Below are positions 1 through 64,000 of a DNA stretch of 64,000 nucleotides, piece by piece (positions within the stretch are counted from its first letter, which is position 1; each line of letters begins with the position of its first letter). A program made the translations under genes and the position numbers. The DNA comes from Chlorella sorokiniana (taxonomy: Eukaryota > Chlorophyta > Trebouxiophyceae > Chlorellales > Chlorellaceae), in assembly GCA_025917655.1 (NCBI GenBank), contig CP084620.1, positions 2,294,001-2,358,000 of the forward strand. The letters run 5' to 3'. The notes below the pieces were generated by a model. That model worked only from the letters and a program-made list of their open reading frames with translations. It ran no database searches and was not told the origin of the DNA.

Positions 1-3000
1 GCTATCTCGCTTCTTGATGGAGCTCAGCATGGATGTGTCGGCGGTGATGACCAGGATGTCGTCGACGTAGATGAGCAGGTAGACTGGTGGAGAGGACAGC
101 TTGATGAAGAGGCCTGGGTCGGCGGCTGACTCGGTGAAGCCCATGGACTCGATCTCGGTCTTCGTGGTGCGATGCCGGCTCGAGAAGCTTGCTTGAGTCC
201 ATAGAGGGCCTTGTTCGGCTTGCATGCTTGGTCATGGTTGCCGTTGTGGTAGCCAGGAGGTTGCCGAATGTAGACGTCTTCGTCCGGCTTGCCGTTGAGG
301 AAGGCGGTCTTGATGTCCACTGGTGAATCTCTAGGTCCAGGTCGGCAAAGAATGGCCAACACGGTGCGCAGTGGTGGAGTACTTGGAGACAGTGCAAACA
401 CTTGGTCGTAGTCGATGCCTTCGCGTTGGTGGAAGCCTTTGACGACGAGGCGGGCCTTGTAGCGCTCGATGTTGCCGTTGGCGTCGCGCTTCTCCTTGTA
501 GACCCACTTGATCGGAATGGGCTTGACGCCGGGAGGTGTAGGTTGCGGTGGTCCAGTGTTGTTGGCGGCCGTGGAAGCGATCTCCTCGTCCATGGCGGAG
601 CGCCAAAGGTCGGCGTTGGGAGATTGCGGTGGCTTCCTCCGTGGTGGTAGGCTCACCTGTTGCGGTGGCGATGTTGATGGTGGCTCGAGAGGTGATGCGG
701 TATGCGTCGTCCCGCCACCGGGCTGGCTGGGCGGCGCGCGCAGCCAAGACGCTCGGTGCGCCGCAGTGGCGATGGGAGGAGAAGGTGGGTCTTCAGGCTC
801 GGCTGGTGCTCCCACGGACTCGGTGTCGCCGGTGTCATCGTTGTCGATGAGGGAAATGGTCTCGGCGGGATGGGCTTGGGCAGGTTGGAGCTGGCCTCAT
901 TGAAGGTGACATCGCGGGCCGATGACGATGGAGCCGTTGTCCGGCCAGATCTTGTAGCCTTTGGTGTTGGTGGGGTAGCCGATGAAGCGGCCGGGCTCGC
1001 TAACCGCATCGAGCTTGGAGCGTAGTCTTTGTTGGAATGTGGGCGTAGGCACGGGCGCCAAAGATGCGCAGTGGGAGAGGTCGGGCTTGGTGCCGTGAAG
1101 CATCTCGTAGGGGGTGACGTCTTGGGCAGATGTTGGCGAGCGGTTGCGCAAGTAGTTGGCGGTGACGATGGCTTCGGCCCAAAGATGCTTGGGCAGGTTG
1201 TACTCGGCCGCATGGGGCGCGCCTTGTCCAGCGGGGTGCGGTTGAGACGCTCGGCCTTGCCGTTTTGCTTGGGCGTGTAGGAGACGGTGGTCTCGACCGG
1301 ATGCCCTTGGACTTGTAGAAGGTGTCCGGTCGTTGTTGATGAACTCGCCGCCGTTGTCGAGCGGATGCGCTTGACGGTGTGGCCGGTCCGACGCTCCAGC
1401 CGGAGTTGACGGTGGTCTTCGGGAAGTCGGCGGCGTCGGACTTGCGGCGCAAGGGAGCGATGTGAGAGTAGCCGTGTGTAGTCATCCAGATGGTCATGAA
1501 GTACTGTGCCGCCACCGTGGGAGGGGACCGGCATGGGACCGCAGAGGTCGGTGTGCAGCAGCTCCAGAGGCTTGTGGGTGAAGGAGGTGGAGGCGTTGAA
1601 CGGTTGGCGATGTTGCTTGCCCCCAGGTGCGGCGTCGTGTGTGTCCGCGCCGGTGGCTTTGAAGTCGAGGGGTCGATGCCGATGCCGGTGGCCATGGTGG
1701 TGAGCTTGGCCAGGTTGTCGTAGCCGAGGTGGCCGAGGCGGCGGTGCCACACGGAGTTGGGTGTGTGGGCGCGTGCGCGTAGGCGATGGTGAGGGCGTAG
1801 GCGGCGGAGCCCGGCTCGAGGCGGCGGGCCGGCCAGTGGTAGGTGTTCTTCGGTGGCGTCGGTGTAGCCGTAGGCAATCATGTGGTTGCCCATGGAGATC
1901 CGCGGCCGGTGCGGTCAAAGGAGAAGCCGATGCCTTTTCGGGTGGCTCGGTTGACGGACGGTGTTGGAATACGATCAACGTCCCTATATGGCACCACAAA
2001 TGGGCACATACTAATTAACCTCCCGGGTTGGCGCTTTTAACAGGTTATGGGCCCCAATGCGCTAGATGGGCGCTTGTCACATACACCCACAGATCGTGGG
2101 TTCGATTCCCATCACGGGACATCCAGGTTTCCGGCCTGTAAAACGTTTCTCCACTCGGAAGCGGGGAGCGGCCCGCCTTCACGATCGTGGTTAGGTACGA
2201 AGCGAGCATACGGAACGTTGCTCGGGGGAGTGTTGGAATACGATCAACGTCCCTATATGGCACCACAAATGGGCACATACTAATTAACCTCCGGGTTGGC
2301 GCTTTTAACAGACGGGAGGTTGTCGGCGGCGTCGGCATGTAGAGCACGTCGGTGAGCTTGATCGGTTGTCAAGGTTGGGCCGCAGTACGCGTCGCCGATG
2401 AGGGTGGCCTCTCCTACGCCGCCGTTGCCGAAAGTGATGCGGATGGGCTGCGGCGCCGGCGCAGTTGGTGAGGAGTTGCCGGTGTGGTGTGATGTGCCGG
2501 CTCGCTCCGGTGTCCACGATCCAGTTGTCGCCGATGGTGTTGGAGGTGGTGGCGGCGGTGGTTGAAGCGGCGGGCTTCCATGTCGCGGCGCTTCTTGTTG
2601 CACTCGTGGGCGTAGTGGCCAGGCTTGTGGCAGTAGAGGCAGGTGCCTTCGGCGTAGGCGCGGGCATCGCGGAGGAGCGCTCGTCGACGCGGATGCCGAA
2701 GGTGCGTGGTGGGCCAAAGTTGGGTGGTGGACCGTTGAAGTTGGGCGGCCGCATGCGGGGTTCTTCGGCTGCGGGGGCCACCGCCGCGAGGGCCGTTGTT
2801 GCGGTTGATGCCGTTGATGTTGCGGGGAGCGCCATCTTTGTTGGAGTGCCGGTCGTCGCGGCGAGGATGGAAGGAGGCCATCGGGCTGAGTCGGAGCTGC
2901 GGATGACGTCGGGCTTGGCGCGGCGGTGCTCGGCTTGCGAAGGTGGGGCAGGATGTCATCCACGGTGAATGTGCCGGCGGAGGCGGTGGTGGTTTCGATG

Positions 3001-4281
3001 ACGGTGACGACTGTGTCGAAGGTGGAGGGCAGGCCAGCCAGGACTTGGCACGCCACGTCGATGTCTTCGACCTTGTGGCCGGCGGCGTTGAGCTGGTCTT
3101 GCGGGGCCTTGGCACGGTTGGTGAAGGCGGTGACGGTCTCGGTGGAGGCCATCTTCAGAGAGTTGAGCTCACGGCGCAGTTGGAGCTTGCGTGCGAAGGA
3201 CTTGGCGGCGAAGATGCCTTGCAGAGTGGTCCAGGCTTGGTTGGCCGTGGTGCGGCGCAGGATGGTTGGCTGGTGGTGGGGCTTGACGAGGAGGCCGATG
3301 TAGGAGAGGGCGAGCTCGTCCGCCTTGATGTCCTCGGGAGTTGTTGGGGCCTCGGTGCTGACGACGGTGTGCCAGCACTTCTTGGTGGTGAGGAAGAACT
3401 TCATGTTGGCTGCCCACACTGTGTAGTTGTCCCAGTCCAGCCGCTCAATGGACATGCCGTCTGTCGCCATGCTGTCCACGCTTGTGTGCAACTGCTGACT
3501 GCTGACGGCTGGCGGCCGCTAGCAGGCACCTTGTGCCTCTGCTAGTGCGTGCTCGGAGGTGCCGCGGCAAGGGGTGCCGCAGATTGTGCCGCCGGAGATG
3601 GCTGGCGGAAAGGTGGGGAAGGTCGGTGCCTAAGAATAAGTAGCCGGTACGTGGCACACGAGGCCAGGCACCGAACGGGGGAGCTGCGTGCCACACGTGG
3701 ACAGCACAGCCCAGGCACCACCTTTGAGTAAATGTAACAGAAGTGGAGGAATAGACGGGAAAGGGGGCAGGACAGATGTGGATGGCAGCGGCGCTCGACG
3801 GCGCTAGGGCACTGCCTGAAGGAGAGTGCCCGGGGGGCAAAGGCAGCGGCGCACTTAGGCGCTGGGGCACTGCCAATAACGGAGGGGCCAGAGGGGCGGA
3901 GCAGCGGCGCGCGGAGGCGCTAGGGCGCTGCTTGCACTTATCTTAAGTGGTTGTGTCAGCGTAGAGCTACGGCAGTGGGTTGAGGCAAAGTGGAAGTTTA
4001 GTAACTTGGCGGGAGGCGGGGTATCGAGCTGGTCACAAGTGACCCAACTCGCTTACTCAGCTGCCACACAGCTGCTCAAGCCTCTTTGCGAGCAGGTGCT
4101 GTCGAAAGCAGATTTAGGCTGCCGGAAAGCAGAATTGAGCTGTCGGCTGCTGGCTGGCAGCTAGGCAGCAAAAGGCGCTGGCTGTGCGAGCGAAAGGCGG
4201 CGCTGTGCGAGCGAAAAGGCGCTGCTATGTGCGAAATGTGCCGCAAGCAAAGGCGGGCTTAGTCTGAGAGGCTTCGGTCGA
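1..4281 (-). mobile_element. Ty1/copia element, degraded, 3' end outside the window
   Basis: Minus-strand copia copy running from reverse transcriptase (near base 1) through integrase and protease to gag (ATG of the MATDGMS start near 3470) and most of the leader (3492-4281). Protein matches to the whole copy at 9170-14903 are clear throughout, including the zinc-knuckle region near 2600-2660. A complete TRIM sits inside it at 1962-2310. The copy is broken in more than ten places and cannot encode a full polyprotein. The upstream end stops abruptly at 4281, where the DNA flips into a plus-strand leader. The gag and leader part (about 3000-4281) is much closer to the whole copy than the pol part. 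Confidence 0.93.
1962..2310 (+). mobile_element. Complete TRIM (miniature LTR element) with target duplication
   Basis: LTRs at 1962-2042 and 2231-2310 (81 and 80 bp, TGTTG...AACA) flank a non-coding inner part that starts with the primer site GGTTATGGGCCCC and ends in the purine tract CTCGGGGGAG. The flanks show a 5-bp duplication, GACGG, at 1957-1961 and 2311-2315, and the copia sequence on both sides is continuous. It is therefore a true integration by an integrase rather than an assembly join. The inner part carries the tRNA-like segment described at 50004-50074. No reading frame. Confidence 0.93.
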
Positions 4282-4571
4282 AGCCGTCTATTCCTCCCCT
4301 TCTCCTACATTTACTCAAAGGTGGTGCCTGGGCTGTGCTGTCCTCGTGTGGCACGCAGCTCCCCGTTCGGTGCCTGGCCTCGTGTGCCACGTACCGGCTA
4401 CTTATTCTAAGGCACCGACCTTCCCCACCTTTCCGCCAGCCATCTCCGGCGGCACAATCTGCGGCACCCCTTGCCGCAGCACCTCCGAGCACGCACTAGC
4501 AGAGGCACAAGGTGCCTGCTAGCGGCCGCCAGCCGTCAGCAGTCAGCAGTCTGCACACAAGCGTGGACATC

Positions 4572-5473
4572 ATGGCGACCGATGGCATGTCTATTGAGCG
4601 GCTGGACTGGGACAACTACACAGTGTGGGCAGCCAACATGAAGTTCTTCCTCACCACCAAGAAGTGCTGGCACACCGTCGTCAGCACCGCGGCCCCAACC
4701 ACTCCCGAGGACATCAAGGCAGACGAGCTCGCCCTCTCCTACATCGGCCTCCTCGTCAAGCCCCACCACCAGCCAACCATACCGCGCCGCACCACCGCCA
4801 ACCAAGCCTGGACCACTCTGCAAGGCATCTTCGCCGCCAAGTCCTTCGCACGCAAGCTCCAAGCGCGCCGTGAGCTCAACTCCCCGAAGATGGCCTCCAC
4901 CGAGACTGTCACCGCCTTCACCAACCGTGCCAAGGCCCCGCAAGACCAGCTCAACGCCGCCGGCCACAAGGTCGAAGACATCGACGTGGCGTGCCAAGTC
5001 CTGGCTGGCCTGCCCTCCACCTTCGACACAGTCGTCACCGTCATCGAAACCACCACCGCCTCCGCCGGCACATTCACCGTGGATGACATCCTGCCCCACC
5101 TTTCGCAAGCCGAGCACCGCCGCGCCAAGCCCGACGTCATCCGCAGCTCCGACTCAGCCCCGATGGCCTCCTTCCATCCTCGCCGCGACGACCGGCACTC
5201 CAACAGCAATGGCGCTCCCCGCAACATCAACGGCATCAACCGCAACAACGGCCCTCGTGGCGGTGGCCCCGCAAGAAGAACCCCGCATGCGGCCGCCCAA
5301 CTTCAAACATGCGCGAACTTCACCAACCGTGCCAAGGCCCCGCAAGCCGAGCACCGCCGCCAAGCCCGACGTCATCCGCAGCTCCGACTCAGCCCCGATG
5401 GCCTCCTTCCATCCTCGCCGCGACGACCGGCACTCCAACAAAGAATGGCGCTCCCCGCAACATCAACGGCATC
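4572..5473 (+). pseudogene. copia gag remnant (subfamily B), cut by a TRIM
   Basis: Begins MATDGMSIERLDWDNYTVW, the N-terminus of a Ty1/copia gag (UBN2-type) domain. I start at the ATG at 4572: longer readings need a non-ATG start, and the ATG is followed by GC as in all sibling copies. In copia elements gag makes the particle shell. The piece ends at the TRIM inserted at 5474, and its last part repeats sequence from earlier in the same gag. Not functional as it stands. Confidence 0.85.
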
Positions 5474-5825
5474 TGTTAAAAGCGCCAACCCGGAGGTTAA
5501 TTAGTATGTGCCCATTTGTGGTGCCATATAGGGACGTTGATCGTATTTCAACACTCCCCCCGAGCAACGTTCCGTATGCTCGCTTCGTACCTAACCACGA
5601 TCGTGAAGGCAGGGCTGCTCCCCCGCTTCCGAGTGGAGAAACGTTTTACAGGCCGGAAACCTGGATGTCCCGTGATGGGAATCGAACCCACAATCTGTGG
5701 GTGTATGTGACAACGCGCCCATCTAGCGCATTGGGGCCCATAACCTGTTAAAAGCGCCAACCCGAAGGTTAATTAGTATGTGCCCATTTGTGGTGCCATA
5801 TAGGGACGTTGATCGTATTTCAACA
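5474..5825 (-). mobile_element. Complete TRIM inside copia gag, with target duplication
   Basis: Minus-strand unit with LTRs at 5474-5553 and 5746-5825 (80 bp each). The primer site (reading CATAACC) lies just inside 5746, and the purine tract lies next to 5553. The 5-bp duplication GCATC is at 5469-5473 and 5826-5830. Host gag sequence resumes right after it. The inner part is non-coding and includes the tRNA-like segment. Confidence 0.93.
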
Positions 5826-8800
5826 GCATCAACCGCAACAACGGCCCTCGCGGCGGTGGCCCCCCAGCAGCAGCAACCCCCGCATGCGGCCGCCCAACTT
5901 CAACGGTCCACCACCCAGCTTTGGCCCACCACGCACCTTCGGCATCCGCGTCGACGAGCGCTCCTCCGCGATGCCCGCGCCTACGCCGAAGGCACCTGCC
6001 TCTACTGCCACAAGCCTGGCCACTACGCCCACGAGTGCAACAAGAAGCGCCGCGACATGGAAGCCCGCCGCTTCAACCAACGCCCGCCGCCTTCCAACCG
6101 CAGCGTCAACGCCCAGTACAGCGCCATCGCCTTCACCGCCGCCACCACCTCCAACACCATCAGCGACAACTGGATCGTGGACACTGGAGCGAGCCGGCAC
6201 ATCACACCACACCAGCAACTCCTCACCAACCTGCGCCCGGCGCCGCAGCCCATCCGCATCACTTTCGGCAACGGCAGCGTAGGAGAGGCCACCCTCATCG
6301 GCGACGCGTACCTGCAGCCCAACCTTGACAACCTGATCAAGCTCACCGACGTGCTCTACATGCCAGACGCCGCCGACAACCTCCTGTCCGTCAACCGAGC
6401 CACCCAGAAAGGCATCAGCTTCTCCTTTGACCGCACCGGCTGCCAGATCTCCATGGGCAACCACATGATTGCCTACGGCTACACCGACGCCACCAGCAAC
6501 ACCTACCACCTGGCCAGCCGCTGCCTCGAGCCAGGCTCCGCCGCCTACGCCCTCACCATCGCCTACGCTGCACGCGCCCACACACCCAACCTGTGGCACC
6601 GCCGCCTCGGCCACCTCGGCTACGACAACCTGGCCAAGCTCACCACCATGGCCACCGGCATCAGCATCGACCCCTCTGACTTCAAAGCCACCAGCGCAGA
6701 CACCTGCGACGCCTGCACCCTGGGCAAGCAACATCGCCAACCGTTCAACGCCTCCACCTCCTTCACCCACAAGCCTCTGGAGCTGCTGCACACCGACCTC
6801 TGCGGTCCCATGCCAGTCCCCTCCCACGGTGGCAGCCTGTACTTCATGACCATCCTGGATGACTACACTGGCTACTCTCACATCGCTCCCTTGCGCCGCA
6901 AGTCTGACGCCGCTGACTTCCTGAAGACCACCGTCAACCTGCTGGAGCGTCAGACCGGCCACACCGTCAAGCGCATCCGCTCTGACAACGGCGGCGAGTT
7001 CATCAACAACGACCTGGACACCTTCTACAAGTCCAAGGGCATCCAGTCAGAGACCACCGTCTCCTACACGCCCCAGCAAAACGGCAAGGCTGAGCGTCTC
7101 AACCGCACCCTGCTGGACAAGGCGCGCCCCATGCTGGCCGAGTACAACCTGCCCAAGCATCTTTGGGCCGAAGCCATCGTCACCGCCAACTACTTGCGCA
7201 ACCGCTCGCCAACATCTGCCCAAGACGTCACCCCCTACGAGATGCTTCACGGCACCAAGCCCGACCTCTCCCACCTGCGCATCTTTGGCGCCCGTGCCTA
7301 CGCCCACATTCCAACAGCACTACGCTCCAAGCTCGATGCAGTTAGCGAGCCCGGCCGCTTCATCGGCTACCCCACCAACACCAAAGGCTACAAGATCCTG
7401 CTGGACAACGGCTCCATCGTCATCAGCCGCGATGTCACCTTCAATGAGGCCAGCTCCAACCTGCCCAAGCCCATCCTGCCAGAGACCATTTCCCTCATCG
7501 ACAACGATGACACCGGCGACACCGAGTCCGTGGGAGCACCAGCCGAGCCTGAAGACCCACCTTCTCCTCCCATCGCCCTGCGGCGCACCGAGCGTGCCGC
7601 TGCGCGCCGCCCAGCCAGCCAGTGGCAGGACGACGCATACCGCATCACCTCTCGAGCCACCATCAACATCGCCACCGCAACAGCTGAGCCTACCACCCTG
7701 GAGGAAGCCCTGCAATCTCCCAACGCCGACCTTTGGCGCTCCGCCATGGACGAGGAGATCGCTTCCCTGGCCGCCAACAACACCTGGACCCTGCAACCTA
7801 CACCTCCTGGCGTCAAGCCCATTCCAGTCAAGTGGGTCTACAAGGAGAAGCGCGACGCCAACGGCAACATCGAGCGCTACAAGGCCCGCCTCGTCGTCAA
7901 AGGCTTCCACCAACGCGAAGGCATCGACTACGACCAAGTGTTTGCACCTGTCTCCAAGTACTCCACCCTGCGCACCGTGTTGGCCATTGCTGCCGACCTG
8001 GACCTAGAGATTCACCAGCTGGACATCAAGACCGCCTTCCTCAACGGCAAGCTGGACGAAGACGTCTACATTCAGCAACCTCCTGGCTACCACAACGGCA
8101 ACCATGACCAAGCATGCAAGCTGAACAAGGCCCTCTATGGACTCAAGCAAGCTTCTCGAGCCTGGCATCGCACCCTGAAGACCGAGATCGAGTCCATGGG
8201 CTTCACCGAGTCAGCTGCTGACCCAGGCCTCTTCATCAAGCTGTCCTCTCCACCAGTCTACCTGCTCATCTACGTCGACGACATCCTGGTCATCACCGCC
8301 GACACATCCATGCTGAGCTCCATCAAGAAGCAGATAGCCACCGCCTTCGACACCCGCGACCTGGGCCCAGCCTCCTTCTTCCTGGGCATCGACATCATGC
8401 GAGACCGCGCCTCCAAGACCATCAAGCTGACCCAGACCCGTCACACCACCGACCTGCTGTCCAAGTTCAGCATGGACAAGTCCAAGCCTTTCGACACACC
8501 CTCAAGCATCGCCTTCAAGCTCACCGCCGACGGAGACCCACTGGACATCTCAGAGCACCCCTACTCCACACTCATCGGCTCCCTCATGTACCTGGCATCC
8601 TGCACCAGACCCGATATCGCCCAAGCCGTGGGAGCGCTGGCCCGCTACATGTCCAAGCCCACCACCTCCCACTGGACTGCAGCCAAGCATGTGCTGCGCT
8701 ACCTCGCTGGTACCCCTGACTACGGCATCATCTTCAGCCCGTCCAACGCTACCCTCGACGCCTACTGCGACGCCAACCATGCTGGCGACATCGACACCCG

Positions 8801-9169
8801 CCGCTCCACCACCGGCTACGTCTTCACCTTCAAGAACGGCGCCATCACCTGGAGCTCACGCCTGCAACCCACCGTCGCCTCATCTACTACAGAAGCTGAG
8901 TACATGGCAGCCGCCTCCGCCGTCAAGGAAGCACCGTGGCTGCGCAAGCTCTTCGCTGACCTGGACCTGCACATCGCCTGCATCGACATCAAGTCAGACA
9001 GCCAATCAGCCATTCACATGCTGAAGAATCCAGTCATCTCCCTTCGCTCCAAGCACATCGACATCATCCACCACTTTGCACGCGAGCGCGTCATCCGTGG
9101 CGAAGTCAACTTCAGCTACATCCCCACCGATGCCATGGTTGCTGACATCCTGACCAAGCCCGTGCCCAC
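5826..9169 (+). pseudogene. copia gag-pol frame, 3' end cut off by an inserted copia element
   Basis: One open stretch reading the end of gag, zinc knuckle CLYCHKPGHYAHEC (near 5995-6040), protease WIVDTGASRH (near 6170-6200), integrase zinc finger HRRLGH...CDAC, the integrase acidic residues (TDLCGPM, SDNGGEF, GKAERLNRT), RT with YVDD (near 8270) and RNase H ([15 protein letters not shown]). It is almost identical to the frame at 9552-13598. The last few residues are separated by the element inserted at 9170 and lie at 14904-14951. It lacks the gag N-terminus in frame. Recent, judging by the near absence of differences from the whole copy. Confidence 0.93.
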
Positions 9170-9522
9170 TGTTGGATGGAGGTAGTTACAAAGAGCGCAA
9201 GAGTATGAAAGAGGGCGCAGAATGGCGCTAAATAGGCTGGAGCAGCACAATGCTACTATTGGCATTATTCCGGCATATGCGGGGTAGTGTTTGTGGTAGT
9301 GGCATGACGGCGGGGCTCAGGTGCACAGAAATGCATGGCATGGGGGTCAATCAACTTAGAATAAAGTGGGAAAGCATAATCGAAGGGTGTCTGAGCATAT
9401 TAGGCGGGTCAAGCTCATGCATGACGAAAGGGTGTCCACGTCAGCAGCGTCTGCCACGTGGCAGCTGGGGAGATGTGCTGCGGGTGTGCAGGCTGGACAT
9501 GTGGCTCAGCCACATCTCAACA
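9170..9522 (-). repeat. 3' LTR of the whole copia element
   Basis: 353 bp, TGTTG...CAACA when read on either strand. It sits after the purine tract of the minus-strand element. Contains the G-box palindrome and TGTAA signal described at 42212-42564. LTR subfamily A. Confidence 0.95.
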
Positions 9523-9551
9523 CTCCCACGCAGGCTGCACAGCCGCTGCAC

Positions 9552-12500
9552 TCAGGCGATGCCCATAGCTGCGCGGCAGTACTTGAACTTGTTGGTGGGC
9601 ACGGGCTTGGTCAGGATGTCAGCAACCATGGCATCGGTGGGGATGTAGCTGAAGTTGACTTCGCCACGGATGACGCGCTCGCGTGCAAAGTGGTGGATGA
9701 TGTCGATGTGCTTGGAGCGAAGGGAGATGACTGGATTCTTCAGCATGTGAATGGCTGATTGGCTGTCTGACTTGATGTCGATGCAGGCGATGTGCAGGTC
9801 CAGGTCAGCGAAGAGCTTGCGCAGCCACAGTGCTTCCTTGACGGCGGAGGCGGCTGCCATGTACTCAGCTTCTGTAGTAGATGAGGCGACGGTGGGTTGC
9901 AGGCGTGAGCTCCAGGTGATGGCGCCGTTCTTGAAGGTGAAGACGTAGCCGGTGGTGGAGCGGCGGGTGTCGATGTCGCCAGCATGGTTGGCGTCGCAGT
10001 AGGCGTCGAGGGTAGCGTTGGACGGGCTGAAGATGATGCCGTAGTCAGGGGTACCAGCGAGGTAGCGCAGCACATGCTTGGCTGCAGTCCAGTGGGAGGT
10101 GGTGGGCTTGGACATGTAGCGGGCCAGCGCTCCCACGGCTTGGGCGATATCGGGTCTGGTGCAGGATGCCAGGTACATGAGGGAGCCGATGAGTGTGGAG
10201 TAGGGGTGCTCTGAGATGTCCAGTGGGTCTCCGTCGGCGGTGAGCTTGAAGGCGATGCTTGAGGGTGTGTCGAAAGGCTTGGACTTGTCCATGCTGAACT
10301 TGGACAGCAGGTCGGTGGTGTGACGGGTCTGGGTCAGCTTGATGGTCTTGGAGGCGCGGTCTCGCATGATGTCGATGCCCAGGAAGAAGGAGGCTGGGCC
10401 CAGGTCGCGGGTGTCGAAGGCGGTGGCTATCTGCTTCTTGATGGAGCTCAGCATGGATGTGTCGGCGGTGATGACCAGGATGTCGTCGACGTAGATGAGC
10501 AGGTAGACTGGTGGAGAGGACAGCTTGATGAAGAGGCCTGGGTCAGCAGCTGACTCGGTGAAGCCCATGGACTCGATCTCGGTCTTCAGGGTGCGATGCC
10601 AGGCTCGAGAAGCTTGCTTGAGTCCATAGAGGGCCTTGTTCAGCTTGCATGCTTGGTCATGGTTGCCGTTGTGGTAGCCAGGAGGTTGCTGAATGTAGAC
10701 GTCTTCGTCCAGCTTGCCGTTGAGGAAGGCGGTCTTGATGTCCAGCTGGTGAATCTCTAGGTCCAGGTCGGCAGCAATGGCCAACACGGTGCGCAGGGTG
10801 GAGTACTTGGAGACAGGTGCAAACACTTGGTCGTAGTCGATGCCTTCGCGTTGGTGGAAGCCTTTGACGACGAGGCGGGCCTTGTAGCGCTCGATGTTGC
10901 CGTTGGCGTCGCGCTTCTCCTTGTAGACCCACTTGACTGGAATGGGCTTGACGCCAGGAGGTGTAGGTTGCAGGGTCCAGGTGTTGTTGGCGGCCAGGGA
11001 AGCGATCTCCTCGTCCATGGCGGAGCGCCAAAGGTCGGCGTTGGGAGATTGCAGGGCTTCCTCCAGGGTGGTAGGCTCAGCTGTTGCGGTGGCGATGTTG
11101 ATGGTGGCTCGAGAGGTGATGCGGTATGCGTCGTCCTGCCACTGGCTGGCTGGGCGGCGCGCAGCGGCACGCTCGGTGCGCCGCAGGGCGATGGGAGGAG
11201 AAGGTGGGTCTTCAGGCTCGGCTGGTGCTCCCACGGACTCGGTGTCGCCGGTGTCATCGTTGTCGATGAGGGAAATGGTCTCTGGCAGGATGGGCTTGGG
11301 CAGGTTGGAGCTGGCCTCATTGAAGGTGACATCGCGGCTGATGACGATGGAGCCGTTGTCCAGCAGGATCTTGTAGCCTTTGGTGTTGGTGGGGTAGCCG
11401 ATGAAGCGGCCGGGCTCGCTAACTGCATCGAGCTTGGAGCGTAGTGCTGTTGGAATGTGGGCGTAGGCACGGGCGCCAAAGATGCGCAGGTGGGAGAGGT
11501 CGGGCTTGGTGCCGTGAAGCATCTCGTAGGGGGTGACGTCTTGGGCAGATGTTGGCGAGCGGTTGCGCAAGTAGTTGGCGGTGACGATGGCTTCGGCCCA
11601 AAGATGCTTGGGCAGGTTGTACTCGGCCAGCATGGGGCGCGCCTTGTCCAGCAGGGTGCGGTTGAGACGCTCAGCCTTGCCGTTTTGCTGGGGCGTGTAG
11701 GAGACGGTGGTCTCTGACTGGATGCCCTTGGACTTGTAGAAGGTGTCCAGGTCGTTGTTGATGAACTCGCCGCCGTTGTCAGAGCGGATGCGCTTGACGG
11801 TGTGGCCGGTCTGACGCTCCAGCAGGTTGACGGTGGTCTTCAGGAAGTCAGCGGCGTCAGACTTGCGGCGCAAGGGAGCGATGTGAGAGTAGCCAGTGTA
11901 GTCATCCAGGATGGTCATGAAGTACAGGCTGCCACCGTGGGAGGGGACTGGCATGGGACCGCAGAGGTCGGTGTGCAGCAGCTCCAGAGGCTTGTGGGTG
12001 AAGGAGGTGGAGGCGTTGAACGGTTGGCGATGTTGCTTGCCCAGGGTGCAGGCGTCGCAGGTGTCTGCGCTGGTGGCTTTGAAGTCAGAGGGGTCGATGC
12101 TGATGCCGGTGGCCATGGTGGTGAGCTTGGCCAGGTTGTCGTAGCCGAGGTGGCCGAGGCGGCGGTGCCACAGGTTGGGTGTGTGGGCGCGTGCAGCGTA
12201 GGCGATGGTGAGGGCGTAGGCGGCGGAGCCTGGCTCGAGGCAGCGGCTGGCCAGGTGGTAGGTGTTGCTGGTGGCGTCGGTGTAGCCGTAGGCAATCATG
12301 TGGTTGCCCATGGAGATCTGGCAGCCGGTGCGGTCAAAGGAGAAGCTGATGCCTTTCTGGGTGGCTCGGTTGACGGACAGGAGGTTGTCGGCGGCGTCTG
12401 GCATGTAGAGCACGTCGGTGAGCTTGATCAGGTTGTCAAGGTTGGGCTGCAGGTACGCGTCGCCGATGAGGGTGGCCTCTCCTACGCTGCCGTTGCCGAA

Positions 12501-13598
12501 AGTGATGCGGATGGGCTGCGGCGCCGGGCGCAGGTTGGTGAGGAGTTGCTGGTGTGGTGTGATGTGCCGGCTCGCTCCAGTGTCCACGATCCAGTTGTCG
12601 CTGATGGTGTTGGAGGTGGTGGCGGCGGTGAAGGCGATGGCGCTGTACTGGGCGTTGACGCTGCGGTTGGAAGGCGGCGGGCGTTGGTTGAAGCGGCGGG
12701 CTTCCATGTCGCGGCGCTTCTTGTTGCACTCGTGGGCGTAGTGGCCAGGCTTGTGGCAGTAGAGGCAGGTGCCTTCGGCGTAGGCGCGGGCATCGCGGGA
12801 GGAGCGCTCGTCGACGCGGATGCCGAAGGTGCGTGGTGGGCCAAAGCTGGGTGGTGGACCGTTGAAGTTGGGCGGCCGCATGCGGGGGTTGCTGCTGCGG
12901 GGGCCACTGCCGCGAGGGCCGTTGTTGCGGTTGATGCCGTTGATGTTGCGGGGAGCGCCATTGCTGTTGGAGTGCCGGTCGTCGCGGCGAGGATGGAAGG
13001 AGGCCATCAGGGCTGAGTCGGAGCTGCGGATGACGTCGGGCTTGGCGCGGCGGTGCTCGGCTTGCAGAAGGTGGGGCAGGATGTCATCCACGGTGAATGT
13101 GCCGGCGGAGGCGGTGGTGGTTTCGATGACGGTGACGACTGTGTCGAAGGTGGAGGGCAGGCCAGCCAGGACTTGGCACGCCACGTCGATGTCTTCGACC
13201 TTGTGGCCGGCGGCGTTGAGCTGGTCTTGCAGGGCCTTGGCACGGTTGGTGAAGGCGGTGACGGTCTCGGTGGAGGCCATCTTCAGAGAGTTGAGCTCAC
13301 GGCGCAGTTGGAGCTTGCGTGCGAAGGACTTGGCGGCGAAGATGCCTTGCAGAGTGGTCCAGGCTTGGTTGGCCGTGGTGCAGCGCAGGATGGTTGGCTG
13401 GTGGTGGGGCTTGACGAGGAGGCCGATGTAGGAGAGGGCGAGCTCGTCTGCCTTGATGTCCTCGGGAGTTGTTGGGGCCTCGGTGCTGACGACGGTGTGC
13501 CAGCACTTCTTGGTGGTGAGGAAGAACTTCATGTTGGCTGCCCACACTGTGTAGTTGTCCCAGTCCAGCCGCTCAATGGACATGCCGTCTGTCGCCAT
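9552..13598 (-). CDS. copia Gag-Pol polyprotein, single frame
   Basis: 1348 residues. It makes the particle protein and the enzymes that copy and insert the element. Approximate order: gag (UBN2-like) 5-190; basic, glycine- and asparagine-rich linker 190-270; CCHC zinc knuckle CLYCHKPGHYAHEC near 277-290; aspartic protease DTGASRH near 338; integrase HHCC finger near 478-516; integrase core with acidic residues near 544 (TDLCG), 604 (SDNGGEF) and 641 (KAE); proline-rich linker near 720-790; RT from about 855 with YVDD near 1033; RNase H from about 1195 with DANHAGD and TEAEYMAA. I place the start at the ATG at 13598, since the seven codons upstream begin with TTG. All catalytic residues I can check are present. 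One frame for gag and pol is as in Drosophila copia, where splicing adjusts the Gag:Pol ratio. No splice site was assessed here. Confidence 0.95.
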   Translation of the reverse strand: MATDGMSIERLDWDNYTVWAANMKFFLTTKKCWHTVVSTEAPTTPEDIKADELALSYIGLLVKPHHQPTILRCTTANQAWTTLQGIFAAKSFARKLQLRRELNSLKMASTETVTAFTNRAKALQDQLNAAGHKVEDIDVACQVLAGLPSTFDTVVTVIETTTASAGTFTVDDILPHLLQAEHRRAKPDVIRSSDSALMASFHPRRDDRHSNSNGAPRNINGINRNNGPRGSGPRSSNPRMRPPNFNGPPPSFGPPRTFGIRVDERSSRDARAYAEGTCLYCHKPGHYAHECNKKRRDMEARRFNQRPPPSNRSVNAQYSAIAFTAATTSNTISDNWIVDTGASRHITPHQQLLTNLRPAPQPIRITFGNGSVGEATLIGDAYLQPNLDNLIKLTDVLYMPDAADNLLSVNRATQKGISFSFDRTGCQISMGNHMIAYGYTDATSNTYHLASRCLEPGSAAYALTIAYAARAHTPNLWHRRLGHLGYDNLAKLTTMATGISIDPSDFKATSADTCDACTLGKQHRQPFNASTSFTHKPLELLHTDLCGPMPVPSHGGSLYFMTILDDYTGYSHIAPLRRKSDAADFLKTTVNLLERQTGHTVKRIRSDNGGEFINNDLDTFYKSKGIQSETTVSYTPQQNGKAERLNRTLLDKARPMLAEYNLPKHLWAEAIVTANYLRNRSPTSAQDVTPYEMLHGTKPDLSHLRIFGARAYAHIPTALRSKLDAVSEPGRFIGYPTNTKGYKILLDNGSIVISRDVTFNEASSNLPKPILPETISLIDNDDTGDTESVGAPAEPEDPPSPPIALRRTERAAARRPASQWQDDAYRITSRATINIATATAEPTTLEEALQSPNADLWRSAMDEEIASLAANNTWTLQPTPPGVKPIPVKWVYKEKRDANGNIERYKARLVVKGFHQREGIDYDQVFAPVSKYSTLRTVLAIAADLDLEIHQLDIKTAFLNGKLDEDVYIQQPPGYHNGNHDQACKLNKALYGLKQASRAWHRTLKTEIESMGFTESAADPGLFIKLSSPPVYLLIYVDDILVITADTSMLSSIKKQIATAFDTRDLGPASFFLGIDIMRDRASKTIKLTQTRHTTDLLSKFSMDKSKPFDTPSSIAFKLTADGDPLDISEHPYSTLIGSLMYLASCTRPDIAQAVGALARYMSKPTTSHWTAAKHVLRYLAGTPDYGIIFSPSNATLDAYCDANHAGDIDTRRSTTGYVFTFKNGAITWSSRLQPTVASSTTEAEYMAAASAVKEALWLRKLFADLDLHIACIDIKSDSQSAIHMLKNPVISLRSKHIDIIHHFARERVIRGEVNFSYIPTDAMVADILTKPVPTNKFKYCRAAMGIA

Positions 13599-14540
13599 GC
13601 TGTCCACGCTTGTGTGCAACTGCTGACTGCTGACGGCTGGCGGCCGCTAGCAGGCACCTTGTGCCTCTGCTAGTGCGTGCTCGGAGGTGCCGCGGCAAGG
13701 GGTGCCGCAGATTGTGCCGCCGGAGATGGCTGGCGGAAAGGTGGGGAAGGTCGGTGCCTAAGAATAAGTAGCCGGTACGTGGCACACGAGGCCAGGCACC
13801 GAACGGGGAGCTGCGTGCCACACGTGGACAGCACAGCCCAGGCACCACCTTTGAGTAAATGTAACAGAAGTGGAGGAATAGACGGGAAAGGGGGCAGGAC
13901 AGATGTGGATGGCAGCGGCGCTCGACGGCGCTAGGGCACTGCCTGAAGGAGAGTGCCCAGGGGGGGCAAAGGCAGCGGCGCACTTAGGCGCTGGGGCACT
14001 GCCAATAACGGAGGGGCCAGAGGGGCGGAGCAGCGGCGCGCGGAGGCGCTAGGGCGCTGCTTGCACTTATCTTAAGTGGTTGTGTCAGCGTAGAGCTACG
14101 GCAGTGGGTTGAGGCAAAGTGGAAGTTTAGTAACTTGGCGGGAGGCGGGGTATCGAGCTGGTCACAAGTGACCCAACTCGCTTACTCAGCTGCCACACAG
14201 CTGCTCAAGCAGCTGTCTCTTTGCGAGCAGGTGCTGTCGAAAGCAGATTTAGGCTGCCGGAAAGCAGAATTGAGCTGTCGGCTGCTGGCTGGCAGCTAGG
14301 CAGCAAAAGGCGCTGGCTGTGCGAGCGAAAGGCGGCGCTGTGCGAGCGAAAAGGCGCTGCTATGTGCGAAATGTGCCGCAAGCAAAGGCGGGCTTAGTCT
14401 GAGAGGCTTCGGTCGAAGGCGCCGTTCCGGAGGTCGAGGCGGAAGTGCTCGCGAGTGGTGCGAGGGGCGCTGGCAGCGAGAAAAGGCGTCTGGGGTGACG
14501 GCAAGAGCGTGTGCCGGACTCAAGGGCAGAGGAGGGAGCT
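13599..14540 (-). other. copia 5' leader (untranslated)
   Basis: About 0.94 kb between primer site and gag start with no plausible gene. It holds two strong inverted repeats (a CAGCTGCT/AGCAGCTG pair and a GGTCAC/GTGACC pair) and three imperfect 58-bp direct repeats. In LTR elements this is where packaging and dimer signals usually lie. Same layout as 42565-43520. Confidence 0.85.
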
Positions 14541-14553
14541 GGGGCCCATAACC
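14541..14553 (-). other. Primer binding site, half initiator-tRNA-Met type
   Basis: On the minus strand the element reads GGTTATGGGCCCC immediately after the LTR end CA. Its complement GGGCCCATAACC is the 3' side of the anticodon loop and stem of eukaryotic initiator tRNA-Met. Drosophila copia uses the same inner tRNA site after tRNA cleavage. Every LTR-to-leader junction in the window, and every TRIM, has this site. Confidence 0.88.
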
Positions 14554-14903
14554 TGTTGGATGGAGGTAGTTACAAAGAGCGCAAGAGTATGAAAGAGGGC
14601 GCAGAATGGCGCTAAATAGGCTGGAGCAGCACAATGCTACTATTGGCATTATTCCGGCATATGCGGGGTAGTGTTTGTGGTAGTGGCATGACGGCGGGGC
14701 TCAGGTGCACAGAAATGCATGGCATGGGGGTCAATCAACTTAGAATAAAGTGGGAAAGCATAATCGAAGGGTGTCTGAGCATATTAGGCGGGTCAAGCTC
14801 ATGCATGACGAAAGGGTGTCCACGTCAGCAGCGTCTGCCACGTGGCAGCTGGGGAGATGTGCTGGTGTGCAGGCTGGACATGTGGCTCAGCCACATCTCA
14901 ACA
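14554..14903 (-). repeat. 5' LTR of the whole copia element
   Basis: 350 bp, subfamily A, differing from 9170-9522 only by a 3-base length difference. Followed by the target duplication CCCAC and then the interrupted plus-strand copia. Confidence 0.95.
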
Positions 14904-15333
14904 CCCACCAACAAGTTCAAGTACTGCCGCGCAGCTATGGGCATCGCCTGAGTGCAGCGGCTGTGCAGCCTGCGTGGGAGTGTTGAGATGTGGCTGAGCC
15001 ACATGTCCAGCCTGCACACCCGCAGCACATCTCCCCAGCTGCCACGTGGCAGACGCTGCTGACGTGGACACCCTTTCGTCATGCATGAGCTTGACCCGCC
15101 TAATATGCTCAGACACCCTTCGATTATGCTTTCCCACTTTATTCTAAGTTGATTGACCCCCATGCCATGCATTTCTGTGCACCTGAGCCCCGCCGTCATG
15201 CCACTACCACAAACACTACCCCGCATATGCCGGAATAATGCCAATAGTAGCATTGTGCTGCTCCAGCCTATTTAGCGCCATTCTGCGCCCTCTTTCATAC
15301 TCTTGCGCTCTTTGTAACTACCTCCATCCAACA
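14904..15333 (+). repeat. 3' tail and 3' LTR of the interrupted plus-strand copia
   Basis: 14904-14951 holds the final pol codons ([14 protein letters not shown] then stop). The purine tract GCGTGGGAG follows, and the LTR spans 14981-15333 (353 bp, TGTTGAG...CAACA). Subfamily A LTR. Confidence 0.93.
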
Positions 15334-15938
15334 GGTTATGGGCCCCAGCTCCCTCCTCTGCCCTTGAGTCCGGCACACGCTCTTGCCGTCACCCCAGACG
15401 CCTTTTCTCGCTGCCAGCGCCCTCGCACCACTCGCGAGCACTTCCGCCTCGACCTCCGGAACGGCGCCTTCGACCGAAGCCTCTCAGACTAAGCCCGCCT
15501 TTGCTTGCGGCACATTTCGCACATAGCAGCGCCTTTTCGCTCGCACAGCGCCGCCTTTCGCTCGCACAGCCAGCGCCTTTGCTGCCTAGCTGCCAGCCAG
15601 CAGCCGACAGCTCAATTCTGCTTTCCGGCAGCCTAAATCTGCTTTGACAAAGACTGCCGCAAAGAGACAGCTGCTTGAGCAGCTGTGTGGCAGCTGAGTA
15701 AGCGAGTTGGGTCACTTGTGACCAGCTCGATACCCCGCCTCCCGCCAAGTTACTAAACTTCCACTTTGCCTCAACCCACCGCCGTAGCTCTACGCCGACA
15801 CAACCACTTAAGATAAGTGCAAGCGGCGCCCTAGCGCCTCCGCGCGCCGCCGCTCCGCCCCTCTCGCCCCTCCGTCCGTTATTGGTGCCCCGGCGCCTAA
15901 GTGCGCGCCGCCTTTGCCCCCCGGGCACTCCCCCGTCG
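15334..15938 (+). mobile_element. copia primer site and leader fragment
   Basis: Directly after the LTR comes GGTTATGGGCCCC and about 0.6 kb of copia leader, so the LTR at 14981-15333 also serves as the 5' LTR of a second, truncated copy. This is the LTR-body-LTR-body arrangement left by recombination between LTRs. The leader stops at a TRIM LTR at 15939. No gene. Confidence 0.88.
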
Positions 15939-16751
15939 TGTTAAAAGCGCCAACCCGGAGGTTAATTAGTATGTGCCCATTTGTGGTGCCATATAGGGAC
16001 GTTGATCGTATTCCAACACTCCCCCGAGCAACGTTCCGTATGCTCGCTTCGTACCTAACCACGATCGTGAAGGCAGGGCTGCTCCCCCGCTTCCGAGTGG
16101 AGAAACGTTTTACAGGCCGGAAACCTGGATGTCCCGTGATGGGAATCGAACCCACAATCTGTGGGTGTATGTGACAACGCGCCCATCTAGCGCATTGGGG
16201 CCCATAACCTGTTAAAAGCGCCAACCCGGAGGTTAATTAGTATGTGCCCATTTGTGGTGCCATATAGGGACGTTGATCGTATTTCAACACTCCCCCGAGC
16301 AACGTTCCGTATGCTCGCTTCGTACCTAACCACGATCGTGAAGGCAGTGGCTGCTCCCCCGCTTCCGAGTGGAGAAACGTTTTACAGGCCGGAAACCTGG
16401 ATGTCCCGTGATGGGAATCGAACCCACAATCTGTGGGTGTATGTGACAGCGCGCCCATCTAGCGCATTGGGGCCCATAACCCGTTAAAAGCGCCAACCCG
16501 GAGGTTAATTAGTATGTGCCCATTTGTGGTGCCATATAGGGACGTTGATCGTATTCCAACACTCCCCCGAGCAACGTTCCGTATGCTCGCTTCGTACCTA
16601 ACCACGATCGTGAAGGCGTGGCCGCTCCCCGCTTCCGAGTGGAGAAACGTTTACTGTGTCGGAAACCCGGATGTCCCGTGATGGGAATCGAACCCACGAT
16701 CCGTAGGTGTATGTGACGGCGCGCCCATCTAGCGCATTGGGGCCCATAACC
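15939..16751 (-). mobile_element. TRIM array, three inner units, ending in a copia LTR
   Basis: Minus-strand TRIM LTRs at 15939-16018, 16210-16289 and 16482-16561 alternate with inner units. The last inner unit runs to its primer site (CATAACC) at about 16751 and then, instead of a TRIM LTR, a copia LTR begins at 16752. The two families are thus joined exactly at the shared primer site. All three inner units carry the tRNA-like segment. Confidence 0.9.
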
Positions 16752-17105
16752 TATTGGATGGAGGTAGTTACAAAGAGCGCAAGAGTATGAAAGAGGGCGC
16801 GAGAATGGCGCTAAATAGGCCGGAGCAAAGACAATGCTACTATTGGCATTATTCCGGCATATGCGGGGTAGTGTTTGTGGTAGTGGCATGACGGCGGGGC
16901 TCGGGTGCACGTAAATGCATGGCATTGGGGTCAATCAACTTAGAATAAAGTGGGAAAGCATAATCGAAGGGTGTCCGAGCATATTAGCTAAGTTGGGCTC
17001 ATGCATGACGAAAGGGTGTCCACGTCGGCAGCGCCGCCACGTGGCGGCTGGGGGAGATGTTTGCGGTGTGCAAAGCCGGACATGTGGCTCACCCACATCT
17101 CAACA
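16752..17105 (-). repeat. copia LTR (subfamily B)
   Basis: Minus-strand copia LTR of about 354 bp between a TRIM primer site and a copia pol end. It has the subfamily B marker GCCCAACTTAGC (read on the minus strand) where subfamily A has GCTTGACCCGCC. Confidence 0.88.
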
Positions 17106-18373
17106 CTCCCACGCAGCCGCACACGGCCCCGCCGCACTCGGCGATGCCCATAGTCGCGCGGGCAAGACTTGAACTTGTTGGTGGGCACGGGCTTGGTCGG
17201 GATGTCGCAACCATGGCATCGGTGGGGATGTAGCTGAAGTTGACTTCGCCACGGATGACGCGCTCGCGTGCAAAGTGGTGGATGATGTCGATGTGCTTGG
17301 AGCGAAGGGAGATGACCGGATTCTTCAGCATGTGAATGGCCGATTGGGCTGCCCGACTTGATGTCGATGCAAAGCGATGTGCGGTGTCCAGTCGGCGAAG
17401 AGCTTGCGCAGCCACAGTGCTTCCTTGACGGCGGAGGCGGCCGCCATGTACTCCGCCTTCGTAGTAGATGCGGCGACGGTTGGTTGCGTGCGTGAGCTCC
17501 AGTGATGGCGCCGTTCTTGAAGGTGAAGACGTAGCCGGTGGTGGAGCGGCGGGTGTCGATGTCGCCAGCATGGTTGGCGTCGCAGAGAGGCGTCGAGGGT
17601 AGCGTTGGACTTGGCCGAAGATGATGCCGTAGTCGTGGGTACCCGGCGAGGTAGCGCAAAGACATGCTTGGTCAGCGATCAAGTGGGAGGTGGTGGGCTT
17701 GGACATGTAGCGGGGCCGCTCCCACGGCTTGGGCGATGTCGGGTCTAGTGCGGGATGCCAGGTACATGAGGGAGCCGATGAGTGTGGAGTAGGGGTGCTC
17801 GAGATGTCCAGTGGGTCTCCGTCGGCGGTGAGCTTGAAGGCGATGTTTGAGGGTGTGTCGAAAGGCTTGGACTTGTCCATACCGAACTTGGACAAAGCAG
17901 GTCGGTGGTGTGACGGGTCCTGGGGTCGCCTTGATGGTCTTGGAGGCGCGGTCTCGCATGATGTCGATGCCCGTAAAGAAGGAGGCCGGGCCAAGGTCGC
18001 GGGTGTCGAAGGCGGTGGCTATTTGGTTCTTGATGGAGCTCAAGCATGGATGTGTCGGCGGTGATGACCAGGATGTCATCGACGTAGATGAGCAGTAGAC
18101 GGGTGGAGAGGAAAGCTTGATGAAGAGGCCGGGTCACTGTCGACTCGGTGAAGCCCATGGACTCAATCTCGGTCTTCGTGGTGCGATGCCGGGCTCGAGA
18201 AGCTTGCTTGAGTCCATAGAGGGCCTTGTTCGGCTTGCGTGTGCTTGGTCATGGTTGCCGTTGTGGTAGCCGGGAGGTTGCCGAATGTAGACGTCTTCGT
18301 CCCGGCTTGCCGTTGAGGAAGGCGGTCTTGATGTCGAGCCGGTGAATCTCCCGAGGTCCGGGTCGGCAAAGAA
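17106..18373 (-). mobile_element. copia pol fragment (RNase H and RT), degraded
   Basis: Minus-strand 3' half of pol from the C-terminal end through RNase H to the middle of RT (YVDD region near 18060-18090). Broken in more than ten places. It ends near 18370 at a short shared sequence, AATGGC, where the DNA switches to plus-strand gag. Confidence 0.88.
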
Positions 18374-18660
18374 TGGCGCTCCCCGCAACATCAACGGCAT
18401 CAACCGCAACAACGGCCCTCGTGGCGGTGGCCCCCGCAAAGAAGAACCCCCCCCGCATGCGGCCGCCCAACTTCAACGGTCCACCGCCCAACTTTGGCCC
18501 ACCACGCACCTTCGGCATCCGCGTCGACGAGCGCTCCTCCCGCGATGCCCGCGCCTACGCCGAAGGCACCCGCCTACCGCCACAAGCCTGGCCACTACGC
18601 CCACGAGTGCAACAAGAAGCGCCGCGACATGGAAGCCCGCCGCTTCAACCAACACTCCCC
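18374..18660 (+). mobile_element. copia gag fragment with zinc-knuckle region
   Basis: Plus-strand piece matching the gag linker (GAPRNINGINRNNGPRG) and the zinc-knuckle region to FNQ. Its neighbours on both sides are minus-strand pol and a poly(A) run, so this is a stray piece. Broken. Confidence 0.85.
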
Positions 18661-18665
18661 CAATC

Positions 18666-18666
<1 letters not shown>

Positions 18667-18698
<32 letters not shown>
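18667..18698 (+). repeat. Run of 32 A
   Basis: Unbroken A tract between a gag fragment and the inside of a TRIM. No other poly(A) of this kind occurs in the window, and neither neighbour has one in its other copies. There is no target duplication around it, so it is not clearly the tail of a retroposed RNA. An assembly or fill-in origin is possible. Confidence 0.9.
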
Positions 18699-18699
<1 letters not shown>

Positions 18700-18831
18700 A
18701 GCCCCGCCTTCACGATCGTGGTTAGGTACGAAGCGAGCATACGGAACGTTGCTCGGGGGAGTGTTGGAATACGATCAACGTCCCTATATGGCACCACTAA
18801 TGGGAACATACGAATTAACCTCCGGCTTGGG
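18699..18831 (+). mobile_element. TRIM fragment (inner 3' end and partial LTR)
   Basis: Matches the last part of the TRIM inner unit (from CAGCCCCGCCTTCACG) through the purine tract and an LTR beginning TGTTGG at 18762. The LTR stops before its end, where copia RNase H sequence starts. Confidence 0.88.
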
Positions 18832-21800
18832 CGATGTCGGGTCTAGTGCGGGATGCCAGGTACATGAGGGAGCCGATGAGTGTGGAGTAGGGGTGCTCGA
18901 GATGTCCGGTGGGTCTCCGTCGGCGGTGAGCTTGAAGGCGATGTTTGAGGGTGTGTCGAAAGGCTTGGACTTGTCCATACCGAACTTGGACAGCCAGGTC
19001 GGTGGTGTGACGGGTCCCGGGGGTCGCCTTGATGGTCTTGGAGGCGCGGTCTCGCATGATGTCGATGCCCGTAAAGAAGGAGGCCGGGCCAAGGTCGCGG
19101 GTGTCGAAGGCGGTGGCTATTTGGTTCTTGATGGAGCTCGGCATGGATGTGTCGGCGGTGATGACCAGGATGTCATCGACGTAGATGAGCAGTAGACCGG
19201 GTGGAGAGGAAAGCTTGATGAAGAGGCCTGGGTCACTGTCGACTCGGTGAAGCCCATGGACTCAATCTCGGTCTTCGTGGTGCGATGCCGTGCTCGAGAA
19301 GCTTGCTTGAGTCCATAGAGGGCCTTGTTCGGCCTTGCGTGTGCTTGGTCATGGTTGCCGTTGTGGTAGCCAGGAGGTTGCCGAATGTAGACGTCTTCGT
19401 CCGGCCTTGCCGTTGAGGAAGGCGGTCTTGATGTCGAGCTGGTGAATCTCCGTGTCCAGTCGGCAAAGAATGGCCAACACGGTGCGCAGTGGTGGAGTAC
19501 TTGGAGACAGGTGCAAACACTTGGTCGTAGTCGATGCCTTCGCGTTGGTGGAAGCCTTTGACGACGAGGCGGGCCTTGTAGCGCTCGATGTTGCCGTTGG
19601 CGTCGCGCTTCTCCTTGTAGACCCACTTGATCGGAATGGGCTTGACGCCGGAGGTGTAGGTTGCGGTGGTCCAGGTGTTGTTGGCGGCCGGGAAGCGATC
19701 TCCTCGTCCATGGCGGAGCGCCAAAGGTCGGCGTTGGGAGATTGCGTGGCTTCCTCCGTGGTGGTAGGCTCAGCTGTTGCGGTGGCGATGTTGATGGTGG
19801 CTCGAGAGGTGATGCGGTATGCGCCGTCCCGCCACGGGCTGGTCGGGCGCGCGCGCAGCCGGCACGCCTCGGTGCGCCGCAGTGGCGATGGGAGGAGAAG
19901 GTGGGTCTTCAGGCTCGGCCGGTGCTCCCACGGACTCGGTGTCGCCGGTGTCATCGTTGTCGAGGAGGGAGATGGTCTCTGGCAGGTTGGGCTTGGGCAG
20001 GCTGGTCTTGGGCGGTGCTTGGCTTGGGCAGACCGGGTCTTGGGCAGGTTGGAGCCGGTCTCATTGAAGGTGACATCGCGGCCGATGACGATGGAGCCGT
20101 TGTCCGCAGGATCTTGTAGCCCTTGGTGTTGGTCGGGTAGCCAATGAAGCGGCCGGGCTCGCCGACCGCATCGAGCTTGGAGCGAAGCGCCGTTGGAATG
20201 TGGGCGTAGGCACGGGCGCCAAAGATGCGCAGTGGGAGAGGTCAGGCTTGGTGCCGTGGAGCATCTCGTAGGGGGTGACGTCTTGGGCGTATGTTGGAGA
20301 GCGGTTGCGCAAGTAGTTGGCGGTGGCGATGGCTTCGCCCATAAGAACTTGGGCAGGGTTGTACTCGGCCGCATGGGGCGCGCCTTGTCCCGGCCAGGTG
20401 CGGTTGAGGCGCTCGGCCTTGCCGTTCGCCGGGGCGTGTAGGCGACGGTGGTCTCGACCGGATGCCCTTGGACTTGTAGAAGGTGTCCAGTCGTTGTTGA
20501 TGAACTCGCCGCCGTTGTCGAGCGGATGCGCTTGACGGTGTGGCCGGTTTGACACTCCAGCCAGGTTGATGGTGGTCTTCAGAAGTCACGGGCGTCGACT
20601 TGCGGCGCAAGGGAGCGATGTGAGAGTAGCCAGTGTAGTCATCCAGATGGTCATGAAGTACAGGCCGCCACCGTGGGAGGGGACTGGCATGGGACCGCAG
20701 AGGTCGGTGTGCAGCAGCTCCAGAGGCTTGTGGGTGAAGGAGGTGGAGGCGTTGAACGGTTGGCGATGTTGCTTGCCCAGTGGTGCAGGGCGTCGCAGTG
20801 TCCGCGCCGGTGGCTTTGAAGTCGGAGGGGTCGATGCCGATGCCGGTGGCCATGGTGGTGAGCTTGGCCAGGTTGTCGTAGCCGAGGTGGCCGAGGCGGC
20901 GGTGCCACAAAGTTGGGTGTGTCGGCGCGTGCGCGTAGGCGATGGTGAGGGCGTAGGCGGCGGAGCCCGGCTCGAGGCAAAGGGCCGGCCGTGTGGTAGG
21001 TGTGCTTGGTGGCGTCGGTGTAGCCGTAGGCAATCATGTGGTTGCCCATGGAGATCCGGGCGGCCGGTGCGGTCGAAGGAGAAGCCGATGCCCTTCGGGT
21101 AGCTCGGTTGACGGACAGGAGGTTGTCGGCGGCGTCGGGCATGTAGAGCACATCGGTGAGCTTGATCAGATTGTCGTGGTTGGGTCGCAGTACGCGTCGC
21201 CGATGAGGGTGGCCTCTCCGACGCCGCCGTTGCCGAAAGTGATGCGGATGGGTCGCGGCGCCGGGCGCAGTTGGTGAGGAGTTGCCGGTGTGGTGTGATG
21301 TGCCGGCTTGCTCCAGTGTCCACGATCCGCTTGTCGCCGATGGTGTTGGAGGTGGTGGCGGCGGTGAAGGCGATGGCGCCAGACCGGGCGTTGACGCCGC
21401 GGTTGGAAGGCGGCGGGCGTTGGTTGAAGCGGCGGGCTTCCATGTCGCGGCGCTTCTTGTTGCACTCGTGGGCGTAGTGGCCAGGCTTGTGGCGTAGAGG
21501 CAGTGTGCCTTCGGCGTAGGCGCGGGCATCGCGGGAGGAGCGCTCGTCGACGCGGATGCCGAAGGTGCGTGGTGGGCCAAAGTTGGGCGGTGGACCGTTG
21601 AAGCTGGGCGGCCGCATGCGGGGTTGTTTGCGGGGCCACCGCCACGAGGGCCGTTGTTGCGGTTGATGCCGTTGATGTTGCGGGGAGCGCCATTGCCGTT
21701 GGAGTGCCGGTCGTCGCGGCGAGGATGGAAGGAGGCCATCAGGGCCGAGTCGGAGCTGCGGATGACGTCGGGCTTGGCGCGGCGGTGCTCGGCTTGCGAA

Positions 21801-21842
21801 GGTGGGGCGAGATGTCATCCACGGTGGATGCGCCGAGCGGGG
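18832..21842 (-). mobile_element. copia gag-pol fragment, degraded (pol subfamily C)
   Basis: Minus-strand copy from RNase H through RT, integrase and protease into gag (zinc-knuckle region near 21450-21530). The linker between integrase and RT (about 19980-20055) has extra copies of a short L-P-K repeat, a mark of subfamily C. Broken in more than twenty places. It ends where it runs into a copia LTR at a GGGGGAGTGTT sequence. Confidence 0.9.
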
Positions 21843-22079
21843 GAGTGTTTGTGGTAGTGGCATGACGGCGGGGCTCACGTGCACGAAATGCATGGCATGG
21901 GGGTCAATCAACTTAGAATAAAGTGGGAAAGCATAATCGAAGGGTGTCCGAGCATATTAGGCGGGTCAAGCTCATGCATGACGAAAGGGTGTCCACGTCG
22001 GCGGCGCCTCGCCACGTGGCAGCTGGGGAGATGTTTGCGGGTGTGCAGGCTGGACATGTGGCTCACCCACATCTCAACA
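21843..22079 (-). repeat. Partial copia LTR (subfamily A)
   Basis: Inner and 5' part of a minus-strand LTR, ending CTCAACA. It starts inside the LTR at GGGGGAGTGTTTGTGG, where a normal copia LTR reads GGGGTAGTGTTTGTGG. The altered base is the one found in the TRIM purine tract, which suggests the join was made there. Confidence 0.82.
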
Positions 22080-25000
22080 CTCCCACGCAGGCCGCACACC
22101 GCCGCACTCGAGGTGATGCCCATAGTCGCGCGGGCAAGACTTGAACTTGTTGGTGGGCACGGGCTTGGTCGGGATGTCGCAACCATGGCATCGGTGGGGA
22201 TGTAGCTGAAGTTGACTTCGCCACGGATGACGCGCTCGCGTGCAAAGTGGTGGATGATGTCGATGTGCTTGGAGCGAAGGGAGATGACTGGATTCTTCAG
22301 CATGTGAATGGCTCGATTGGTCTGTCCGACTTGATGTCGATGCAAGGCGATGTGCGTGTCCAGTCGGCGAAGAGCTTGCGCAGCCCACGTTGCTTCCTTG
22401 ACGGCGGAGGCGGCCGCCATGTACTCAGCTTCCGTAGTAGATGAGGCGACGGTGGGTTGCGTGCGTGAGCTCCAGGTGATGGCGCCCGTTCTTGAAGGTG
22501 AAGACGTAGCCGGTGGTGGAGCGGCGGGTGTCGATGTCGCCAGCATGGTTGGCGTCGCAAGAGGCGTCGAGGGTAGCGTTGGACGGGGTCAAGATGATGC
22601 CGTAGTCGTGGGTACGCTGAGGTAGCGCAAAGACATGCTTGGTCTGCAATCAGTGGGAGGTGGTGGGCTTGGACATGTAGCGGGCCAGCGCTCCCACGGC
22701 TTGGGCGATATCGGGTCTGGTGCAGGATGCCGTGTACATGAGGGAGCCGATGAGTGTGGAGTAGGGGTGCTCGAGATGTCCAGTGGGTCTCCGTCGGCGG
22801 TGAGCTTGAAGGCGATGCTTGAGGGTGTGTCGAAAGGCTTGGACTTGTCCATGCCGAACTTGGACAAACAGGTCGGTAGTGTACGGGTCCGGGTCAGCTT
22901 GATGGTCTTGGAGGCGCGGTCTCGCATGATGTCGATGCCCCAGAAGAAGGAGGGCTGGGCCCTGTGTCGCGGGTGTCGAAGGCGGTGGCTATCCGCTTCT
23001 TGATGGAGCTCAAAGCATGGATGTGTCGGCGGTGATGACCAGGATGTCGTCGACGTAGATGAGCAGGTAGACTGGTGGAGAGGACAGCTTGATGAAGAGG
23101 CCTGGGTCAAGAGCTGACTCGGTGAAGCCCATGGACTCGATCTCGGTCTTCGTGGTGCGATGCCAGCTCGAGAAGCTTGCTTGAGTCCATAGAGGGCCTT
23201 GTTCAGCTTGCATGCTTGGTCATGGTTGCCGTTGTGGTAGCCAGGAGGTTGCCGAATGTAGACGTCTTCGTCCAGCCTTGCCGTTGAGGAAGGCGGTCTT
23301 GATGTCCAGCTGGTGAATCTCTAGGTCCAGGTCGGCAAAGAATGGCCAACACGGTGCGTTGTGGTGGAGTACTTGGAGACAGGCAAACACTTGGTCGTAG
23401 TCGATGCCTTCGCGTTGGTGGAAGCCTTTGACGACGAGGCGGGCCTTGTAGCGCCGATGTTGCCGTTGGCGTCGCGCTTCTCCTTGTAGACCCACTTGAC
23501 TCGGAATGGGCTTGACGCCGGAGGTGTAGGTTGCGGTGGTCCAGTGTTGTTGGCGGCCGTGGAAGCGATCTCCTCGTCCATGGCGGAGCGCCAAAGGTCG
23601 GCGTTGGGAGATTGCGGTGGCTTCCTCCAGTGGTGGTAGGCTCACTGTTGCGGTGGCGATGTTGATGGTGGCTCGAGAGGTGATGCGGTATGCGTCGTCC
23701 CGCCACTGGCTGGCCGGGCGGCGCGCAGCGGCACGCCTCGGTGCGCCCGCAGTGGCGATGGGAGGAGAAGGTGGGTCTTCAGGCTCGGCTGGTGCTCCCA
23801 CGGACTCGGTGTCGCCGGTGTCATCGTTGTCGATGAGGGAAATGGTCTCTCGGCAGGATGGGCTTGGGTAGGTTGGAGCTGGCCTCATTGAAGGTGACAT
23901 CGCGCCGATGACGATGGAGCCGTTGTCCAACAGATCTTGTAGCCTTTGGTGTTGGTGGGGTAGCCGATGAAGCGGCCGGGCTCGCTAACCGCATCGAGCT
24001 TGGAGCGTAGTGCTGTTGGAATGTGGGCGTAGGCACGGGCGCCAAAGATGCGCAGTGGGAGAGGTCGGGCTTGGTGCCGTGAAGCATCTCGTAGGGGGTG
24101 ACGTCTTGGGCAGATGTTGGCGAGCGGTTGCGCAAGTAGTTGGCGGTGACGATGGCTTCGGCCCAAAGATGCTTGGGCAGGTTGTACTGGCCAGCATGGG
24201 GCGCGCCTTGTCCAAGCCAGGGTGCGGTTGAGACGCTCAGCCTTGCCGTTTTGTTGGGGCGTGTAGGAGACGGTGGTCTCGACCGGATGCCCTTGGACTT
24301 GTAGAAGGTGTCCAGTCGTTGTTGATGAACTCGCCGCCGTTGTCGAGCGGATGCGCTTGACGGTGTGGCCGGTCCGACGCTCCAACAGGTTGACGGTGGT
24401 CTTCGGGAAGTCGCGGCGTCGACTTGCGGCGCAAGGGAGCGATGTGAGAGTAGCCGTGTAGTCATCCAGATGGTCATGAAGTACAGTGCCGCCACCGTGG
24501 GAGGGGACGGCATGGGACCGCAGAGGTCGGTGTGCAGCAGCTCCAGAGGCTTGTGGGTGAAGGAGGTGGAGGCGTTGAACGGTTGGCGATGTTGCTTGCC
24601 CAGGGTGTGCGGCGTCGCAGTGTCCTGCGCCGGTGGCTTTGAAGTCGAGGGGTCGATGCCGATGCCGGTGGCCATGGTGGTGAGCTTGGCCAGGTTGTCG
24701 TAGCCGAGGTGGCCGAGGCGGCGGTGCCACAGGTTGGGTGTGTGGGCGCGTGCGCGTAGGCGATGGTGAGGGCGTAGGCGGCGGAGCCCGGCTCGAGGGC
24801 GCGGGCCGGCCAGGTGGTAGGTGTTTGGTGGCGTCGGTGTAGCCGTAGGCAATCATGTGGTTGCCCATGGAGATCTGGCAGCCGGTGCGGTCAAAGGAGA
24901 AGCCGATGCCTTTCTGGGTGGCTCGGTTGACGGACAGAGGAGGTTGTCGGCGCGCGTCCGGCATGTAGAGCACGTCGGTGAGCTTGATCAGGTTGTCAAG

Positions 25001-27238
25001 GTTGGGCCGCAGTACGCGTCGCCGATGAGGGTGGCCTCTCCTACGCCGCCGTTGCCGAAAGTGATGCGGATGGGCTGCGGCGCCGGGCGCAGTTGGTGAG
25101 GAGTTGCCGGTGTGGTGTGATGTGCCGGCTCGCTCCAGTGTCCACGATCCCGCTTGTCGTCGATGGTGTTGGAGGTGGTGGCGGCGGTGAAGGCGATGGC
25201 GCCAGACCGGGCGTTGACGCCGCGGTTGGAAGGCGGCGGGCGTTGGTTGAAGCGGCGGGCTTCCATGTCGCGGCGCTTCTTGTTGCACTCGTGGGCGTAG
25301 TGGCCAGGCTTGTGGCGTGAGAGGCAGGTGCCTTCGGCGTAGGCGCGGGCATCGCGGAGGAGCGCTCGTCGACGCGGATGCCGAAGGTGCGTGGTGGGCC
25401 AAAGCCGGGTGGTGGACCGTTGAAGTTGGGCGGCCGCATGCGGGGTTTTCTGCTGCGGGGCCACCGCCGCGAGGGCCGTTGTTGCGGTTGATGCCGTTGA
25501 TGTTGCGGGGAGCGCCATTGCCGTTGGAGTGCCGGTCGTCGCGGCGAGGATGGAAGGAGGCCATCGGGCTGAGTCGGAGCCGCGGATGACGCCGGGCTTG
25601 GCGCGGCGGTGCTCGGCTTGCGTAAGGTGGGGCAGGATGTCATCCACGGTGAATGTGCCGGCGGAGGCGGTGGTGGTTTCGATGACGGTGACGACCGTGT
25701 CGAAGGTGGAGGGCGTGCCGCCCAGACTTGGCACGCCACGTCGATGTCTTCGACCTTGTGGCCGGCGGCGTTGAGCTGGTCTTGCAGGCCTTGGCACGGT
25801 TGGTGAAGGCGGTGACGGTCTCGGTGGAGGCCATCTTCGAGAGTTGAGCTCACGGCGCAGCTTGGAGCTTGCGTGCGAAGGACTTGGCGGCGAAGATGCC
25901 TTGCGAGTGGTCCAGGCTTGGTTGGCCGTGGTGCGCCGCAGATGGTTGGTCGGTGGTGGGGCTTGACGAGGAGGCCGATGTAGGAGAGGGCGAGCTCTGC
26001 CCGCCTTGATGTCCCGGGAGTTGTTGGGGCCTCGGTGCGACGACGGTGTGCCAGCACTTCTTGGTGGTGAGGAAGAACTTCATGTTGGTCGCCCACACCG
26101 TGTAGTTGTCCCAGTCCCAGCCGCTCAATGGACATGCCGCTCGTCGCCATGCTGTCCACGCTTGTGTGCAACCGCCGACCGCCGACGGCCGGGCGGCCGC
26201 TAGCGTGCACCTTGTGCCTCGCTAGTGCGTGCTCGGAGGTGCCGCGGCAAGGGGTGCCGCAGATTGTGCCGCCGGAGATGGGCTGGCGGAAAGGTGGGGA
26301 AGGTCGGTGCCTAAGAATAAGTAGCCGGTACGTGGCACACGAGGCCAGGCACCGAACGGGGAGCTGCGTGCCACACGTGGACAGCACAGCCCTGTGCACC
26401 ACCTTTGAGTAAATGTAACGAAGTGGAGGAATAGACGGGAAAGGGGGCGGGACAGATGTGGATGGCGCGGCGCTCGACGGCGCTAGGGCACCGCCTCGAA
26501 GGAGAGTGCCCTGGGGGGGCAAAGGCAGCGGCGCACTTAGGCGCCGGGGCACCGCCAATAACGGAGGGGCCAGAGGGGCGGAGCAAGCGGGCGCGCGGAG
26601 GCGCTAGGGCGCCGCTTGCACTTATCTTAAGTGGTTGTGTCGCGTAGAGCTACGGCAGTGGGTTGAGGCAAAGTGGAAGTTTAGTAACTTGGCGGGAGGC
26701 GGGGTATCGAGCTGGTCACAAGTGACCCAACTCGCTTACTCAGCCGCCACACACCTGCTCATGTACTGTCTCTTTGCGAGCAGTGTCTTGTCGAAAGCAG
26801 ATTTAGGCTGCCGGAAAGCAGAATTGAGCTGTCGGCTGCCGGGCTGGCAGCTAGGCAGCAAAAGGCGCCGGGTCCGTGCGAGCGAAAGGCGGCGCTGTGC
26901 GAGCGAAAAGGCGCCGCTATGTGCGAAATGTGCCGCAAGCAAAGGCGGGCTTAGTCTGAGAGGCTTCGGGTCGAAGGCGCCGTTCCGGAGGTCGAGGCGG
27001 AAGTGCTCGCGAGTGGTGCGAGGGGCGCTGGCAGCGAGAGAAAGGCGTCTGGGGTGACGGCAAGAGCGTGTGCCGGACTCAAGGGCAGAGGAGGGAGTGG
27101 GGCCCATAACCTGTTGGATGGAGGTAGTTACAAAGAGCGCAAGAGTATGAAAGAGGGCGCAGAATGGCGCTAAATAGGCTGGAGCAAAGACAATGCTACT
27201 ATTGGCATTATTCCGGCATATGCGGGGTAGTGTTTGTG
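22080..27238 (-). mobile_element. Nearly full-length copia element, degraded
   Basis: Minus-strand copy with RNase H, RT, integrase, protease and gag (gag start near 26140), leader (about 26165-27100), primer site (27103-27111) and a partial 5' LTR (27112-27238). With 21843-22079 as its partial 3' LTR it spans almost the full element. Broken in many places (more than twenty), nearly all of them at CAG/CTG sites relative to the whole copy. No coding capacity. Confidence 0.9.
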
Positions 27239-27280
27239 AGCCCATATAGGGACGTTGATCGTATTTCAACACTCCCCCAA
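27239..27280 (-). mobile_element. TRIM LTR scrap between two copia LTRs
   Basis: About 35 bases of TRIM LTR (CATATAGGGACGTTGATCG...CAACA) followed by CTCCCCC from the TRIM purine tract. Copia LTR sequence lies on either side. Confidence 0.8.
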
Positions 27281-27627
27281 TGGATGGAGGTAGTTACAAA
27301 GAGCGCAAGAGTATGAAAGAGGGCGCAGAATGGCGCTAAATAGGCTGGAGCAAGCACAATGCTACTATTGGCATTATTCCGGCATATGCGGGGGAGTGTT
27401 TGTGGTAGTGGCATGACGGCGGGGCTCAGGTGCACAGAAATGCATGGCATTGGGGTCAATCAACTTAGAATAAAGTGGGAAAGCATAATCGAAGGGTGTC
27501 CGAGCATATTAGCTAAGTTGGGCTCATGCATGACGAAAGGGTGTCCACGTCGCAGCGCCCGCCACGTGGCAGCTGGGGAGATGTGCGGGTGTGCAGGCTG
27601 GACATGTGGCTCAGCCACATCTCAACA
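27281..27627 (-). repeat. copia LTR (subfamily B)
   Basis: Minus-strand LTR of about 347 bp ending CTCAACA, carrying the subfamily B marker and again GGGGGAGTGTT in place of GGGGTAGTGTT. Its first bases are merged with the TRIM scrap. Confidence 0.85.
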
Positions 27628-30106
27628 CTCCCACGCAGGCCGCACGCCGCCGCACTCAGGCGATGCCCATAGCTGCGCGGCAAGACTTGAACTTGTTGGT
27701 GGGCACGGGCTTGGTCGGGATGTCGCAACCATGGCATCGGTGGGGATGTAGCTGAAGTTGACTTCGCCACGGATGACGCGCTCGCGTGCAAAGTGGTGGA
27801 TGATGTCGATGTGCTTGGAGCGAAGGGAGATGACTGGATTCTTCAGCATGTGAATGGCTGATTGGCTGTCGACTTGATGTCGATGCGGGCGATGTGCAGG
27901 TCCAGGTCGGCGAAGAGCTTGCGCGGCCACAGTGCTTCCTTGACGGCGGAGGCGGCCGCCATGTACTCAGCTTCTGTAGTAGATGCGGCGACGGTTGGTT
28001 GCGGCGTGAGCTCCAGGTGATGGCGCCGTTCTTGAAGGTGAAGACGTAGCCGGTGGTGGAGCGGCGGGTGTCGATGTCGCCAGCATGGTTGGCGTCGCAG
28101 AGGCGTCGAGGGTAGCGTTGGACGGGCTGAAGATGATGCCGTAGTCGGGGTACCAGCGAGGTAGCGCAGCACATGCTTGGCTGCAGTCAAGTGGGAGGTG
28201 GTGGGCTTGGACATGTAGCGGGCCGGCGCTCCCATGGCTTGGGCGATGTCGGGTCTAGTGCGGGATGCCAGGTACATGAGGGAGCCGATGAGTGTGGAGT
28301 AGGGGTGCTCGAGATGTCCAGTGGGTCTCCGTCGGCGGTGAGCTTGAAGGCGATGTTTGAGGGTGTGTCGAAAGGCTTGGACTTGTCCATACCGAACTTG
28401 GACAGCAGGTCGGTGGTGTGACGGGTCTGGGTCAGCTTGATGGTCTTGGAGGCGCGGTCTCGCATGATGTCGATGCCCAGAAAGAAGGAGGCTGGGCCAA
28501 GGTCGCGGGTGTCGAAGGCGGTGGCTATTTGGTTCTTGATGGAGCTCAGCATGGATGTGTCGGCGGTGATGACCAGGATGTCATCGACGTAGATGAGCAG
28601 GTAGACTGGTGGAGAGGAAAGCTTGATGAAGAGGCCTGGGTCAGCTGTCGACTCGGTGAAGCCCATGGACTCAATCTCGGTCTTCGGGGTGCGATGCCAG
28701 GCTCGAGAAGCTTGCTTGAGTCCATAGAGGGCCTTGTTCGGCTTGCGGGCTTGGTCATGGTTGCCGTTGTGGTAGCCAGGAGGTTCTTGAATGTAGACGT
28801 CTTCGTCCGGCTTGCCGTTGAGGAAGGCGGTCTTGATGTCGAGCTGGTGAATCTCCAGGTCCAGGTCGGCGGCAATGGCCAACACGGTGCGCAGGGTGGA
28901 GTACTTGGAGACAGGTGCAAACACTTGGTCGTAGTCGATGCCTTCGCGTTGGTGGAAGCCTTTGACGACGAGGCGGGCCTTGTAGCGCTCGATGTTGCCG
29001 TTGGCGTCGCGCTTCTCCTTGTAGACCCACTTGACTCGGAATGGGCTTGACGCCGGGAGGTGTAGGTTGCGGGGTCCAGGTGTTGTTGGCGGCCGGGAAG
29101 CGATCTCCTCGTCCATGGCGGAGCGCCAAAGGTCGGCGTTGGGAGATTGCGGGGCTTCCTCCAGGGTGGTAGGCTCAGCTGTTGCGGTGGCGATGTTGAT
29201 GGTGGCTCGAGAGGTGATGCGGTATGCGTCGTCCCGCCACTGGCTGGCGGGGCGGCGCGCAGCGGCACGCTCGGTGCGCCGCAGAGGCGATGGGAGGAGA
29301 AGGTGGGTCTTCAGGCTCGGCCGGTGCTCCCACGGACTCGGTGTCGCCGGTGTCATCGTTGTCGAGGAGGGAGATGGTCTCGCGGCAGGTTGGGCTTGGG
29401 CAGGCTGGTCTTGGGCAGGCTTGGCTTGGGCAGACCGGGTCTTGGGCAGGTTGGAGCTGGTCTCATTGAAGGTGACATCGCGGCCGATGACGATGGAGCC
29501 GTTGTCCAGTAGGATCTTGTAGCCCTTGGTGTTGGTCGGGTAGCCAATGAGCGGCCGGGCTCGCCGACCGCATCGAGCTTGGAGCGAAGCGTCGTTGGAA
29601 TGTGGGCGTAGGCACGGGCGCCAAAGATGCGCAGGTGGGAGAGGTCAGGCTTGGTGCCGTGGAGCATCTCGTAGGGGGTGACGTCTTGGGCAGATGTTGG
29701 AGAGCGGTTGCGCAAGTAGTTGGCGGTGGCGATGGCTTCGCCCATAAGAACTTGGGCAGGTTGTACTCGGCCGGCATGGGGCGCGCCTTGTCCAGCGGGG
29801 GTGCGGTTGAGGCGCTCGGCCTTGCCGTTCTGGGGGGCGTGTAGGCGACGGTGGTCTCGACTGGATGCCCTTGGACTTGTAGAAGGTGTCCGTGTCGTTG
29901 TTGATGAACTCGCCGCCGTTGTCGAGCGGATGCGCTTGACGGTGTGGCCGGTTTGACACTCCAGCGGGTTGATGGTGGTCTTCGGGAAGTCGGCGGCGTC
30001 GGACTTGCGGCGCAAGGGAGCGATGTGAGAGTAGCCGGTGTAGTCATCCGGGATGGTCATGAAGTACAGGCCGCCACCGTGGGAGGGGACTGGCTGGTGA
30101 AGGCCG
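27628..30106 (-). mobile_element. copia pol fragment (RNase H to integrase), subfamily C
   Basis: Minus-strand copy from the pol C-terminus through RNase H, RT (YVDD region near 28590) and the linker with an expanded L-P-K repeat (about 29384-29452) to the integrase core. Between 30090 and 30106 it flips into a plus-strand copy. The stretch near 28190-29350 is less damaged than the rest. Broken overall. Confidence 0.9.
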
Positions 30107-33100
30107 AGCCACCCGAAAGGCATCGGCTTCTCCTTTGACCGCACCGGCCGCCAGATCTCCATGGGCAACCACATGATTGCCTACGGCTACACCGACGCCA
30201 CCAAGAACACCTACCACTGGCCAGCCCGCCGCCTCGAGCCGGGCTCCGCCGCCTACGCCCTCACCATCGCCTACGCGCACGCGCCCACACACCCAACCCG
30301 TGGCACCGCCGCCCGGCCACCTCGGCTACGACAACCTGGCCAAGCTCACCACCATGGCCACCGGCATCGCATCGACCCCTCGACTTCAAAGCCACCAGCG
30401 CGAGACACTGCGACGCCCGCACCCCGGGCAAGCAACATCGCCAACCGTTCAACGCCTCCACCTCCTTCACCCACAAGCCTCTCGGAGCTGCCGCACACCG
30501 ACCTCTGCGGTCCCATGCCAGTCCCCTCCCACGGTGGCAGCCTGTACTTCATGACCATCTGGATGACTACACTGGCTACTCTCACATCGCTCCCTTGCGC
30601 CGCAAGTCCGACGCCGCCGACTTCCCGAAGACCACCGTCAACCCGGCTGGAGCGCGTCGGACCGGCCACACCGTCAAGCGCATCCGCTCGACAACGGCGG
30701 CGAGTTCATCAACAACGACACTGGACACCTTCTACAAGTCCAAGGGCATCCGGTCGAGACCACCGTCTCCTACACGCCCCAAGAAACGGCAAGGCCGAGC
30801 GTCTCAACCGCACCCGCCGGGACAAGGCGCGCCCCATGCCGGCCGAGTACAACCTGCCCAAGCATCTTTGGGCCGAAGCCATCGTCACCGCCAACTACTT
30901 GCGCAACCGCTCGCCAACATCCGCCCAAGACGTCACCCCCTACGAGATGCTTCACGGCACCAAGCCCGACCTCTCCCACTGCGCATCTTTGGCGCCCGTG
31001 CCTACGCCCACATTCCAACGGCACTACGCTCCAAGCTCGATGCGGTTAGCGAGCCCGGCCGCTTCATCGGCTACCCCACCAACACCAAAGGCTACAAGAT
31101 CTGGCTGGACAACGGCTCCATCGTCATCGGCCCGCGATGTCACCTTCAATGAGGCCAGCTCCAACCCGCCCAAGCCCATCCCGCCGAGACCATTTCCCTC
31201 ATCGACAACGATGACACCGGCGACACCGAGTCCGTGGGAGCACCAGCCGAGCTCGAAGACCCACCTTCTCCTCCCATCGCCCTGCGGCGCACCGAGCGTG
31301 CGTGCGCGCGCGCGCCGCCCAGCCAGCCGGTGGCGGGACGACGCATACCGCATCACCTCTCGAGCCACCATCAACATCGCCACCGCAACAAGTGAGCCTA
31401 CCACCCCGGAGGAAGCCCCGCAATCTCCCAACGCCGACCTTTGGCGCTCCGCCATGGACGAGGAGATCGCTTCCCGGCCGCCAACAACACACTGGACCCC
31501 GCAACCTACACCTCCCGGCGTCAAGCCCATTCCAGTCAAGTGGGTCTACAAGGAGAAGCGCGACGCCAACGGCAACATCGAGCGCTACAAGGCCCGCCTC
31601 GTCGTCAAAGGCTTCCACCAACGCGAAGGCATCGACTACGACCAAGTGTTTGCACCTGTCTCCAAGTACTCCACCCCGCGCACCGTGTTGGCCATTGCCG
31701 CCGACCCGGACCTAGAGATTCACCAGCTGGACATCAAGACCGCCTTCCTCAACGGCAAGCCGGACGAAGACGTCTACATTCAGCAACCTCCCGGCTACCA
31801 CAACGGCAACCATGACCAAGCCTCGCAAGCCGAACAAGGCCCTCTATGGACTCAAGCAAGCTTCTCGAGCCGGCATCGCACCCCGAAGACCGAGATCGAG
31901 TCCATGGGCTTCACCGAGTCATTCTTGCCGACCCGGGCCTCTTCATCAAGCTGTCCTCTCCACCAAGTCTACCTGCTCATCTACGTCGACGACATCCCGG
32001 TCATCACCGCCGACACATCCATGCCGAGCTCCATCAAGAAGCGAGATAGCCACCGCCTTCGACACCGCGACTGGGCCCAGCCTCCTTCTTCCGGGCATCG
32101 ACATCATGCGAGACCGCGCCTCCAAGACCATCAAGCCGACCCAGACCCGTCACACCACCGACCTCTTTGTCCAAGTTCGGCATGGACAAGTCCAAGCCTT
32201 TCGACACACCCTCAAGCATCGCCTTCAAGCTCACCGCCGACGGAGACCCACTGGACATCTCGAGCACCCCTACTCCACACTCATCGGCTCCCTCATGTAC
32301 CTGGCATCCCGCACCAGACCCGATATCGCCCAAGCCGTGGGAGCGCGGCCCGCTACATGTCCAAGCCCACCACCTCCCACCGGATCTGCAGACCAAGCAT
32401 GTCTTTGCGCTACCTGCCTGGTACCCACGACTACGGCATCATCTTGACCCGTCCAACGCTACCCTCGACGCCATTGCGACGCCAACCATCTTTGGCGACA
32501 TCGACACCCGCCGCTCCACCACCGGCTACGTCTTCACCTTCAAGAACGGCGCCATCACCCGGAGCTCACGCCGCAACCCACCGTCGCCTCATCTACTACG
32601 AAGGCCGAGTACATGGCGGCCGCCTCCGCCGTCAAGGAAGCACGTGGGCGCGCAAGCTCTTCGCCGACTGGACCCGCACATCGCCCGCATCGACATCAAG
32701 TCGACAGCCAATCAGCCATTCACATGTGAAGAATCCGGTCATCTCCCTTCGCTCCAAGCACATCGACATCATCCACCACTTTGCACGCGAGCGCGTCATC
32801 CGTGGCGAAGTCAACTTCAGCTACATCCCCACCGATGCCATGGTTGCGACATCCCGACCAAGCCCGTGCCCACCAACAAGTTCAAGTCTTGCCGCGCAGC
32901 CTATGGGCATCGCTCGAGTGCGGCGGGTGTGCGGCTGCGTGGGAGTGTTGAGATGTGGCCGAGCCACATGTCCAGCCCCGCACACCCGCAGCACACATCT
33001 CCCAGCCGCCACGTGGGCGTACGCCGCCGACGTGGACACCCTTTCGTCATGCATGAGCTTGACCCGCCTAATATGCTCGAGACACCCTTCGATTATGCTT

Positions 33101-33303
33101 TCCCACTTTATTCTAAGTTGATTGACCCCCATGCCATGCATTTTCGTGCACTGAGCCCCGCCGTCATGCCACTACCACAAACACTACCCCGCATATGCCG
33201 GAATAATGCCAATAGTAGCATTGTCTTTGCTCCAGCCTATTTAGCGCCATTCTCGCGCCCTCTTTCATACTCTTGCGCTCTTTGTAACTACCTCCATCCA
33301 ACA
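30107..33303 (+). mobile_element. copia fragment from protease to 3' LTR, degraded
   Basis: Plus-strand copy beginning just after the protease domain, with integrase, RT and RNase H and a 3' LTR at 32946-33303 (about 358 bp, subfamily A). Broken in more than twenty places. The matching piece at 45500-48766 shows this is the first part of the duplicated block. Confidence 0.9.
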
Positions 33304-33322
33304 GGTTATGGGCCCCATAACC
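33304..33322. repeat. Perfect primer-site palindrome joining copia and TRIM LTRs
   Basis: GGTTATGGGCCCCATAACC joins the 3' end of a plus-strand copia LTR to the 3' end of a minus-strand TRIM LTR. It is two half primer sites head to head, centred on the self-complementary GGGCCC. The same structure occurs at 37900-37918, 48767-48785 and 53842-53860. Confidence 0.93.
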
Positions 33323-33652
33323 TGTTAAAAGCGCCAACCCGGAGGTTAATTAGTATGTGCCCATTTGTGGTGCCATATAGGGACGTTGAGTAGCTGCGTG
33401 GGAGTGTTGAGATGTGGCCGAGCCACATGTCCGGCCACGCACACCCGCAAACACATCTCCCCAGCCGCCACGTGGCGGCGCTGCCGACGTGGACACCCTT
33501 TCGTCATGCATGAGCCCAACTTAGCTAATATGCTCGGACACCCTTCGATTATGCTTTCCCACTTTATTCTAAGTTGATTGACCCCAATGCCATGCATTTA
33601 TGGCGTAGGGCACCGAGCCCCGCCGTCATGCCACTACCACAAACACTCCCAC
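33323..33652. mobile_element. TRIM LTR scrap and partial copia LTR
   Basis: 33323-33389 is a minus-strand TRIM LTR cut short. About 33390-33404 is the copia purine-tract end (CTGCGTGGGAG), and 33405-33652 is a plus-strand copia LTR of subfamily B cut at ACAAACACTCCC. The same order recurs at 48786-49108. Confidence 0.85.
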
Positions 33653-34984
33653 CGGAATACGATCAACGTCCCTATATGGCACTAGGGCACATACTAATTA
33701 ACCTCCGGGTTGGCGCTTTTAAACGGGTTATGGGCCCCAATGCGCTAGATGGGCGCGTTGTCACATACACCCACCGGTCGTGGGTTCGATTCCCATCACG
33801 GGACATCCGGGTTTCCGGCACCGTAAAACGTTTCTCCACTCGGAAGCGGGGAGCGGCCCCGCCTTGAACGTGGTTAAGTACGAAGCGAGCATACGGAACG
33901 TTGCTCGGGGGAGTGTTGGAATACGATCAACGTCCCTATATGGCACCACAAATGGGCACATACTAATTAACCTCCGGGTTGGCGCTTTTAACAGGTTATG
34001 GGCCCCAATGCACTAGATGGGCGCCTTTGTCACATACACCTACACAGATCGTGGGTTCGATTCCCATCACGGGACATCCAGGTTTCCGACACGTAAAACG
34101 TTTCTCCACTCGGAAGCGGGGGAGCAGCCCCGCCTTCACGATCGTGGTTAGGTACGAAGCGAGCATACGGAACGTTGCTCGGGGGAGTGTTGGAATACGA
34201 TCAACGTCCCTATATGGCACCACAAATGGGCACATACTAATTAACCTCCGGGTTGGCGCTTTTAAGCGGTTATGGGCCCCAATGCGCTAGCCCTGTCACA
34301 TACACCACAGATTGTGGGTTCGATTCCGATCGGGACATGGTTTAGTAAAACGTTTCTCCACTCGGAAGCGGGGAGCAGCGAGCCTTCACGATCGTACGGA
34401 ACGAGCATTGCTCGGGGGAGTGTTGAAATACGATCAACGTCCCTATATGGCACCACAAATGGGCACATACTAATTAACCTCCGGGTTGGCGCTTTTAACA
34501 GGTTATGGGCCCCAATGCGCTAGATGGGCGCGCTGTCACATACACCCACAGATTGTGGGTTCGATTCCCATCACGGGACATCCAGGTTTCCGGCCTGTAA
34601 AACGTTTCTCCACTCGGAAGCGGGGGAGCAGCCCTGCCTTCACGATCGTGGTTAGGTACGAAGCGAGCATACGGAACGTTGCTCGGGGGGGAGTGTTGAA
34701 ATACGATCAACGTCCCTATATGGCACCACAAATGGGCACATACTAATTAACCTCCGGGTTGGCGCTTTTAACAGGTTATGGGCCCCAATGCGCTAGATGG
34801 GCGCGCTGTCACATACACCCACAGATTGTGGGTTCGATTCCCATCACGGGACATCCAGGTTTCCGGCCTGTAAAACGTTTCTCCACTCGGAAGCGGGGGA
34901 GCAGCCCTGCCTTCACGATCGTGGTTAGGTACGAAGCGAGCATACGGAACGTTGCTCGGGGGGAGTGTTGAAATACGATCAACG
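33653..34984 (+). mobile_element. TRIM array I, five inner units
   Basis: Plus-strand LTRs begin near 33653 (partial), then at 33914, 34188, 34421, 34694 and 34966 (partial). Neighbouring inner units share one LTR, the usual tandem form of TRIM elements. Period about 271 bp. The unit between 34268 and 34420 is shorter and more worn. Each inner unit has primer site, tRNA-like segment and purine tract. No reading frame is conserved. Confidence 0.92.
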
Positions 34985-36761
34985 CCAGATGTCATCGATG
35001 TAGATGAGTGAAAGAAGGTCTGGGGAGATGGGAGGCGCGGTCTCGCATGATGAAGAAGGCGGTGGGAGGGCCAAGGTGGGTGTCGATGGCTATTTGGTGA
35101 AGCCCATGGACTCGGTGATGACTCGATGTCATCGACGTAGATGCGATGCCGGTGGAGAGGAAAGCTTGATGAAGAGGCTTGCTTGAGTCCATGGACTCAA
35201 TCTCGGGCCTTGTGCGATGCTTGCTCGAGAAGCTTGCTTGAGTCCATGGCCTTGCCGTTGTGGTAGCTTGGTCATGGTTGCCGTTGTGGTATGGGAGAAT
35301 GTAGACGTCTTCGTCCGGCTTGCCGTTGAGGAAGGCGGTCTTGATGTCGAGCCGGTGAATCTCCGTGTCCAGGTCGGCAAAGAATGGCCAACACGGTGCG
35401 CGAGGTGGAGTACTTGGAGACAGGTGCAAACACTTGGTCGTAGTCGATGCCTTCGCGTTGGTGGAAGCCTTTGACGACGAGGCGGGCCTTGTAGCGCTCG
35501 ATGTTGCCGTTGGCGTCGCGCTTCTCCTTGTAGACCCACTTGATCGGAATGGGCTTGACGCCGGGAGGTGTAGGTTGCGGGGTCCAGGTGTTGTTGGCGG
35601 CCGGGAAGCGATCTCCTCGTCCATGGCGGAGCGCCAAAGGTCGGCGTTGGGAGATTGCGGGGCTTCCTCCGGGGTGGTAGGCTCACTGTTGCGGTGGCGA
35701 TGTTGATGGTGGCTCGAGAGGTGATGCGGTATGCGTCGTCCCGCCACCGGGCCGGCCGGGCGGCGCGCAATGCGGCACGCTCGGTGCGCGCCGCGCAGGC
35801 GATGGGAGGAGAAGGTGGGTCTTCGAGCTCGGGCCGGTGCTCCCACGGACTCGGTGTCGCCGGTGTCATCGTTGTCGAGGAGGGAGATGGTCTCGGCGGG
35901 TTGGGCTTGGGCGGGCCGGGTCTTGGGCGTGCTTGGCTTGGGCGGACCGGTCTTGGGCGGAGGTTGGAGCCGGTCTCATTGAAGGTGACATCGCGGCCGA
36001 TGACGATGGAGCCGTTGTCCAAGTAGGATCTTGTAGCCCTTGGTGTTGGTCGGGTAGCCAATGAAGCGGCCGGGCTCGCCGACCGCATCGAGCTTGGAGC
36101 GAAGCGCCGTTGGAATGTGGGCGTAGGCACGGGCGCCAAAGATGCGCAGTGGGGAGAGTCGGAGCTTGGTGCCGTGGAGCATCTCGTAGGGGGTGACGTC
36201 TTGGGCGATGTTGGAGAGCGGTTGCGCAAGTAGTTGGCGGTGGCGATGGCTTTCGCCCATAAGAACTTGGGCGGGTTGTACTCGGCCGGCATGGGGCGCG
36301 CCTTGTCCCGGCAGGTGCGGTTGAGGCGCGCTCGGCCTTGCCGTTCTGCGGGGCGTGTAGGCGACGGTGGTCTCGACCGGATGCCCTTGGACTTGTAGAA
36401 GGTGTCCGTGTCGTTGTTGATGAACTCGCCGCCGTTGTCGAGCGGATGCGCTTGACGGTGTGGCCGGTTTGACACTCCAGCGGGTTGATGGTGGTCTTCG
36501 GGGAAGTCGGCGGCGTCGGACTTGCGGCGCAAGGGAGCGATGTGAGAGTAGCCGGTGTAGTCATCGGGATGGTCATGAAGTACTGTGCCGCCACCGTGTG
36601 GAGGGGACCGGCATGGGACCGCAGAGGTCGGTGTGCGGCGCACTCCAGAGGCTTGTGGGTGAAGGAGGTGGAGGCGTTGAACGGTTGGCGATGTTGCTTG
36701 CCGGGGTGCGGGCGTCGCAGGTGTCCGCGCCGGTGGCTTTGAAGTCGGAGGGGTCGTGCGG
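34985..36761 (-). mobile_element. copia pol fragment, subfamily C, one end scrambled
   Basis: Minus-strand RT, linker and integrase. The first 250 bases or so (34985-35240) are short RT pieces out of order and repeated. From about 35270 the sequence is orderly and ends inside integrase, where it joins a TRIM LTR. Broken in more than ten places. Twin of 50852-52712. Confidence 0.88.
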
Positions 36762-37899
36762 GACCACAAATGGGCACATACTAATTAACCTCCGGGTTGG
36801 CGCTTTTAACAGGTTATGGGCCCCAATGCGCTAGATGGGCGCGTTGTCACATACACCCACCGGTCGTGGGTTCGATTCCCATCACGGGACATCCAGGTTT
36901 CCGGCCTGTAAAACGTTTCTCCACTCGGAAGCGGGGGAGCAGCCCCGCCTTCACGAACGTGGTTAGGTACGAAGCGAGCATACGGAACGTTGCTCGGGGG
37001 AGTGTTGGAATACGATCAACGTCCCTATATGGCACCACAAATGGGCACATACTAATTAACCTCCGGGTTGGCGCTTTAACAGGTTATGGGCCCCAATGCG
37101 CTAGATGGGCGCGCTGTCACATACACCCACAGATTGTGGGTTCGATTCCCATCACGGGACATCCAGGTTTCCGGCCTGTAAAACGTTTCTCCACTCGGAA
37201 GCGGGGGGAGCAGCCCTGCCTTCACGAACGTGGTTAGGTACGAAGCGAGCATACGGAACGTTGCTCGGGGGGAGTGTTGGAATACGATCAACGTCCCTAT
37301 ATGGCACCACAAATGGGCACATACTAATTAACCTCCGGGTTGGCGCTTTTAACAGGTTATGGGCCCCAATGCGCTAGATGGGCGCGCTGTCACATACACC
37401 CACAGATTGTGGGTTCGATTCCCATCACGGGACATCCAGGTTTCCGGCCTGTAAAACGTTTCTCCACTCGGAAGCGGGGGAGCAGCCCTGCCTTCACGAA
37501 CGTGGTTAGGTACGAAGCGAGCATACGGAACGTTGCTCGGGGGAGTGTTGGAATACGATCAACGTCCCTATATGGCACCACAAATGGGCACATACTAATT
37601 AACCTCCGGGTTGGCGCTTTTAACAGGTTATGGGCCCCAATGCGCTAGATGGGCGCGCTGTCACATACACCCACAGATTGTGGGTTCGATTCCCATCACG
37701 GGACATCCAGGTTTCCGGCCTGTAAAACGTTTCTCCACTCGGAAGCGGGGGGAGCAGCCCTGCCTTCACGAACGTGGTTAGGTACGAAGCGAGCATACGG
37801 AACGTTGCTCGGGGGGGAGTGTTGGAATACGATCAACGTCCCTATATGGCACCACAAATGGGCACATACTAATTAACCTCCGGGTTGGCGCTTTTAACA
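36762..37899 (+). mobile_element. TRIM array II, four inner units
   Basis: A partial LTR at 36762-36811 is followed by LTRs at 37003-37081, 37275-37354, 37546-37625 and 37820-37899 with inner units between. The first inner unit has the TGGTCG-type spacer before the T-loop-like sequence and the others the AGATTG type. The array ends in a primer-site palindrome. Confidence 0.92.
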
Positions 37900-37998
37900 G
37901 GTTATGGGCCCCATAACCTGTTGGATGGAGGTAGTTACAAAGAGCGCAAGAGTGCTCGGTGTTTAACATGTGCTTCGCCGTAACTACCTCCATCCGTA
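37900..37998. repeat. Primer-site palindrome and small fold-back with foreign filler
   Basis: 37900-37918 is the palindrome GGTTATGGGCCCCATAACC. 37919-37952 is the end of a minus-strand copia LTR. 37953-37979 is a 27-base filler unrelated to either family. 37980-37995 repeats the LTR end in the opposite direction (GTAACTACCTCCATCC). The twin at 53842-53937 is the same. Confidence 0.87.
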
Positions 37999-38182
37999 GA
38001 GAAACGTTTTACGAGGCCGGAAACCTGGATGTCCCGTGATGGGAATCGAACCCACGACCGGTGGGTGTATGTGACGCGCCGCGCCCATCTAGCGCATTGG
38101 GGCCCATAACCTGTTAAAAGCGCCAACCCGGAGGTTAATTAGTATGTGCCCATTTGTGGTGCCATATAGGGACGTTGATCGT
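37999..38182 (-). mobile_element. TRIM fragment, minus strand
   Basis: Inner part from GAGAAACGTTTTAC through the tRNA-like segment and primer site to an LTR starting at 38112, which is cut short at GATCGTAACA where copia begins. Confidence 0.88.
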
Positions 38183-40312
38183 AACAAACACTCTGCCAGA
38201 GACCATTTCCCTCATCGACAACGATGACACCGGCGACACCGAGTCCGTGGGAGCACCGGCCGAGCTCGAAGACCCACCTTCTCCTCCCATCGCCCTGCGG
38301 CGCACCGAGCGTCTTGCATTGCGCGCCGCGCCCAGCCGGCCGGTGGCGGGACGACGCATACCGCATCACCTCTCGAGCCACCATCAACATCGCCACCGCA
38401 ATGGTGAGCCTACCACCGGGAGGAAGCCCCGCAATCTCCCAACGCCGACCTTTGGCGCTCCGCCATGGACGAGGAGATCGCTTCCCCGGCCGCCAACAAC
38501 ACTGGACCCCGCAACCTACACCTCCCGGCGTCAAGCCCATTCCGGTCAAGTGGGTCTACAAGGAGAAGCGCGACGCCAACGGCAACATCGAGCGCTACAA
38601 GGCCCGCCTCGTCGTCAAAGGCTTCCACCAACGCGAAGGCATCGACTACGACCAAGTGTTTGCACACTGTCTCCAAGTACTCCACCCCGCGCACCGTGTT
38701 GGCCATTCCGCCGACTGGACCTAGAGATTCACCAGTGGACATCAAGACCGCCTTCCTCAACGGCAAGCCGGACGAAGACGTCTACATTCGGCAACCTCCC
38801 GGCTACCACAACGGCAACCATGACCAAGCATGCAAGCCGAACAAGGCCCTCTATGGACTCAAGCAAGCTTCTCGAGCACGGCATCGCACCCCGAAGACCG
38901 AGATCGAGTCCATGGGCTTCACCGAGTCGCCCGCCGACCCGGGCCTCTTCATCAAGTTTGTCCTCTCCACCCGTCTACTGCTCATCTACGTCGACGACAT
39001 CCCGGTCATCACCGCCGACACATCCATGCCGAGCTCCATCAAGAAGCGAGATAGCCACCGCCTTCGACACCCGCGACTGGGCCCGGCCTCCTTCTTCCCG
39101 GGCATCGACATCATGCGAGACCGCGCCTCCAAGACCATCAAGCCGACCTGGACCCGTCACACCACCGACCTGTTGTCCAAGTTCGGCATGGACAAGTCCA
39201 AGCCTTTCGACACACCCTCAAGCATCGCCTTCAAGCTCACCGCCGACGGAGACCCTTTGGACATCTCGAGCACCCCTACTCCACACTCATCGGCTCCCTC
39301 ATGTACCCGGCATCCCGCACCAGACCCGATATCGCCCAAGCCGTGGGAGCGCGGCCCGCTACATGTCCAAGCCCACCACCTCCCACCGGGACTGCAGCCA
39401 AGCATGTCTTTGCGCTACCTCGTTGGTACCCACGACTACGGCATCATCTTCAGCCCGTCCAACGCTACCCTCGACGCCTCTTGCGACGCCAACCATCTTT
39501 GGCGACATCGACACCCGCCGCTCCACCACCGGCTACGTCTTCACCTTCAAGAACGGCGCCATCACCTGGAGCTCACGCCGCAACCCACCGTCGCCTCATC
39601 TACTACGAAGCTGAGTACATGGCGGCCGCCTCCGCCGTCAAGGAAGCACCGTGGCCGCGCAAGCTCTTCGCCGACCTGGACCCGCACATCGCCCGCATCG
39701 ACATCAAGTCGACAGACCAATCAGCCATTCACATGCTGAAGAATCCAGTCATCTCCCTTCGCTCCAAGCACATCGACATCATCCACCACTTTGCACGCGA
39801 GCGCGTCATCCGTGGCGAAGTCAACTTCAGCTACATCCCCACCGATGCCATGGTTGCCGACATCCCGACCAAGCCCGTGCCCACCAACAAGTTCAAGTAC
39901 GCCGCGCAGCCTATGGGCATCGCCCCGAGTGCGGCGGGTGTGCGGCCTGCGTGGGAGTGTTGAGATGTGGGTGAGCCACATGTCCAGCCCGCACACCCGC
40001 AAAGCACATCTCCCCAGCTGCCACGTGGCAGACGCTGGCGACGTGGACACCCTTTCGTCATGCATGAGCTTGACCCGCCTAATATGCTCAGACACCCTTC
40101 GATTATGCTTTCCCACTTTATTCTAAGTTGATTGACCCCCATGCCATGCATTTCGTGCACCTGAGCCCCGCCGTCATGCCACTACCACAAACACTACCCC
40201 GCATATGCCGGAATAATGCCAATAGTAGCATTGTCTTTGCTCCAGCCTATTTAGCGCCATTCTGCGCCCTCTTTCATACTCTTGCGCTCTTTGTAACTAC
40301 CTCCATCTAACA
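38183..40312 (+). mobile_element. copia fragment from linker to 3' LTR, degraded
   Basis: Plus-strand copy from the integrase-RT linker ([18 protein letters not shown]) through RT and RNase H to an LTR at 39958-40312. The LTR ends TCTAACA rather than TCCAACA. Broken in more than ten places. Confidence 0.9.
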
Positions 40313-40585
40313 GGTTATGGGCCCCAATGCTAGCTAGATGGGCGCGCTGTCACATACACCCACAGATTGTGGGTTCGATTCCCATCACGGGACATCCAGG
40401 TTTCCGGCCTGTAAAACGTTTCTCCACTCGGAAGCGGGGGAGCAGCCCCGCCTTCACGATCGTGGTTAGGTACGAAGCGAGCATACGGAACGTTGCTCGG
40501 GGGAGTGTTGAAATACGATCAACGTCCCTATATGGCACCACAAATGGGCACATACTAATTAACCTCCGGGTTGGCGCTTTTAACA
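40313..40585 (+). mobile_element. TRIM inner unit and LTR behind a copia LTR
   Basis: Starts exactly at the primer site after a copia LTR and runs through tRNA-like segment and purine tract to a TRIM LTR at 40506-40585. Together with 39958-40312 it forms a hybrid with a copia LTR on one side and a TRIM LTR on the other. Twin at 56258-56528. Confidence 0.9.
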
Positions 40586-42211
40586 GGTACGTGCGGGACG
40601 ACGCATACCGCATCACCTCTCGAGCCACCATCAACATCGCCACCGCAACAGCACTGAGCCTACCACCCCGGGAGGAAGCCCCCGCAATCTCCCAACGCCG
40701 ACCTTTGGCGCTCCGCCATGGACGAGGAGATCGCTTCCCGGCCGCCAACAACACTGGACCCCCGCAACCTACACCTCCCGGCGTCAAGCCCATTCCGTCA
40801 AGTGGGTCTACAAGGAGAAGCGCGACGCCAACGGCAACATCGAGCGCTACAAGGCCCGCCTCGTCGTCAAAGGCTTCCACCAACGCGAAGGCATCGACTA
40901 CGACCAAGTGTTTGCACCTGTCTCCAAGTACTCCACCGCGCACCGTGTTGGCCATTGCTTTGCCGACCTGGACCTAGAGATTCACCAGCTGGACATCAAG
41001 ACCGCCTTCCTCAACGGCAAGCTGGACGAAGACGTCTACATTCAGCAACCTCCTGGCTACCACAACGGCAACCATGACCAAGCATGCAAGCTGAACAAGG
41101 CCCTCTATGGACTCAAGCAAGCTTCTCGAGCCTGGCATCGCACCCTGAAGACCGAGATCGAGTCCATGGGCTTCACCGAGTCAGCTGCTGACCCAGGCCT
41201 CTTCATCAAGCTGTCCTCTCCACCAGTCTACCTGCTCATCTACGTCGACGACATCCTGGTCATCACCGCCGACACATCCATGCTGAGCTCCATCAAGAAG
41301 CAGATAGCCACCGCCTTCGACACCCGCGACCTGGGCCCAGCCTCCTTCTTCCTGGGCATCGACATCATGCGAGACCGCGCCTCCAAGACCATCAAGCTGA
41401 CCCAGACCCGTCACACCACCGACCTGCTGTCCAAGTTCAGCATGGACAAGTCCAAGCCTTTCGACACACCCTCAAGCATCGCCTTCAAGCTCACCGCCGA
41501 CGGAGACCCACTGGACATCTCAGAGCACCCCTACTCCACACTCATCGGCTCCCTCATGTACCTGGCATCCTGCACCAGACCCGATATCGCCCAAGCCGTG
41601 GGAGCGCTGGCCCGCTACATGTCCAAGCCCACCACCTCCCACTGGACTGCAGCCAAGCATGTGCTGCGCTACCTCGCTGGTACCCCTGACTACGGCATCA
41701 TCTTCAGCCCGTCCAACGCTACCCTCGACGCCTACTGCGACGCCAACCATGCTGGCGACATCGACACCCGCCGCTCCACCACCGGCTACGTCTTCACCTT
41801 CAAGAACGGCGCCATCACCTGGAGCTCACGCCTGCAACCCACCGTCGCCTCATCTACTACAGAAGCTGAGTACATGGCAGCCGCCTCCGCCGTCAAGGAA
41901 GCACTGTGGCTGCGCAAGCTCTTCGCTGACCTGGACCTGCACATCGCCTGCATCGACATCAAGTCAGACAGCCAATCAGCCATTCACATGCTGAAGAATC
42001 CAGTCATCTCCCTTCGCTCCAAGCACATCGACATCATCCACCACTTTGCACGCGAGCGCGTCATCCGTGGCGAAGTCAACTTCAGCTACATCCCCACCGA
42101 TGCCATGGTTGCTGACATCCTGACCAAGCCCGTGCCCACCAACAAGTTCAAGTACTGCCGCGCAGCTATGGGCATCGCCTGAGTGCAGCGGCTGTGCAGC
42201 CTGCGTGGGAG
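40586..42211 (+). mobile_element. copia RT and RNase H fragment
   Basis: Plus-strand pol from the linker to the C-terminus. From about 40965 to the stop (42182) it is one open frame that matches the whole copy nearly base for base, with YVDD near 41250 and RNase H motifs DANHAGD and TEAEYMAA. The first 370 bases are broken and altered at CAG/CTG sites, so the change from altered to unaltered sequence is abrupt. Confidence 0.92.
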
Positions 42212-42564
42212 TGTTGAGATGTGGCTGAGCCACATGTCCAGCCTGCACACCCGCAGCACATCTCCCCAGCTGCCACGTGGCAGACGCTGCTGACGTGGAC
42301 ACCCTTTCGTCATGCATGAGCTTGACCCGCCTAATATGCTCAGACACCCTTCGATTATGCTTTCCCACTTTATTCTAAGTTGATTGACCCCCATGCCATG
42401 CATTTCTGTGCACCTGAGCCCCGCCGTCATGCCACTACCACAAACACTACCCCGCATATGCCGGAATAATGCCAATAGTAGCATTGTGCTGCTCCAGCCT
42501 ATTTAGCGCCATTCTGCGCCCTCTTTCATACTCTTGCGCTCTTTGTAACTACCTCCATCCAACA
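42212..42564 (+). repeat. copia LTR (subfamily A), shared by two bodies
   Basis: 353 bp, TGTTGAG...CAACA. It ends the copy upstream and begins the copy downstream (primer site at 42565). Features: inverted repeat ATGTGGCT-G-AGCCACAT at 42219-42235; palindrome CTGCCACGTGGCAG with a G-box at 42270-42283; TGACGTGG at 42291-42298; AT-rich CTATTTAG at 42499-42506 as a possible TATA-like site; and TGTAA at 42544-42548. Confidence 0.94.
42270..42298 (+). promoter_or_regulatory. G-box palindrome and second ACGT site in the LTR
   Basis: CTGCCACGTGGCAG is a perfect 14-base palindrome around CACGTG, and TGACGTGG follows eight bases later. In plants and algae ACGT-core sites bind bZIP and bHLH regulators. 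The position in the first third of the LTR, upstream of the AT-rich CTATTTAG, fits a promoter-proximal enhancer. The CACGTG core is kept in all long LTR copies. Its regulatory role is inferred. Confidence 0.55.
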
Positions 42565-43520
42565 GGTTATGGGCCCCAGCTCCCTCCTCTGCCCTTGAGT
42601 CCGGCACACGCTCTTGCCGTCACCCCAGACGCCTTTTCTCGCTGCCAGCGCCCCTCGCACCACTCGCGAGCACTTCCGCCTCGACCTCCGGAACGGCGCC
42701 TTCGACCGAAGCCTCTCAGACTAAGCCCGCCTTTGCTTGCGGCACATTTCGCACATAGCAGCGCCTTTTCGCTCGCACAGCGCCGCCTTTCGCTCGCACA
42801 GCCAGCGCCTTTTGCTGCCTAGCTGCCAGCCAGCAGCCGACAGCTCAATTCTGCTTTCCGGCAGCCTAAATCTGCTTTCGACAGCACCTGCTCGCAAAGA
42901 GACAGCTGCTTGAGCAGCTGTGTGGCAGCTGAGTAAGCGAGTTGGGTCACTTGTGACCAGCTCGATACCCCGCCTCCCGCCAAGTTACTAAACTTCCACT
43001 TTGCCTCAACCCACTGCCGTAGCTCTACGCTGACACAACCACTTAAGATAAGTGCAAGCAGCGCCCTAGCGCCTCCGCGCGCCGCTGCTCCGCCCCTCTG
43101 GCCCCTCCGTTATTGGCAGTGCCCCAGCGCCTAAGTGCGCCGCTGCCTTTGCCCCCTGGGCACTCTCCTTCAGGCAGTGCCCTAGCGCCGTCGAGCGCCG
43201 CTGCCATCCACATCTGTCCTGCCCCCCTTTCCCGTCTATTCCTCCACTTCTGTTACATTTACTCAAAGGTGGTGCCTGGGCTGTGCTGTCCACGTGTGGC
43301 ACGCAGCTCCCCCCGTTCGGTGCCTGGCCTCGTGTGCCACGTACCGGCTACTTATTCTTAGGCACCGACCTTCCCCACCTTTCCGCCAGCCATCTCCGGC
43401 GGCACAATCTGCGGCACCCCTTGCCGCGGCACCTCCGAGCACGCACTAGCAGAGGCACAAGGTGCCTGCTAGCGGCCGCCAGCCGTCAGCAGTCAGCAGT
43501 TGCACACAAGCGTGGACAGC
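42565..43520 (+). other. copia primer site and leader
   Basis: Primer site GGTTATGGGCCCC at 42565-42577, then a leader with no plausible gene. Inverted repeats lie at 42903-42920 (CAGCTGCT-TG-AGCAGCTG) and 42938-42964 (arms around GGTCACTTGTGACC). Three imperfect direct repeats of 58 bp start at 43058, 43116 and 43174. These parts are kept in the leaders at 13599-14540, 58503-59457 and 62755-63708. Confidence 0.85.
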
Positions 43521-45485
43521 ATGGCGACAGACGGCATGTCCATTGAGCGGCTGGACTGGGACAACTACACAGTGTGGGCAGCCAACATGAAGTTCTTCCT
43601 CACCACCAAGAAGTGCTGGCACACCGTCGTCAGCACCGAGGCCCCAACAACTCCCGAGGACATCAAGGCAGACGAGCTCGCCCTCTCCTACATCGGCCTC
43701 CTCGTCAAGCCCCACCACCAGCCAACCATCCTGCGCTGCACCACGGCCAACCAAGCCTGGACCACTCTGCAAGGCATCTTCGCCGCCAAGTCCTTCGCAC
43801 GCAAGCTCCAACTGCGCCGTGAGCTCAACTCTCTGAAGATGGCCTCCACCGAGACCGTCACCGCCTTCACCAACCGTGCCAAGGCCCTGCAAGACCAGCT
43901 CAACGCCGCCGGCCACAAGGTCGAAGACATCGACGTGGCGTGCCAAGTCCTGGCTGGCCTGCCCTCCACCTTCGACACAGTCGTCACCGTCATCGAAACC
44001 ACCACCGCCTCCGCCGGCACATTCACCGTGGATGACATCCTGCCCCACCTTCTGCAAGCCGAGCACCGCCGCGCCAAGCCCGACGTCATCCGCAGCTCCG
44101 ACTCAGCCCTGATGGCCTCCTTCCATCCTCGCCGCGACGACCGGCACTCCAACAGCAATGGCGCTCCCCGCAACATCAACGGCATCAACCGCAACAACGG
44201 CCCTCGCGGCAGTGGCCCCGCAGCAGCAACCCCCGCATGCGGCCGCCCAACTTCAACGGTCCACCACCCAGCTTTGGCCCACCACGCACCTTCGGCATCC
44301 GCGTCGACGAGCGCTCCTCCCGCGATGCCCGCGCCTACGCCGAAGGCACCTGCCTCTACTGCCACAAGCCTGGCCACTACGCCCACGAGTGCAACAAGAA
44401 GCGCCGCGACATGGAAGCCCGCCGCTTCAACCAACGCCCGCCGCCTTCCAACCGCAGCGTCAACGCCCAGTACAGCGCCATCGCCTTCACCGCCGCCACC
44501 ACCTCCAACACCATCAGCGACAACTGGATCGTGGACACTGGAGCGAGCCGGCACATCACACCACACCAGCAACTCCTCACCAACCTGCGCCCGGCGCCGC
44601 AGCCCATCCGCATCACTTTCGGCAACGGCAGCGTAGGAGAGGCCACCCTCATCGGCGACGCGTACCTGCAGCCCAACCTTGACAACCTGATCAAGCTCAC
44701 CGACGTGCTCTACATGCCAGACGCCGCCGACAACCTCCTGTCCGTCAACCGAGCCACCCAGAAAGGCATCAGCTTCTCCTTTGACCGCACCGGCTGCCAG
44801 ATCTCCATGGGCAACCACATGATTGCCTACGGCTACACCGACGCCACCAGCAACACCTACCACCTGGCCAGCCGCTGCCTCGAGCCAGTTCACCCACAAG
44901 CCTCTGGAGCTGCTGCACACCGACCTCTGCGGTCCCATGCCAGTCCCCTCCCACGGTGGCAGCCTGTACTTCATGACCATCCTGGATGACTACACTGGCT
45001 ACTCTCACATCGCTCCCTTGCGCCGCAAGTCTGACGCCGCTGACTTCCTGAAGACCACCGTCAACCTGCTGGAGCGTCAGACCGGCCACACCGTCAAGCG
45101 CATCCGCTCTGACAACGGCGGCGAGTTCATCAACAACGACCTGGACACCTTCTACAAGTCCAAGGGCATCCAGTCAGAGACCACCGTCTCCTACACGCCC
45201 CAGCAAAACGGCAAGGCTGAGCGTCTCAACCGCACCCAGCTGAACAAGGCCCTCTATGGACTCAAGCAAGCTTCTCGAGCCTGGCATCGCACCCTGAAGA
45301 CCGAGATCGAGTCCATGGGCTTCACCGAGTCAGCTGCTGACCCAGGCCTCTTCATCAAGCTGTCCTCTCCACCAGTCTACCTGCTCATCTACGTCGACGA
45401 CATCCTGGTCATCACCGCCGACACATCCATGCTGAGCTCCATCAAGAAGCAGATAGCCACCGCCTTCGACACCCGCGACCTGGGC
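43521..45485 (+). pseudogene. Shortened copia gag-pol copy
   Basis: Begins with the same MATDGMSIERL start as the whole copy (ATG at 43521). It keeps gag, zinc knuckle, protease, an integrase core piece and an RT piece including YVDD, but is much shorter than a full gag-pol because of a few internal losses. Base for base it is very close to the whole copy, so it is recent. It ends at the 14-base filler at 45486. The copy at 59458-61422 has the same shape, so the shortening came before the block was duplicated. Confidence 0.9.
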
Positions 45486-45499
45486 CGGTGTTTAACATG
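45486..45499 (+). other. 14-base filler CGGTGTTTAACATG
   Basis: Sits between two copia pieces that do not adjoin in the intact element. The same 14 bases occur at 37957-37970, 53899-53912 and 61423-61436, in two unrelated contexts. They are not part of either element family. Confidence 0.85.
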
Positions 45500-48400
45500 A
45501 CAATCTGATCAAGCTCACCGATGTGCTCTACATGCCCGACGCCGCCGACAACCTCCTGTCCGTCAACCGAGCTACCCAGAAGGGCATCAGCTTCTCCTTC
45601 GACCGCACCGGCTGCCAGATCTCCATGGGCAACCACATGATTGCCTACGGCTACACCGACGCCACCAGCAACACCTACCACCTGGCCAGCCGCTGCCTCG
45701 AGCCAGGCTCCGCCGCCCTACGCCCTCACCATCGCCTACGCGCACGCGCCCACACACCCAACTCCGTGGCACCGCCGCCGGCCACCTCGGCTACGACAAC
45801 CTGGCCAAGCTCACCACCATGGCCACCGGCATCGCATCGACCCCTCGACTTCAAAGCCACCAGCGCAGACACTGCGACGCCTTTGCACCCTGGGCAAGCA
45901 ACATCGCCAACCGTTCAACGCCTCCACCTCCTTCACCCACAAGCCTCTGGAGCTGCCGCACACCGACCTCTCGCGGTCCCATGCCGTCCCCTCCCACGGT
46001 GGCAGCCTGTACTTCATGACCATCCCGGATGACTACACTGGCTACTCTCACATCGCTCCCTTGCGCCGCAAGTCCGACGCCGCTGACTTCCCCTGAAGAC
46101 CACCGTCAACCTGCTGGAGCGTCGGACCGCCACACCGTCAAGCGCATCCGCTCCGACAACGGCGGCGAGTTCATCAACAACGACCTGGACACCTTCTACA
46201 AGTCCAAGGGCATCCAGTCGAGACCACCGTCTCCTACACGCCCCAGCAAAACGGCAAGGCTGAGCGTCTCAACCGCACCCGGCCGGGACAAGGCGCGCCC
46301 CATGCCGGCCGAGTACAACCTGCCCAAGCATCTTTGGGCCGAAGCCATCGTCACCGCCAACTACTTGCGCAACCGCTCGCCAACATCTGCCCAAGACGTC
46401 ACCCCCTACGAGATGCTTCACGGCACCAAGCCCGACCTCTCCCACTGCGCATCTTTGGCGCCCGTGCCTACGCCCACATTCCAACAAAGACTACGCTCCA
46501 AGCTCGATGCGGTTAGCGAGCCCGGCCGCTTCATCGGCTACCCCACCAACACCAAAGGCTACAAGATCCTGCTGGACAACGGCTCCATCGTCATCGGCCG
46601 CGATGTCACCTTCAATGAGGCCAGCTCCAACCTTGCCCAAGCCCATCCTGCCAGAGACCATTTCCCTCATCGACAACGATGACACCGGGGCGACACCGAG
46701 TCCGTGGGAGCACCAGCCGAGCCTGAAGACCCACCTTCTCCTCCCATCGCCTGCGGCGCACCGAAGCGTGCCGCGCGCGCCGCCCGCCGCCAGGTGGCGG
46801 GACGACGCATACCGCATCACCTCTCGAGCCACCATCAACATCGCCACCGCAACAGTGAGCCTACCACCCCGGAGGAAGCCCCGCAATCTCCCAACGCCGA
46901 CCTTTGGCGCTCCGCCATGGACGAGGAGATCGCTTCCCGGCCGCCAACAACACCTGGACCACGCAACCTACACCTCCCGGCGTCAAGCCCATTCCAGTCA
47001 AGTGGGTCTACAAGGAGAAGCGCGACGCCAACGGCAACATCGAGCGCTACAAGGCCCGCCTCGTCGTCAAAGGCTTCCACCAACGCGAAGGCATCGACTA
47101 CGACCAAGTGTTTGCACCTGTCTCAAGTACTCCACCCCGCGCACCGTGTTGGCCATTGCCGCCGACCTGGACCTAGAGATTCACCAGTGGACATCAAGAC
47201 CGCCTTCCTCAACGGCAAGCCGGACGAAGACGTCTACATTCAGCAACCTCCCCGGGCTACCACAACGGCAACCATGACCAAGCCTCGCAAGCCGAACAAG
47301 GCCCTCTATGGACTCAAGCAAGCTTCTCGAGCCTGGCATCGCACCACGAAGACCGAGATCGAGTCCATGGGCTTCACCGAGTCAGTTGCCGACCCAGGCC
47401 TCTTCATCAAGCTGTCCTCTCCACCAAGTCTACCCGCTCATCTACGTCGACGACATCCTGGTCATCACCGCCGACACATCCATGCCGAGCTCCATCAAGA
47501 AGCGAGATAGCCACCGCCTTCGACACCCGCGACTGGGCCCAGCCTCCTTCTTCCCGGGCATCGACATCATGCGAGACCGCGCCTCCAAGACCATCAAGCC
47601 GACCCAGACCCGTCACACCACCGACCCTGTTGTCCAAGTTCGGCATGGACAAGTCCAAGCCTTTCGACACACCCTCAAGCATCGCCTTCAAGCTCACCGC
47701 CGACGGAGACCCACTGGACATCTCGAGCACCCCTACTCCACACTCATCGGCTCCCTCATGTACCTGGCATCCCGCACCAGACCCGATATCGCCCAAGCCG
47801 TGGGAGCGCTGCCCGCTACATGTCCAAGCCCACCACCTCCCACCGGATCGCAGCCAAGCATGTCTTTGCGCTACCTCGCTGGTACCCACGACTACGGCAT
47901 CATCTTGACCCGTCCAACGCTACCCTCGACGCCTCTTTGCGACGCCAACCATGCTGGCGACATCGACACCCGCCGCTCCACCACCGGCTACGTCTTCACC
48001 TTCAAGAACGGCGCCATCACACTGGAGCTCACGCCGCAACCCACCGTCGCCTCATCTACTACGAAGCCGAGTACATGGCGGCCGCCTCCGCCGTCAAGGA
48101 AGCACCGTGGCCGCGCAAGCTCTTCGCCGACTGGACACGCACATCGCTCGCATCGACATCAAGTCGACAGCCAATCGCCCATTCACATGCTGAAGAATCC
48201 AGTCATCTCCCTTCGCTCCAAGCACATCGACATCATCCACCACTTTGCACGCGAGCGCGTCATCCGTGGCGAAGTCAACTTCAGCTACATCCCCACCGAT
48301 GCCATGGTTGCCGACATCCCGACCAAGCCCGTGCCCACCAACAAGTTCAAGTGCTGCCGCGCAGCTATGGGCATCGCCGAGAGTGCGGCGGGCCGGCAAA

Positions 48401-48766
48401 CTGCGTGGGAGTGTTGAGATGTGGGTGAGCCACATGTCCAGCCCCGCACACCCGCAAAGACATCTCCCCAGTGCCACGTGGCGAGCGCCGCCGACGTGGA
48501 CACCCTTTCGTCATGCATGAGCTTGACCCGCCTAATATGCTCGGACACCCTTCGATTATGCTTTCCCACTTTATTCTAAGTTGATTGACCCCCATGCCAT
48601 GCATTTACGTGCACCTGAGCCCCGCCGTCATGCCACTACCACAAACACTACCCCGCATATGCCGGAATAATGCCAATAGTAGCATTGTCTTTGCTCCAGC
48701 CTATTTAGCGCCATTCTGCGCCCTCTTTCATACTCTTGCGCTCTTTGTAACTACCTCCATCCAACA
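45500..48766 (+). mobile_element. copia fragment from protease to 3' LTR, degraded
   Basis: Plus-strand copy starting at DNLIKLTDVLYMP, with integrase, RT, RNase H and an LTR at 48412-48766 (about 355 bp). The first 210 bases are unaltered and the rest is broken in more than twenty places. Second copy of 30107-33303. Confidence 0.9.
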
Positions 48767-49108
48767 GGTTATGGGCCCCATAACCTGTTAAAAGCGCCAA
48801 CCCGGAGGTTAATTAGTATGTGCCCATTTGTGGTGCCATATAGGGACGTTGAGTAGCTGCGTGGGAGTGTTGAGATGTGGCCGAGCCACATGTCCAAACT
48901 GCACACCCGCAAAGACATCTCCCAGTTGCCACGTGGCGGCGCCTGCCGACGTGGACACCCTTTCGTCATGCATGAGCCCAACTTAGCTAATATGCTCGGA
49001 CACCCTTCGATTATGCTTTCCCACTTTATTCTAAGTTGATTGACCCCAATGCCATGCATTTCGTGCACCCGAGCCCCGCCGTCATGCCACTACCACAAAC
49101 ACTCCCAC
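48767..49108. mobile_element. Primer-site palindrome, TRIM LTR scrap and partial copia LTR
   Basis: 48767-48785 is the palindrome. 48786-48852 is a truncated minus-strand TRIM LTR, and 48868-49108 is a truncated plus-strand copia LTR of subfamily B. Second copy of 33304-33652. Confidence 0.88.
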
Positions 49109-50747
49109 TTTGGAATACGATCAACGTCCCTATATGGCACTAGGGCACATACTAATTAACCTCCGGGTTGGCGCTTTTAACGGGTTATGGGCCCCAATGC
49201 GCTAGATGGGCGCGCTGTCACATACACCCACCGGTCGTGGGTTCGATTCCCATCACGGGACATCCGGGTTTCCGGCTCAGAAAACGTTTCTCCACTCGGA
49301 AGCGGGGAGCGGCCACGCCTTCACGAACGTGGTTAAGTACGAAGCGAGCATACGGAACGTTGCTCGGGGGAGTGTTGGAATACGATCAACGTCCCTATAT
49401 GGCACCACAAATGGGCACATACTAATTAACCTCCGGGTTGGCGCTTTTAACAGGTTATGGGCCCCAATGCACTAGATGGGCGCACTTTGTCACATACACC
49501 TACGGATCGTGGGTTCGATTCCCATCACGGGACATCCAGGTTTCCGACCTGTAAACGTTTCTCCACTCGGAAGCGGGGAGCAGCCCTGCCTTCACGATCG
49601 TGGTTAGGTACGAAGCGAGCATACGGAACGTTGCTCGGGGGAGTGTTGGAATACGATCAACGTCCCTATATGGCACCACAAATGGGCACATACTAATTAA
49701 CCTCCGGGTTGGCGCTTTTAACAGGTTATGGGCCCCAATGCGCTAGATGGGCGCGCTGTCACATACACCCACAGATTGTGGGTTCGATTCCCATCACGGG
49801 ACATCCAGGTTTCCGGCCTGTAAAACGTTTCTCCACTCGGAAGCGGGGGAGCAGCCCTGCCTTCACGATCGTGGTTAGGTACGAAGCGAGCATACGGAAC
49901 GTTGCTCGGGGGGAGTGTTGAAATACGATCAACGTCCCTATATGGCACCACAAATGGGCACATACTAATTAACCTCCGGGTTGGCGCTTTTAACAGGTTA
50001 TGGGCCCCAATGCGCTAGATGGGCGCGCTGTCACATACACCCACAGATTGTGGGTTCGATTCCCATCACGGGACATCCAGGTTTCCGGCCTGTAAAACGT
50101 TTCTCCACTCGGAAGCGGGGGAGCAGCCCTGCCTTCACGATCGTGGTTAGGTACGAAGCGAGCATACGGAACGTTGCTCGGGGGAGTGTTGAAATACGAT
50201 CAACGTCCCTATATGGCACCACAAATGGGCACATACTAATTAACCTCCGGGTTGGCGCTTTTAACAGGTTATGGGCCCCAATGCGCTAGATGGGCGCGCT
50301 GTCACATACACCCACAGATTGTGGGTTCGATTCCCATCACGGGACATCCAGGTTCCGGCCTGTAAAACGTTTCTCCACTCGGAAGCGGGGGAGCAGCCCT
50401 GCCTTCACGATCGTGGTTAGGTACGAAGCGAGCATACGGAACGTTGCTCGGGGGAGTGTTGAAATACGATCAACGTCCCTATATGGCACCACAAATGGGC
50501 ACATACTAATTAACCTCCGGGTTGGCGCTTTTAACAGGTTATGGGCCCCAATGCGCTAGATGGGCGCGCTGTCACATACACCCACTGGTCGTGGGTTCGA
50601 TTCCCATCACGGGACATCCAGGTTTCCGGCCTGTAAAACGTTTCTCCACTCGGAAGCGGGGGAGCAGCCCTGCCTTCACGAACGTGGTTAAGTACGAAGC
50701 GAGCATACGGAACGTTGCTCGGGGGAGTGTTGGAATACGATCAACGT
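49109..50747 (+). mobile_element. TRIM array III, six inner units
   Basis: LTRs near 49109 (partial), 49373-49452, 49644-49723, 49916-49995, 50187-50266, 50457-50536 and 50728-50747 (partial). The period is 270-272 bp. Units in the middle (about 49720-50460) are almost identical to each other. This is the best place in the window to read the TRIM consensus. It has one inner unit more than its twin, array I. Confidence 0.93.
50004..50074 (+). other. tRNA-like segment inside a TRIM unit (representative)
   Basis: 71 bases directly behind the primer site. A-box-like TGCGCTAGATGG is at 50011-50022, with a D-arm-like GCGC/GCGC stem. B box GGTTCGATTCC, a perfect match to the consensus, is at 50053-50063 in a five-pair T stem (GTGGG/CCCAT). 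The spacing of 30 bases is normal for a tRNA promoter. There is no proper anticodon stem, and only three of seven acceptor pairs form, so this is not a working tRNA. It could drive RNA polymerase III. The only TTTT after it within the unit lies at the end of the next LTR (near 50259-50262). Present in every TRIM unit of the window. Confidence 0.7.
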
Positions 50748-50851
50748 CACAATGCTACTATTGGCATTATTCCGGCATATGCGGGGTAGGAGAGGCCACC
50801 CTCATCGGCGACGCGTACTGCGGCCCAACCTTGACAACCTGATCAAGCTCC
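50748..50851. mobile_element. Scraps of copia LTR and protease region
   Basis: 50748-50789 is a minus-strand copia LTR piece (ending ATATGCGGGGTAG). 50788-50851 is a plus-strand piece from the protease region. Joined with a few shared bases (GTAGGAGAGG). Nothing coding. Confidence 0.8.
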
Positions 50852-52712
50852 CCATACCGAACTTGGACAAAGCAGGTCGGTGGTGTGACGGGTCTGGGTC
50901 GGCTTGATGGTCTTGGAGGCGCGGTCTCGCATGATGTCGATGCCCGAAAAGAAGGAGGCCGGGCCAAGGTCGCGGGTGTCGAAGGCGGTGGCTATTTGGT
51001 TCTTGATGGAGCTCGGCATGGATGTGTCGGCGGTGATGACCGGGATGTCATCGACGTAGATGAGCAGTAGACCGGTGGAGAGGAAAGCTTGATGAAGAGG
51101 CCTGGGTCACCGTCGACTCGGTGAAGCCCATGGACTCAATCTCGGTCTTCGGGGTGCGATGCCGGGCTCGAGAAGCTTGCTTGAGTCCATAGAGGGCCTT
51201 GTTCGGCTTGCGAGCTTGGTCATGGTTGCCGTTGTGGTAGCCGGGAGGTTGCCGAATGTAGACGTCTTCGTCCGGCTTGCCGTTGAGGAAGGCGGTCTTG
51301 ATGTCGAGCCGGTGAATCTCCGTGTCCAGTCGGCAAAGAATGGCCAACACGGTGCGCGGGGTGGAGTACTTGGAGACAGTGCAAAACACTTGGTCGTAGT
51401 CGATGCCTTCGCGTTGGTGGAAGCCTTTGACGACGAGGCGGGCCTTGTAGCGCTCGATGTTGCCGTTGGCGTCGCGCTTCTCCTTGTAGACCCACTTGAC
51501 CGGAATGGGCTTGACGCCGGAGGTGTAGGTTGCGGGGTCCAGTGTTGTTGGCGGCCGGGGAAGCGATCTCCTCGTCCATGGCGGAGCGCCAAAGGTCGGC
51601 GTTGGGAGATTGCGGGGCTTCCTCCGGGTGGTAGGCTCGGCTGCTGTTGCGGTGGCGATGTTGATGGTGGCTCGAGAGGTGATGCGGTATGCGTCGTCCC
51701 GCCACCGGCCGGCCGGGCGCGGCGCGCAATGGCACGCCTCGGTGCGCCCGCAGGCGGCGGGAGGAGAAGGTGGGTCTTCGAGCTCGGGCGGGTGCTCCCA
51801 CGGACTCGGTGTCGCCGGTGTCATCGTTGTCGAGGAGGGAGATGGTCTCGGCGGGTTGGGCTTGGGCGGGGCCGGGTCTTGGGGCGTGCTTGGCTTGGGC
51901 GGACCGGTCTTGGGCGGGTTGGAGCCGGTCTCATTGAAGGTGACATCGCGGGCGATGACGATGGAGCCGTTGTCCGAGGGGATCTTGTAGCCCTTGGTGT
52001 TGGTCGGGTAGCCAATGAAGCGGCCGGGCTCGCCGACCGCATCGAGCTTGGAGCGAAGCGCCGTTGGAATGTGGGCGTAGGCACGGGCGCCAAAGATGCG
52101 CAGTGGGAGAGGTCGGGCTTGGTGCCGTGGAGCATCTCGTAGGGGGTGACGTCTTGGGCGGATGTTGGAGAGCGGTTGCGCAAGTAGTTGGCGGTGGCGA
52201 TGGCTTCGCCCATAAGAACTTGGGCGGGTTGTACTCGGCCGGCATGGGGCGCGCCTTGTCCAAATAGGTGCGGTTGAGGCGCTCGGCCTTGCCGTTCTGG
52301 CGGGCGTGTAGGCGACGGTGGTCTCTCGACCGGATGCCCTTGGACTTGTAGAAGGTGTCCGTGTCGTTGTTGATGAACTCGCCGCCGTTGTCGAGCGGAT
52401 GCGCTTGACGGTGTGGCCGGTTTGACACTCCAGCGGGTTGATGGTGGTCTTCGGGGAAGTCGGCGGCGTCGGACTTGCGGCGCAAGGGAGCGATGTGAGA
52501 GTAGCCGGTGTAGTCATCCAGATGGTCATGAAGTACAAGCCGCCACCACCGTGGAGGGGACGGCATGGGACCGCAGAGGTCGGTGTGCGGCTCTCCGAGG
52601 CTTGTGGGTGAAGGAGGTGGAGGCGTTGAACGGTTGGCGATGTTGCTTGCCCGGGTGCGGGGCGTCGCAGTGTGTCTGCGCCGGTGGCTTTGAAGTCGGA
52701 GGGGTCGTGCGG
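50852..52712 (-). mobile_element. copia pol fragment (RT to integrase), subfamily C
   Basis: Minus-strand RT, linker with expanded L-P-K repeat (about 51855-51920) and integrase. It ends at the same integrase position as 36761, where a TRIM LTR begins. Broken in more than ten places. Second copy of 34985-36761, but with an orderly RT end. Confidence 0.88.
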
Positions 52713-53841
52713 GACCACAAATGGGCACATACTAATTAACCTCCGGGTTGGCGCTTTTAACGGGTTATGGGCCCCAATGCGCTAGATGGGCGCGTCACAC
52801 ATACACCCACCGGTCGTGGGTTCGATTCCCATCACGGGACATCCAGGTTTCCGGCACAGTAAAACGTTTCTCCACTCGGAAGCGGGGGAGCGGCCACGCC
52901 TTCACGAACGTGGTTAGGTACGAAGCGAGCATACGGAACGTTGCTCGGGGGAGTGTTGGAATACGATCAACGTCCCTATATGGCACCACAAATGGGCACA
53001 TACTAATTAACCTCCGGGTTGGCGCTTTTAACGGGTTATGGGCCCCAATGCGCTAGATGGGCGCGTTGTCACATACACCCACGTAGTTGTGGGTTCGATT
53101 CCCATCACGGGACATCCGGGTTTCCGGCTCAGTAAAACGTTTCTCCACTCGGAAGCGGGGAGCGGCCACGCCTTCACGAACGTGGTTAGGTACGAAGCGA
53201 GCATACGGAACGTTGCTCGGGGGAGTGTTGGAATACGATCAACGTCCCTATATGGCACCACAAATGGGCACATACTAATTAACCTCCGGGTTGGCGCTTT
53301 TAACAGGTTATGGGCCCCAATGCGCTAGATGGGCGCGTTGTCACATACACCCACAGATTGTGGGTTCGATTCCCATCACGGGACATCCAGGTTTCCGGCA
53401 CAGAAACGTTTCTCCACTCGGAAGCGGGGGAGCAGCCACTGCCTTCACGAACGTGGTTAGGTACGAAGCGAGCATACGGAACGTTGCTCGGGGGAGTGTT
53501 GGAATACGATCAACGTCCCTATATGGCACCACAAATGGGCACATACTAATTAACCTCCGGGTTGGCGCTTTTAACAGGTTATGGGCCCCAATGCGCTAGA
53601 TGGGCGCGTCACATACACCCACAGTTGTGGGTTCGATTCCCATCACGGGACATCCAGGTTTCCGGCCCGTAAAACGTTTCTCCACTCGGAAGCGGGGAGC
53701 AGCCCGCCTTCACGAACGTGGTTAGGTACGAAGCGAGCATACGGAACGTTGCTCGGGGGAGTGTTGGAATACGATCAACGTCCCTATATGGCACCACAAA
53801 TGGGCACATACTAATTAACCTCCGGGTTGGCGCTTTTAACA
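52713..53841 (+). mobile_element. TRIM array IV, four inner units
   Basis: Partial LTR at 52713-52762, then LTRs at 52954-53033, 53226-53305, 53497-53576 and 53762-53841. Same number of units as its twin, array II. The tRNA-like segments show both spacer types before the B box. Confidence 0.92.
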
Positions 53842-54121
53842 GGTTATGGGCCCCATAACCTGTTGGATGGAGGTAGTTACAAAGAGCGCAAGAGTGCTCG
53901 GTGTTTAACATGTGCTTCGCCGTAACTACCTCCATCCGTAGAGAAACGTTTTACGGGCCGGAAACCTGGATGTCCCGTGATGGGAATCGAACCCACGACC
54001 GGTGGGTGTATGTGACGCCGCGCCCATCTAGCGCATTGGGGCCCATAACCTGTTAAAAGCGCCAACCCGGAGGTTAATTAGTATGTGCCCATTTGTGGTG
54101 CCATATAGGGACGTTGATCGT
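53842..54121. mobile_element. Primer-site palindrome, fold-back filler and TRIM fragment
   Basis: Palindrome at 53842-53860; copia LTR end 53861-53894; filler 53895-53921; reversed LTR end 53922-53937; minus-strand TRIM inner part and LTR 53938-54121. Second copy of 37900-38182. Confidence 0.88.
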
Positions 54122-56257
54122 AACAAACACTCCCGCCGAGAGACCATTTCCCTCATCGACAACGATGACACCGGCGACACCGAGTCCGTGGGAGCACCCG
54201 GCCGAGCTCGAAGACCCACCTTCTCCTCCCATCGCCCTGCGGCGCACCGAGCGTGCGTCTTGCGCGCGCCCCCGCCCGGCCGGTGGCGGGGACGACGCAT
54301 ACCGCATCACCTCTCGAGCCACCATCAACATCGCCACCGCAACAGTGAGCCTACCACCCCGGGAGGAAGCCCCGCAATCTCCCAACGCCGACCTTTGGCG
54401 CTCCGCCATGGACGAGGAGATCGCTTCCCGGCCGCCAACAACACTGGACCACGCAACCTACACCTCCCGGCGTCAAGCCCATTCCGATCAAGTGGGTCTA
54501 CAAGGAGAAGCGCGACGCCAACGGCAACATCGAGCGCTACAAGGCCCGCCTCGTCGTCAAAGGCTTCCACCAACGCGAAGGCATCGACTACGACCAAGTG
54601 TTTGCACCTGTCTCCAAGTACTCCACCCCGCGCACCGTGTTGGCCATTCTTTGCCGACTGGACCTAGAGATTCACCACTGGACATCAAGACCGCCTTCCT
54701 CAACGGCAAGCCGGACGAAGACGTCTACATTCGGCAACCTCCTGGCTACCACAACGGCAACCATGACCAAGCATGCAAGCCGAACAAGGCCCTCTATGGA
54801 CTCAAGCAAGCTTCTCGAGCCCGGCATCGCACCACGAAGACCGAGATCGAGTCCATGGGCTTCACCGAGTCGCCCGCCGACCCAGCCTCTTCATCAAGCC
54901 GTCCTCTCCACCCGGTCTACTGCTCATCTACGTCGACGACATCCCGGTCATCACCGCCGACACATCCATGCCGAGCTCCATCAAGAAGCGAGATAGCCAC
55001 CGCCTTCGACACCCGCGACTGGGCCCAGCCTCCTTCTTCTTCCGGGCATCGACATCATGCGAGACCGCGCCTCCAAGACCATCAAGGCGACCCGGACCCG
55101 TCACACCACCGACCTGTTTGTCCAAGTTCGGCATGGACAAGTCCAAGCCTTTCGACACACCCTCAAGCATCGCCTTCAAGCTCACCGCCGACGGAGACCC
55201 ACTTTGGACATCTCGAGCACCCCCTACTCCACACTCATCGGCTCCCTCATGTACCTGGCATCCCGCACCAGACCCGATATCGCCCAAGCCGTGGGAGCGC
55301 CCCCGCTACATGTCCAAGCCCACCACCTCCCACCGGACTGCAGCCAAGCATGTCTTTGCGCTACCTCGGCCGGTACCCACGACTACGGCATCATCTTCAG
55401 CCCGTCCAACGCTACCCTCGACGCCTCTTTGCGACGCCAACCATGCTGGCGACATCGACACCCGCCGCTCCACCACCGGCTACGTCTTCACCTTCAAGAA
55501 CGGCGCCATCACCTGGAGCTCACGCCGCAACCCACCGTCGCCTCATCTACTACGAAGCTGAGTACATGGCGGCCGCCTCCGCCGTCAAGGAAGCACTGTG
55601 GCTGCGCAAGCTCTTCGCCGACTGGACTCCGCACATCGCCCGCATCGACATCAAGTCGAGACCCAATCAGCCATTCACATGCTGAAGAATCCAGTCATCT
55701 CCCTTCGCTCCAAGCACATCGACATCATCCACCACTTTGCACGCGAGCGCGTCATCCGTGGCGAAGTCAACTTCAGCTACATCCCCACCGATGCCATGGT
55801 TGCTGACATCCCGACCAAGCCCGTGCCCACCAACAAGTTCAAGTCTTGCCCGCGCGACTATGGGCATCGCTCGAGTGCGGCGGGCCGTGCGGCCTGCGTG
55901 GGAGTGTTGAGATGTGGCTGAGCCACATGTCCAGCCTGCACACCCGCAAAGACATCTCCCCCAGCTGCCACGTGGCGACGCCGCCGACGTGGACACCCTT
56001 TCGTCATGCATGAGCTTGACCCGCCTAATATGCTCGACACCCTTCGATTATGCTTTCCCACTTTATTCTAAGTTGATTGACCCCCATGCCATGCATTTCT
56101 GTGCACCTGAGCCCCGCCGTCATGCCACTACCACAAACACTACCCCGCATATGCCGGAATAATGCCAATAGTAGCATTGTCTTGCTCCAGCCTATTTAGC
56201 GCCATTCTGCGCCCTCTTTCATACTCTTGCGCTCTTTGTAACTACCTCCATCTAACA
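54122..56257 (+). mobile_element. copia fragment from linker to 3' LTR, degraded
   Basis: Plus-strand linker, RT and RNase H, then an LTR at 55905-56257 ending TCTAACA. Broken in more than ten places. Second copy of 38183-40312. Confidence 0.9.
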
Positions 56258-56528
56258 GGTTATGGGCCCCAATGCGCTAGATGGGCGCGCTGTCACATAC
56301 ACCCACAGATTGTGGGTTCGATTCCCATCACGGGACATCCAGGTTTCCGGCCTGTAAAACGTTTCTCCACTCGGAAGCGGGGGAGCAGCCCCGCCTTCAC
56401 GATCGTGGTTAGGTACGAAGCGAGCATACGGAACGTTGCTCGGGGGAGTGTTGAAATACGATCAACGTCCCTATATGGCACCACAAATGGGCACATACTA
56501 ATTAACCTCCGGGTTGGCGCTTTTAACA
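56258..56528 (+). mobile_element. TRIM inner unit and LTR behind a copia LTR
   Basis: Joined to the copia LTR at the primer site, ends with a TRIM LTR at 56449-56528. Second copy of 40313-40585. Confidence 0.9.
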
Positions 56529-58149
56529 GGTACGTGCGGGACGACGCATACCGCATCACCTCTCGAGCCACCATCAACATCGCCACCGCAACAGCTGAGC
56601 CTACCACCCCGGAGGAACCCGCAATCTCCCAACGCCGACCTTTGGCGCTCCGCCATGGACGAGGAGATCGCTTCCCGGCCGCCAACAACACTGGACCACG
56701 CAACCTACACCTCCCGGCGTCAAGCCCATTCCAGGTCAAGTGGGTCTACAAGGAGAAGCGCGACGCCAACGGCAACATCGAGCGCTACAAGGCCCGCCTC
56801 GTCGTCAAAGGCTTCCACCAACGCGAAGGCATCGACTACGACCAAGTGTTTGCACCTGTCTCCAAGTACTCCACCACTGCGCACCGTGTTGGCCATTGCT
56901 GCCGACCTGGACCTAGAGATTCACCAGCTGGACATCAAGACCGCCTTCCTCAACGGCAAGCTGGACGAAGACGTCTACATTCAGCAACCTCCTGGCTACC
57001 ACAACGGCAACCATGACCAAGCATGCAAGCTGAACAAGGCCCTCTATGGACTCAAGCAAGCTTCTCGAGCCTGGCATCGCACCCTGAAGACCGAGATCGA
57101 GTCCATGGGCTTCACCGAGTCAGCTGCTGACCCAGGCCTCTTCATCAAGCTGTCCTCTCCACCAGTCTACCTGCTCATCTACGTCGACGACATCCTGGTC
57201 ATCACCGCCGACACATCCATGCTGAGCTCCATCAAGAAGCAGATAGCCACCGCCTTCGACACCCGCGACCTGGGCCCAGCCTCCTTCTTCCTGGGCATCG
57301 ACATCATGCGAGACCGCGCCTCCAAGACCATCAAGCTGACCCAGACCCGTCACACCACCGACCTGCTGTCCAAGTTCAGCATGGACAAGTCCAAGCCTTT
57401 CGACACACCCTCAAGCATCGCCTTCAAGCTCACCGCCGACGGAGACCCACTGGACATCTCAGAGCACCCCTACTCCACACTCATCGGCTCCCTCATGTAC
57501 CTGGCATCCTGCACCAGACCCGATATCGCCCAAGCCGTGGGAGCGCTGGCCCGCTACATGTCCAAGCCCACCACCTCCCACTGGACTGCAGCCAAGCATG
57601 TGCTGCGCTACCTCGCTGGTACCCCTGACTACGGCATCATCTTCAGCCCGTCCAACGCTACCCTCGACGCCTACTGCGACGCCAACCATGCTGGCGACAT
57701 CGACACCCGCCGCTCCACCACCGGCTACGTCTTCACCTTCAAGAACGGCGCCATCACCTGGAGCTCACGCCTGCAACCCACCGTCGCCTCATCTACTACA
57801 GAAGCTGAGTACATGGCAGCCGCCTCCGCCGTCAAGGAAGCACTGTGGCTGCGCAAGCTCTTCGCTGACCTGGACCTGCACATCGCCTGCATCGACATCA
57901 AGTCAGACAGCCAATCAGCCATTCACATGCTGAAGAATCCAGTCATCTCCCTTCGCTCCAAGCACATCGACATCATCCACCACTTTGCACGCGAGCGCGT
58001 CATCCGTGGCGAAGTCAACTTCAGCTACATCCCCACCGATGCCATGGTTGCTGACATCCTGACCAAGCCCGTGCCCACCAACAAGTTCAAGTACTGCCGC
58101 GCAGCTATGGGCATCGCTGAGTGCAGCGGCTGTGCAGCCTGCGTGGGAG
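56529..58149 (+). mobile_element. copia RT and RNase H fragment
   Basis: Plus-strand pol from the linker to the C-terminus. From about 56885 onward it is open and essentially identical to the whole copy. The first 350 bases are altered. Second copy of 40586-42211, with the change from altered to unaltered at the same place. Confidence 0.92.
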
Positions 58150-58502
58150 TGTTGAGATGTGGCTGAGCCACATGTCCAGCCTGCACACCCGCAGCACATC
58201 TCCCCAGCTGCCACGTGGCAGACGCTGCTGACGTGGACACCCTTTCGTCATGCATGAGCTTGACCCGCCTAATATGCTCAGACACCCTTCGATTATGCTT
58301 TCCCACTTTATTCTAAGTTGATTGACCCCCATGCCATGCATTTCTGTGCACCTGAGCCCCGCCGTCATGCCACTACCACAAACACTACCCCGCATATGCC
58401 GGAATAATGCCAATAGTAGCATTGTGCTGCTCCAGCCTATTTAGCGCCATTCTGCGCCCTCTTTCATACTCTTGCGCTCTTTGTAACTACCTCCATCCAA
58501 CA
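58150..58502 (+). repeat. copia LTR (subfamily A), shared by two bodies
   Basis: 353 bp, same layout as 42212-42564, between the RNase H end of one copy and the primer site (58503) of the next. Confidence 0.94.
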
Positions 58503-59457
58503 GGTTATGGGCCCCAGCTCCCTCCTCTGCCCTTGAGTCCGGCACACGCTCTTGCCGTCACCCCAGACGCCTTTTCTCGCTGCCAGCGCCCCTCGCACCA
58601 CTCGCGAGCACTTCCGCCTCGACCTCCGGAACGGCGCCTTCGACCGAAGCCTCTCAGACTAAGCCCGCCTTTGCTTGCGGCACATTTCGCACATAGCAGC
58701 GCCTTTTCGCTCGCACAGCGCCGCCTTTCGCTCGCACAGCCAGCGCCTTTTGCTGCCTAGCTGCCAGCCAGCAGCCGACAGCTCAATTCTGCTTTCCGGC
58801 AGCCTAAATCTGCTTTCGACAGCACCTGCTCGCAAAGAGACAGCTGCTTGAGCAGCTGTGTGGCAGCTGAGTAAGCGAGTTGGGTCACTTGTGACCAGCT
58901 CGATACCCCGCCTCCCGCCAAGTTACTAAACTTCCACTTTGCCTCAACCCACTGCCGTAGCTCTACGCTGACACAACCACTTAAGATAAGTGCAAGCAGC
59001 GCCCTAGCGCCTCCGCGCGCCGCTGCTCCGCCCCTCTGGCCCCTCCGTTATTGGCAGTGCCCCAGCGCCTAAGTGCGCCGCTGCCTTTGCCCCCCTGGGC
59101 ACTCTCCTTCAGGCAGTGCCCTAGCGCCGTCGAGCGCCGCTGCCATCCACATCTGTCCTGCCCCCCTTTCCCGTCTATTCCTCCACTTCTGTTACATTTA
59201 CTCAAAGGTGGTGCCTGGGCTGTGCTGTCCACGTGTGGCACGCAGCTCCCCGTTCGGTGCCTGGCCTCGTGTGCCACGTACCGGCTACTTATTCTTAGGC
59301 ACCGACCTTCCCCACCTTTCCGCCAGCCATCTCCGGCGGCACAATCTGCGGCACCCCTTGCCGCGGCACCTCCGAGCACGCACTAGCAGAGGCACAAGGT
59401 GCCTGCTAGCGGCCGCCAGCCGTCAGCAGTCAGCAGTTGCACACAAGCGTGGACAGC
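58503..59457 (+). other. copia primer site and leader
   Basis: Primer site, two inverted repeats and three 58-bp direct repeats as at 42565-43520. No gene. Confidence 0.85.
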
Positions 59458-61422
59458 ATGGCGACAGACGGCATGTCCATTGAGCGGCTGGACTGGGACA
59501 ACTACACAGTGTGGGCAGCCAACATGAAGTTCTTCCTCACCACCAAGAAGTGCTGGCACACCGTCGTCAGCACCGAGGCCCCAACAACTCCCGAGGACAT
59601 CAAGGCAGACGAGCTCGCCCTCTCCTACATCGGCCTCCTCGTCAAGCCCCACCACCAGCCAACCATCCTGCGCTGCACCACGGCCAACCAAGCCTGGACC
59701 ACTCTGCAAGGCATCTTCGCCGCCAAGTCCTTCGCACGCAAGCTCCAACTGCGCCGTGAGCTCAACTCTCTGAAGATGGCCTCCACCGAGACCGTCACCG
59801 CCTTCACCAACCGTGCCAAGGCCCTGCAAGACCAGCTCAACGCCGCCGGCCACAAGGTCGAAGACATCGACGTGGCGTGCCAAGTCCTGGCTGGCCTGCC
59901 CTCCACCTTCGACACAGTCGTCACCGTCATCGAAACCACCACCGCCTCCGCCGGCACATTCACCGTGGATGACATCCTGCCCCACCTTCTGCAAGCCGAG
60001 CACCGCCGCGCCAAGCCCGACGTCATCCGCAGCTCCGACTCAGCCCTGATGGCCTCCTTCCATCCTCGCCGCGACGACCGGCACTCCAACAGCAATGGCG
60101 CTCCCCGCAACATCAACGGCATCAACCGCAACAACGGCCCTCGCGGCAGTGGCCCCGCAGCAGCAACCCCCGCATGCGGCCGCCCAACTTCAACGGTCCA
60201 CCACCCAGCTTTGGCCCACCACGCACCTTCGGCATCCGCGTCGACGAGCGCTCCTCCCGCGATGCCCGCGCCTACGCCGAAGGCACCTGCCTCTACTGCC
60301 ACAAGCCTGGCCACTACGCCCACGAGTGCAACAAGAAGCGCCGCGACATGGAAGCCCGCCGCTTCAACCAACGCCCGCCGCCTTCCAACCGCAGCGTCAA
60401 CGCCCAGTACAGCGCCATCGCCTTCACCGCCGCCACCACCTCCAACACCATCAGCGACAACTGGATCGTGGACACTGGAGCGAGCCGGCACATCACACCA
60501 CACCAGCAACTCCTCACCAACCTGCGCCCGGCGCCGCAGCCCATCCGCATCACTTTCGGCAACGGCAGCGTAGGAGAGGCCACCCTCATCGGCGACGCGT
60601 ACCTGCAGCCCAACCTTGACAACCTGATCAAGCTCACCGACGTGCTCTACATGCCAGACGCCGCCGACAACCTCCTGTCCGTCAACCGAGCCACCCAGAA
60701 AGGCATCAGCTTCTCCTTTGACCGCACCGGCTGCCAGATCTCCATGGGCAACCACATGATTGCCTACGGCTACACCGACGCCACCAGCAACACCTACCAC
60801 CTGGCCAGCCGCTGCCTCGAGCCAGTTCACCCACAAGCCTCTGGAGCTGCTGCACACCGACCTCTGCGGTCCCATGCCAGTCCCCTCCCACGGTGGCAGC
60901 CTGTACTTCATGACCATCCTGGATGACTACACTGGCTACTCTCACATCGCTCCCTTGCGCCGCAAGTCTGACGCCGCTGACTTCCTGAAGACCACCGTCA
61001 ACCTGCTGGAGCGTCAGACCGGCCACACCGTCAAGCGCATCCGCTCTGACAACGGCGGCGAGTTCATCAACAACGACCTGGACACCTTCTACAAGTCCAA
61101 GGGCATCCAGTCAGAGACCACCGTCTCCTACACGCCCCAGCAAAACGGCAAGGCTGAGCGTCTCAACCGCACCCAGCTGAACAAGGCCCTCTATGGACTC
61201 AAGCAAGCTTCTCGAGCCTGGCATCGCACCCTGAAGACCGAGATCGAGTCCATGGGCTTCACCGAGTCAGCTGCTGACCCAGGCCTCTTCATCAAGCTGT
61301 CCTCTCCACCAGTCTACCTGCTCATCTACGTCGACGACATCCTGGTCATCACCGCCGACACATCCATGCTGAGCTCCATCAAGAAGCAGATAGCCACCGC
61401 CTTCGACACCCGCGACCTGGGC
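59458..61422 (+). pseudogene. Shortened copia gag-pol copy, second occurrence
   Basis: ATG at 59458. Same shape and nearly the same bases as 43521-45485: gag, zinc knuckle, protease, an integrase core piece, an RT piece with YVDD, then the 14-base filler at 61423. Internally shortened, so not a full gag-pol. Confidence 0.9.
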
Positions 61423-61437
61423 CGGTGTTTAACATGA
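61423..61437 (+). other. 14-base filler, second tandem copy
   Basis: CGGTGTTTAACATG at 61423-61436 between unrelated copia pieces, as at 45486. Confidence 0.85.
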
Positions 61438-62401
61438 CAATCTGATCAAGCTCACCGATGTGCTCTACATGCCCGACGCCGCCGACAACCTCCTGTCCGT
61501 CAACCGAGCTACCCAGAAGGGCATCAGCTTCTCCTTCGACCGCACCGGCTGCCAGATCTCCATGGGCAACCACATGATTGCCTACGGCTACACCGACGCC
61601 ACCAGCAACACCTACCACCTGGCCAGCCGCTGCCTCGAGCCAGGCTCCGCCGCCTACACCCTCAAACATCGCCTTCAAGCTCACCGCCGACGGAGACCCA
61701 CTGGACATCTCAGAGCACCCCTACTCCACACTCATCGGCTCCCTCATGTACCTGGCATCCTGCACTAGACCCGACATCGCCCAAGCCGTGGGAGCGCTGG
61801 CCCGCTACATGTCCAAGCCCACCACCTCCCACTTGACTGCAGCCAAGCATGTGCTGCGCTACCTCGCTGGTACCCCTGACTACGGCATCATCTTCAGCCC
61901 GTCCAACGCTACCCTCGACGCCTACTGCGACGCCAACCATGCTGGCGACATCGACACCCGCCGCTCCACCACCGGCTACGTCTTCACCTTCAAGAACGGC
62001 GCCATCACCTGGAGCTCACGCCTGCAACCAACCGTCGCCGCATCTACTACAGAAGCTGAGTACATGGCAGCCGCCTCCGCCGTCAAGGAAGCACTGTGGC
62101 TGCGCAAGCTCTTCGCTGACCTGGACCTGCACATCGCCTGCATCGACATCAAGTCAGACAGCCAATCAGCCATTCACATGCTGAAGAATCCAGTCATCTC
62201 CCTTCGCTCCAAGCACATCGACATCATCCACCACTTTGCACGCGAGCGCGTCATCCGTGGCGAAGTCAACTTCAGCTACATCCCCACCGATGCCATGGTT
62301 GCTGACATCCTGACCAAGCCCGTGCCCACCAACAAGTTCAAGTACTGCCGCGCAGCTATGGGCATCGCCTGAGTGCAGCGGCTGTGCAGCCTGCGTGGGA
62401 G
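61438..62401 (+). pseudogene. copia protease-region piece fused to RNase H piece
   Basis: Starts like 45500 (DNLIKLTDVLYMP) but passes within about 220 bases into the region before RNase H. It then reads RNase H ([15 protein letters not shown]) to the normal pol stop near 62372 and the purine tract. The RNase H part is unaltered and recent. The copy is internally shortened. Confidence 0.88.
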
Positions 62402-62754
62402 TGTTGAGATGTGGCTGAGCCACATGTCCAGCCTGCACACCCGCAGCACATCTCCCCAGCTGCCACGTGGCAGGCGCTGCTGACGTGGACACCCTTTCGT
62501 CATGCATGAGCCCAACTTAGCTAATATGCTCAGACACCCTTCGATTATGCTTTCCCACTTTATTCTAAGTTGATTGACCCCAATGCCATGCATTTCTGTG
62601 CACCTGAGCCCCGCCGTCATGCCACTACCACAAACACTACCCCGCATATGCCGGAATAATGCCAATAGTAGCATTGTGCTGCTCCAGCCTATTTAGCGCC
62701 ATTCTGCGCCCTCTTTCATACTCTTGCGCTCTTTGTAACTACCTCCATCCAATA
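62402..62754 (+). repeat. copia LTR (subfamily B)
   Basis: 353 bp with the marker GCCCAACTTAGC and GACCCCAATGCC. Ends AATA instead of AACA next to the primer site. It begins the element that leaves the window at 64000. Confidence 0.93.
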
Positions 62755-63708
62755 GGTTATGGGCCCCAGCTCCCTCCTCTGCCCTTGAGTCCGGCACACG
62801 CTCTTGCCGTCACCCCAGACGCCTTTTCTCGCTGCCAGCGCCCCGAGCACCACTCGCGAGCACTTCCGCCTCGACCTCCGGAACGGCGCCTTCGACCGAA
62901 GCCTCTCAGACTAAGCCCGCCTTTGCTTGCGGCACATTTCGCACATAGCAGCGCCTTTTCGCTCGCACAGCGCCGCCTTTCGCTCGCACAGCCAGCGCCT
63001 TTTGCTGCCTAGCTGCCAGCCAGCAGCCGACAGCTCAATTCTGCTTTCCGGCAGCCTAAATCTGCTTTCGACAGCCCCTGCTCGCAAAGAGACAGCTGCT
63101 TGAGCAGCTGTGTAGCAGCTGAGTAAGCGAGTTGGGTCACTTGTGACCAGCTCGATACCCCGCCTCCCGCCAAGTTACTAAACTTCCACTTTGCCTCAAC
63201 CCACTGCCGTAGCTCTACGCTGTCACAACCACTTAAGATAAGTGCAAGCAGCGCCCTAGCGCCTCCGTGCGCCGCTGCTCCGCCCCTCTGGCCCCTCCGT
63301 TACTGGCAGTGCCCCAGCGCCTAAGTGCGCCGCTGCCTTTGCCCCCCTGGGCACTCTCCTTTAGGCAGTGCCCAAGCGCGTTGAGCGCCGCTGCCTCCCA
63401 CACCTGTCCTGCCCCCTTTCCCGTCTATTCCTCCCCTTCTCCTACATTTACTCAAAGGTGGTGCCTGGGCTGTGCTGTCCTCGTGTGGCACGCAGCTCCC
63501 CGTTCGGTGCCTGGCCTCGTGTGCCACGTACCGGCTACTTATTCTAAGGCACCGACCTTCCCCACCTTTCCGCCAGCCATCTCCGGCGGCACAATCTGCG
63601 GCACCCCTTGCCGCAGCACCTCCGAGCACGCACTAGCAGAGGCACAAGGTGCCTGCTAGCGGCCGCCAGCCGTCAGCAGTCAGCAGTCTGCACACAAGCG
63701 TGGACATC
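62755..63708 (+). other. copia primer site and leader (subfamily B)
   Basis: Primer site at 62755, then a leader with the same inverted and direct repeats as subfamily A. It has fixed differences, such as CCTCCCCTTCTCCTACATTT near 63430, that are shared with the leader piece at 4282. Confidence 0.85.
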
Positions 63709-64000
63709 ATGGCGACCGATGGCATGTCTATTGAGCGGCTGGACTGGGACAACTACACAGTGTGGGCAGCCAACATGAAGTTCTTCCTCACCACCAAGAA
63801 GTGCTGGCACACCGTCGTCAGCACCGCGGCCCCAACCACTCCCGAGGACATCAAGGCAGACGAGCTCGCCCTCTCCTACATCGGCCTCCTCGTCAAGCCC
63901 CACCACCAGCCAACCATACTGCGCTGCACCACCGCCAACCAAGCCTGGACCACTCTGCAAGGCATCTTCGCCGCCAAGTCCTTCGCACGCAAGCTCCAAC
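63709..64000 (+). CDS. copia Gag N-terminus (subfamily B), runs off the window
   Basis: ATG at 63709, reading MATDGMSIERLDWDNYTVW and the first 97 residues of the UBN2-like gag domain without a break. The subfamily B variant has Ile where subfamily A has Ser just before the start Met in the upstream reading, and fixed third-position changes. Whether the rest is whole cannot be seen. Confidence 0.88.
   Translation, partial: MATDGMSIERLDWDNYTVWAANMKFFLTTKKCWHTVVSTAAPTTPEDIKADELALSYIGLLVKPHHQPTILRCTTANQAWTTLQGIFAAKSFARKLQ

Follow-up and report, generated by a model that had tools for sequence, protein, structure and literature searches.

The 64,000-nucleotide stretch of DNA analysed here (the window) is a centromere-like retrotransposon cluster from a Chlorella-clade green alga, and it raises the question of whether the differences between its Copia copies are changes in the DNA or products of the way in which the DNA was read. 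In the analysed genome (38.8 Mb, 15 contigs), Copia copies are grouped at one place per contig. A natural clean copy served as the yardstick against which altered copies were compared (Table 1), with CAG and CTG taken together as CWG and triplets away from CWG used as the control class. An Rfam search returned no match at gathering scores within the window.

Concentration of differences on CAG and CTG triplets

The original prediction held that copies differ practically only at CAG/CTG triplets, and for the altered copies this observation is correct and strong. Within three stretches that had been compared by eye, difference blocks lie at most one base from a yardstick CAG/CTG in 20 of 20 cases at 54600-55060 (9 with length change), 13 of 14 at 30600-30850 (6 with length change), and 11 of 11 at 100-420 (5 with length change); given a background cover by CAG/CTG zones of 0.23-0.28, the binomial P values are 1.7e-12, 6.7e-7, and 1.1e-7, respectively. 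The proposed count by trinucleotide context was run on ten segments chosen because they are altered (11 alignment rows), comprising seven window segments, one each in L023 and L028, and L022:8747-10000, an extension of the window copy at 1-1966. CWG was altered at 781 of 1223 places versus 196 of 13522 triplets away from CWG, a 44-fold difference, showing that differences pile up on CWG rather than being evenly spread and that the sequence in between is nearly unchanged, as had been claimed. Every triplet class other than CWG was changed at 3.4% or less, and three segments with 67-69% of their CWG changed had just two other triplets changed in each. Six segments of the window (21837-27238, 45498-48767, 30104-33304, 38193-40313, 54131-56258, and 1-1966) have a CWG share of differences of 0.88-0.95, where the background is 0.23-0.24. 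The predicted context has to be narrowed from CHG to CAG/CTG, as CCG/CGG is not raised (11/604 changed).

The claim likewise holds for altered copies and not for the window as a whole, which also contains clean copies, 99.1-99.8% identical to the reference copy, and ordinarily diverged copies (62401-64000 and 61175-62755) without CWG bias. In diverged Copia copies, CWG makes up 0.14-0.30 of the differences against backgrounds from 0.18 to 0.27, and differences are spread over contexts in L029, L030, L037, L038, and 62401-64000. Altered and clean sites are arranged in domains, with boundaries near 3.0, 15.85, 41.0, and 45.7 kb, some of which fall inside single copies.

Table 1. Altered, clean, and diverged repeat copies in the window (changed triplets relative to the yardstick)
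Feature	Position	Strand	Details
Altered copy	1-1966	-	CWG 66/95 changed; other triplets 2/1084
Copy altered at low end and largely clean past about 3.0 kb; contains a domain boundary	2290-4286	-	400-base bins
Clean partial copy	5820-9169	+	99.8% to yardstick
Clean Copia copy (yardstick)	9169-14904	-	Open 1355-aa gag-pol frame at 9552-13619
Copy clean to about 15.85 kb, altered beyond	14980-15933	+	
Altered copy	16751-18377	-	CWG 70/84 changed; other triplets 38/855
Altered copy, second subfamily	18823-21868	-	
Altered near-complete copy	21837-27238	-	CWG 151/266 changed; other triplets 32/2976
Altered copy, second subfamily	27281-30108	-	
Altered copy	30104-33304	+	CWG 107/158 changed; other triplets 11/1762
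271-bp satellite array, altered domain	33650-35030		Further arrays 36760-37913, 49106-50850, 52711-53855
Altered copy	38193-40313	+	CWG 71/105 changed; other triplets 2/1176
Copy altered in first about 370 bases, then clean; boundary inside copy	40593-42565	+	
Clean copy	42211-44888	+	99.7% to yardstick
Altered copy	45498-48767	+	CWG 87/161 changed; other triplets 23/1798
Altered copy	54131-56258	+	CWG 70/105 changed; other triplets 2/1176
Clean copy	58149-60825	+	99.8% to yardstick
Ordinarily diverged copy	62401-64000	+	97.3%; CWG share 0.30 vs background 0.26

Edit spectrum and sharing of edits between copies

Typical edits are CTG to CCG, CTG to CG, and CCTG to CACG; more complex strings are also seen again at several sites, TGCTG becoming TCTTTG for example. 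Among 626 altered site records, a CpG is gained in 457, bearing out the statement that many altered triplets contain CpG, and the length changes in 265, in keeping with the described mixture of substitutions and small length changes; plain CTG-to-CCG accounts for 237 records and plain C-to-T/G-to-A for 6, a spectrum on which RIP or C-to-T deamination was rejected. Both sides of the element behave alike, with 437 of 702 records altered from the CTG side and 189 of 327 from the CAG side. The spectrum varies with assembly strand (chi-square P 9e-5, the records not being independent), and this dependence was counted in favour of an artefact. So was the homopolymer-length residue between clean copies, the other hallmark of nanopore consensus: a script scored 20 of 35 residual differences as homopolymer length, a count in which at least one is misclassed, several are repeated between copies, and overlapping loci are included.

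Per-site alteration rates vary between copies far beyond chance (variance 0.080 vs 0.022). Flanking sequence of up to three bases is a poor predictor of how often a site is altered (lowest P 0.026 among seven tests), and at same-context sites the modal edit was shared beyond all 300 shuffles in just one of six context sizes.

The two copies of a 10.6 kb duplication differ in 128 blocks across the altered half and in 5 over the last 4.7 kb or so. CWG is absent from both copies in 73 of the 128 blocks, which are read as positions where the two copies were each altered. Of 49 isolated CWG sites in the duplication, 19 carry the same edit in the two copies, 14 different edits, 8 a one-sided edit, and 8 none. 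Identical strings at doubly altered sites occur in 44 of 77 comparisons between duplicates versus 69 of 107 in other plus-strand pairs, and scoring of all pairs gave 689 identical strings against 694 expected from site propensity (n=1685). Inheritance of edits is mostly disfavoured by this concordance, with a small same-subfamily excess remaining (399/879 vs 353/925, reached by 47 of 3003 relabellings). Copies agree on whether a site is altered less often than the site expectation (2086 vs 2192). Four plus-strand copies agree more, at 0.57-0.65 versus 0.35-0.46 in other groupings; for orientation as the cause of edit identity, 82 of 1001 relabellings reach the observed value.

The satellite is an unrelated repeat. 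A column view, used instead of a pairwise block count, gave 14 variable blocks, five of which contain CWG, and all five show such edits; the pairwise count, in which 564 of 1413 blocks had CWG in one unit or the other, carries low information, both units often being altered.

Origin of the alterations

The differences very probably arose as consensus errors when nanopore-type base calling met CWG sites that are modified, probably by 5-methylation. This reading fits best because the edits favour CpG and are almost never C-to-T, because duplicates have no more edits in common than comparable pairs have, and because the unrelated satellite shows the same edits; the predicted misreading of methylated CHG by a base caller is partly supported, with the context restricted to CWG. 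In the altered stretches, the true DNA would most likely still be CAG/CTG with a modification, for which 5-methylcytosine on the two strands (mCWG) is the likeliest form, and a base caller and consensus step blind to the modification would have written other strings, mostly cytosine followed by G. Clean stretches would be those where CWG is unmodified or where errors were corrected. We infer the nanopore platform, 5-methylcytosine and its writing enzyme, and chromatin state as the cause of the domains. Counted against an artefact were the weak prediction by flanks and the scant sharing of modal edits, the same-subfamily excess, as inheritance would give, the agreement in state below site expectation, the blocks of the duplication that lack CWG in both copies, and the lower, rather than higher, CpG methylation reported for the centromeres of two Chlorella species in a study that did not call CHG (PMC11005252).

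An artefact of the same kind at a mark other than 5-methylcytosine at CHG, for example 6mA in CAG or a different modification of cytosine, is quite unlikely. The sequence data would be compatible with such a chemistry, but the CTG and CAG sides behave alike, as expected of a two-strand mark, the CpG-favouring outputs suit methylated cytosine, and CHG methylation of Chlorella repeats has been reported (PMC9861306). Targeted mutation of methylated sites, the biological alternative originally named, is disfavoured and appears quite unlikely in the form of a RIP-like repair or editing process that attacks modified CWG in silenced repeats and leaves substitutions and small indels. Such hypermutation would accommodate the CWG specificity, the slightly higher agreement within subfamilies, the site-consistent alteration rates, and the altered and clean domains, but it accords poorly with recurrent complex strings, with CpG being made rather than lost, with the scarcity of deamination-like records, and with duplicates that share no extra edits and differ only in their altered half. 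It is very unlikely that the changes are real in the sense of a green-alga defence that rewrites modified CWG in centromeric retrotransposons through substitutions and short indels with CpG-favouring outcomes, and so fast that recent duplicates would already differ at CWG only. Ordinary decay, or a collapsed repeat in which copies were blended, in either case without modification, is highly improbable: the family is highly repeated and its consensus may go wrong, but neither process picks out one trinucleotide, and ordinary decay as such was rejected on the diverged copies of the same family, which lack CWG bias.

Two PF00145 loci lie on contig C4. One of them, L012, is a second DNMT1-superfamily gene and may be a CMT. 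In exon-by-exon searches, which can miss matches, the chromodomain had seven matches in the genome, none of them on C4, and BAH had a single match, on C8; the frame upstream of this methyltransferase looks BAH-like by eye only, and the BAH search gives no backing. A search for its relatives says little about a CMT identity, since the query was pieced together and the length limits left no place for eukaryotic enzymes of full length. A mark at CCG might be called correctly since CCG contains CpG, so that the low rate at CCG/CGG does not exclude CCG methylation.

The CAG/CTG differences among altered copies are best not read as genuine mutations. In such assemblies, transposon copies would be misdated, frames called broken, and subfamilies invented, even though the DNA may be intact. 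Conversely, the assembly letters may provide a rough map of CWG modification without methylation data, from which domains, boundaries within single copies, and unmodified young copies could be read, and further public long-read assemblies, from plants and algae, can be screened for the CWG signature.

Comparison with known systems

RIP and other forms of repeat hypermutation produce C-to-T changes at repeat copies. The altered Chlorella copies resemble these systems in being repeats changed at a specific short context, but differ in that C-to-T is nearly absent, indels and complex strings are numerous, and CpG is gained. Dcm places its methyl group on the inner C of its motif, hence mCWG. In a K. 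pneumoniae benchmark, about 70% of the ONT consensus errors of then-current callers were in Dcm motifs (CCWGG) (PMC6591954). As is probable for the window, errors there gather on a methylated motif with a CWG core and on homopolymers, and their cause, a caller untrained on the mark, is the one proposed here. The Dcm case is bacterial, genome-wide, and bound to CCWGG, whereas here any CWG is affected, the alterations are limited to parts of a eukaryotic centromere, each site is hit far more often, and nanopore is the probable platform. Among the matches listed (titles and abstract starts, without subscription papers), none reported consensus errors specific to CWG/CHG in assemblies from algae or plants; the named hits were PMC9749173 and PMC6591954.

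The grouping of Copia copies at one place per contig is like that in Copia-rich Chlorella centromeres, of which Chlorella sp. SLA-04 is described as having 13 (PMC11005252); the genome analysed here has 38.8 Mb in 15 contigs. In Chlorella, CHG methylation is described as confined to repeats, with CMT-like enzymes that lack a chromodomain (PMC9861306). The present case is alike in its Chlorella-clade host, its repeats, its CHG-type context, and the absence of a chromodomain match on the contig of L012, and differs in that CCG is unaffected and that methylation is the probable reading of the assembly letters.

Differences at CAG/CTG triplets

A single natural clean Copia copy (9169-14904, minus strand) served as the yardstick, with no consensus built. 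Compared with this copy, ten altered segments (11 alignment rows but nine physical copies, as L022:8747-10000 is an extension of the one at window 1-1966; L numbers denote loci of about 10 kb) were changed at 781 of 1223 CAG/CTG (CWG) places, versus 196/13522 triplets lying 3 or more bases away from the nearest CWG. Although these segments were chosen for being altered, the comparison between contexts is unbiased by that choice. Each other triplet class was changed at 3.4% or less, and CCG/CGG at 11/604. The original prediction that differences lie almost only on CAG/CTG is thus confirmed, including in its three stretches (54600-55060, 30600-30850 and 100-420; 20/20, 13/14 and 11/11, respectively), while its wider CHG context holds for CAG/CTG and fails for CCG/CGG. 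In segments 1-1966, 38193-40313 and 54131-56258, 67-69% of CWG differed from the yardstick, with just 2 other triplets altered per segment; others also carry real divergence, with a maximum of 5.2% of other triplets in L023.

A control survey covered 52 alignments, some from overlapping loci, so that some copies were counted twice. Copies in L029, L030, L037, L038 and window 62401-64000 showed 91.9-97.3% identity, a CWG share of 0.14-0.30 (background 0.18-0.27) and CWG numbers kept to within a few; therefore, normal divergence of the same family also occurs in this genome. Across five ordinarily diverged alignments, CWG changed at 73/591, inside the range of eight other classes (4.2-15.6%). 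CAG/CTG density is 64-79 per kb and CpG o/e 0.73-0.82 in ten 10-kb loci on contig C4 that lie outside the centromere (L011-L018, L025, L026). In four 8-kb blocks taken from altered sequence of the window, the density is 15-25 per kb and CpG o/e 0.97-1.05. L029 and L037 (C5:1460001-1477000) also carry a 1,909-base unit, including part of Copia, in head-to-tail repeats of ~99.8% identity without CWG bias.

Among isolated CWG sites in 20 alignments, 626/1029 records were altered, comprising CTG to CCG (237), loss of T (91), CT to AC (32) and complex edits such as TGCTG to TCTTTG and its reverse complement, CAGCA to CAAAGA. CpG was gained in 457, length altered in 265, and plain C-to-T or G-to-A found in 6. 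Across 15 units of a 271-bp satellite that lies within the altered domain, there are 14 variable blocks. Five of them contain CWG and show similar kinds of edit; the remaining nine involve homopolymer lengths, simple substitutions or deletions.

Coordinates of satellite arrays and methyltransferase genes
Feature	Location	Remark
271-bp satellite array	33650-35030	between Copia copies
271-bp satellite array	36760-37913	between Copia copies
271-bp satellite array	49106-50850	between Copia copies
271-bp satellite array	52711-53855	between Copia copies
DNA cytosine methyltransferase gene	L011, C4:645000-654999	reads like DNMT1/MET1 by eye
DNA cytosine methyltransferase gene	L012, C4:1990000-1999999	DNMT1 superfamily match to solved structures (pieced query)

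Domains and the question of inheritance

Along the window, which covers C4:2294001-2358000, CWG sites form long altered and long clean runs. Scored in 400-base bins, individual copies are split by boundaries near 2.9-3.1, 15.85, 40.96 and 45.6-45.8 kb, and a further boundary lies near 56.7 kb. The altered block on C4 spans about 2.2927 Mb (in L022) to about 2.363 Mb (in L023), and TE-rich sequence to its left is clean. Clean copies of a second Copia family, ~67% identical to the first, adjoin this block in L020, L021 and L022 (C4:2264001-2294000). One marker site has 27 clean exact matches in the genome, spread over ten contigs, with 5 of them on C4. Its 14 altered exact matches comprise 9 on C4, including 7 within the window, together with 2 on C12 and 1 each on C5, C7 and C8.

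The edits are best explained as base-caller misreadings of modified CWG; most likely, they mark where CWG is modified and are not real sequence. The prediction of misread methylated CHG is partly supported, through CWG specificity and the edit spectrum, as regards misreading of modified CWG; we infer the platform, 5mC and the enzyme. An unlikely rival reading is a real, targeted change of CWG. A recent 10.6-kb duplication (35113-45737 / 51031-61674), whose first half is altered and second half clean, is a built-in test between artefact and inheritance. Its clean half is near-identical and its altered half differs at CWG. There are 128 difference blocks up to 40560, of which 73 lack CWG in either copy and are interpreted as places where both copies were altered. 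A further 7 lie between there and ~40.96 kb, and 5 in the final ~4.7 kb, two of them at the very end. Within the altered half, 49 isolated CWG sites bear the same edit (19), different edits (14), a one-sided edit (8) or neither (8). Identical strings occurred at 44/77 doubly altered sites in duplicate pairs and 69/107 in other plus-strand pairs; over pairs with at least 15 common sites, 689 of 1685 were identical versus 694 expected from site propensity. Agreement was higher in same-subfamily pairs (399/879 vs 353/925; 47/3003 relabellings), which counts on the inheritance side. Per-site alteration rates vary between copies beyond chance, which we interpret to mean that the error depends on sequence. 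Flanks of up to 3 bases predict these rates weakly (lowest P 0.026 of 7 tests), and same-context sites shared a modal edit beyond all shuffles at 1/6 context sizes.

Host, methyltransferases and known systems

The genome (38.8 Mb, 15 contigs) belongs to a green alga, as indicated by 41 chlorophyll-binding matches, an Lhca7 exon that by eye count shares ~93% identity with chain 6zzx_7, which is from Chlorella ohadii, and proteins related to that of the element in Micractinium conductrix, Chlorella vulgaris and Parachlorella kessleri (best 120 of 148 matches; 8000 candidates scored). C15 is taken as the plastid because it has two Photo_RC matches. The element belongs to the Ty1/copia retrotransposons and encodes gag, integrase and RVT_2 domains.

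PF00145 detects two DNMT loci in the genome, both on C4, where the genome profile search gave no chromodomain match; the single BAH match is on C8. According to the review PMC9861306, Chlorella CHG methylation is restricted to repeats and its CMT-like enzymes lack a chromodomain, a lack that led PMC5410703 to omit such algal CMTs from its tree. L012, with no chromodomain match nearby, may be such an enzyme. The same review also cites uniform CHG/CHH methylation in an alga, with little enhancement in transposons, and PMC7593850 gives <1% CHG methylation in Picochlorum.

This kind of error is already known; the interest lies in the way it forms domains within a centromere and can be used to read out modification. 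As argued in PMC9749173, lineage-specific methylation lowers calling accuracy in plants. In the Klebsiella pneumoniae benchmark of then-current ONT callers, ~70% of consensus errors fell in Dcm motifs and homopolymers came next, as summarized in PMC6591954; here, 20/35 residual clean-copy differences are homopolymer lengths by a scripted classification in which at least one is misclassed and several appear more than once, in different copies or in loci that overlap. Copia copies are grouped at one place on each contig, resembling the Copia-containing Chlorella centromeres outlined in PMC11005252.
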